From Pomacea canaliculata (lineage: Eukaryota > Mollusca > Gastropoda > Architaenioglossa > Ampullariidae), in the NCBI RefSeq assembly GCF_003073045.1, contig NC_037590.1, positions 9,443,042-9,507,041 of the forward strand: a stretch of 64,000 bases of DNA, read 5' to 3'. This document shows, piece by piece, positions 1-64,000 of the stretch. The translations under genes were made by a program, and so were the position numbers. How positions within the stretch are numbered: the stretch's first letter is position 1; every line of letters begins with the position of its first letter. Below the pieces are notes generated by a model, which worked only from the letters and a program-made list of their open reading frames with translations, was not told the origin of the DNA and made no database searches.

Positions 1-14
1 TGTCACGTGACGCC

Positions 15-1199
15 ATGACAACACCTGCTACGTCCAACTTCACGCTGCAGGACGACCAGCCACCCGTAACAAGTCATGGACCAGTCAACCTTGTACTTCT
101 GCTCCTACCTAGCGCCATGTCCTCCACCAGTCCACGTGACCTCATGTCTTACAACGACTACCTGACGATGTTGTCTGTCTTCAACTGCGTGTTGAAGCCT
201 GTCATCATCGCCGTGGGCGTGCCCACCAACGTCATCAGCTGTGTGGTGTTCTGGCGCCAGGGACTGCGCAGCCGCATGAACGTGTGTCTGTTGGCGCTGG
301 TGCTGGTGGACCTGTGCTTCCTGCTCGTTGCCATGGCATTCATGGTGTGTTTCTTCCTCGAACTCATCGACCCCGTCCGCTTCGACGGTCTTTACATTTC
401 TCTCCAAGGACACATCGTTGGAGTTAACCATGGTTTTCGGATTGCCTCCGGGTGTATCACCATGGTGATCGCCGTCGAGCGGTGCCTGTGCGTACTGTTC
501 CCGTTAAAGGCGGCCTCTTTGATCAGTAGTCGTGGCATGGCAGTGATAATGGTTGGTATTGTTTGTCTCACACAGGTAGGTTACTTCTCCATGCCAGCTA
601 CCTATGTGGTACGGTGGACCAACAGTACACCAAGGTACGTCTTGACCAAATCGTCTGACTTATTTATGCAAAACCAAAAGTTTTTTACAGTCTTGGAAAA
701 AATCATAATGATGAATGTAGTACCGATAACCACCTTCATTATCACTTGTCTGACCACCGGCCTGACCATGGTCAAGCTGACAGCCGCCATCACGTGGCGA
801 GGGAAGATGTCATCCACCAGTGAGCAGGGTCAGGATCGACACACAGCTGTCAGCAAGATGCTGGTGGTGGTCTGTGGTGTCTACATCCTGTCCTCCATCC
901 CTTGTGTCATGGTCTACGTCTCCACTTTAGTCACAGAAGAGTTTACTCTTCGTGGTCAGTACTACAATTTCTTAATGACTTCCCTTGTCGTTGCTAATTA
1001 TTTCCCTACATTAACAGTTCCATTAACTTTTTTATTTTCTTCTCCAGGTCAGGACGCTTCAGGAAGTATGTTACTACATTGTGTAGCTGTTCAATTAAAG
1101 ATACATCTAAGTCAAGTTTTTAAAATCTGCCTTACTTTACCTCAGCATAATAAAGAAATATTTAAAATATTACTAAGCTTCATGCCTGGATACTCCTGA
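15..1199 (+). CDS. Rhodopsin-family (class A) orphan GPCR, frame-slipped near TM7
   Basis: Intronless seven-helix receptor of the plasma membrane. Visible helices: TM1 about 57-80 with GVPTNVI (N1.50), TM2 about 89-112 with LALVLVDL (D2.50), TM3 about 135-160 ending in ERC at the DRY position, TM4 174-196, TM5 226-250, TM6 279-303, TM7 from about 320. The N-terminus has an N-glycosylation sequon (NFT). The open frame runs to 1199, but its last 60 residues are not GPCR-like. The +2 frame from about 1012 reads NSSINFFIFFSRSGRFRK, a typical TM7/helix-8 segment, and stops at 1121-1123. One extra A in the ttaaca run at about 1011-1014 would join the two, giving about 369 residues. It resembles the expanded peptide/chemosensory-like receptors of gastropods; the ligand is unknown. 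Either a real frameshift (pseudogene) or an assembly slip. An in-frame ATG at 117 is an alternative start. Confidence 0.88.
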   Translation: MTTPATSNFTLQDDQPPVTSHGPVNLVLLLLPSAMSSTSPRDLMSYNDYLTMLSVFNCVLKPVIIAVGVPTNVISCVVFWRQGLRSRMNVCLLALVLVDLCFLLVAMAFMVCFFLELIDPVRFDGLYISLQGHIVGVNHGFRIASGCITMVIAVERCLCVLFPLKAASLISSRGMAVIMVGIVCLTQVGYFSMPATYVVRWTNSTPRYVLTKSSDLFMQNQKFFTVLEKIIMMNVVPITTFIITCLTTGLTMVKLTAAITWRGKMSSTSEQGQDRHTAVSKMLVVVCGVYILSSIPCVMVYVSTLVTEEFTLRGQYYNFLMTSLVVANYFPTLTVPLTFLFSSPGQDASGSMLLHCVAVQLKIHLSQVFKICLTLPQHNKEIFKILLSFMPGYS

Positions 1200-2540
1200 C
1201 CTTCGACCTCTGTATGTCGATGACAGCAGGAACTCCTTCCTCAAGACTGTCACAGACATTATTTATTATCTTTATATAACAACCGTAAGTGATGTTGTTG
1301 ATATTCTGATTGTCATGTAACCAGACCGAGGCAGGTGACCAGCTTAATTCGTGTTTGTACCTTTCACTTTACCGTTGTAGGAAAAGTTCCCACGAAAACT
1401 AGAACCATTCATATTCTAGGTACTGTAGTATGTGTCATCATTGGGATTTTTGTTTCGCTAATTTATACCATTGTTGCTCTTTTTTATCTTTGACATTTTC
1501 TTTAGAAAGTTTGGAGTCTGCAAAAGACCCACCTTTACTTTTGGATTTAGTGTTTGAGTTACCTCTAACACTGGAAGGTCTGCTGTTATACATATTGCTC
1601 AACCATGTGTGTAGAAATATCAGGGTAACCAACCGGGTAATTATTGTGATATTTTTCTTTAAGAAAGAAAAACACGAACCAATTTTTTAAATGTTTATTT
1701 TTATTTATTTTATTTTTTGTGAGATAATTCTTTATACAGTGTAAGTGTACTCACCGAGATGGAATGGTGTACTCACATTAATTATGATGTTAATCATGCG
1801 GGGCTTGATGAAGATAAACTTGCAAAGATTATTAATACAATTTGAGGAGGAAGAAAATGTTGAAAAGCTCAGGGAACAAGCAAATAACGATGACCAGTTA
1901 CAGGTACATGACCTCACAAGGTCCACGATCAGATTTGGAGAATATATATATGCATCCAACAGAAATATTCACACTGTGTTATTACTAAGTATGAAATTAG
2001 AAATACATGAACACAGATCTTAGGAATGAAATTAGAAATAGATAAACACAGCGCATGAATACTAATAATAGAGGGAAGTTGTGAAAATAGATGAGGAGAT
2101 ATAAATGCACTTCCTTCATTCAAATAAAAACTGCTCAGTCCGGGACTACAATTAGCTGGGAGGAAGAAAACAATTGTTTACTCCAGTCGGTTCTTTGATA
2201 ATTTAAAGTGCTGCATTATGTTTACTTTTGTTTGTAATATGAAGCACGAAACACACAGAAACTACGTGTCTCCATGTGTTTTGTATTTATTTATTTATCA
2301 GAGTATCGTTCAGGTGAACTAGAACTACTCACTACTATACCACGTGTGTATTTTCAAAACGCCGACAGTTATTAACTGAACTTATGTGTAAACAGCTCGG
2401 CTTCATCAAACATCATGACACAGGTCGTGATAATCGGCTTGAAGAAAGAAAGAAATTGTGAGGATTTATTTGTCGATTTTTTTATGAACTATTTCTAGAT
2501 GATACGAAATAAATGACATGTGTAAACATAGCTCTGGTGT
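1200..2540. other. Intergenic gap, no gene recognised
   Basis: AT-rich spacer between the GPCR and the receptor-like gene cluster. It has short open frames on both strands (for example 1430-1690 and 1745-2023), but none shows a recognisable domain, splice context or compositional bias that I would trust as coding. Confidence 0.6.
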
Positions 2541-2549
2541 ATTTATGAA

Positions 2550-2980
2550 GCAAAAGTTTGTATGTTTCATCGGCAGAGAGATTTATACCAAGTTAGAGAT
2601 GATGACAGTTGATTTCATATTCATCACATATTTGATTCTTACTCATAAAGCTAGTCATTGACATAACAAGTTAATCAACAAACCGAATTTCATAAAGTAA
2701 TTTGGTTTGAAAGTAATTTGCACGCACTGACCAGCCACAGTGTAGACACATAGACAGTCGTGTTAGGTTGAAAGGAGGATAAGGAAAATGTGAGAAAACT
2801 TTTAAGAAGGTTCGAGTTCAAAAAATCAGGGTTTCTACTTTCGTTTCTTCTGAATCAGCCGACTGACGATTGACCACCATGGTGGGGGTGAGACCCAGGG
2901 TGGGTGGTGTAGCCGCCTTCAGAACTGTTTTCCGTCACGGATTTGATGTTAATCTTCTCAAAGTTCGTCCCTTACTCTAA
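2550..2980 (-). pseudogene. Decayed duplicate of gene A terminal exon and 3' flank
   Basis: This block is a diverged direct copy of 3505-3925, the end of gene A. Shared stretches include the 3' flank (gagagatttataccaa against gagaggtttatactaa), the aaggaaaatgtg block and the coding end. On the minus strand the copy reads IKSVTENSSEGGY where gene A reads IKSVTETSPDGGY. It then leaves frame through a small insertion after GGY and stops early. No matching upstream exons are seen, so it is a partial tandem duplication that left an orphan last exon, downstream of gene A on the same strand. Confidence 0.75.
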
Positions 2981-3750
2981 CGAAGACACATTAATAAAAT
3001 CTGCGCACGTGTAGCTGATCCCTTGTCCGAGACAAAAACAAGGGTACTGAACAGTGAGAGAAGACAGAATCACAAAACCTCTCCCAAGAATCCAGACACA
3101 TCATTCAAACCTCTTAAACCAAGCACAGAGTAAATGCATTGGCTGAAAATTGTTTAAAAATATCTTGTCTTTATTTTCAAGGCAACGTTTGTTTATTGAC
3201 CAGCACACTTGACAGACACAAAGTACACGCATTATCAAGAAAGTATGACATAGGTTTATTGTATACTAAACTGTTGGTTGTGTTAGAATGTGAAGTTAGT
3301 CCCGGTATGCTGATATTCAAACGCTGGCATGAGATCCAGAGTGACTTTCTTTGACTCACCAAAACATGCACTTATTATTTATCCCTTGTAAACCTCTTTT
3401 TCATAGGGGTACTTTGTGATAGATGCTATTATTATTCTTATTACGACTACAACACCGAATATGTACTGGGTGAATGGTATCTACAATACACGCGAAAGTG
3501 TGTGTGAGAGAGAAAGAGAGAGGTTTATACTAATTTAGAGATTGTGGCAGTTAATGTCTCATTTATCCCAGATTTAGTTCTTACTTATATAGCACATGAT
3601 TAAAACAACAAATACAAATGTCAGGTACATGACTTTTTTAAACACAGCACACATTCAAATCATGTGATAACACCAGGCTGCAGTTCAGAAATACATGTGC
3701 TAGAGTTGCGTAAGAATAAAATAATGAAAAGGAAAATGTGGAAGAAGTTT

Positions 3751-6700
3751 TCAGTTTTGAGAAGGTTCGAGTTCCAAATACTGAGGGTTGCTACTTTTGC
3801 CCTCTTCTGAATCAGCCGACTGGTGTCTGACCACCAAGGTGGGGGTGAGACCCAGGGGGGTGTAGCCGCCGTCAGGACTGGTTTCCGTCACGGACTTGAT
3901 GTCGATCTTATCGAAGTACGTGGCTTCCTCCAGCGACCTGTCAGGTCCTTCAGTGGCCCTCGTCTTCCTGTCGGTGGCGGGAGATGGCGCCACGTGCTTG
4001 GCCAGGACGTACGGACGGTCTTGTGGAGGAGGCTGGATGGCGACAGTTGCAGGATGTTCAGGTAACTGATTCTTGTAGTACACACAGGCCACGTCTGGCA
4101 GCAGATAGTCGTCGTCGCTGTGGCTGGTGGTCGTCGGAAGTTGGTAAGGAATATAAGGCTCGGGTAACCACGGCTGATGGCCAGCAGGTCGACTGGTCGG
4201 ACTTTGGGGTACCTAGAAATGACCAGCACCATCTTTATAACACGTGGAAGCACCCTGAACATAGAGTATCAGCCCCTATGTAAACGACTTACACAGCTTT
4301 ACAGTTCATTAAATATTAAACCGGAATCTGCCGTTAAATACTAAATACACTCTGTAAAGCTATTGAGGTTTTTATTTTTGTAAGAATGTTCATTTATATT
4401 GCATCGCTCTGTATGTTTATTACCAGTCCAGCCTTCTATCCTTGATAGAAATTTATACTAATTCACACGCCTACTGACAAATAAATACATCGTATACTTT
4501 CAAATAATATGACGGAGCCTGATTTTGTAGTGTCGTCTCATTATTTCTTCATTTGATACAAACATTCATCTTTTAATTGAGATGCAAAAGTTCTGTCTGG
4601 CGGCTTCAAAGTAATACATCAATATTCTTCTTTATAAAAGATTCAAAAAATAATATTGTGTAAGTTGTTAATTAATCTAAATTGACTAACACATAATTCA
4701 AATGTTTTCACCTTTTTTGCGACCTACGTAAGAGGCGAGAACTAAGTCGACGTGGCGCACACGAGGATTCACGTACCTGAGAGCGATCGCGGATACCCTG
4801 GCTGGTACACCAGTCATCTGTCGGTGATGTTGTCTTTCCCGAGCGTTTGGACTCGGTTGTCCTGATGATCAAATGTACATCGAAGTATGAACTAAAAACT
4901 ACAAGTAACACGACAGAAATGTATAGGAGCTAAATATCACCACAAACCTTGTCAACCTTCCATGATACAAAACTACCAAAAAGGCTGGAAAAGGAATTTT
5001 TTCTCACAGCTTCTAATTCCCGCACGCACACACAAGAAATAAAGAAAGCAATATTTATCTATTAACTTAAAAATATACGTGTCGTATTGATTCTGGAATT
5101 ATCATTTTTACTTTTAAAATAAACTCATCTCATTTTTACAGCAAAAAATATTGTTTAGAAAACGTATTTTAAAAATCGTGGAAGTCCAATAAAGATTTGT
5201 AGTTTTTATATCTATGATCTAGTGGCTATTTCAGGTTTTGGGCGAATTTCATGTGCTCAAAGCTTGCAATGTCAATTTTGATACAATTCTGAAAGAGTTG
5301 AAGGTTGCAACAGAAGACAAGACTAGGGACTGGTGGGCGAATACATTTGGGGATACTCCTTTTTTTACAGGACAGAATGGTTTGAAGACAGTAGAAGAAC
5401 AAAGTCTAGAGGAGGTTTGTCCACACATCCTGTGATATTGCATGGCAGGACGTACAGACGATGTTTGAGCTTTCGTTGTCGCACGCAGAGAACGACGATG
5501 ACGACGATGAGCAGGAATATCAGCGACACAGCACAGACCCCCCAATCAGCCTCAGAGGCAAGGACTCAGCTGAGGAAACAACAGCCACACATTAATACAA
5601 CCTGCGCATCTTATAACAGGTTACCTGTGTTTAGGTTACCAGGGAGCATAAACAGAGAGTCACAAATCATCGTTCACACCTGAAACCGTTTTAATCAGTC
5701 AAATGTTTCAAGAGGGGAGCATGAAATAGTAACTCGAAATAAACAATACTTGAAGCTATTGTTAATCTACTGTATAGATTAAACATATGTCAATAGTAAT
5801 AATATTATCACCGATGTCAGGGTGGAATACATCGTCACTGTTATCAGTATTGTCTCTATGAGTTCCTCTGCTCACCCGACTGTTGAGTAAAGGTGTTACA
5901 GGTACAGTGGTATAGTCTCAACTTGGTGTTGAAAAACTTCTCCGTCGTCACCTGTACATCAGTTGAGCTGCACAGCGGAGCTGTAGAGTTTCCCTTTAAC
6001 CTGTTTGATGATGATTATTATTAAAGTTATTGTTACCTGTTTATATTTCATTCTACCACACATCTTGCTGTTCTGTTACACTATATTGTGCACACGTATG
6101 TGAAATTTTATGATATTTTCTTTGTTTAGTTTTCTTTGTTAAAGGTATTCTATGAGAGACTGACCTGCACAGTTTGTCGAGGTATGTGTTGTCCTCTTGG
6201 GTGTTGTCTAAACAGGTTTTGAGTTTCCTCCAGCTGTCCTCTCTAGAGCTGCTTCCTTCTAGAATGGGGGATAACTCCTCATCACCCAGTATTTCCTTGA
6301 TGGATTCTCTCGCCTGAGTTGAGCACTGGTTGTCCAGAACCCTGTAGCCGCCGTTGGCGTTTTGGTACAACAGACTGCAACAGTCGGACGACTGGAGTGT
6401 ATCAGGTGATAGACCCAGTACTCCGTGAAGTGAGGTACCCAACTTTACAGCTGCGACACCCTGGGTATGTGGATCTTGTGCCAGTCTACACGACTGGAGG
6501 GTCGCACACCGTCCTTCTAATCGCTAGGCTATCCGCTCCTCTTCTGTGATTTCGTGCGTGCGTGTGTGTTTGTGTGTGAGGGAGAGAAAAAAAAGAGAAG
6601 AAGAAAGAGAAAGATGGAGGGATACCTACCCACAGATGTTACGGAGCTGAATGTTGTCGCCGGCCAGGATGCGGTGAAGGTTCTCAGACTTATACAGCTC

Positions 6701-7889
6701 CACGGTACAGGCGTGAAACTCGCTGCACTTCTGTCGCACGATGTTGAGGTTGTCCTTTACATAAGAGTTGTGTTGTCCTGGCAAACCACACCATAAGGTC
6801 ATTACATGTGTGGGTGGGTGTATGAGTGTGGGTGTGTGGATGTATGAGTGTGAGTGTGGGTGTGAGTGTGGGTGTGTGTGGGTGTGTGAAACCATTTCAA
6901 AAGCTCGGAGCCCCCACTCAGTTACAACTGTGCAAGAATCTGATTCTGTTTGACTGTGTGACTGACATGACGACACTAAGTCACACGTGATCTCTGAGTT
7001 GTTTCCTCCCCCGGTTACAATCGAGTCTGTGTGTCGTCTGACTCAGTGAGCATAGATGCCCGAAATACACAATTGAATTTAACCGAATCCTTATAACGAG
7101 GCCATCTGACTGCTCAAACACGTTTTTAAACTAGACAAGAGGAAGAATCAACCTCTGTAAAAGTATCTACACTATATACAGTTCGTCAGTTAATTACTCT
7201 TTCACATCGTAACATGGATAATAAATAAACATGACTAATGATCTTGTAATAACAATGTTGTCAGAAGTACACTTAATGGCAGTATAAAATAGAATTTAGA
7301 AATATTTATTACTTGTCATGCTAAACTGGACAGTGGGACAAGAAATTTAACTCAATCCTCTATGACTAATCAGAATGGACAAGGCGGGTACACAGAGTTA
7401 CATCTCAGTAATATTTACATCCAGTGTTTGATGAAAACACCTTTGTAAACATGATTATAGTTACTTGAGAATCGGTGTAAGAATCGTAGTCTTATCAAAG
7501 GGACCAGAGCCAGAGACTAACCTGAGTTCCTCCCACAAGGAGTGCTCATAGTTGCTGCAGTCGTAGTTGCTGTAGTCGTAGTTGCAGCAGTCGCACGTGT
7601 AGTTACAGGACGTATTGCTGTCCGTTTCGTCGTGCTTCGACCGGATGTTTTGCCTGCAAAAAGTGTGAAAGTCGGTGTTTGTGGAAAGTAGCTGTATTTT
7701 GAGACATACGACATCTTTTCTTATTTGAGACGGTTATTGTTGTTGTGATATCTCACACTATTGTTAGTAAGACCGAGTAAGAAAACGCGAGGAGGAATGC
7801 GAGATTCACTTACCTGAAGTTGATGTTTGTTTTTGAGTGACGTGTACAATGTTCATGGTGGTTTGTGTCGGAAATACCGTTGATATCAT
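3751..7889 (-). CDS. Gene A: single-pass receptor-like membrane protein, Cys-rich ectodomain, Tyr-motif tail
   Basis: A family I do not recognise; paralogous to genes B and C. Exons read on the minus strand: 7814-about 7889 (5' limit unsure, no signal peptide found), 7522-7653 (Thr/Ala-rich), 6630-6777 (three Cys, ends IQLRNICG), 6165-6374 (three Cys, ends DKLCR), 5876-6000 (ends YHCTCNTFTQQS), 5456-5569 (TM, SLIFLLIVVIVVLC, then RQRKLKHRL), 4777-4861 (TTESKRSGKTTSPTDDW) and 3751-4212 (153-residue tail, stop at 3751). Junctions have GT/AG sites and matching phases. The TM exon is one base short: frame 1 reads SLPLRLIGG and the hydrophobic run continues in another frame after a run of six C (plus strand 5538-5543); a seventh would restore both frame and exit phase. 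The tail carries DYLLPDV, ATYFDKI and DGGYTPL, shared with gene C. Inferred: a cell-surface receptor or adhesion protein. Head to head with gene B. Confidence 0.83.
4862..5455. other. Gene A intron with an unexplained open frame
   Basis: Intron between the TM and SK/SP-rich exons of gene A. On the plus strand a 65-codon frame (5238-5435), preceded by a possible acceptor (tatttcag), reads acidic, coding-like sequence (VATEDKTRDWWANTFGDTPF). I do not recognise it. It could be a relic of a transposon gene or chance. Confidence 0.3.
6405..6545 (-). repeat. tRNA-derived SINE-like fragment
   Basis: The minus strand reads gcggatagcctagcgatta, an A-box-like tRNA promoter sequence, followed by a Cys/Gly-tRNA-like stretch and ending beside gene A exon 6165-6374. 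It lies in the intron between the two Cys-rich exons. Only the tRNA-like head is evident. Confidence 0.4.
6803..6890. repeat. TG/GGGTGTG-rich simple repeat
   Basis: Imperfect runs of gtgtgggtg and gagtgtg in a gene A intron, immediately upstream (minus-strand sense) of the exon at 6630-6777. Confidence 0.8.
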
Positions 7890-8067
7890 CGATGTTTATT
7901 GATTGCCTACCCGAACAGCGAGGTTGATGGAGAGCTTATATTAGTTTTCCTCAAACTGCTCATCTATGAGGAAGTTAAACCTTCTGTCGGGAGGCTGGCG
8001 GGTGCTGATGGCCACGTTCACGTGACCTCTCTAGCAACTATGCTTTCGATGCTGTGCACGCGCGTTT

Positions 8068-8138
8068 GTGTGTGTGTGTGTGTGTGTGAGTGTGCGTTTC
8101 CGTGTGTTGTGTAATTTTTTTGTGATAACTGAGTAAAA

Positions 8139-8169
<31 letters not shown>

Positions 8170-8176
8170 AAAAGAG
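8068..8176. repeat. (TG)n followed by an A-rich tract
   Basis: A (tg) run at about 8068-8090 is followed by a run of about 45 nearly pure A interrupted by single G (8132-8176). It lies in the spacer between the divergent genes A and B. Confidence 0.85.
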
Positions 8177-8189
8177 TGTATGATACAAC

Positions 8190-9510
8190 TTCTCCAGATA
8201 TAGTTCAATACTCGTACTTTCATTTTCGAAATTCATGCCAAACTACAGTAAAGCGAATGTTCCACGATACTAGTTGAAGTCGATGAAGTGTTTAGGAGTA
8301 GAAAACTGCTAAATTTGCAAATAATTTCTTGCTCACTAAGTCAATAAATACTTCCTCTCTTCCGTTTTGCAGACATAAGGCTACAAAATTTTAAAAAGTT
8401 ACATCCGTGAAGCTGTAAATGTCTACAGACACTAAATAACATCCCTGACTGTGACTTCTTGCTTTCAGGAGTGTCTTGAACATAGATGGTGGTGACTGAT
8501 GTCTGTATGTAGATGCATAAATCTTATTGGCTGCGACTGAGAAGTTGTACAACAGAGACAACATCAATTAGTTGTTTACATCAATTCTGTCACTAAGAAG
8601 GGAGAAACTCGGTTCCACGTTGCGCAAAAACGTCTCCCGCATTTATTTATCTACTTTTCTTCAATCTTTTTAAAAATCTTTTTTCAGAGGGCAGATCCCA
8701 CTGCTAACATGTTTTGGTTTTTATGTCTTGCGGTTGTTGTCTCTAATTCCCGACGAGGAACAAGATGAATACTTGGATCTGCGAACTAATTCTTCTGCGC
8801 TTATTTTACTTCAGGAACAATTGTTACCAAGCTTCTAGAGTGCAAATCCAAAAGTCGCCATTGTGTTTCCGAGTTTTAGTTTCATTTTCCTCCATACATC
8901 TCAGTGGGAGTGGATTTACTGAGAATCTGGATACAAAAAGGCAAGAAACAGATTGAATACTGATATAAGGTTGGCTTTGACAAACTCTCGGCCTCGAATT
9001 CTCTTGCTGGTTGTCAAGATGCAGAGCTAATTATATCCTTGATGGTGAGTCATCACTGATTAGCATTAAAGGTTAATGTCTAAGACTCATCTAACACTTC
9101 TAAACATTACAGTCCAAAGCTCTGGCACACTTGTTCTGGCGACCACTTCTGATGGTATCACTCAAAGCCCGGCATCGCCACGTCCTGTGTCTCTGCACAA
9201 AACATTTTAACTTCCTCGTCATTGTGTGTTCTAGGAACCTGCTCACAGTCATCCAAACAACCTCATCTGTAAACAACTGTCATAGTGTGACACGCAGGCA
9301 GTCAGGCTTCCACGCTGAGGATCCTCCCAGACGTTTGTTCTGGAATCTGGAAACTTCTAGAGACTTCAGACAACAGAGTAACAACATCTCGTGCATTCAG
9401 GACGGGAGAAAAAACAAACACACAGTCATCGGAAGTGCAGATCTTCCTGAAAAGCGAACTTCTACACTCACAGGAAAAAAACAAAACAAAACAGAAAAGC
9501 TAAGAATCGC
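8190..9510. other. Spacer between divergent genes A and B
   Basis: About 1.3 kb that should hold the promoters and first exons of both genes. A possible plus-strand signal-peptide start lies at 8709 (MFWFLCLAVVVSNS), but I see no convincing donor after it. A CCAAT-like box (attgg, minus sense) is at about 8526. No other feature is supported. Confidence 0.35.
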
Positions 9511-12500
9511 GTGATTGTGACTAAAGAAGTGAGAAGAAGGATGTCAGGTCAAACTAATCCACTAACCAGTCCCCCCCAGGAGACCTCTAGCAGCCACACA
9601 AAGACCCTGGAGACAAGGAGGGGAGCTGACACTCCTCCACGGACACAGACCGAAGGTTGTGATGACGAGGACGATTGTGGCAGCAGCAATAACTATGACA
9701 ACAATGTGGGAAATGATGTGAATACAGGTTAGTGAGGTGTAAACACACACAATATATATATACAGTGATACCTCGGTTCTCGAACGCCTTGGTTTTCGAC
9801 CAAATCGGTATTCGACCAGGAAATTCGAGAAAATTTTGTCTTGGAATCCGAACAAATATTTGGAACTCGAACATCCGAACGTCCGAGATGAGCCGAGTTG
9901 AGCCGAATGGCGTTCATTCAGCCAGAGATCTGTAGGGACCTACAGATCTCTGATTCAGCCCAGCGCGCCTTGCTTGCGTCATCAGTGTGAGTGCAGAGAG
10001 AGAGAGAGAGAGTCACGTTTTTGTGGAGAGAGTCATGAAATGTGTGCAAATTGGGCAGAAATCGCAAATTTTGTTGAACAACATCACCCTGATAAAGTGG
10101 TAGCAAATAGAGCAGTTAACATTTTTAATGACAATGTTATGTCCACTTTCCGCAAAATTTTGCAAAGGAGAAAAAAACAGCAAACAATTGACAAATTCTT
10201 CCGTAAAGAAATCAGACAAGCAACTGCAGAGCAAGATTCTGATTCTCCTCAGCAAAAGATACAGAGAACAGAAACACCCGAAGAGCAGTTACCCTCTGTT
10301 TTTATTGAAGAGGACTCCCCTTCAATACAATAACCATCCCCCTTCCCTCCTCCCTCCACATTCATTCCCTCCTGCCATAAAGTTTGGTACAGGTACAGTA
10401 AATGAAACACAATTTACTGTACTGTACAGTACATTTTATTTATTTTTTTTTTGTTTTAATAAATACACTTTTATTTCTTATTTCTTGATGAGACTCATGT
10501 TTTTCTACATATTATATACAAATTAGGCCAGTAAATAGGCATTTTCTGGGGCTTGGAACGAATTAATCCAGTTTCCATTATTTCCTATGGGTTTCATTGC
10601 TTCGGTTCTCGAACAATTTGGTTCTCGACCGTCCTCCCGGAACGAATTATGTTCGAGAACCGAGGTATCACTGTATAGTGCTTTTTCTTTCTCTATACAA
10701 TGAGCGACTTTTATTGTGAAAGATAAGAAGAAAGACGTGTATAAGATGGCCGCCTGTAGACAGCTGTCATCCTCCCTCAACATCCTCTTACTATCTCATT
10801 GTTTTGCTTCCTCATTCATTCTTGCTGCTGCAGTACAATGTTTTGAAACGTAGGATGATGGATGTTAATTACATAACTGAATACATAGAATCTTCATTCA
10901 TCTTGTGTTTTTGTTGACTTTTTGCAGTCGACAATCAAGATGTTCCTGATGGTCACAATACGAGTAGAAGAAGAGGTTATCCTCATAACAATAAGAAAAC
11001 GTCTCTTTCTCTCTCTCTCACACACACGTACGCACGCACGCACGATAAGATACACATCTTATAAAAACAGTTTGTCAACATTTTTTGACATTTCCGTCGC
11101 TCTTACTGGTAAATCCTGAAGTCTTTTGAAATGTAAGATAACTCATGCTTATAACAAGGCTGAACAACCTGCATTCATCTTTCTCTGTTAGCAAACCGAG
11201 ACACTGCTTCAACTTCTGAACATGCGAGGTCCTGTGAGGTCTCAGGTGAGAACAAGTATTTTTTCTTTATCTCTCTCTCCCTCTTTCATTCACACACGTG
11301 CGCATACATATGACGAAGTTAGTGTTAGTATGCATATACACCAATATAATTTTATTGTTGCTATGTGTAAGGTGTCCCTAGTTACCGAGTTAGGAAAGTC
11401 AAGCATAGATAATGCCGATGTTACAGATGATCAATGACTTGATCGAGGAAAACAGTAAAGCAGGTGAAGAACAAGCTGGTTTCAGGAAAAAATTATAGTA
11501 CAATAGATCGCATACTTACTATAATGTCACTCATGCAAAAGCAATTGGTCAGGAACAACAACAAAAAAAAAAACTATAAGGAACTTACATTGAATTTTGT
11601 AAAGCCTCTGTAACAATAAAAATTGTTACATGTGCTCTAGAAGAATGGTGTTCATGGAAAGATGCTCAGAGCCATCAAAGCTATGTATAAAAGTTTTTTA
11701 ATGGTACAGCAACAGATGGGATGGGGCCGAGTATTTCAAGTTTCCTAGATGTCTTAAACAAAAATTTTGATTTCGCTGTTTATTTATAAATTAACTAATA
11801 AATTCGACAAGAAGGTATGCACGGTATTCAGCTTTCCTCTGATTTTATTCAATTAATTATTCTGTTTGCTGGTGATATCGTGCTGGTGATACGGTAGTGG
11901 GTCTGCAAAATCAACTTCTTTTTTTTGTGTTAAGTTGCCAAACACCTTGTGGTTAACAAAGATAAAGCAAACCTTGCTGTTTTGGAAAGAAATTTGTTGA
12001 AATTCAAATGTCTACGTGTTGATGACAATCCAGATGCCTAGTATGCAATTTGTGTACACAATTGTTGATGGGTTTGTTATGCTTCCACTTGGGCCGATGG
12101 ACTAGTCAATGAAGGGATTCGCAACAATTTTATTCACAACTTGTCATTTATAGCATCCTGTATTACTGGGATTTCTTATCATATTAACCTAATAACATAT
12201 TTTATTATTTGTAAGCCATTTCTCTATCAGAAATAGTAAAACAGATCGTTGACAATTTCTGTTGACGTTAAGACTGTTGTTAACAACTAACCATGATGCT
12301 TTTGTCTTTTTTGTCACAGACGTGCACAAAGACTATATTGAAAATAACAGACATATAATAGAGAACAAATGCAAGATGTTATACACATGTACCAGGGAGC
12401 TGTACAAAACTGAAACCCTCAGTCGTATCTTGGAAGGCGGTGATATCCAGCTCCATAACATCTGTGGGTTAGTATACAACAGCAAACTCTACCTCCACTT

Positions 12501-15410
12501 TCTTTTGTGTGTGTGTGTGTGTGAATAGACATGAAAATATCCACATAATATTGAATTGCATTTCAAACAAAAATACATACTCACCTACTCACATATACAA
12601 CACATACGTACATGCATAAATTCTTTTGAATTTGTTTTAATCAGTTTATTTCCTTAACCACCAAGGCATCATTTCAGTCTTTTGATAAAATGTGTAATGA
12701 GAGACACAGAAGGTTGAACTTGGTATTGCAGCCACTGAGTTTCTGGCGGCTTTACTGTCTGGTGTACATGACTGGTGTACATGACTGGTGTACATGACTG
12801 GTGTACATGACTGGTGTATATGACTGGTGTACATGACTAGCATTACAACCTTGTGTACCCGACACAAACCTCAATCGTCTGTTCTTGTTCCAGTGTACTG
12901 ACTCAATACAAGGACGACCAGAATGCCACAGAGACTAACAGATGCGGGCCTGAGGCGAGAAAATTTTTAAAAAGGGAGCTAGAAGAGGAGCTGAAGATCA
13001 AGATAGAAAAATATAATGATGATTATGGTCCTGATGATGATGATGAGCCGACCTGGCAGAACCTTGCTAACTGCCTAAACAATACGGCGGATCTAGACAA
13101 GCTCTGCAGGTATTTTCTTGAGTGAAATAACAATTATTTACGATTTCACCGACAATAGCAACTTTCTCTATGTTCTCTTGCTATCAGTAACAATGCATCT
13201 TCTAAAGGTCGTCTCAGACCAGGGGAAGAAACGATCCGTGAAAACTTTAAAGTTCCACTGAATTGTCACATGTATTTGCAAGTATTTACTCTTTTCTTAT
13301 TACTATTGTTATCATTGTTGATACATGTACACGTTTATGCGCTACCACAATGTTAGGCTTGTGTTCTGAGTGCTAATCAACCACACGAACAATGTAAGTG
13401 GTAGAAAAAAACCCTAAAAAAGCTTCAGATGACATGAAAAATAGTCAGACTGAATGTGGGAACCTAAAACTCCAGATGTTGTTCAAATCACCTCAATCTA
13501 CCCCAAAACAACACTGGTTTCCTGTGACTTTCACCTTCATTACTTCACACACAACTTTCCAAGCTTGGTCAGACGTTTAACGGCATTTGTCTGGGTAAGA
13601 CTGACCTTTGGCCTGTGTATGACTTAGGGCTGAGTCATCTGCCAACTGTATTAACATCTACTGGCGGCTGACACCTACAGTGAGTGGGTATGTTGTAATC
13701 AGGTGTAGCCGTGTAGAGTTGTTTACACACAATACGCAGTAAACATTTCAGGTAAGTGCAGGCAGATGGATAAAATAATTTTTGTGCCATCCACAAACAG
13801 GTTTCAAAAGGAGCAGAGTCAGTGCCTCTCTGTGGATATAGAGTCAAAAACGGAGAAGCTTCTCAACACCAGGCTGAGGACAATGCACTGCTACTGCGAA
13901 GGTTTATCTCCAGGTAGGTGATACCAGGTGCCTACAACATTTCTTTGAAACGAGGGTGAAAAGGAAGGTAGGAGCTTTACTATGTTAAGGACTTTCTAGG
14001 AGATCTATGTGTATTTCTGAGCACCTCACAAATATTTCTAAATATCTTTGTCGTTTGTTGTATCTAGTCGACAAACATTGCCATTCCATCGCCATTTTTG
14101 CTTGACGACGACGATGACGATGACGATGACTTAAAACGCGCAACATCACGACTGAGAAAGATGGCATTTATTTGCAGTTAGATAACGGACCAGTGACTAA
14201 CATTTTGGGGCACTTATATGGGTCTGTTAGCTTTGTCCTCCAACTTGTGAGACACACACACAAGCACGCACACAGTATAAGACTCTATATATATAATTAT
14301 ATTTATTCCCTGCCGGTATCAACTGGGTGTGATACTATGCTCACCTGTCTGTCCTACCTATCATCCGATCACATGCTTCTGCAAGGGGTGGCTGTAGAGA
14401 ATTGAGAGACACCGGCATTGCAGGTGTTAACAGAAAGGTATTGCAATCAGGTCTTTCTATGTTCCCCTGTTACTATCTAGACAGAGATCAGTTACTGTAA
14501 CTCATGTTCCCATAACTTGTCTCCTTTGTTTTCTCAGCCAGGTCCTTACCTCTAGTACCGCTGGTTGCCGGGGTCTGCGGCGGGGCGCTGGTGTTGTTGG
14601 TCATCTTCATCATTTTCCTCCTCTTGCGACGGCGCAAGCTCAGAGGTGAGTTGTATAAACACGATGACAGCCAACATGTCAACCTGTAAACATTCCACCT
14701 GCAACACCGACACGACCAGCTCTCTAGTCAACCTCGGGTCTCGCTACGACAAACGGCCGCCACGCGCTCCGTGACTACTTTACCTTTGAAAGTGCGAGGC
14801 CAATGTCTTATCTCTATTTTGTACGACCTTTGTATAAACGAAGGAAGACTAACAACCCGACTTCTTTTCAACCCAACGAGTCAGTTCCGCATGAATGGAA
14901 AACATATTCTGCATCTATTTTCATCATGTAATGGCTGTTTTGAAAACAAAGAATTCACCCATCATCTCGAAAAAGTTGTACCTTTTGAAGAAACAGCAGC
15001 TACATATGTGGAGAATCCCAGAATAAGACTGCACCTGAGTGTATACTGTGAACATCCGGCATTGGAGACATCCCTCGCCTCTTAAGGTAAGTATTCACGT
15101 CGCAAATACAGAGAATTGATAGATTAGGAAAACTTTTTTCACCTCGTGATGGCCATTGCAACCACACAAATTTTTCGAGACTTTCTTAGGACTGGAACAT
15201 CATAATTGATTTATTCTGCCCAGCATTATCCATTAACCCCTAGGACATAGTATCCTGTACCTTTGATATTTTGAAACGTCAACAACTAATATTTTTTCAC
15301 TTTCTGTCACTTCTAGGTTGAGCCCAGTCTAGAAAGCTCAAGAACGAGAACTAACAGAAAGTCTGAAATGCGAGAGCAGCAGCAGAAGCATTGACAACTA
15401 AAAGTTGACA
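9511..15410 (+). CDS. Gene B: paralogous single-pass receptor-like membrane protein, short or unresolved tail
   Basis: Paralogue of genes A and C. Exons: about 9511-9727 (Cys/Asp-rich linker), 10928-10975, 11192-11245 (both small, phase 1-1), 12320-12467 (three Cys, ends IQLHNICG), 12894-13109 (three Cys, ends LDKLCR), 13801-13913 (ends TMHCYCEGLSP) and 14538-14652 (TM, SLPLVPLVAGVCGG then LLVIFIIFLLL, then RRRKLRGEL). All donors, acceptors and phases agree with gene A and gene C. The ectodomain has an NAT sequon. No copy of the long Tyr-bearing tail is seen. The acceptor at about 15316 (cttctag) would give only a few residues before a stop in the expected phase, so the cytoplasmic part may be very short, or an exon is missed. 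The 5' end is uncertain and the signal peptide unplaced. Introns carry a Tigger derivative and a LINE relic. Confidence 0.78.
9763..10673 (+). mobile_element. Non-autonomous Tigger/pogo-like DNA transposon
   Basis: A 911-bp element with perfect 23-bp terminal inverted repeats (cagtgatacctcggttctcg...) flanked by TA on both sides (9761-9762, 10674-10675), the target duplication of the Tc1/mariner-pogo superfamily. Inside, 10035-10330 encodes the C-terminal end of a Tigger-type transposase (NRAVNIFNDNVMSTFRKIL, then KKQQTIDKFF). The DNA-binding and catalytic parts are absent, so it is an internally deleted copy. The perfect termini suggest a fairly recent insertion, in the first identified intron of gene B. 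Confidence 0.9.
11436..12080 (+). mobile_element. LINE (non-LTR) reverse transcriptase relic
   Basis: Conceptual pieces in shifting frames: GEEQAGFRKNYSTIDRI, LMQKQLVRN, IEFCKASV, EEWCSWKDAQSHQS, and FAGDIVL where an active element would have FADDIVL. This is the core fingers and palm of a non-LTR reverse transcriptase, heavily decayed by indels and stops. It sits in the gene B intron before the exon at 12320. Clade not assigned. Confidence 0.75.
12759..12838. repeat. 13-bp minisatellite
   Basis: About six head-to-tail copies of ctggtgtacatga with one internal variant (gtata), in a gene B intron just upstream of the exon at 12894. Confidence 0.93.
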
Positions 15411-15814
15411 AAGACTGTGATTTCTGTTGATAACCCTGGATGTAAGAAGACATTGAAAATAATGGATTTTATTTATTGGGAGTCGCCTACTGCCTAGCTT
15501 GTTATCTTGAAAGTCTTTTTAAAAGCATGTCTTATTATTACCTTTCTCTACATCAGAAAATAACGATGATTTAATATTTTTCAGAAATGAAAGTCACACG
15601 CACTGAAGAGACTGCACAGTACGACGTAGGTGTTGTTGGACACTGGAGCATTATAAAATGTGGACCTCCACTTCCTGCTGGAATTAGATGAGAATGATTT
15701 TTAAGACCATGCTAATTAGTAAGCGACTATGCATACCTGTGTGTGTGTGTGTGTCAACCATCCTTGTAGTGTCTAGTGATGTGTGATGCTGCAGAATGTG
15801 TACATGATTTGTTG
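14653..15814. other. 3' region of gene B and spacer to the GT31 gene
   Basis: A 104-codon plus-strand frame (14771-15085) ends just before a strong donor (aag|gtaagt at about 15088), and an acceptor at about 15316 opens a frame ending at about 15390. These may be alternative terminal exons of gene B, but neither is homologous to the tails of genes A or C. A short (gt) run is at 15740-15754. Confidence 0.3.
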
Positions 15815-17020
15815 CTAGTCATGGCCTCTTTCTTGGTAGCACGCCGTCCAGTTACCTGTACGTAAAATGAGATGAATTTCCGAATACAGCTTGTAAAACT
15901 CGTTTGCTGTCAAATTCACAGCCGTCACACGCGAGTTGATCGCCATCTCACAAGGTGACGGACGCTTGGACATCCAGAAAGAAAAACCCTCGTGAGCCAC
16001 ACGGCGTATCCCGGCACGCTTTGCGAGAATGCCGGTGACGTAGACGTCCTCCAGGTGCAGGTAGTCCGAGTTGCGGCTGGCGAGCAGGATGGCTCTGGCC
16101 GCCGTCACGCTCATCACGTAGCCGCCTCCGAAGACGTAGGTCGGGTAGACGTCGCTCGGGTAGTCCAGGTAGGTGACGAACCACTTGTCGGCGGGGTCCC
16201 GCACGACGGAAGAGTTGACGCACACGGCCCCCGCGATGCTGTAGTCGTCCCCCAGCGCGTGGCTGCGCAGCGCGTGCAGTAGGTACGGCACGTTGACGTA
16301 GGTGTCGTCGTCCGTCTTCATGACGTAGCGCGCGCGCGGGGCGTTCCGCGCGGACCACGAGAGGGCGCTCAGAACTTTGCGCGACAAGTTGAAGTAGGTG
16401 TCGGCCAGGTCAGTTTTGATGACATCGCTGTGCAGCTCCTGCTCTCTGGCGATGATGCTGTCCCAGCCGTCGTCTTGGCCGACGAAGAACCGGACCAGAA
16501 CCTTGGCGCTGTCGAGGTTCAAGCCCCACGTCCGTCGAACAGCCAGGCGCAGCTGAGTGTTTTCTGGTTTCGAGCACACGACGACAACCAAGAAAGGGTC
16601 CCAGTCGATCTTGCTTGTCCTGGGTGGCCAAGACGACACGACAGACGACTGTGAAACCACACCAAGTTCAGCCACGTGAGCTGCTGAAAACCTTTGACCC
16701 GGCATTCTGGGAATGGATGCCGAACCATTGACCTCTGAAACCCATTCGTTTCTGCTTAAATGCTGGAGGTTAGAGCAGGGCCGGCCGCTGCACGGACGGT
16801 ATTCTGGGAGGTCTGATGCTGGACCAGAGCTTACGACCAGAGTGGATGTTTTCAGACGCTGCTTTCTGGTAAACAAACCGTTATGCGAATGCTGCACTGC
16901 TGCAGCGCTGTTGAATTCGTACAGCAGCTTCAGTACCGAGCCGACCACAGCCAGAAGACTCAAGATGATGACCGGTCTGCGTGATCTGTTGAACCACTTC
17001 CAGCTTCCTCGCATTATCAC
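15815..17020 (-). CDS. Beta-1,3-glycosyltransferase, GT31 family (B3GALT/B3GNT-like)
   Basis: Intact 401-residue intronless type II membrane enzyme of the Golgi, transferring Gal or GlcNAc in beta-1,3 linkage to glycan acceptors. Layout: short cytosolic N-terminus with basic residues, signal anchor about 15-34 (VIILSLLAVVGSVLKLLY), a stem to about 135, then the catalytic domain. GT31 landmarks are all present: RRTWG at 162, the metal-binding KTDDDTYVNV with DDD at 237-239, YPTYVFGGGYVMS at 292-304 and LEDVYVTGILAKRAGI at 323-338. NxS/T sequons occur in the stem and catalytic domain. Length is usual for the family. It starts at the first Met before the anchor. Codon use is much more GC-rich than its surroundings. 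The exact donor/acceptor pair cannot be told from sequence. No link to the neighbouring receptor-like genes is evident. Confidence 0.96.
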   Translation of the reverse strand: MIMRGSWKWFNRSRRPVIILSLLAVVGSVLKLLYEFNSAAAVQHSHNGLFTRKQRLKTSTLVVSSGPASDLPEYRPCSGRPCSNLQHLSRNEWVSEVNGSASIPRMPGQRFSAAHVAELGVVSQSSVVSSWPPRTSKIDWDPFLVVVVCSKPENTQLRLAVRRTWGLNLDSAKVLVRFFVGQDDGWDSIIAREQELHSDVIKTDLADTYFNLSRKVLSALSWSARNAPRARYVMKTDDDTYVNVPYLLHALRSHALGDDYSIAGAVCVNSSVVRDPADKWFVTYLDYPSDVYPTYVFGGGYVMSVTAARAILLASRNSDYLHLEDVYVTGILAKRAGIRRVAHEGFSFWMSKRPSPCEMAINSRVTAVNLTANEFYKLYSEIHLILRTGNWTACYQERGHD

Positions 17021-17040
17021 AGGCCCGAAGTCATCCAGCT

Positions 17041-17573
17041 AACAGAGGGAGGGAAAAAAAACAACTAATGGGGGTGACTGCTCAAATACTTGGCTGACTA
17101 CTGGCGATGCTCTGCTTATGTATTTTCTATTTTTATGTCTGGAGTTACAAGAACGTTCTCGTTCGCTCAAGAACGAATATTCGCCTCGCAAAAGACAGTG
17201 TCCGAACATCTGGTCTGACACTTATGAAGAGAAAAGACACTTGATTTCAAGATACAACAAAGTAAGTGTCCCGGATGGATGGTCGAACAGATCTTCCGTG
17301 GAGAAAGTCGATTATGTGTTAGAAAGTGTCCTGGCTTGTGAATCGAACTCTTCCCGGATAGGGGACGTAGATTCACAAACACTTACTCTTAGCACGTGCT
17401 GATCCAAAGTTCAGAGTTCACAGGCCGGCACATCAATGAGCATGTCCTTCAGTGGCACGATCTTGACTTGGCACAATGCCTCCTCACTCATACACTATTG
17501 TAACCTGATCTTCCTGATGCCAGTATTGATCATTTATTTACTGTCATCACCAATAAAGTCCAGGCTTGCCAGT
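17041..17573. other. Spacer upstream of the GT31 gene
   Basis: It holds the presumed promoter of the GT31 gene. A plus-strand frame at 17118-17402 reads coding-like sequence (PNIWSDTYEEKRHLISRY) of unknown nature. No homology recognised. Confidence 0.35.
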
Positions 17574-19637
17574 TGCATCACAATGAAACAACTGAAAACG
17601 ACTCACGAACAGCAATAACACTGGCGAGTCTATTGTCCATCATCTTTTGTACATGGCCGAAACGTTCTTAGAGAAAGAGAGAAAGGGTGGAAAATTCAAG
17701 GCTGAGAATCATGTAGTAGAAATTTTGCCGCTCGATAGACTTTCAGTTGTACAACGAAGCCATGGTCTTGTGGAGCAGGATGTGGTATCGCTAACTGATG
17801 AAAGTCGATGATACTGTATTTCCTGTGTGCTCGCTCGACAAGTAGACAAGCCTCAAACTTTGACCTCCGTGGGTCTGGTAGGCGTTCTTCCTGTCGTTCT
17901 TATCATTACATCAACAGCATGGTGCGGTCAGCATCAACATTATTATTCTAAATCCGATATCCTCAAAACAATATCAAAACCTGTTGTATTACAGCTTTTT
18001 TTAAATGGAGCCGAACAAGCCAAGCTGCATCTTCTGAGAAATGTTGGACGCACACAATTAGAGGACCGCACACATGTTGGTGGAATGTCAAGTGAACGGC
18101 CAATTCATTATGCAGGCAGACCGGTGGGAGGGTAGTGGGGGAGAAAAAAACTTATCCTCCCTCCCCCCTCCCCAAACGCTGTTTTCCCAGGAGACACCCG
18201 ACACACACCGTGCCCTTGATAGGCTGGCGCAGTGCATGCTGGGAGGCTTCCTGCCAGACCCACCCAACGAGCATCGATCCGGGTCTGCACGACGGGTGAA
18301 CAGCAATCGCACGGCCTCCGCTGTGACCTTCACTAACTCCATGCCACCCAACCTACTCCCCTTCCGGCTCCCTCCCCCTACACACATACACACCTTTTCT
18401 TCTTTTCTTTCCATCCCCTCCCTTCCTCCATCCGGCGCCGCCCCTCCACAAGTCTCGATGGCGCGGCTCTGTGGCTTCTGATTTGATGCCAGGAGTTGTG
18501 TGCGCTGACCGGAGATCGATCTGTGGAAGTCGCTGCTGAAAATAGAGGTCACATCTCTTTCTGAATGCAGTTACACGGCTGTTTGAAGTTGCCCACGACA
18601 GGACGAATCCTCGGAAACAAAAAAAATACATCGAGAGCTTTTATTTGGTCTGACAAAGGTAAATGCTGTTTTGAAATAAAAGGGACTATAGTCTGACCAA
18701 AACAGTATAAATAATTTGTTTACATTATTTGTACGCAGGGTCAGGATGTGAGCGCGTATTTCTTTAAGTTTGTAAATTTTGAACTTTACTAGCTCCAAGT
18801 ATTTCATTGCATCATCGCTCTGCTGTAATTTAGCGGTTTTGTTGGATCCCCTTTTCTTTCCGCTTCAGAAACAAATCATTATTTCCACAGCTCCATCCAC
18901 CAAAGCAGATGAGGATAGGACGTTTATGCAGAAATCAGTCAAATCGACATGATCTTTTCTCAGGTTTTTCCTCCTAACGGCATTAAGGAGGATTAAACAT
19001 TATACACAAAGTGCTTCAAGTACAGCATTGAGAACAGTTTTGCGGACGCTCTCGTGTCTAAGGAACCAAAGTTCATGGTTTTTATCGTCTGCAGAAATGT
19101 GTGCATTCCTAATATTTTACTCAATGTCTCACACAGTGCATTCATGCCTTTTTTCTCCATGTCATCACTAATGACTTGTTGCAGGGGGTGGGGGGTCAGG
19201 TCAGTTCTTTTAAATTGCATTTGAAAATGAATGCGACAGTCTATTCCAACCCCTCAGTACATGATAGGAACTGAGAAAGTGATCAATACATGCCCCTCCC
19301 CGCTCTCCAAAAATCGAAGCTGTGAAGCTCAAAGTCTGATGGTCCTCTATAAAAAGTATTTGTCAATGATCGCATGAAAACTATTTTCCCATCAACCCGT
19401 GCCATGGAGAGCTTGACTGGGAAAAATCTGCCCACCCAACCCCCTTCCTTCCGCCTGTGGGCCTGTCACCAATACAGTGAAGGTTGGCTGTCCTGGGTTC
19501 AACTCTCGTCTCGAGCATGCTGGGTTTTTTTTCTTTATCTAGCATGTTTACATGGCTGATACAACACGCGTGTGGAGGGGTGTGCACAGGGAGAAGAATG
19601 TTTCTCTTTACCAGTGTGCGTATAATAGTACATGTAA
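17574..19637 (+). repeat. 2.06-kb long direct repeat, copy 1
   Basis: Near-identical, same orientation and same length as 33029-35092. Both start at gcatcac(a/g)atgaaacaactg and end at aatagtacatgtaac, after which flanks diverge. Differences are scattered substitutions and small indels. No transposase or polymerase domain is readable; a frame of about 100 codons (17827-18135) is open in both copies (KSDILKTISKPVVLQLFL). The 3' part (about 19465-19500) looks like a tRNA-type B box (gggttcaactctcgtctcg). It could be a non-autonomous transposon family or a segmental duplication. Confidence 0.9.
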
Positions 19638-19950
19638 CCATGGAGGTGTATAGGTGGACTGATGTCTGTATGTCGGCCTCTTGCGAAGTGATCCGCGGTC
19701 AGACTCGGCGAACCAGAGGCTGATCGTACTTCCGGAAAAGCAGCGCGAAAATGGAAGTTAATGAGGCGTTTGATATCAACAATATAATTACCGTAAGTGT
19801 ATTGCTTGTTTGCACTATTAACCAATCTTGTATCTATTTAGAACACAAAAGTATTTGCTGCACTAGTCGGAAATCTTTTGTAGGAAATAATAAATAATAT
19901 GAATCGCATTTACACTTCTAGATCTAGAATCATGAAGTGTTCGCTTATAT

Positions 19951-20317
19951 CAGGGGTCTCAAACACGCGGCCCGCGGGCCGAATGCGGCCCGCGAAACAT
20001 TTTTGTGCGGCCCTCGGCCACGTCCTCGGTGTATATGTATGTTGTGCTTGGTGATTAACTCCCGCAGTGAAAATTACCCCCGTTATTAGTGACAGAGACA
20101 ACGTCAACTTATTTTAATAAACTAAACTGCCTGTGCATGTAATAAACTACACTAAATGTAATTAATAATTATAAAAACTTTATTTTAGCATTTAACTGCA
20201 GTGACAGTAGTGTTCGTAAAATTTAATGAAAAAACATTTTCTTTTCGTGGTGCGGCCCGCTGACTGGCTGTTACTTTCCACTGCGGCCCACATGCTAATA
20301 TGAGTTTGAGACCCCTG
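19951..20317. mobile_element. hAT-type MITE with intact target duplication
   Basis: A 367-bp element with 14-bp terminal inverted repeats caggggtctcaaac / gtttgagacccctg, flanked by a perfect 8-bp duplication gcttatat (19943-19950 and 20318-20325). An 8-bp duplication and CAGGGG ends are typical of hAT transposons. The GC-rich subterminal parts repeat gcggccc motifs. No coding capacity. Confidence 0.93.
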
Positions 20318-20449
20318 GCTTATATGCTTCACCTCGGTCTCTCGCTTTTATATAAAATCCGGTATTTCGGTACACGGACGTTTCTGCGCGGGGCACTTCA
20401 TTTCGGCATTTCACGCGGGACCTTTAGCCGAAGTCAAGTGTGGGACGCC

Positions 20450-20563
20450 CCTTAGCTCACACATTTCTCTCGCCATTGTATCAATGTATCAGTGAACTCT
20501 CTCTCACCATCCCTCCTCATGTGAACCGTTAGCTCACACATTTCTCTCGCCATTGTATCAAAG
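20450..20563. repeat. 33-bp direct repeat pair
   Basis: The string ttagctcacacatttctctc with its continuation through gccattgtatcaa occurs at about 20452 and again at about 20529, 77 bp apart, in the upstream region of gene C. Confidence 0.85.
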
Positions 20564-21826
20564 TTTTTTCTCAAAGCTGTTGCTCATAATCTGTGACAAT
20601 CAAAGTGAACTGTCTGTGAAGTCTGTGTGTAAAATTTGTTTGAAATAAAGAATTATTGAGTAATCTAGTAGTTTCTTTTGTAGTTTCTAATTGCCGTAAC
20701 CTGGCAATTAATAAGTTAGTGAGAACTGAAGTTGTAAGAAACATCAACGAGAGGTGGCACGTTGATAAAAGTATAAAAGTTGGGATAAAAAAAAACAAAC
20801 TGGTGCAAGGTAGAAAAGCGAACCTCGGCAAGACCTGGCGCCCACAGCTCAGTGACTTTCAGTGGATTCTGAATGTTACGTAAATCATAAGACGAAGGGG
20901 GATCGAAGGTGTTTGAAACTGTACAAATAAATTAAACGAGTTTCAGTTGCAAACTATATTTAGCAATAAAACGCCTTTCTCAGCCGACTAGTTATGCTGT
21001 AAGGTCTGATAAAAGTGAGGCGAAACGGCTTCTACCTGAACATATACTGTCTTTCCTTACATCTTTCTTTTCTCATAAGAGGGGATAATAATATTTAATA
21101 CTTTCAGTTCATTCCTCCTGATAACTGACCAAGTACACCTTGGTTTGAGTGCAATGTTCAAACTTTAACAAATGGCCAACAATTCACGACTGCAACATGA
21201 TGCCCCCACGGTCTTTTCTCTTCTTATCTAACCCGACCATTGTGCTGGGTGGAGGTCATCGGTGCTTGTGTCTTCCTGAGTCGACAAAACCGAAAAATGA
21301 AATAAAAAAAAAATTGTACTCAAACTAGCACGACGCAGGCAGAATAAGAGCCAACACAAAGTACTCTGCTCAGAAAGACATTGCATTGCTAGGAATTAGA
21401 GCCTGTGACAGTAGGTTCACATAGAAGTCGTTTCGCCTCAGCGCTCAGACCCTGCGGCAAGTACAATGGTCGGGTGAGGAAGACGTCTTATGGCCAAGCT
21501 ACTCGGCGGTGCCTCTGATCTCTACCCCGCCTTTGTCCAGGTACAGTAGTAATTTGAGACGACTGGACACAAATAGTCAGCATCGCGTGTACTCCTACCT
21601 TCCCTCGCACGGGCGATACCACTGTCTTTCCTCCGGACACAAAACTTCGGCCTTTAAGTCTTAATGCTCGTTTATATATATATACGTTACTCCATCTCAT
21701 TTCAATTACAGTAGATAAGCATGTTTTAAATTCTGTCACAAACGTTACTTTAGTCTTTCTCCTCCCCCACCCCACATACACACCGCCTCCTCTCGCTCAG
21801 GGGATTTCCTCATCAAGTGGCATGCC

Positions 21827-22081
21827 CAGGGCCGCCGAGAGCCAGCCCGGGCCCCGGGACAGACCTCTCCGGGCCCCTTGTACTTGTAATCGTAAATTAT
21901 TTTCCCAGTATATAATGTACTTTTACAATTCCAATCTCAATATCTACACTCAAACTCAACTTCTGCATGTGTAATGCTTGGGTGTTCTGTCCTTAGACCT
22001 TTCTTTAAAAGAAAAAGAAAAGGAGAAGAAGAAAAAAAATCCACTGACCAAGGCCGGGCCCCCTTGACAGCCGCGGGCCTG
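21827..22081. mobile_element. Possible GC-ended MITE
   Basis: The ends cagggccgccgagag and (reverse complement) caggcccgcggctg are similar but imperfect inverted repeats around an AT-rich core with a GA-rich tract (about 22011-22040). No clear target duplication. Tentative. Confidence 0.35.
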
Positions 22082-22467
22082 GGTACACCAGACCCCCCTG
22101 TCCCCCCCTCTCGTCAGGCCTGGGTATGCCGGGATATTGTGACTCATTGAAGACTGCGTCACAAGACCGGCCATTACGAGGGCTTACGTCACCTACTTTT
22201 GTGTCCAGCGGGTGAGACCCCAACAACACTATGGGCGATACCCCCTACGTCACGTGGTCCCTTCCCCTTCGACCCCTGCTCCCAGCGCACGTGGCCGAAA
22301 CGCGGTCGTGCGACGCTTGAGCCAGCCAGGGAAGACTCGTCCCTTGACATCGCACGCTCGTCTCTTCCAGGACCAGCTCTTACCTGCCATGGGGTGCCTG
22401 ACGTAACAGCGACTGCGAGCGTCCAGGGTCAAATCGCGGCAAGGAGGGCAACAACCAAAGAAGTGAA

Positions 22468-25400
22468 ATGGCCGACGACGAATTAAATCTCGCAGGTGGC
22501 CATAATCCGGACAGTAAAACAACAACTACCACTACTACCACCATGACTACAACAACCACGAGGAGTTTAAAGACACCGAGACCAAGACCGACTACACCAA
22601 AGCCTACTACAACCACCGTTAATGTTGTGACACCAGAAGACAGCAATACAGGTGATGATAACAGTGGTGAAGGTGCGGACCCAGGAGAAGGCCAACAAGA
22701 GGCGGACCAGTGTTCAACACAATGTGAACCTCTCGCAGGTGAGTGAAAAACGTCTTTAGAAAACCTTTGCACTGACCCGGACCGGCAGGTTTTATGAGAC
22801 CCTTCACATCCGTTTTGCAGCATTTCAGTTTGTGACAGTAGAAAGGAGTCAAATGTGCTGCTACCAGCGATTCTACCTTGGGATGCAAGATTTAAAAAAT
22901 TACCACCACACTTTCAAATACATGTATTGCAAGATAGGTTATGCAATAACAATATAGTTCAATGAATAAGGTCCTGAAATTTGTTTACCATTGACTAAGG
23001 TGACCAGACATTTCGGGGGCGAAAGCGGGACACGTGCTGATGATAGTGTCGTCACGGTCAAAGAACGCCGAAAAAGGGGGGGGGCGCTGTGGGGGGCCTT
23101 TCCTCTGACTTTGCCGGATGCGAATCAGCGTACAATATTCAGATTTTTAAAGACAACCGAAACATTTGATGGACTTGCCAGAAAGCCAGAAAGCGGGACA
23201 TTGGGCGTCCCGCCCGATGAGCAGGCGGGACACGAGGTCAAAAGCGGGACTGTCTGGTCACCTTACATTGACACAAGAAACTTACATTACACTAGTTCTA
23301 CACGAATTTTATTATTTTTCTGGATATTTGTAGTAAGGTATGCATACATTTGTCTATTTAAGTCTTTATTTCTGTAGAGTAGACTTTTGTATGTAACAGT
23401 AAGGAATTCATGACAAAGCGTGGGAGGTATGTATTCACATGTGCGTGTGTGAATCTGCTTTGCATGTGTCTGTCTATAGAGAATGAAATATGTGCCAGTA
23501 ACATGGACAGCATACCAAAATAAACCATAGCTTCCATTGATCAACGAAACAGTTGTTATTATCTCACATAATAGATTGTAATATCCTTTTTAGTTGAGAA
23601 AGTTTAAGTTAGTTTAGTACTTGTTACTCCTCGAGGAGCGTACAGCAGGAACAACACCTTATTCAGTTGAGAAAAATGATGCTTCAACAAAAATAATGTC
23701 CTGACTTGAATAAAGATTTTGCAGTTAAACTAATCACAAATCTGCAGCATGATGTGATAAACAACAGACACAGTATTCTACATCAATCAGTTTTACTTAA
23801 TAGAGGTATTGGACTGAATGTCTATGAAACAAGTGACAATGAATATGTTTCAGTATTATTTTAATAGCTCAATGAATCATTTATTTATTAAGGACTTCCT
23901 GTCATAACATAGGATGTTGTAATAGTGGTAACAGTTTTAAAATAGTGGGGTGAATTGCAGTACAATGCAGTCATCGAAAAATAATGCATCATGCAAAATT
24001 TAGTTATAAAAGACCCTTTCACTATTGTAACTAATTTTTTTGGGAAGATGTTCATGCATAAGCCTAAATACCCTAAAGTTCTAGCTAGAAATGAAGGAAG
24101 AAGTAGAAGGAGAAAGGTTGTAACGAGTCGTAGGGGTTATGAACCTTCCTCAGAGCCTGTCTATATTACAAAACTTTGGATCGGGTTCATCCAGACTGGA
24201 TTAGCCAGGAACAGAGCTCAACTGGTCATATGGTGTCAGTATTAATGAGCAGTTGCGCAGTGACAGTAAAGACAGGTGATAGGCAGTCATTGCTTTCACC
24301 TAGTATCAAAACATCTTTTGAGATTACCTTAGGATTGAGATAATACAGAAAATCCTTTCTAAATCCCCCATGTTGACATATATGTTACTGCCTTTGTTTG
24401 TGTTTTACAATAAGATGATAATGATCTGATAATGAATAATGCATGGTTATAATAATTATCTGTGTAAAAGTTATTCTTTGTCTTTGGTTTACAGTGTTTA
24501 TATATTGCGTAATACAACGAAGGCTCTGAAATCTTGAGATTAGTGTGCTTGACTAATATTATGCTCACTTGGGTCATTAACTAGAAACTCTCCTACACTA
24601 CCAAAATTCTGCTTCACAGTTGAGAGTTAGAATGTAGGAATCAGTAGTTGCCAAAGGGAACTCACGGACTAGCCCCTTATCTTATAGAGCGCTGTCCAGC
24701 AGGAAAGATGCCCTAGGCCTAGGGTAAAGTAACAAAGAGCGATGTTTACACGGTTTGCTCACAGCTTCGAAACTTCCCGTTCGCCCCCGAGGCAACGTTT
24801 CACTTCGCATGCAAACTAAGCTCAAGTTCCCAGTGATACTGGTCAGTCCTTATAACCTGACGGGTTGAAGGTCACGGTCACGGTCACGGTCAGAGAGCAA
24901 AGTGGCTGCTGACAACCAGTAAAGAGTACCGCGGGCGCAGACGGTTAATCAGTGGACTGGCGCGGCCACGGCCGGCGGTGACCGGTGGCTGACGCCTGTT
25001 TGTCCAGCCTCGTGTGTGAACACATGTATGACGAAGCCTTCCTCGTGAAGGAGGGATGTTACAACCTTTTGATTGACGTTACAGCCTCACTTCCTCTTTT
25101 TCTCTTCTTACTGCCCTCTCCCCCCCCCCCGCCTCCACAAACACACCACCGCCTGCTGTGGGGCAGCTGATGATCGCAGTTCGAACCTTGGCAGTGACAC
25201 ATCGAGTCACGCGGTGCGAGCTACACCTTCGTTGGCTGAGAATACATAGATATAGCTGTCAAGTGAACTGTTATTTCCAGAACGTGTATGTGTCCCCAAC
25301 AGCATTTTGATTACAGATGAAGTTTTGGTCGACTGATATAAATGTGTCTCACCGACCTGAAACTAGTTTCACACCAGTGAAATATCCCCAACATTCCAGT

Positions 25401-28400
25401 TGGAAACCCTGCGTATCATGCTGTCTTCAGACCTCAGCGTGCTGCCCTGTATGCCATTCGTACCAAGGAGCAAAAGCCTCTATCACTCCGAGTAGCACCT
25501 CACCTACAAGCTGCCGGAGTAGATATTAATCACGTAGAACCTTTATCTCTGCAAGCAACTCCTCCTTGGACCCTTCCTGTTCCAGATATCCGTTTTGATC
25601 TTACAGCTTTCAAAAAAGGGGACACTAGTGACCCCATCTACCTCCAATACATTCGTGAACTCCTTTCTGACTATCTTACATTCTGCTCAGTTTTTACAGA
25701 TGGCTCCAAAATCCCAAGGGGTGGCCCAGTCGCTGCGGCAGCAGTTCCGTTCTGCCAACCACAACGGGCTGTTTCAGTCCGACTGGCGGATGAATGTTCT
25801 ATTTTCACAGCGGAGCTCCATGCCATCTTGCTTGCCTTGCAGCATGCTCACCGCTCTTCGGAGCACAACTTTTTGATAATTTCAGACTCTCTCTCTGCTC
25901 TCCAAGCATTTCAATTTCATTTCAAATGATTCTGACCACCCCCTTGTGGTTCAGATTCATAAAATTCATGCAGCACTTATTCAACGAAATAAGGACATTG
26001 TCTTTATTTGGGCTCCTGGCCATTCTGGTATTCCAGGCAATGTTCGAGCAGACCAGGCTGCCAAGGCTGCATGTCAGTCCCCTGGTAAAATACAGTCACT
26101 TATCTCATCCGACTGCAAACCTTTATTCTCAACCTACATTCTGACCTTATGGCCCCACAGGTTGAGAACCGCTGGTTTAGATGGTAGGATTTTGTTTTGA
26201 CAATGATTGAACAAAGAAAATGGTGATGTTTGGTCGTCGGTAGCCGCTTTGGGTTGCGTAGAACAGGTCGGTGGCAGATCTTCGTATAGTCCCGCATTAG
26301 TCTCAGTGACTTTTATACTCACGTTTATTGTTTTCATCTTTGTTTATGCGCCATTTGCATTCAAACTCTATTCCTAGTTCCCAAATTGCGGACTTAAATG
26401 AACTATTCCTTTGACCGACATTTCGGGAAGGAGGGTAGAATCATTGCATCGAAGAGTGCGTGCACGGAATTATCATCATCCTTCCTGTGTTCCTGAGTCC
26501 ACTGCCTTGACGCCACAACACCGACGACAGCGGCTACCGGTGTCACGTGGTCCGTGTACAGGAACGACATCGCGGATGTACTATGCCGACTTTATAAAGA
26601 ACCTGAACTGCGGTCTTTTGAAATGCAGGATAAAATTTCAGTAATCTTCTTTAGTGACCACGGAAAGCTTGTAGTGTGATTAGCTGTTGTTAAAATATAA
26701 GGTAGGAAAGTGTCGAGGGAAAGAAAGAAAGACTGTGTGCAAGGGAGGCAACAATGCAGGGGAACACCGAGAAAACCACAGTGCAGGCCCCTGCCGAGAA
26801 TCGAGGCTGCACAGAGTTCGCCACCAGTGGTCTGTGGGATTTCTTTGTGGTATTCTGAATGTGTTCATGTGGAGTAAACTTGGGAGGAGAGGGTTGTCTT
26901 TCACTGCTTTGTATCCTGTTACCTGTACTCAATGTTTTGAATCTGGGTGAACACCCGGCAGCTACCCAGAAAAACCTGCGTGTGGCACATCATACCACGA
27001 CACAGTGAAGCACATCGGTCTGACACTGCGATATATTTCACTGCATTACATCGGCTTTATACTTTGATTGATCATGTGTGAAATGTATGTTATACGTTTT
27101 TTTTTTCTTGGTACGACTTGGCTTTGTCTTTTCTGTCACAATCCCCGTTTTAGAAAGATACTAGGTTGGTATGTGGGTGCGCGAGTATGCGCAGACTCGA
27201 AGGAAGGATGTGTAATAGATGAAAATTATATACAACCTACAACATATCTTTGAAATTTACAGGTTAAAGAAGAAAAGTCTTTTGGATGTTTTAGTTTTTC
27301 TGCCATTGTATGCTGGTTGTTTGTGACAGATACCCACAAAGACTTCATTGAAAAAAACTTGGAGCTTATGCAGACGAAGTGCGATAAGTATCACACCTGC
27401 ACCGGGGAGTTGTTTAACTCGGAGAACATCTACCGCATTATTGCAGGTGGCAATATTCAGCTACGTAACATCTGTGGGTATGTATTGTAAACACGCATTT
27501 GTACAAACTTTTTCTTGTTTATTTATTTTTCTTTTTTTTTTTTCGTTATTTCTCTCCCTATTCTGTCACTATCCGCTCAATATTTTCTTTTTGTTTATAA
27601 GGCGTTTACTCTTGAGAAATAGAAATCTTATTGTGCAATGACTGCCATTTCAGTTTGTAGTTTGCAATACTTTACACTGGGTTTTCAATGTTTGTAAGAT
27701 TATTGTACTTCTTTAACTGTACACATGTCTAAGCGTGTCATTGCCCAGATTAATAAACACACATACATTATCTCACATCTATATACGTATGCACAGAGGA
27801 ATGGAATTAGTTATTTCCTCCCTCCTTCTACAAACTGTTGTAAAGATGCACAAAGCCCGAAGAGACTTGTAAACGTGAGTCGTACCCGTCCTGTTGCAGT
27901 CTAGTGTACAGCAGTTCTAATGGCAGCTACAGAACGCTGAATGACCAGTGCTCACCCACAGAGAGGGAGTCCATCAGACAGCAGTTGAACGATGAACTTA
28001 TAGCCAAAACGGAAAAACAGACGGACGAGAAGTCCGCATGGGGAAAATTATCTGCCTGCTTAGACAGACGTAAAATGGACGACGAAGATCCTATAAACAC
28101 CTTGTGCAGGTGTGTATTCTGAACAAAGGTCGATACTGATGACATGACCGACGAAAACAAATGATACAAGTACCCTAAGGCCTAGGAGACCCGAGTAGTG
28201 ATTATACGGATACAGCTTATGGAGGAAAATATTAAAACTAACCCGAATGCAAAATTATTCTCGAATGGGTTGGTTGAATAAAAAATCAGACACTACTTGC
28301 CAAAGTATGAGAGAAATAGTTTAGTTGTTTGATAAGTAAAAACAGTTTGACGACGCAGTTCACATCCGGGCTTTGGAGAAGTACCTGTGTTTGATGGGCA

Positions 28401-30502
28401 TGTAGGGTGTTCATTGTATGAATAATGTTTTAGGTGGGGCAGCTGCAAATTATATTTTTTACTGGTTTATTATCATTCAATACGCGTGTCATCACTAACA
28501 GGATAAAGGGAAGCACTACAGCCCCGCTGTGCAACATGACTGATGTGCAAACGACAACGGAGACATTTTTCAACGAGAAGCTGAGCGAGTTTCACTGCTC
28601 CTGCGATGCTGTCAAGGCATTAACTCAGGGTGAGACAGTGACCCACTAACTCATTTTTCGTGTGCGCATGTGCGTGTATCACATTTCTTTCTCCCATGTT
28701 TTATGTGTTTAGTTCTGCAGGTGTTAGCCCGAAGGTATAGGAGTATATTCGTTACCTGTATTTCCTATCTCTCCAGAATCGCCCGTGCGACTGGGTGCGC
28801 TGCTTGGCGGGATCTGCAGTGGGGCGGTCGTTCTGCTCCTTATCGTTGTCATCATCGTCCTTTGCCTTCGACACCGCAAGCTCAAGCGCCGTTTGTGTGT
28901 ATTTTCTTACGTTTTATTTTTAAAGGTTACTCGGGTGCAATTTTTTTTCTAATAATTTCGGTAAACTCAGTGCAGAATATTTTCCCTAATTTGAGTAAAC
29001 AAACACTTTTCGCTCTCGAGAAAAACGCCTACAAACATCATGAAGGACGTCAGCAAGACACTGACGTCAGAGTTGTACGTGAATACGTCTATGTTGTCAA
29101 GTCCTCAGCCAATGGGAGAGCTGAGGCCATATACCCGTTTGGTATGTCTGTGTACAAACATGACATTACGAGTCTGGCCTCTTTCTGTGCATGGTGATGC
29201 TTGTAGACGTGTCTGGAGAACGGACGGGTGGATTTACCCCGATCTGGGAAATAGTATTTTGCACTGAGTTTTACCCAATTATTAGGTACATCCCGCTAGT
29301 CCTTTAACTACCTTACATCGGTTAGTTACAAGAGCTAATGGTGAGGCATTTAAGTACTTGTACATTTTATGATGAACATTGCCTGAAGTAGGTGTAGAAA
29401 AGGTCGTGTATGTGTTTTACAGATGGAGCTACCATGTATTTGTAGTAATATTCCCGAAACAAGTCCTGTATTTATTACCTCGTATGTTTCTTACACCAGG
29501 ACAGCGGAGTCCAAAAGTTCAGGAAACAATATGTCGCCAATGGATGATTCTTGGCCCATCTACCAGGAGATTAATGATCCTTCTCGGGTATATATACTAT
29601 ATTAATTCCTGTACACATTTTTATTATTATATTTAATGTTGACCTGTTCATAGTCTAGCTGAAATCTCTTTATCTTTTGTCGTTGGAAGAATGAAATAAT
29701 ATATGTTTTTCATAGTCGTGCTGTTTTTGTTCTTTTTATTATTACCACCAAGGGACAGGCAATCCCAAAAATAGCAAAAGTTAAAAAGAACCTGCGTTAA
29801 TGACTGAAGATATTAATATGAACATACATTTATCAACAATCACACTCGTACTTTCACTGAGTGTAAAGTAATTCATTTCCTCATGTCATTTCTGTACCAG
29901 TGATGAGTATTTTATTTAGAGAACAGAATTGAAAGCAGAGAGTTCCCATGCGTCACGTGCCATTTGGTTTTAATTTGGAGCTTGTCTTTTTGTAGGGTCC
30001 CGATGCTTGGCTGAATTGGGGCAACCCTGGTTACCGGCTGGCCCACCGACCAGCCACGCTACCCAACCGCTACACGCTTACCTATCTTAAGGGTGCTGCC
30101 AGCCCCAACGACCACGAGTACCTGGAGCCGCTGCCGGACATCAGCAACGTGCAGCCTGGACAGACGCTGCCAGGCCCTTTGCGGGACCTCCAGTACGATC
30201 TTGCCCAGCAGGTCGCGCCCTCCCCGAACACTGAGAGGAAGACGATGGCGGGAGATAGTGCGGAGGGTGTCAGCAAACCGCCAGAGGAGAGCACCTATTT
30301 CGAGAAGCTCGACTGGCAGGCCGGGAAGGACAACGACGAGGACGGAGGCTACTCCACCTTGGTCCGCAAGCCCACTCTGCGCGTCCGGGGTCCACCGGAA
30401 GTCGGCGAAGAGTTGCAGCCCCTCAACAGCCAACCACCAGCTTCAGAGGAAGATCAAGGACATAGTAGTACTGCCGACCCACCGTACTTTGTGCTGGTGT
30501 AG
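22468..30502 (+). CDS. Gene C: intact single-pass receptor-like membrane protein with Tyr-motif tail
   Basis: Best-preserved member of the family. Exons: about 22468-22738 (Thr-rich linker, (T)n and PRPRPTTPKPTTTT, ends CSTQCEPLA; 5' limit unsure), 27330-27477 (KCDKYHTCTGEL, ends IQLRNICG), 27900-28109 (ends INTLCR), 28502-28629 (ends FHCSCDAVKALTQ), 28777-28894 (TM, SGAVVLLLIVVIIVLC, then LRHRKLKRRL), 29500-29587 (ESKSSGNNMSPMDDSWPIY), 29996-30502 (168-residue tail, stop at 30500-30502). Every junction has GT/AG and phases 1,1,2,2,1,2,0,0. No frame break. The tail contains NDHEYLEPLPDI, ESTYFEKL and DGGYSTLV, matching gene A in order. Nine Cys lie in the three conserved ectodomain exons. The signal-peptide exon was not found upstream. 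The Thr-rich linker suggests an O-glycosylated stalk placed at the N-terminal side. Confidence 0.86.
22996..23265 (+). mobile_element. hAT-like MITE, family 2, copy 1
   Basis: A 270-bp element with 14-bp inverted termini taaggtgaccagac / gtctggtcacctta. It is flanked by cattgac on both sides (7 of 8 bases if the duplication is taken as 8 bp). It matches 48331-48522 in inverse orientation. Lies in the large intron of gene C. Confidence 0.85.
24858..24892. repeat. (GGTCAC)n short tandem repeat
   Basis: Four near-perfect hexamer units ggtcac in a gene C intron. Confidence 0.85.
25395..26120 (+). mobile_element. LINE fragment with RNase H domain
   Basis: The pre-RNase H linker (RPQRAALYAIRTKEQKPLSL) is followed by RNase H landmarks: FTDGSK, FTAELHAILLALQHA, ISDSLSALQAF and WAPGHSGIPGNVRADQAAK. 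Arrangement after an RT is typical of I-group non-LTR elements that carry RNase H. At least two frame changes after SALQAF show it is dead. It lies in the large gene C intron. Confidence 0.85.
26140..26174 (-). mobile_element. hAT terminus fragment (Charlie-like)
   Basis: The minus strand reads cagcggttctcaacctgtgg followed by ggccataagg, the characteristic terminus of Charlie-type hAT elements. The partner end was not found, so only a fragment or a much-decayed copy is present, abutting the LINE relic. Confidence 0.55.
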
Positions 30503-31370
30503 AGACTGAGCCAGGAACAGTCTTATGCCATACCAGTATTATGATTTCACACCTTGCAACACGTGTAGATGTTATAAATATGCATGAGGTCTTTTGTCGC
30601 GATTGTTTGCTCGTGTGCTTCATTGTGTAATATGTGCTGCAAAAGGTTTTTAATGTTTAATGCGCCGACACGTGTGTGAGAGAGAGAATGTGTAGACAAT
30701 GGTAAAAGTTGTTGACACCTGTCTAATTTTTATTAAGCGGAGGCGACCTGAAGCAGTCTTTGTACTATTGTCGGGAAGATGTGTTACAGTGTATCTTGTC
30801 TGTCCTCCCCTCTTTTAAACTTTGGTGTGTTTTTTAAAAATTTATTTGACCACTTTGTCGCAAGTCAGAGCTGCGGAAAATAATTTAAAATACCAAAGCT
30901 GATCACAGATAGATAAAACGGTTTTGATAAAATTTATTTTAATGGGGGGAAGTGACTTTTTATTTAGAAGATTATTAGTTAAAATCCAAAAGTCATGTGC
31001 AGTAAGACAGGATGACGGAAGTGGTCAAAATCTTAATCCTTCCTCATCATCTGTGTGTGGAATTGTTTCTTTTGGGTGGCTTATATCTGTATGTAAACAT
31101 GGACAGACATGGTGCTTTTCATTCATAAAAAATTATAACTGTACTCAGAGAAACTGGCTGCGCGATGGGAGATAACAATCATGGCTCGTCGCTTATGCAT
31201 AGCAATGGATTTCTCATACACAATTATTGCTTTCGTCTAATTGCAAAATCACCATGATAATTTAATAGAAATACTAATATAGCTAAATTTTTGGTCGTTT
31301 TCCTGTTGAAATATCTATGGTATTTTGTAGAACGATAATTCCCAGCGCAGAAGTATTTATTGATACTTCA
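30503..31370. other. Gene C 3' flank
   Basis: Presumed 3' UTR and spacer, AT-rich. No gene recognised. Short frames (30924-31175) show no domain. Confidence 0.5.
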
Positions 31371-31373
31371 CTC

Positions 31374-31404
31374 AAAAAAATCGCGAAGTAGTGAGGGAAC
31401 ACTG
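31374..31404 (-). mobile_element. Tigger/mariner-like terminus fragment
   Basis: Minus-strand cagtgttccctcactacttc followed by gcgattttt, preceded by TA, is a typical pogo/Tigger-type terminal repeat. No second terminus found nearby. Confidence 0.55.
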
Positions 31405-31735
31405 TACAATGTAGTTGCTAATAGCAGGTCTCTACTGTTGAATGGAATCTACAGTGGTTGGTTATTCGGTTGGCTAATTAGAGCTTTAAAACAAAACAAA
31501 AGTGGGGTTTTCCCCTATTTGTTGGCATATACCTAAATTATTAGTTGTTGGTAGCTTGTGCCTGAAGGTTCTTCAGTTCATGAAGTATTAGAATTTCATA
31601 AATAATGCATGGAATGAGCTTTCATTGCCGTTCTAAGCGCTACTACACGTAGTAATAATGGTCACTATTACTATACTTTTATACTACTATTAATAGTATG
31701 TATCAGACACCACAAAACTTCACGAAGTCCAGGTC

Positions 31736-31960
31736 ATGACAGACACAGTCGCTCCCAATGAAAACCCAATGTTTTTCTCACACAACAGAAGCCACCACAA
31801 GGCGGACCTGACCTGTAGGGTCAAGCATCTCTCGTCAACAACAGGCGACTGTCTTGTGGCCAGCTGTACCAGAAGTACATGGTCTGTTAAACAGACCAGC
31901 ATTGACACCAGAATCATTACGGGGATGCCGACGAAACGAAATAACACAATGGTACTATAG
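31736..31960 (+). other. Orphan open frame with three Cys, possibly an exon of a secreted protein
   Basis: An open frame of 74 codons reads ADLTCRVKHL, GDCLVASCTRSTWSV. The pattern (L-T-C, then C-L-V-A-S-C) recalls one strand pair of an Ig-type domain, but neither a full domain nor flanking exons are visible. It may be a displaced exon or chance. Confidence 0.25.
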
Positions 31961-32850
31961 TTGGAGAAGTGAATTTGTTTAATTACAGCATGAAGAGATA
32001 ATTGTATAAGTCAGCCTAAAGCCCAACGTTGTCTACCAACTACAAGTGGTCTGCCCTTGGCTACTCTGTCCAATCAAGCAACACCCCCTTCCACATATAT
32101 GTAAAGAAAAAAATTATTTATGTAAATAACTGAGCTGTCAATAAAAACCTTGTGACACACGCACACGCATCTGAAAAGCGTCCTGTTGCATCTGCCATAG
32201 GGAAGTTAACCCGGGTGGACAAGAGTCCATGTAAAATGGAGCGATGGCATCAACCTCGAGGGGACGACGAGTGAGCAACTGTCATTGTTCGGGTCCCTCC
32301 AGTGTTCTTGGGTCACAGGGGAAAAATTCAAAGTAGGCAAATTCAAGGGATATAACTCTTCTTTGTACGTACAGCTATTCTTTCCCTTTGTACCACTAGA
32401 CTAGCACCCTGTTTTCTCTCTTCATCCACCTTTCTTTTCTACCCACACACAGATACACATGCATGCACGGAGACACACAAACACATGTGAAGGCAGCGAT
32501 GTCACGCTCATACTGCCACTGGTGCATGAATAAAAAGTATAACCACTTCTAGCAATTTTATATGAAAAAAGTGAATATAATTGCTTATATTAAAAAATTC
32601 ATGACTGTTAAACTGTACAGTCATGCAAGGTGACCTCGTTCGTGCCTTGTAACACCTTTAGCAGCTACCTTGTTAGTCTGCTGACGACAGCTTCGTGTGT
32701 ATCACCTGTCAACCTTTCAGCGCTGAGCTTGTTAGTGGCACATCGAAGGACATAAATTTGTGACAGACAGGATGACGACGAGCAGCGATAACGATATTAT
32801 AATAATTGAAATATACTTCATGGCGAGCACAGCAACGGATTTCCAGACCT
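31961..32850. other. Intergenic spacer
   Basis: AT-rich, with a (CA)-rich patch at about 32155-32165 and 32440-32490. Nothing gene-like seen. Confidence 0.5.
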
Positions 32851-32968
32851 CGACAATAGACAAAACAGCATGCGACAATAGACAGACAAACACAGCATGC
32901 GACAGTAGATAAACGAACAGAACATGCAGCAGTATATAGACAAACGCGTACAGCATGCGACAGTAGAC
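32851..32968. repeat. Degenerate tandem repeat of about 27 bp
   Basis: About four to five units of the type gacagtagacaaacacagca+tgc, diverged by substitutions and small length changes. They lie just before copy 2 of the 2-kb repeat. Confidence 0.8.
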
Positions 32969-33028
32969 TGTAGAAAATATGTTTTCTACTTTTGTGGTAT
33001 TTAGTGATTTAGTTTGTTATTCGCTACT

Positions 33029-35092
33029 CGCATCACGATGAAACAACTGTAAACAACTCACGAACAGCAATAACACCGACGAGTCTATTGTCCATCATCT
33101 TGTGCAGCGCCGAAACGTTCGTAGAGGGTGAGAGATAAAAAAAAAGGTTGAAAATTCAAGGCTGAGAATCATGTAGTAGAAATTTTGCCGCTCGATAGAC
33201 TTTCGTTGTGCACCGAGGACATGGTCTTGTGGAGCAGGATGTGGTATCACTAACGGATGAAAGTCGATGATACTGTATTTCCTGTGTGCTCGCTCGACAA
33301 GTAGACAAGCCTCAAACTTTGACCTCCGCAGGTCTGGTAGACGTTCTTCCTGTCGTTCTTATGATCATCACATCAACAGCATGGTGCGGTCAGCAACAAC
33401 ATTATTATTCTAAATCCGATATCCTCAAAACAATATCAAAACCTGTTGTATTACAGCTCTTTTTAAATAGAGCCGAACAAACCAAGCTGCATCTTCTGAG
33501 AAATGTTGGACGCACACAATTAGAGGACCGCACACATGTTGGTGGAATGTCAAGTGAACGGCCAATTCATTATGCAGGCAGACCGGTGGGAAGGTAGTGG
33601 GGGGAGAAAAAAACTTATCCTCCCTACCCCCCCTCCCCAAACGCTGTTTTCCCAGGAGACACCCGACACACACCGTGCCCTTCATGGGCTGGCGCAGTGC
33701 ATGCTGGGAGGCTTCCTGCCAGACCCACCCAACGAGCATCGATCCGGGTCTGCACGACGGGTGAACAGCAATCGCACGGCCTCCGCTGTGACCTTCGCTA
33801 ACTCCATGCCACCCAACCTACTCCCCTTCCGGCTCCCTCCCCCTACACACATACACACCTTTTCTTCTTTTCTTTCCATCCCCTCCCTTCCTCCATCCGG
33901 CGCCGCCCCTCCGCAAGTCTCGATGGCGCGGCTCTGTGGCTTCTGATTTGATGCCAGGAGTTGTGTGCGCTGACCGGAGATCGATCTGTGGAAGTCGCTG
34001 CTGAAAATAGAGGTCACCTCTCTTTCTGAATGCAGTTACACGGCTGTTTGAAGTTGCCCACGACAGGACGAATCCTCGGAAACAAAAAAATACATCGAGA
34101 GCTTTTATTTGGTCTGACAAAGGTAAATGCTGCTTTGAAATAAAAGGGACCAAAACATAGGATAAATTGTTTGTTTACATTATTTGTACACAGGGTCAGG
34201 GTGTGAGCGCGTATTTCTTTAAGTTTGTAAATTGTGAGCTTGTTGATTCTCATCAACTTTACTAGCTCCAAGTATTTCATTGCATCATCGCTCTGCTGTA
34301 ATTTATCGGTTTTGTTGGATCCAATTTTCTTTCTGCATCAGAAGCAAATCATTATTTCCACAGCTCCATCCACCAAAGCAGTGAGGATAGGACTTTTATG
34401 CAGAAATCAGTCAAATCGACATGATCTTTTCTTAGGTTTTTTTCCCTAACCACATTAAGGATTAAACTTTATACACAAAGTGCTTCAAGTACAGCATTGA
34501 GAACAGTTTTGCGGATTTTCTCATGTCTAAGGAACCAAAGTTCATGGTTTTTATTATCTGCAGAAATGTGTGCATTTTAATATTTTACTCAATTTCTCCC
34601 ACAATACATTCATGCCTTTCTTCTCCATGTCATCACTAATGACTTGTTGCAAGGGGTGGGGTTCAGCTCAGTTCTTTTAAACTGTATTTCAAAATGAATG
34701 CCACATTCTATTCCAACCCTTCAGTACATGATAGGAACTGAGAAAGTGATCAATATATGCCCCTCCCCGCTCTCCAAAAATCGAAGCTGTGAAGCTCAAA
34801 GTCTGATCATCTATAAAAAGTATTTGTCAATGATCGCATGAAAACTATTTTCCCATCAACGCGTGCCATGGAGAGCTTGACTCTGGGAAAAATCTGCCCA
34901 CCCAACCCAATTCCTTCCGCCTGTGGGCCTGTCACCAATACAGTGAAGGTTGGCTGTCCTGGGTTCAACTCTCGTCTCGGGCATGCTGGTTTTTTTTTCT
35001 TTATTTAGCATGTTTACAGGGCTGATACAGCATGCGTGTGCACAAGAGGAAGAATGTTTCTCTTTACCAGTGTTCGTATAATAGTACATGTA
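33029..35092 (+). repeat. 2.06-kb long direct repeat, copy 2
   Basis: Same start, end, orientation and length as 17574-19637, about 15.4 kb away. The two copies bracket gene C and its introns. Copy 2 lacks some bases present in copy 1 (for example near 34155 and 34805) and vice versa, so the copies have diverged slightly. No recognisable protein domain. Confidence 0.9.
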
Positions 35093-36230
35093 ACGTCGTC
35101 CGTGTGACGTGACTGGTATTCAGCAAGTGGCCATCTCTAGGATCGACATGTTCCTCGGGCAATGTCACTTGACAAATAAAGACTACTTTAGCTGTCCTGT
35201 CTGTTAATCATGTGGTAGCAAATCGAGGTGTCCACAGATGCGGAAGAAATGTCAATGGAAGTACAGACTTCCACAAATACCCAATGAAAATTACTATCAT
35301 TAGAACAAGCATCCAGCAGTACAGATTTCCTTAAGTACACAATAGAAATTAGCGCTCGACCAGACCTTCAGTAGCACAGACATACAGCTGGAATGAAAAT
35401 AGATGTACGACACACTGAAGTCAATAAATGCTTATATGGCTTTATTATTTAACACAACAAAAAGCGTCAAATGTGATTTTCCACTATTCTGTATCACCAG
35501 TTCCAATTCTCATCGCACTATGATTACTTTCATAAATAAAATGTAATTAATCTTAATTCAAAATAAATAAGATCTTTGTAAAACAGCTTTGTGAAAAAAT
35601 CTGTGAACATGAAATGTAACTGAGGTAATTAATTTCAAAATTATACACATCCTTCTACTTTTTTGCAAGCTTTTGCTTGTTGATTGAAAAAACTAAACAG
35701 TGATCATAATATAAAAAACATCAGTGATTACTTCTGTAAGTTCTGTTAACAAAATGTGTTTCATTTGTATCAAATCTTAACATGCACAAAAATATAAATG
35801 AACTGATCTTCATTTGCCTCATAACAATAAAGAACAAAAATGAACCCAAAGATAACTCATTTTGTTGACACTAAACATTACCAGTTTTGCATGATGCACA
35901 TGTATAAATGTGAAAGCAGATTTCACATGCTTAGAGTCATTTATTGAGCTGGTATATGTTCGTTCAAGTCAGATTTTGGAACAAATTGTAAGCAAAAGTA
36001 TGCAGGACAACATTAAATGAGTGTTGTGGATAATAGTTATATCAGTAAAAGTGCCGAGGCAACAGAACAAATATCAATTTTAGTTAGGACTTACTTTAAG
36101 AAAATAAATGATTAGGCAATAACTATAAACTATAAAGCCTCATTATTTAGCAAATATTCCTCGCATGATGTGATATTGTTTTTTCCTGTGAGGATGATAA
36201 GCTCATAGTTTCTGAACACCCCTGTATGGA
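35093..36230. other. Spacer downstream of DNMT3
   Basis: AT-rich sequence containing the probable 3' UTR of the minus-strand DNMT3 gene. No gene or clear element recognised. Confidence 0.5.
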
Positions 36231-36435
36231 GTGATCACTCCAGCACAGCCCCAGCATCCAAAAAATATGACTGCAACCTTAAGAACATGGCAACTGGTCC
36301 TGATTCCATCTGATACTCCTGGCAAACTTCTATTGTTTTTGGCTGGACACATGCAGTAAGAATGTTATAGTCTCTCCTGTAACCACTGCACCTTTGTGAA
36401 ATGCAGCTGTGGAGACTGAATTGGTTGCACGTGAG

Positions 36436-39400
36436 TCAGGCAAGTTTGCCTGACAAGTTCTTAACTGATCGCTTCCTCAATCTTTGTAGCCATTGGTTTC
36501 GAACAATCTCTCTGTCGTCCCAAGTTTCTTCACCCAATACAAATCCATCTGACAAGATGTTACCAAAACCATTTGGCAGAGAAGTGTCCACAAAAGGAAT
36601 TTTTGCAGAAAATGTGTTTATATATCCGGAGCTACATGTCTTCTGCCGCTTGCGTCCCCTTCTTGCAGTGTTTGGAGTTCTAGAGCATCTCTTCTGTCCC
36701 CATTCCTTGAGTGTTGTCATAGTTGGGGTTTGCTTCTTCTCCCAAGAAGCACCAATATGTTCTTCTGAATTTGAAAATGAGCTCATACTTGAAGTTTCTT
36801 CCCCTGTATTGTAAGTTCTTAAGTTCTCTTCCACAGAGTAGTATTTTTGGGTGTTGCCCAGTCTCTGACTCCTCTCAAAAACATTTTCAGACAGTTCTGT
36901 CATCTCTTCACTTGTAACTGGCGGTGCTCTAGTTATAATGCTTTTTAACAAAGAACTCATAATGAATCTGTTGGCTTTTCATCAATACACTCTTCCTGAG
37001 AACATCTGGAAACTAGGTTGCTGTCATTCATGAATGATGCAAAAATATCATCATGTTTGTGCTTTTTGCTTGCATTCACAGGACAAAATTCTTTGGGTTT
37101 TATCTTTCTTACAGTGCATTGAACGAGCATCAATCATCTTTGTCTTCAAATCCTTCCCTTGCTTAGAGGTTTGGATGAGAGTGCTGCCATCTAGACCACT
37201 GCTTTGACATGTTTTCTCAGGGTGGATTTCTGCTTCTTCGTCACTTAAAGTAAGATCGCATGTGTCTTCTGGAATATTCCTTTCAGCATCATTGTTTTCT
37301 AAAAGAGATTTTAAATAGGAAATGGCATGAGCATTTACATCTGCCTGAAGATCCTCATCAACAATATCAAGGCTGGCATTTCCATTCTCAGAACATAGTA
37401 GAGGGTCCTTATGAGTTTGCAGAAGCTGAGTGTGCTCTGCTTGAAGTTTTTTCTGACTTGTATCTGGTTTGTTTGGCTGGACACATACAGTGATGTTGGT
37501 AGAGTTTGTCCTGAAAGTCTCATCTGTTTCAACAGGTTCAGTAACCACTGCACCTCTGTTAAATGTGGCTTCAGTATCTGGGCTGGCTGCACTCACTGCA
37601 GACAATTTTGTCCGTCCATGTACTTCTGACTTTCTCTTTCTTCCTAAGAAAGAGGTATGCTGTTCTCTCTTGTCTCTTGGAAAGATTATTTTTACAACCT
37701 ACATCACGTATTGCAGTCTCTAATGTTACACCTTTCTTGCAGTTTTTGAAGACAGTGCTATTATCTGAAGTGCTGTTTTCCTTGCGTTTTCCAAACATGA
37801 CTTTCTTCTTCTTCTTCATGTGTGTCTGCTGAAATATTTCCTACAGCATCACTGTTTACTAAAAACGATTTTAAATATGAAAGGACTTGATCCGCCTTAG
37901 ATACCTCATCAGCTTAGCAAGGCTGGCACTTCTGTTCATGGTGCTGTCATCAACTCTTCCATCTACATGGAGAAGATCACCACCATTTGTGTAGCTGTCA
38001 TTGCCGCCTGTGGTTACAGAGAGGCTGACAACTGGATCCTGGGCACTCTTTCTCCAGAAAACCTGTCCTAGCACAATAAAGGAACTCTCCTCATCATTTT
38101 CAATTTGACAGTCATCCTCCTCATTCACTGGGCAATGCTGGAGGTCACACTCAACATAATTCTGACTATAAAAGCAGTTTGCAGAACTGGAGTCAACATG
38201 AAGACATGGAGATAGCATGGTTACTCCATCCATACCCTCTGCCTGCCTCATACTGAGCTGCTGCTGAGAGCCCTGTTGTACCAAAGGGACATGTTCTGTT
38301 CTTGGATTAAAAATGCAATTTTCTCTGGAAGCAGGGATACTTACTATGTCTGGTCTCTCTGTGTTCACTGCTGGTGTATCTTTCCATGATGCTGGATTTC
38401 TTCTCTGCTTGCAAACTGTGCATGCTTGCCTAGAATGTATGCATCAGGAAGAGAGTTTTCTTCAGGTTTATGCCCTATCATGTCAACTGTAACTACGGGC
38501 TTACTTTTCATGGGGATGACAAATTCTTTGAACAAAGACCTCTGTGATTCATCTCCATTCAAGTGTATTGAAGTTATCTGAACATCGTTTGCACCAACAG
38601 TGTGAGTCATGTGTGTATTGTCTAGCTGCTTGTGTTGTCCTAACACCCCAGGGTATGACTGGACTTTGCAGCCCTGACTCATCAGATTGGAACAACAGAG
38701 ACACAAGTTGGATGATTGTTTTGCTTCAAGGACACCATCTTTTTGACCCACCTCCCTTCGGTCCTGTTTATCTCCCCTTCTTGCCCACCTGTATTTATCT
38801 TCTTTGGTTCCCTGGTACCCATCATCTATGCCGGCCACCTCAGTATACTTAAAAGATCTCCCTGAATCTGTAGCATTTCCAAGCTCCAAAGCCATGGCGT
38901 TTTCATTAACTTCAAAAGGCCTCCATAACGTGTTGGATATATTTCCAGAAGAATTTCCTGCTCTGTTGGCTGTGCAAGATACACTGCCCAGAGTATTTTC
39001 TACTGTGCAACCAGACTCATCATTCTCTGAATCACTGACTACTTGATGGAAAGGGAAATAACAAGAATGAGTAACAGGACAAGCAGCATATTGGTACTTG
39101 TTACTTCATTCTGACCAGCACTCTGCAACACTGATGGCTGCACAATGAAATGTGATGTACTGCAACTTCTAACCGCTGGGACACTACCAGTGACATCATT
39201 ATGTTTTAGTGATGGCGAACATTCTCCACTTCTTCAATAGCTGGCTGTTGTTGTGCTTGAGAAATGGTAGTATTCTTTTTGCCACATCCAACAAAAGAAA
39301 AGGCATTCTGTCTTTGACAGGCATTCCTATGTGTGATCTGTGAATAATCTGCCCCTGAAGCACTGAAAGCTGTATTTTCATTCTCATGAAATTCAAAAGA

Positions 39401-40430
39401 TGAGAGATGATTTACTTTGGCTGAAGGGGAACTCGGTCACTTGGGGCTGAAAACCACTGGAAATTCTTGAAGCATGTGATACACATGTAAAGGCAGAATC
39501 TCTGTTGCAGTCTTCTCTGCAAGCTTGCGTGGTGGTGGTGATAGCCATTTGCTTTCAACACTGTTTACAACTGTTCTGCCCATGACCTCATTAGCTCTGA
39601 TCCCTACTTTTGATCCATCCACACATTCTACAAAATCATCTTCTGAGACAATTCTCATCATATCAGGCACTGCTGAGGCAACTGTTGTGTTTTTGTTTTT
39701 AACTGGCAGTTGTTTAAAAGAGGCATCTCCAGGAAAGATCTTCATAACTGATTTGCTGAATGACAGTGCGTCAGTCATGCCATCATCTGTGGCAGAAGGA
39801 ACAGTTGAAGCAAAACATTTAGGATCGCTTTTATCTACAGAAAGCTTCCCACACACTTTTTTGTGTGTGCGAATGTTTGAAATACAACAGGGGAGATCAC
39901 AAGAACTGGATGTTTCACTGCTAACAGGGATGCTCTCTGCAATTTCAGTATTTCTCACTGCAACGCTGTCTAAAGAAAACATCATGACTGAACTTCTGCA
40001 GATCCTGCACTTGTGCACACATTATTATAAGATGGCATCACATCAAGGGCAGACCTAGTGGTGATGGCAAGGCAGTCACAACAATCATCACCACTCTCTG
40101 TACCAGAGGAACCTGCAACAATCAGACGCTCTCCCACATTTTTACCACATATTTCTAAGCAGAATTTTGATTTCTCTTTATGAGAGGAATTGATCTGTTC
40201 TGAACCAATGGCAGGCTGGTCTGAATCATATTCTTCAGGTGTGACTTTGACTCTAACCCTACCTGTGCTTACTGCATCATCAGAACTTGAAACTGACATA
40301 AAGGTGGTGTCAGCAGAGTCAGATAATGCTGGGGCTGTAGTCACTGGCTGGACAGTGCAAGACTTAGAGGGCGTTATGCAGGCAGCATCGGATGTTGAAG
40401 CAAAAAAGCTGGTCAGGGGTCGGAGGATCT
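36436..40430 (-). other. DNMT3: DNMT3 last-exon C-terminal extension (Ser/Thr-rich, repeat-bearing)
   Basis: DNMT3 proteins normally stop about ten residues after the [10 protein letters not shown]-type motif. Here the exon stays coding-like for 4 kb more. Open stretches follow one another on the same strand: 39982-40500, 39199-40018 (one internal stop), about 38365-39050, 37871-38390, 37571-37900, 37051-37605, 36436-36960. Residues across each break read on in composition (Ser, Thr, Asp, Glu, Asn, isolated Cys). Roughly seven or eight frame or stop breaks separate them. There is an internal duplication: [15 protein letters not shown] (about 37860) against [15 protein letters not shown] (about 37290). 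A further copy of [10 protein letters not shown] appears as GAVVTGETI near 36385, beyond the last open frame. No known domain seen. Either a real extension hit by indel errors, or an extension decaying after the core lost need of it. Confidence 0.7.
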
Positions 40431-43400
40431 GAGCAACGACAGGGACACTCCATGATCTTCCCAGAAGGACACGTCGTTTGCTTGGACTGATATTGCCCAC
40501 ATCGGTATAGTGGCAAGGAAAACCAAACAGCCTGAAATACAGACAAGTGAGGCCAGAACTAAGATATAAAGAACAGATTAAAAATCATAACCAGTTCGGA
40601 AGGCAATGATTACAGAAACCAAGATATAAAGAATATAATCAGATTAAAAATCGCGATCAATTAGAAAGACACCAAAAGGCTTAAATCTTGCTGAAAGAGG
40701 TACATATATACATCACAATGAATCTGTACTATTTCCAAAAGGATGTTGGATACCTGACGTACATGCCACACACACATATATGCACCTACATACATACGTA
40801 TCAGTGTATGCATGAACACAATCACCATACAGTTGTTACAAATAGAAAGACTTAGCCTCTGCAGTATATAACTATGCAGAACACGTCCAAACTGACCTCT
40901 CTAGCTCTGAAATCCACATGCCGTCATCGTTCCCACCCATGGAGACAGGCAAGATGTTCCTGCTGTGGGCCTTGTAGCAGGCTATTGGGGTTGGTTGTCA
41001 TAGTTCGCAGGTGCTGGACCTTGGCTATCCGCTGGCACTTCTTATGAAGGATGCTGTCCAGATTCTGAGGTTGCTGGAGAACAGGGTGACACTTCAGGAG
41101 TGCTGCCAAGAATAGAATTAAACAGGCCTGACTGTTTATGATGTACAGCCAAATTTTATAGACAACAGAACACATAAGTAAAACCATCAGGCATATGCAA
41201 GCATACAATATACCCACGCTTGCTGGTGTGGAAATTTTTCAGTGCATTTGTACCCTCATAAATTTTGCATGATGCTGCATTTTTAATGTGTATATGCTGA
41301 ATTAAGATTTTACAATTCTTCACATCAGTGGGATGCTAGAGGCCAGAGAATGACATAAATAAAAATGACTGCATATGATAATTTGCATTTTTGCAAGAAT
41401 TTACAGCCCTGGGATACGACTCATACTTCACCAAGTCAATACCTCTCTCAGAATGTAGACATGCTTGCCTCTGCCAACCCCTAGCTTGTTCTATTCTCAT
41501 ATGACATCCCCTAGCCAATTCTGTCCTCACGACATCCCCTATAAAAAAGATGCCATACCATTCCCCGACCCCCCTGATTAAAAAAAAAAAACACCTGGAA
41601 CTGTACTGTAGGAATGCTGTATTATTGTGAAACATGCACAATCTTGAATCTTGTTGTAATAATACAATGTGAGAATGTTACACTTCAGCTTAGTTCTACT
41701 ACCTGTATAACCCTGGAATGTTGCCCCAGAAGAAGCGGGTTCGTGTTTGAGCAGAGAAGTGTTTGGCATCCCAAACTGCTGGCTGGCACTAAAAATTATT
41801 CATTTCACGCTTAGCTTTAAGCACATATTACTCTGTAGCTAGAACCACACAAGCAATTGAATGTTCATTCCATCTAAAGTTCAGGAAGTTTCTTGGAAAG
41901 GGTTTAAAATGTGGAGTTCATGCATACAAGACTCTTGTTTCCATATTATTTTTTTTTTTCCCAAATGGGGAAATGTGAAGGCAGAAGCATGTTATTTCAA
42001 GATAAACATTTGCCTTCTGGTAATGTAACTATCTTGTCCCATAATAATATAAATAAGTAATCTGGGATATTAGGTTTTAATTTACTTAAGTAACAAGAGC
42101 TCACCTCTAAGAAACATGAAATGAAGTTGCGATGAATTAGTTTCATGGAAGCTACGTTTTCAAAAAGCCAAAAGAGATGAGTAGGTCCATTTACTGACTG
42201 CAGTATTGTCTTCACACGATAGAAGTGAAAGAACAAAACACCACTTCCATCTGTAAACACAACAATACCCGAGAATGTATGAAAATTTGATAGGAGTATA
42301 AAAAAAACTTAAGGCCCCAAAACTTGAAACCATATAATTGTAATTGTCTGTTGTATGTACAGAACACATTTACAGCAGACAGTGAGCTTACTTCCCTTTT
42401 CATTTAAGCAGGCAGCCAGAATTAGCACACTGAGTATCTTTAATGTCCTGACAAGGAGAGAAGGATGAGAATTGCTGTCACTGGGACACTGCTTCCAGCA
42501 TTTACAGAAGCAAAAGCTCTCAAAAGTAAAGGTAAAGGTCAGTCTCATTACCTTTTTCGGATCGTTAGGGAAGTGTTAGAGATCTCTCTTTTCTTGTGGC
42601 AGCTTCTAAGTGAAAGGGAGGGCCCATACCCTCTCCTTTTCTGCCTTCCTTTCCCCAACCCTCTATAGAGTAAGGTACCCATTCCTGCCAGTTGGGCTGA
42701 CTGTGGGAATTAAGCTGCACTAACATGGGTATCAAACTGACGCACCTCTTCAACTCAGATGTCAGTGCTCTAGCCACTCAGCTGTTTGCTCTCCCAAGCA
42801 ACATGAAGACCTGTAAACTTACCAATGTCAAACCCCCTTCGTGCAGGATTGGCCATTGACAACTCATTGCAAGGTGATCCACCAATCAGGAGATCTATTG
42901 GAGCAATTTCCTTTAGCTAATGTTAGAAAAAGAAAAAAAAAAATGGCTACAGAAAGCAAACATGCAACCTGTAAAGCATCTGAAAGACTGGCACAAATTA
43001 AAGTCGCACACAAAAGACTATGGCACAATTTATACGTCACAGAATTGCTTGCCAGCTGCAAAATAACAATGCAACTGATTCAAATGAAAAGTCAATCAGA
43101 TCTTTCTGTCTCTTCAGATTGCTCTCTGTAGTGGTCAGTAGTGGAAGGTTTGCACAGCGCTCCTATAATCATTTGTCCCAATTGTCTCTTATAGAAATGC
43201 AATATGAGTGATGACAAGCGGCACTAACAAAGCAGGGTGAGAGTGCATGTATGCAATTAGAAACGTACATGTTTGGACCAGTTAAAAGTGTTGATACTGT
43301 ACTGAAGACACAAAAAATTGTAATTATAATGTAGCTATCTTTCAGTCCATTCCTCTGTGTTTTTCAGATTATTTTAACCCCTTTACAACTTACAGACTAC

Positions 43401-46400
43401 AAGTGTATGTTGAATGTATAGTAGAATGGATGAGAACATTAGACGGGAAAAGGTTAACCGCAAGATGAAAGTGTTCGGAGTACCTGGTTCAATAGTAGAT
43501 TTTTGGCGGGAACAAGGTAGAAAATTTACTCAGGCCTGGAATAGTGAAGAAAGAAGACGTGCTGGAGTCAAGACATGTAAATCTCCCTAGCTGAAATTAC
43601 ATAGTAGACCAGGGTAGTGTCCATCATACTGGATGCAGCGCAGTACTGACCCCTTGTGGATTAACCTTGCCTAGACGAGGTATAACATCTTTTTGTGCTA
43701 TTGCTTATGGAATTGTAATAGGACTCACATAGGTTTCAAAGTTGTAAACACAAACATGACAGAAAGATGTGGGGATTGGAGAGTATGGTTTAGAATAGTA
43801 GCATAGTGTAAACTAGAGTTACAAGTTTTAATTGCATGGGCTGGTCCAGCACCCAAAAGCACTTCGGCTAGGAGCACCATTAGCCCCATGATGTCAACAC
43901 AGAGTACCTCTGCTGTGACCCAGGAAATTGCCTCACTGACACGGCTAGCGTGTACGGCATTTGCGTTGTCAACTGCTGAGTTATGCGGAGCGCCAAAAAT
44001 TCTTACCCCTAACCCTCAGGAAAGGATCAACCGTTTCTATGGGAAGTGTATTTATGTTATATGTGGATTCTAGTTGGCTGAAGATGTGGTGGGTGACACC
44101 CTAAGATAGTGGGCAGTGAGCTGGGAGTAACATTCATAATGACTGCTAGAGCGGTTATTAGATAACTGAACCGGAACATTGAACTGGAACCTAATTGGTA
44201 AACAGTACTATGAGAGTGCGAAAGTGTATAATCTTCATACTTTGAAAGTAAGATGTGACTATGCTGAGACTAATCGTGGGGAGTGCCCTGAACGTCAACT
44301 TTGCATACATCGTTTAGATTTTCGTCGCCTTTAGAACGCTGTTTTGAAGCGAATTATGAACCAGTATTTGTTTTGTGGTCTGTAAAGTCCTGAGCTGCTG
44401 AATAAAGAAATGAACCTGATTTGGGCAGCCTCAGGCAATTGTTTTGTTGTGTGTTGAAAGAATGCGCAATTGTCTGGCAAGAGTGTGTTGTGACACATAC
44501 TTGAGACCTAGAAAGTTTACAATATCATAAAAGTACTGTGGATGGTTTACCACTGATCTTGTAATTTTGGTCACATCCCCCAGCTGACAGATCGTCTGTC
44601 CATGATTGGCTTGCGAAATCAACATTGCTCCTTCATCTGTCTCACTTGCAAAGTAGGCATCAATATGAAGTCCCACAGAGTCCAAAGCCACTTTACCTAT
44701 TAGTTTCACAAAACAATGCAATGCAGCAGATAAATCTGTTTTAAATATCTTTGTTAACAAATCTGAATTATCTAAAGATAATAAGATTAAAATCTTTCAA
44801 GTATGTTTCATTTTGAAGATTCATGGATTTTGCTATAGAACAGTGAAAATTGGTGTAAATGTGTCACTATACTGAAATATATTAAATCATTATGTTTGTA
44901 ACTTTAATATATAAATAAATTACTTTTCTGCTTTAAAAATCTAGTGCTGCAGCATTTACATACCAGTCCCCAAGCCATCAAAAAGGCTCAAAACACGAAG
45001 TGGTCTGCGTTTTTTCAGATACTCCAAATCTGGAACCTGAAAAAAATTAAGCAATAATGTCACATCTTTATGACACTAACTCAGGTCATCCGATTACTGG
45101 TGGCTGATTTATTTCATAGGAAAGTGCTTCTATCTAGTGATTATTTCCCACATCACAGGCAAAAGGGTAATGAGAAGAAACCCATCACCAGCCCTGTGAG
45201 CAAGTCCCTCATCCAGAGAAAAATTTGTGCTCCAACAATAGATTTGAACAATACATCTTCACTTTCCCGGTGGTTAATGTTATACCCTTATGCTACATGC
45301 TTCCCCACCACTGTCCGCTTAATTCAGTCATTCGTCCCCTTGAATGGAACCATTAAATTGGGGTAAAGCACATGGACAGAGTCAGTAGCTGACACTGCTT
45401 GTCACTTACCTGTTGATGGTGAGCAGGTCCTGCACAGGACATTGAGTTCACTCTGGAATTAAGTGCTACATAACATTTGTAAGCTAGTTCTTCCTTAGGC
45501 CATGACGGTATCAACCTCCTTACAATGTACTCTTGAAGAAAGGTTTTCGACAAAAGTTCTGCTAAGCCACATGGCCAAACCAGACCAGCTTATGCCACTT
45601 GACTGGTGCAAGTAGGGATTCCTGGATCCTACAAGTTTGGTGACAGCATTTCATACAAAGTCACTGATTTTATGTTCCTTATACAAGATTCAGAGCAGCT
45701 TCCTCATGCACCTGTTCTGAAAAAGCCTGGACTTCTACTCTTCTGTGTTGTTAAGAAGGCTTTATGTTCCCATACGTAAAGCAGGAGCGGTACTTATATG
45801 GATTTTACTTTGTAATAAACCAGATCTTATGGCTACACCACACCCTGTCCAGCCCAGGCACTGTCGCTGTTGCTGCAGGATCATGGAAGGGGTGGATCCC
45901 AAATATTTAAAACTGCTTATGTCTTCAAGCTGTACTGCTTTATTACTGAACTATATGATCAGCAAGAAGTACTCTAAGGCAGAGGTGACTATATATATAT
46001 TAAACAAGTCTAACACATCATATGAGTAGTCCCGCAAGAATCTAATGCACTGAAGATAACAGACTAGCTAATATCAGGTTTTTAAAAGTTCTGACCATCA
46101 GAATACTGATGCTCCTCCCATGTTCCTTTAAATGTTACTCATATCAAAGTCTAATCAGCATCTACTTAGAATAAAATGAAATAAAAATTAAATTTAGCTG
46201 TAGTAGTGATATAATTCTGTAAAACTCTTTTCTTCTGGTGATTTAGTTTTGACTAGCAGAGTAAACCCATACAAAGGCCAGATAAAACAAAAAAGTGACA
46301 ATTCCCCTGAAAGAAAAAAAGTGTAATTGACGTATATGAGCAACTCACATGCACAGTGCATCCTGTGTCAAAAAAGACAACTATTTTCTCCTTCCAGTTT

Positions 46401-49400
46401 AGACGAGCCTTGAAAAGCCCATGAGAGTCTTTAGAATGGGGACAGCACAAAAAGCACTCCCATGTACTTGCCTTCTGAACCTGAAAGCAACAGCATGTTA
46501 AATGACCAATTTATTTTATAAAATAAGTCATATTCATGTACAAGGGTACTCACAAGGAAGAGCATATCATCTCCTCTTGACAATGTACTTAAATAAAGTT
46601 AAAAGAGTGCATGATCAGTGTATACAGTGTATGCAGATTTCTCCTCCAAAAACAAATTATTATTACTGAACGCCACAAACTGTAAAAAGACAAAATAATG
46701 TATGGTCTTCCACTTACTTGTTCAAGCACAGAAGAGCCTCCAATTTCATCCACACATGGAATGCAGTACACTCTAAGACATAACATAGAAGCTTTATAAA
46801 AGAATGGTTTTGCTGTCATATAATTTAAGAGGAATATACAAGGCAATGTATTTGCCTTCAGGGAAAAATTTCTCAAAGGATGACATATGTATGTACATGT
46901 GCACCATATACATGTGACAGAGATTTATATACTCTTTTTTATTGCTAACTTTGCTTCAGTACCCGCTTCTTACCCAGCCAGCTCAAAAGACTTTTTCTTG
47001 GCAGCATGTATTTTATCTTTTTATTTAATGATCTTCTGTTAATTTAATTTGACATTTTTTCATCTTATGAGCATGTTTTCTTTTAAAGCCCCTTGTGATG
47101 AGTCCTAAACAAAATTCATATGTGCTTTCTTCCCTATCCTGCCCCCACAGCATCTGCTTACCGTCCACAGTCCTTGACATCACAGACAAAAGTTTCCCAG
47201 AAGCACCACACACTGTGCAGTTTGCCTGCATTCATATTCAGAAATTGTAGATAAAGGGAAGTGTCTATATGTATTGTAGGCATAACAATGTAATTACCTC
47301 GATACTTAGCGACAATATTATGAGCTATGACAATGTTATGATGCTAAACCATCATATAAACAAAACAAAATTCTCATGCAACTAAGCACCTCACAAAAAG
47401 CACAAACTGGAGTGGAAATTAAAAGCATGTAATAAAGATAAAAATGAAGATTAAAGCTGTACTTACATAGCCACCATCATCACCAATGGCATAGAATGTC
47501 TCCTGTAAGACTTCCTGAACATACAAAAACCACCTAAGAAATCTATCTTTGCTTTGCAGCATACCGAAGTATAAATGCATTATTCATATGCAATAAGTGT
47601 AATAATGTTATACTGTTGTAACATGCAAGTAGTATGTAATATGTAGCTACTAAGTATTAAGCTGTGTTTCCCATGATTCAGCAGATGTATCTGTGCAAAT
47701 CAGAAAATGATCAAATATTGATGCTACCTTGCATTTTGTACAGAGTCCTCCCTCAAAAAGTGGATGCTCACAACAGACTTTGCGACCAGCATCACAACAA
47801 CCAATGCACACATCTGAAACAATTTCTTCAGCTTTTAACTAATGAAAAAAGTTATTATTCTGTACTTTGGAAATTCAATATTCTATCCTCTCAGTTTGAT
47901 TGTTACTAAAGTGTCCTTAAACAAATTGCTTCAAACAATGAAACCCTGAAGCAATGGAGAAGCCGCCTTTGTTGAGTTTTCAGTGTTGTTTTATTATCAC
48001 AATACTTTCATGAGTCTGTTCCACAATTATCTTTGCTCTTATCACACATTTATTATTCAAGTCACCTATATTTCTTATGCCACTTTATTTTGTTGTTTAT
48101 TCTTTACTGTATAGTATTTTTTTACTTTGAAAAATATTTTAGCTTTATTTAAATTTATTTTTTAAGGTTCATGCCATCCATGGCATATCACCAAGTCTCG
48201 ACTCTCTGTATGTGATCTTGTACAAGCATGTCTCTTCACTCTGAAGTATTCACATTGTTGATATTACTATTACAAAGTTTTATTCTATATTATTGTGGTA
48301 CTTTTCTAAATTCCATCATCAGATAATAATTAAGGTGACCAGACGTCCCGCATTTGGCGGGACAGTCCCGCTTTTGACCTCGTGTCCCGCCTGAATATCT
48401 GTCCTCATCCATCAAATGTCCCGGTTGTCTTTAAAAATCACCTTTTTTCGGCGTTTTTTGACGGTGACGACACCATCATCGGCACGTGTCCCGCTTTCGG
48501 CCCCGAAACGTCTGGTCACCTAATAATAATGCACTTTACATCTTCATAATCATGCTGTGCAGACCTTAAGTGCTATTAAATGATGATGGTTTACAAGAAT
48601 AAGGTTAAGTACTTTTTGTACTAAAATAGTATATCGTACACATTCCTTGGCAAAATCTTCTCAAGTGAGCTACCTTACCAGCACAGATTTAAAGATGTAG
48701 CACAGCTTAATTATATGATGAGGTTAATTGATAAGTAAAAAAAGCAAATGTTGAAATTGTAAAAATCCTTAATATTCAATATTTCATTTAAACACTTGCT
48801 GATTACTTGCCTTCAATAGCTGTGTCACCTCTCCAAACAGCCTCTAGTGAACTTTCTGAAAAAAAAAAAATTGCTAAGGGAGATAAATAATAAGACCTCA
48901 CCTCAGGTTTCTGTGCTTCAAGGGGTATACTCAATTGCTCTTTAATCCTCCTCCATGCTCATAAGCACAGATATACATAAATGTATATACCAGATCAGCA
49001 TACAAAAATTATGTTCCATACATAGCATCCTAAAAAAGAGAGAATACACAAAACCAAAATGAAACTTAACCAGTCACATTTTTAATTTTTTTAGATAAAA
49101 AGGACATAAATTATGCCATTGCTTTATAAAGAAAAGAAGAATCTAATTCCTACTTAGTCCTAAATGTTGATGTTGAGTACTTATTTAAAAAACAAAGACC
49201 CAAAAAACAGCCAGACCTTTCTGAAACTCGTTTGGTATGTCTCTATCTTTAAGAGCTGCCTTCTTGCGAATATCCTCTCCAATGGCTGCTAAACGATCGG
49301 ATATGGCGTCTGAGAAGATTTTGTCTGTGTGCAATCAGAAAACTAAAACAAGACCTCCTCTATGTCTAATTTCTTGACATACAGACATATCTTCTAATTA

Positions 49401-51784
49401 TTCTTCAGTCTTTTAATCTTGAGTTAACAAATTGTTGAAAATCTTATTTACCTTTCAAAGTGAAAATATTTTACGTCTCACTGAGAAATTTCACATAAAA
49501 CATATTTAGGTTTGGACAACCTTCTCTATGTCTGCATGCTGTGTGTGTGTGTGTGTGCACATGCGTGTGTCAAAACAAATTTGATGCCTTAAAAGATGTA
49601 ATAGTGATACCAGGAACTGGGCTGAAAATGTCTGGTTTAGAATCCTCCACTGTTGGGAAGCCTGAAAAAGCCCACTGAAGTGGATCCATCTTTACAATCT
49701 CAAAGCCTTTTAGCATTGCTCGTCTCTGGCATTCCTGGACAAGTACATTAGCTCTAAGTGTTCAAAATGTATCGTGCACATGCCTCAAACCAAATCTGAA
49801 TCAAAGCTGTCACACAAAGATTATTTAAGTATAAAATGGTTTCGCCATAGCCAGCACTATCAACTGGCATTGGAGTAAAACGATCCAGAACCCACTTGTG
49901 GAAAGATTTTGAGATCACCCGCATCTTACCCTGCTACAGATATATATATAAAATTCAACCTGAATTATCTGCAAAATGCCACGACGGTTCTGTTTTCCTC
50001 GACATAGGGCAGCTTTAGTTTTGAAGTACTTGACAAAAGGCAGCATTCGGTTTCTGTCAACCTATAGAAGATATATGATGCTGCTGTTGCAGAACAAATT
50101 AACGAAATATTTATGATAATTATCAAATAATTATGACATGCTAAACAGTGCTTCACTGGCCTGAGAAACTGTGTCAGTACAGAAGATTTCTGGCAAAAAC
50201 AATAAGAAATTCCGGTAGCAACCACTACCACCACTTTCTCCAACAGATATTTTCAACATTAGAGCTGACTTTTAGATACTCACTGCTGACACCTTCCAGT
50301 CTGAGAACCAAAAGACAAATGCTTGGTCAGGATCAGAGGTAGTAAGGTTTACCATGCTGCCAAGAATGACAATAGCTGGAAAATATCCACTTGATCCTCG
50401 AAAAAAGGCCCATACTAAATGACCCTAAAAGAGGTTCCTGTGTGGGAAAAAATCAATGAAACAATCAGGTTTTTTTTTTAATGTCGATATACTTGAGATG
50501 GGAGGAGGAGAAGAAAAAAAAAGTGTGTGTCCGTCAGACTTTCCTACTGCTAGGAATTGTCCCTATAGAGGCTATACAGATTTAGACTGATGACTATGAA
50601 ACCCTGAGCAGAAAAAATAATAATAAATGTAAAATAAAAAACTATAAACTGATTTTCAGTAAATAAAACTGAGCAAAGACAGTAAAAAAAAGTGGTTAAA
50701 ATATCAGGAATGGTGACGAATTTACAGAACATCTCTAACAATCGAAGTACAGTTTTTAATCCGTTTGGGTGAGGCTTAGGTACTTGCAGCTGTCACTTAA
50801 TTTGTCACCATCCTAAAAACTGTAAGCGAGGTGTCAAGAGACCGAGAACACCAATGCTTTGAAGCATTATCAAAGAGCGTCAGCGAGCTTCGATTATACT
50901 AAGAGTACTGTTTTCGAAGAGGCCTTCCTCTCGAAATAAGGCGACATCATTAAAGGTTTGTGGTTTGAAGCGTGGCTTGGTAGGCGGGGTGAGCTGCCAC
51001 TCAAACAAAAGCAGACGACCGTTAAGGGGTGGGAGGGGTTAATAAAAATTGAAAGCATCAGGATCAATTTACATTTTCTTCTGGAACTTCATCTCCCTCC
51101 TCTATAACCATCAGCTCTGGATGTTGAAACTTTTGTTGCACGCGCCCTTTGTTGAAGGACGATGGATCTTCAGGCTGGCTAACAATTTCTTTCGTTTCTT
51201 CTAGCTTCTGCTTTTTGGGCTTACCTTCAGGCAAATGATAAGTTTATTACTTTAATAAAAGAAGGTAGTGACATTTTAACTGAAAAACAAAACAATTATA
51301 TATATGTCTAGGTCATATATATAAAATTCTGCACACATCCTGAGAACTGATCGTTTACACACGCGCGCGCACACACCGCTTCAAGTTTAAAAGTTTTCGT
51401 CTCTTTTTGAGAAGATTAAATGAATTTTGTGGATGTGAAAGAACACTAGCTTTTGAATCCATTTTCTGCAAAAAACAAAAAAAAAAAATCTGTTTTGTTT
51501 TAGTTTTCTTGTGACATAACCCATCTTATACGAGATCTAGATCTGTGCAAACGCCATCTTGAAATGTACAGAACAAGATTCAGCGAAATCCCGACGCTAA
51601 AAAAAAAAAAAAAAGTCAAGTAGCCGTGTAAAAATTTTTTGTGTCTTACTTTTCTTAATCCTTGCTTATTCTTGGCTTTCTTTGCTGGCGACTGGCCTGC
51701 TTGGAAGAAATTTGGGCATCTCCTTGAGTCGCGCAGTGCCAGCTGCCAAGACCGTACGTACTCTCCATCATCGTCTTCCTCCAT
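36436..51784 (-). CDS. DNMT3: DNMT3 de novo DNA (cytosine-5) methyltransferase with PWWP, ADD and a giant C-terminal extension
   Basis: Nuclear enzyme that methylates unmodified CpG DNA. Exons, minus strand: 51650-51784 (start [17 protein letters not shown]), 51073-about 51224, 50284-50424, 49960-50061, 49611-49734, 49217-49324, 48811-48855, 47728-47813, 47467-47514, 47162-47225, 46718-46772, 46349-46480, 44964-45036, 44554-44696, 42823-42916, 42105-42250, 41703-41788, 40897-about 41111, and 40531 to about 36436. PWWP-like: [19 protein letters not shown], then [38 protein letters not shown]. Catalytic motifs: [22 protein letters not shown] (catalytic Cys), [44 protein letters not shown]. One missing T in exon 47162-47225 (between GASGKL and FVCDVKDCG) and one extra base in exon 40897-41111 (after LLQGPQQ) break frame although splice phases fit. 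The junctions of exons 1-2 and 17-18 are not resolved. All core residues are present, so the enzyme looks functional if the slips are errors. Confidence 0.94.
42595..42806 (-). mobile_element. tRNA-derived SINE
   Basis: The minus strand reads agctgagtggctagagcact (A box) and, about 40 bp later, tttgatacccatg in B-box position, followed by a non-tRNA body (ggaatgggtaccttac). It lies in a DNMT3 intron, with a possible degenerate A/T tail towards 42595. Confidence 0.75.
43200..44500. other. DNMT3 intron, part of unknown repeat origin
   Basis: The stretch contains no recognisable domain. The part from about 43380 to 44440 has a different texture, with an aataaa signal near 44401. I could not define termini or a duplication. 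Nothing coding supported. Confidence 0.3.
45370..45900 (-). mobile_element. LINE 3' end (RT C-terminal region)
   Basis: Minus-strand pieces in several frames read [29 protein letters not shown] and a Cys/Gln-rich end, matching in order the C-terminal part of a non-LTR ORF2 that is also found at 59540-59935. Heavily decayed. It lies in the DNMT3 intron between the ADD and motif I exons. Confidence 0.6.
48331..48522 (-). mobile_element. hAT-like MITE, family 2, copy 2
   Basis: 192 bp, inverse copy of 22996-23265 with termini taaggtgaccagac / gtctggtcaccta. It is flanked by an 8-bp duplication ataataat on both sides, as expected for hAT. Lies in a DNMT3 intron. Confidence 0.88.
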
Positions 51785-52342
51785 CGTCTCTTGCCAGGCA
51801 CGTGGCCGGTGACAACTGGAAAGTTGCGAATGGAGCAGCTACTTGTACTTGTGGAAGTGAAGTTGACAGTCCTGACATCAGCAGTAGTTTTGTAGCGACC
51901 TCTGCTCCTTGTTCGATGACGGGAACGCTTACCGACGGCAAGTGGGGAGGGTAGAGGTAGGGTATGTAGGGGAGGGAGGGCTCAGTCAAGAACTGGAAGG
52001 GAAAGAACAAAGAAAAATATCGTCGGGCGAAAGACAAAAAGGGATGTGGGTGGGGGTTGAGGTAGGGGAGGGGGAACTGTGCGCCGGAAGAACTGGTCAC
52101 ATGTTGAAAGCTAGCTGACAAGCACGTGCACGTTGAGGAGTAAACTTGAGACACGTCGCAGTGCTTTGAACCGTTGTCTCAGTTTGAGATCATCACTGCA
52201 TTTGGTTCTTATCCTTCTCTGTTCTGACATTAGGAAGCCAGAGACTGTGAATGTAGCGATCTTTGGCGGAACTAGAAACGCGCAAGTACGAGGGTCACCC
52301 ACTCAGCAATTCGGCGCTTTTGAGTCGTTTGATCACGTTTAG
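51785..52342. promoter_or_regulatory. Presumed DNMT3 promoter region
   Basis: Upstream flank of the DNMT3 start on the minus strand. It is less AT-rich than its surroundings, with purine-rich runs (about 51940-52080) and no clear TATA box. Inferred from position only. Confidence 0.35.
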
Positions 52343-52845
52343 CAGGGGTGAGCAAAGCACGACCCACGGATGTCTTTAGACTGACCCATCTAATAAATTG
52401 TGAAGTGCCTTTGTTTTCCTTTCTTTTTTTCAGTATAGGATAAGTTTATTGAAAGTTAATTTATCAAATACAACAGCGTTAGAAGTCGGGAGCCCCTTAA
52501 CATTCTAACGCAAAGTACAAAGATAAATAACACGGCTGACGCTGACATGTCTGGTGGAGTCGTTAGAGAGCATCGGGGATAGCTGCCTTTAAAGGAAAGG
52601 CTGGGTTTTTTTTAAGTTTTATTGTAAGCGAATTCAAACAGATTCACTTTGCACATTAAAGTCGGTAAGTGAGCGGCATTATGTAGTCATTTGCTGTCCA
52701 TTCCATTGGCACTAGGTTTGTTGTGTAGTCACCTGGCATGAATTATTTTTTTTTAATTTTACCAGCCCGCCGCATAGCTTAGAATTCAGAGACAGGACCG
52801 CCAAAAAATTTTTTTTAAAATAAAAATCAACTTTTTCCACCCCTG
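52343..52845. mobile_element. hAT-type non-autonomous element
   Basis: 503 bp between caggggtgagcaaag and ctttttccacccctg, inverted termini of about 8 perfect then imperfect bases. Flanking octamers acgtttag and acctagag match at five of eight positions, consistent with an old 8-bp duplication. The interior has a fragment rich in cccgcc near the right end. Confidence 0.6.
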
Positions 52846-54920
52846 ACCTAGAGTTACACATTAAAAAAAAAATCATAAATAATGGAGAACAACTCCCGCT
52901 CGCGCACACCCTCAACACCTCTTGCGACACGTGCTGTGTCGGTGATGTTAGCGTGACCGGCGCAAGGCTGTGATGAGATTAGGAAAAAGACAAATATACT
53001 GCCCCCCCCTCCCCCCTCCAACTTCTCCCCCTAAAAGTGAACCGTTTATCAATAAGAATATTTACCTTTAAATGACTCTTCCTTGATATTTGTTTCTTAA
53101 ACGCTTTAATGATATGATTAATTCAGAATGCGATCGTGACATTAGTGAAGTGCCCTCTGGTTCAAAGTTCGTAAGAGAAGAAAATATTAAGCCCACTGTC
53201 ATAACCAAAACAAGACATTTCAGCTAGTGCTGTTGTCTGTGAACTTGGCTGCAGTTATGCATAAGTGCGGAAGTTCTGTCGACTTAAGAAGGTACAGAGA
53301 AAGGTGAGCCTGGCATGTGGTCCCATCCATCATAGGGGTCCACCCGACCAGCTCCTTCCCCATCCACCAACACCCTGTCTCACTCCTCCACTTTCCTGCT
53401 GGTCACTTCATGCCCTCAGTTGATGGCGCTTTCTTGTACTAAAAGTACATGTACTGAGAGACTTGCGCGATGAAGTCAACCTCCAAGCAGAGAAATATCT
53501 GTCCTGTGAAAATGATATTTTCCCTAACATTATTCATCGCTTATATGTATATAAACAACAGCTAGGTCATTCTTGAATCTCCCACGGTCCTTGCCGGCAC
53601 CCTATAAGGGACTGAATGTTAGAGCAGCTTAATTCTTCTAAAGCCCTAAGAGCCCTTGGCATGCACTGTGTGTGTGTGTGCTAGTTATACATAATTATGT
53701 ATACTTAGGTATATTTGAAAAAGTCAAAAACCACATGCAAATCCACATGCAACACAAAAAACAAGTTTACTCAACTGTTATATGAGCAAAAAATGCAAAA
53801 GAAAGGCGAGAGAACAAGAAAAAATCTAAAATTCTCATTGTTACTTCGAGTCACCATTTATGGTTAACGTCGAGTTAATGCAGATTCTGTCAGTAAAGAA
53901 GTGCCACATCTGCAAGCAAACGAGATGTGTATCCTCGACACCCAAGTCTCAAATAATATATATATATATCCTTTTTAAGAAACGGTGACGCCATCCTGCC
54001 CCAACTATTGCTTTCATGTCGATTCTATGATCCAAGTAATTTGTGTGTGCATTCGAGAGAAGGTGTTATTAAACTGGATTAATTACTGGTGCTATGAATG
54101 TCTCAGCTGTGTGCAACTGAGTGCAAATCTTGGCTTCGGAATAACAAAATTGTCTCCAGTGAGTTGCTGCTTGTGATTTTTGGTGCGATACCTATCCTTC
54201 ATGCTCTGTGTTCGATGTGCGCTAATGCAGTCGGCGTGTACTGTCAGACAAATATAAATAAATAAAAACTGCTTTTAATACTCGCGGTCTTTCAAACAGG
54301 CTTTCAGCCGTGCGCCGCTGGGATCGAAATGCCAACGATTGAATTACTAAGCTCAACGACAGAACAGCGCTTGCTGTGAAGTAATAATTAATTAAGCTCG
54401 TTTTGTGTTTGACTTTATGTGGATATGGTCGGTCGTATTTTTTATGTCCGCCCATACACAAATACAGACCGTGTGTTTAAACCTAAATAGGTAGCATTTT
54501 GTGAAATACTCAAAATAGATCGACTTCTTAACATCATGAAACTTAATTGTCTCTTAAGCTAATTAATACTGTATATGCTTTCAAATAAAAACCATGAAGA
54601 CCTAATACATATACTTTGTGCTTGCGTTGATACAGCTGATATATTTTTCTTTGTCATTTCCGAACCAATAGGTACCAATAAGACATCCACTAGCGAACTC
54701 ATTTTTTATCTCAGCAGCAAGTCTAGCTGTATTGTTCCAGGTCAGTTTCCGATCCTTAATTAGTTCTCTCTCTCTGTACAATAACCTTCGCCGACTACGT
54801 TTACTCTTGCCATCATTCCCTGTCAAAGGCTATTTTGAGTGGTGTCTCTGCATGCTTCAAGTATCTCCATCTTCTTTTCTGGGTTATGATTATTTGTGCA
54901 AACAGCTCTTGTATGGTTTT
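52846..54920. other. Intergenic spacer between DNMT3 and SEC14L1
   Basis: AT-rich, with C-rich patch at 53002-53021, (TG)n at 53669-53680 and (TA)n at 53958-53970. No gene supported. Confidence 0.5.
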
Positions 54921-54932
54921 CTTCATTAGTAA

Positions 54933-55125
54933 TTATGTTTCGCTAGAATTAATATCTTGACAATTTTCCTCAGGTTTGAAAGTTTCTACCTCATTTTTTG
55001 CTGATATCTTCCAGCATTCACTTCTATAGAGTAAGACCGAAAAGACAGTGCTTCTGTAGACTATAAATTTTTTATTCCGCTGTAGAGCTTTGGACTTCCA
55101 AATTTCTTTTAGCATGGCAAGGTCC
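54933..55125 (-). mobile_element. LINE reverse transcriptase C-terminal fragment
   Basis: The minus strand reads IWKSKALQRNKKFIVYRSTV then FSVLLYRSECWKIS, the conserved thumb-region pattern (LYRSxVxSVLLYGxExW) of non-LTR ORF2. Short, with no flanking domains. Confidence 0.75.
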
Positions 55126-55580
55126 GATGACTGAGAGGTGAAACACCCATCTCTCCAACATCCTGCGAGCTAAACGATAAAGAACTTTAACTCTTCCTGT
55201 TTCCGAAGTTTCTTAGACTAGAGTTATGTACCTTGGCGTAAGAATCTCGTGTACTTCTGTTTCCAGTGTCATCACAAATACGAGAAATATTATTTAAAAA
55301 TCACATCATAAATTATTGTATCTATTAATTTATAAACTTTATCATCAGCTATATGATTGCCTTCTTCTTAATTTTCCTTTAATTTTGGATGCGTCGGCGA
55401 AAAGAACTACTTTTATGTGCGCACTTCATGTGTGTGATTCGACTAAGAGTCACGGTGATGTCTGCAAGAAGGCTATATCGGAAAGACGGTCAGCAGACAT
55501 CGATCTGCTAAACAAAGTGATGGAATTCTTATAGTGGAACATCAAGGATATAGCGGAGCAAGATTACAGTGCTCAACAGG

Positions 55581-64000
<8,420 letters not shown>

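What the first reader, a model, noticed from the sequence alone, without database searches (positions are those of the whole stretch)
3751..30502. Unrecognised three-member receptor-like gene family with a conserved exon plan
Genes A, B and C share exon order, exon phases (1-1-2-2-1-2-0), almost identical exon lengths (the NICG exon is 148 nt in all three, the next 210, 216 and 210 nt) and Cys positions: K-C-x5-C-T-x-EL...NICG; C...C...LC(R/K); C...C-x-C. I know no described domain with this nine-Cys layout. With a TM and an intracellular Tyr-bearing tail this looks like a lineage-specific family of surface receptors. This is the strongest candidate for an undescribed system here.
Basis: partly seen in the sequence, partly recalled or inferred. 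Interest (0 to 1): 0.85.

Follow-up and report, generated by a model that had tools for sequence, protein, structure and literature searches.

The report
Orphan cysteine-rich surface receptor gene family
Three related animal genes appear to encode cell-surface proteins with an unrecognised cysteine-rich outer part, and two of them carry a long inner tail with conserved tyrosines, so they may form a small family of signalling receptors whose partner molecule is unknown.

Summary
Three paralogous genes (A on -, B and C on +) share a chain of gt..ag-spliced exons with matching phases. The "NICG" exon is 148 nt in all three and the next 210/216/210 nt. The ectodomain exons are under protein-level constraint: A-C dN 0.40, dS 1.59, the latter near saturation.

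Corrections:
- Ten conserved Cys, not nine; the tenth lies 4-5 residues before the NICG exon.
- Only A and C have the long tail (5 of 9 tail Tyr aligned). B stops 14 residues after the membrane-flanking basic run.
- C's first recognised exon is 22468-22738.
- A decayed tail copy lies at 2778-2983.
- No convincing signal-peptide exon was found.

No Pfam model reached its cut-off; a PDB profile search gave three weak matches. The best look-alike, the GFRalpha domain, scored about like shuffled columns. Low-confidence exon models suggest mostly helices.

Best reading: single-pass receptors with a helical, disulfide-bonded ectodomain, phosphotyrosine-type tails and one tail-less member. Organism, lineage-specificity and ligand could not be tested.

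The parts
7814..7889 (-). Gene A, putative first exon (76 nt), no signal peptide recognised
   Evidence: donor gtaagt, phase 1; in-frame TAA begins nine bases before the ATG; start is my choice
7522..7653 (-). Gene A, Thr-rich N-terminal exon (132 nt), carries the tenth Cys
   Evidence: gcag/gttagt, phases 1-1; Cys 5 residues before the NICG exon
6630..6777 (-). Gene A, NICG exon (148 nt)
   Evidence: 53% identical to C
6165..6374 (-). Gene A, second Cys exon (210 nt)
   Evidence: 41% identical to C
5876..6000 (-). Gene A, third Cys exon (125 nt), C-x21-C-x-C
5456..5564 (-). Gene A, membrane exon (109 nt)
   Evidence: hydrophobic stretch then RQRKLKHR
4777..4861 (-). Gene A, first cytoplasmic exon (85 nt)
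3751..4212 (-). Gene A, tail exon (462 nt, with stop)
   Evidence: tblastn to C tail E 9e-17; 5 of 9 Tyr aligned with C over the two cytoplasmic exons
2778..2983 (-). Decayed tandem copy of gene A's tail end
   Evidence: 79.5% over 215 aligned bases to 3726-3936; stops and a frame change
2575..2669 (-). Copy of gene A's 3' flank
   Evidence: 74.7% over 95 bases to 3517-3611
9541..9727 (+). Gene B, putative first exon (187 nt)
   Evidence: donor gttagt, phase 1; start is my choice
10928..10975 (+). Gene B, short N-terminal exon (48 nt), tentative
   Evidence: gcag/gttatc, phases 1-1
11192..11245 (+). Gene B, short N-terminal exon (54 nt), carries the tenth Cys
   Evidence: ttag/gtgaga, phases 1-1; Cys 4 residues before the NICG exon
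12320..12467 (+). Gene B, NICG exon (148 nt)
12894..13109 (+). Gene B, second Cys exon (216 nt)
13801..13913 (+). Gene B, third Cys exon (113 nt)
14538..14689 (+). Gene B, membrane exon, stop 14 residues after RRRKLR (no long tail)
   Evidence: no tail relative of A or C downstream of B up to gene C among tblastn hits with E to 10
22468..22738 (+). Gene C, putative first exon (271 nt), Thr-rich, carries the tenth Cys
   Evidence: donor gtgagt, phase 1; Cys 5 residues before the NICG exon; start is my choice
27330..27477 (+). Gene C, NICG exon (148 nt)
27900..28109 (+). Gene C, second Cys exon (210 nt)
28502..28629 (+). Gene C, third Cys exon (128 nt)
28777..28894 (+). Gene C, membrane exon (118 nt)
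   Evidence: hydrophobic stretch then RHRKLKRR
29500..29587 (+). Gene C, first cytoplasmic exon (88 nt)
29996..30502 (+). Gene C, tail exon (507 nt, with stop)

Best explanation
A small family of single-pass surface receptors. Outside the cell: a Ser/Thr/Pro-rich N-terminal segment, then one mostly alpha-helical domain of about 160 residues held by ten conserved Cys (probably five disulfides). Across the membrane: one helix followed by basic residues, which places the C-terminus in the cytosol. Inside (A and C): a long tail with five aligned Tyr, two of them in closely matching acidic contexts (EE(A/S)TYF(D/E)K(I/L)D and DGGY(T/S)xL). These are probably phosphorylated when a ligand clusters the receptor and then recruit SH2 or PTB proteins. 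B has the same outside but almost no inside, so it would act as a decoy, a dampener or a chain that needs a partner. Shown: gene structure, Cys conservation, protein-level constraint, shared tail Tyr, absence of a recognisable tail in B. Inferred: topology, disulfides, fold, phosphorylation, ligand-driven signalling.
For: Shared exon chain and phases. Ten Cys in all three genes. Ectodomain dN/dS pairs 0.40/1.59, 0.55/2.23, 0.58/1.98; whole A-C cytoplasmic part 0.53/1.64. N-terminal segments 48, 32 and 41% Ser/Thr/Pro. Basic run after the hydrophobic stretch in all three (the positive-inside rule is recalled). Five of nine tail Tyr aligned between A and C. Exon models mostly helical.
Against: No signal-peptide exon recognised, apart from one implausible candidate near B; in A an in-frame stop begins nine bases before the ATG. 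Exon models are fragments at mean pLDDT 66.0 and 63.3, and the exon-2 model has two short strands. No chance control was run for the Tyr alignment, and one of the five aligned Tyr sits in a poorly matching context. The A-B membrane exon shows little constraint (dN 0.65, dS 0.77). No transcript, structure or binding data.
Confidence: 0.6

Rival explanations
1. The ectodomain is a diverged GDNF-receptor-alpha (GDNF/GAS1) domain, so these are GFR-like co-receptors with a tail of their own.
For: Ten Cys, as in GFRalpha-like domains (PMC3527400, passages); the C-x21-C-x-C spacing equals that of GFRalpha1 domain 2, and a C-x5-C occurs in both.
Against: Other spacings differ: 21,5,24,17,35,15,10,21,1 in C against 6,5,10,8,4,21,1,4,11 in GFRalpha1 domain 2. 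No GDNF/GAS1 model among Pfam matches to E 10. Profile-profile probability 1.1%, score 18.49, against a best shuffle of 18.4 (40 shuffles made; those without a hit are not in the count); ten-Cys version 1.0%; control GFRAL against GFRalpha1/2 95%, an easier case. The family profile holds only three sequences, so very remote kinship stays open.
Confidence: 0.1
2. Members or kin of the polymorphic single-pass transmembrane clusters (GRC, PTC2) of Biomphalaria snails, that is, immune recognition receptors.
For: Clustered single-pass genes with few recognised domains are the published description of PTC2 (PMC7494358 and PMC11426442, passages).
Against: GRC ectodomains are described as rich in beta strands, four of seven with FN3 domains (PMC4361660, passages); here exon models are mostly helical and no FN3 match was listed. 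The A-C ectodomain (dN 0.40) is not faster than the cytoplasmic part (0.53), although exon 2 alone (0.57) is as fast as the tail exon (0.57). Paralogs do not measure polymorphism. PTC2 sequences and the species were not available.
Confidence: 0.15
3. A transmembrane mucin, adhesion or endocytic protein whose tail Tyr serve sorting rather than signalling.
For: Ser/Thr/Pro-rich N-terminal segments; the tail motifs YTPL and YSTL fit a YxxL sorting signal as well as a phosphotyrosine site (sequence; motif meaning recalled).
Against: Several Tyr are shared along a long tail, more than a sorting signal needs (inference).
Confidence: 0.15

Closest known systems
GFRalpha / GFRAL (GDNF/GAS1 domain)
   Same: Ten Cys; one C-x21-C-x-C stretch of equal spacing in GFRalpha1 domain 2
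   Different: Remaining spacings; no sequence or profile similarity above shuffled columns; GFRalpha proteins are GPI-anchored (PMC3527400)
Snail GRC/PTC1 and PTC2 single-pass (TM1) gene clusters
   Same: Clustered paralogous single-pass genes with ectodomains of unclear homology
   Different: GRC ectodomains beta-rich, four of seven with FN3; sequence homology to PTC2 not testable here
Vertebrate paired receptors (long-tail and short-tail paralogs; recalled)
   Same: Paralogs that share the outside but differ in the inside
   Different: No Ig or lectin domain matched; B's hydrophobic stretch holds no charged residue to pair with an adaptor (sequence)

Membership tests
Any Pfam-A family | Score above the curated cut-off | tested here: not met
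   0 of 3 proteins; 18 rows listed to E 10, 12 of them overlapping the membrane segment
GFRalpha (GDNF/GAS1) domain | Characteristic arrangement of ten Cys | tested here: not met
   Ten Cys present, but the spacings differ except C-x21-C-x-C and a C-x5-C
GFRalpha (GDNF/GAS1) domain | Profile similarity | tested here: not met
   1.1% (nine Cys) and 1.0% (ten Cys); GFRAL control 95%
GFRalpha (GDNF/GAS1) domain | Helical fold of the domain | tested here: inconclusive
   Only two single-exon models, pLDDT 66.0 and 63.3; whole domain not folded
[quoted passage not shown]
   A and C fit; B has about 14 residues after the basic run
Snail GRC/PTC2 TM1 clusters | Sequence homology to GRC or PTC2 genes | not testable with these tools
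   Those sequences are not in the searchable collections
Snail GRC/PTC2 TM1 clusters | Extreme allelic divergence | not testable with these tools
   One haplotype only
Single-pass receptor with phosphotyrosine tail | Conserved cytoplasmic Tyr motifs | tested here: met
   5 of 9 tail Tyr aligned in A and C, two in closely matching contexts; B lacks the tail; no chance control
Single-pass receptor with phosphotyrosine tail | Signal peptide or other means of reaching the surface | tested here: inconclusive
   One simple scan, one implausible candidate; sensitivity not measured

The most novel reading that the evidence does not exclude
The ectodomain is an undescribed ten-Cys, alpha-helical extracellular domain that defines a receptor family of its own, working as tailed and tail-less paired receptors with a phosphotyrosine tail, and possibly reaching the surface without a cleavable signal peptide.
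Probability: 0.35. Interest if true: 0.55.

Novelty: new member of a known kind. Interest (0 to 1): 0.38.

Why it matters
Single-pass receptors with orphan ectodomains are a known kind, and many invertebrate proteins lack a domain name (recalled). If the fold proves new, the family gets a usable signature (ten Cys, C-x21-C-x-C, fixed intron phases) for finding it in other genomes. The tailed and tail-less members give a direct test of whether it signals through tyrosines. If it proves kin to the snail resistance clusters, it would extend those immune loci.

Tried and rejected
Own-genome search: none held. Pfam scan of three spliced proteins to E 10: no family at its cut-off. PDB profile search to E 10: three matches, best E 0.13, none convincing. 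GFRalpha membership: rejected. Viral contigs: 115 pattern matches, none a relative by tblastn. Bacterial and archaeal genome contigs: 119 pattern matches, none a relative. Signal-peptide exon scan upstream of A (2.1 kb), B (4.8 kb) and C (8.7 kb): one implausible candidate near B, none for A or C; its sensitivity was not measured. Papers: listings; passages; no paper was read whole. Four family peptides searched as text: 0 papers. The listings (12 shown of 196 and of 206) held nothing that I judged relevant. Fold search was not run because both exon models have low confidence.
Full report
The window is eukaryotic (intron-bearing genes) and no genome is held for it.

Observation. I rebuilt the three genes exon by exon. 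From the Cys-rich region onward A has exons of 148, 210, 125, 109, 85 and 462 nt; B 148, 216, 113 and 152 nt (stop inside); C 148, 210, 128, 118, 88 and 507 nt (A's third exon end was corrected). The internal junctions are gt..ag and the frames stay open. With N-terminal exons added, intron phases are A 1-1-2-2-1-2-0, B 1-1-1-2-2-1, C 1-2-2-1-2-0.

The homology is far beyond chance: NICG exon hits between genes have E from 2.6e-15 to 3.5e-13, and A tail against C tail 9e-17. Substitutions favour synonymous sites in the ectodomain: dN/dS pairs 0.40/1.59 (A-C), 0.55/2.23 (A-B) and 0.58/1.98 (B-C). dS is near saturation, so ratios are soft. The membrane exon is less clear: 0.37/1.15, 0.65/0.77 and 0.42/0.97 for the same pairs. 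By exon for A-C, dN is 0.33 NICG, 0.57 exon 2 (dS not computable), 0.26 exon 3, 0.37 membrane exon, 0.34 first cytoplasmic exon and 0.57 tail exon, with overlapping bootstrap ranges for most.

Corrections. A tenth Cys comes from the exon before NICG and lies 5 (A), 4 (B) and 5 (C) residues before it. Spacings are then 21,5,24,17,35,15,10,21,1 in C; 21,5,24,17,36,14,10,21,1 in A; 20,5,24,17,42,10,8,21,1 in B. This supports joining C's exon 22468-22738 to its NICG exon, across a 4.6-kb intron in which two ORFs match RNase H. B ends 14 residues after RRRKLR, and tblastn to E 10 with the A and C tails found no tail relative between B and C. Beside gene A, 2778-2983 and 2575-2669 are 79.5% and 74.7% copies of its tail end and 3' flank, broken by stops and a frame change. 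LCR is invariant in all three.

What it is not. No Pfam model reached its cut-off: 0 of 3 proteins, 18 rows listed, 12 overlapping the membrane segment. A three-sequence ectodomain profile found three weak PDB matches, best E 0.13. Because ten Cys and C-x21-C-x-C recall GFRalpha, I tested that family. Profile-profile probability was 1.1% with score 18.49; the best of the column shuffles (40 made, those without a hit not counted) reached 18.4, and the reversed alignment scored 10.4. The ten-Cys version gave 1.0%; the control, GFRAL against GFRalpha1/2, gave 95%, though that is an easier case. Membership is not supported; with three sequences in the profile, very remote kinship stays open. PMC3527400 (passages) gives the ten-Cys definition of GFRalpha-like domains.

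The snail resistance clusters are the nearest published system in kind that I found. GRC holds seven single-pass genes with beta-rich ectodomains, four with FN3 (PMC4361660, passages). Grctm6 had no significant homology to known domains (PMC5310918, passages). Eight of eleven PTC2 genes are single-pass, with 166-530 codons (PMC7494358, passages); few genes of that region hold conserved domains and most fall into two paralog groups (PMC11426442, passages). SudRes1 of B. sudanica holds receptor-like phosphatases with EGF and galactose-binding domains (PMC12297450, passages), which Pfam did not find here. Homology to PTC2 genes could not be tested.

How it probably works. N-terminal segments are 48, 32 and 41% Ser/Thr/Pro. 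Exon models show helices in the NICG exon (3-20, 25-28, 31-39; mean pLDDT 63.3) and in exon 2 (19-39, 46-56, 64-68, plus two short strands; mean pLDDT 66.0); these are weak and cover fragments. A hydrophobic stretch followed by RHRKLKRR, RQRKLKHR or RRRKLR suggests a cytosolic C-terminus (sequence; positive-inside rule recalled). Five of nine cytoplasmic Tyr are aligned between A and C: two in closely matching contexts, two in partly matching ones, one in a poor one; no chance control was run. I infer a receptor that signals by tyrosine phosphorylation, with B as a tail-less modulator.

Unexplained. I found no convincing signal-peptide exon. In A an in-frame TAA begins nine bases before the ATG. 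B and C share the ten bases AAAGAAGTGA, ending eight bases and one base before their putative ATGs; whether this exceeds chance was not tested. Either the signal exon was missed or the proteins insert without a cleavable signal, as some type III receptors do (recalled).

Print status. Four family peptides searched as text gave 0 papers; two broader listings held nothing that I judged relevant. The library holds open-licence papers only and protein sequences are seldom printed, so this says little about novelty.

Verdict. A real small gene family with open reading frames and an ectodomain that Pfam and PDB sequence searches do not recognise; its receptor role is inferred. Interest is moderate and would rise if a whole-domain structure proves new.

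Noticed in passing
144-635 +: Stretch resembling a rhodopsin-family GPCR: 7tm_1 E 6e-6, 26.3 bits, below the 30.5-bit cut-off.
   Followed up: partly
15818-17038 -: Single-exon galactosyltransferase gene between B and C: Galactosyl_T E 5.8e-42.
   Followed up: partly
9759-10677 +: Element in B's first intron bounded by 27-base perfect inverted repeats; its ORF 9902-10330 has no Pfam match at E 0.01.
   Followed up: partly
25381-26200 +: Two ORFs in C's first intron match RNase H (E 2.4e-6 and 1.4e-6), retroelement-like.
   Followed up: partly
17.7-19.7 kb and 33.1-35.1 kb: The ORF list shows near-identical translations in these two places, so probably a repeated element; not aligned.
   Followed up: no
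36436-40584 -: Run of long minus-strand ORFs: four of the five scanned had no Pfam match at E 0.01, the fifth a sub-threshold RGM_C match (E 0.0028).
   Followed up: partly
9490-9540 and 22408-22467 +: B and C share the ten bases AAAGAAGTGA shortly before their putative ATGs.
   Followed up: no
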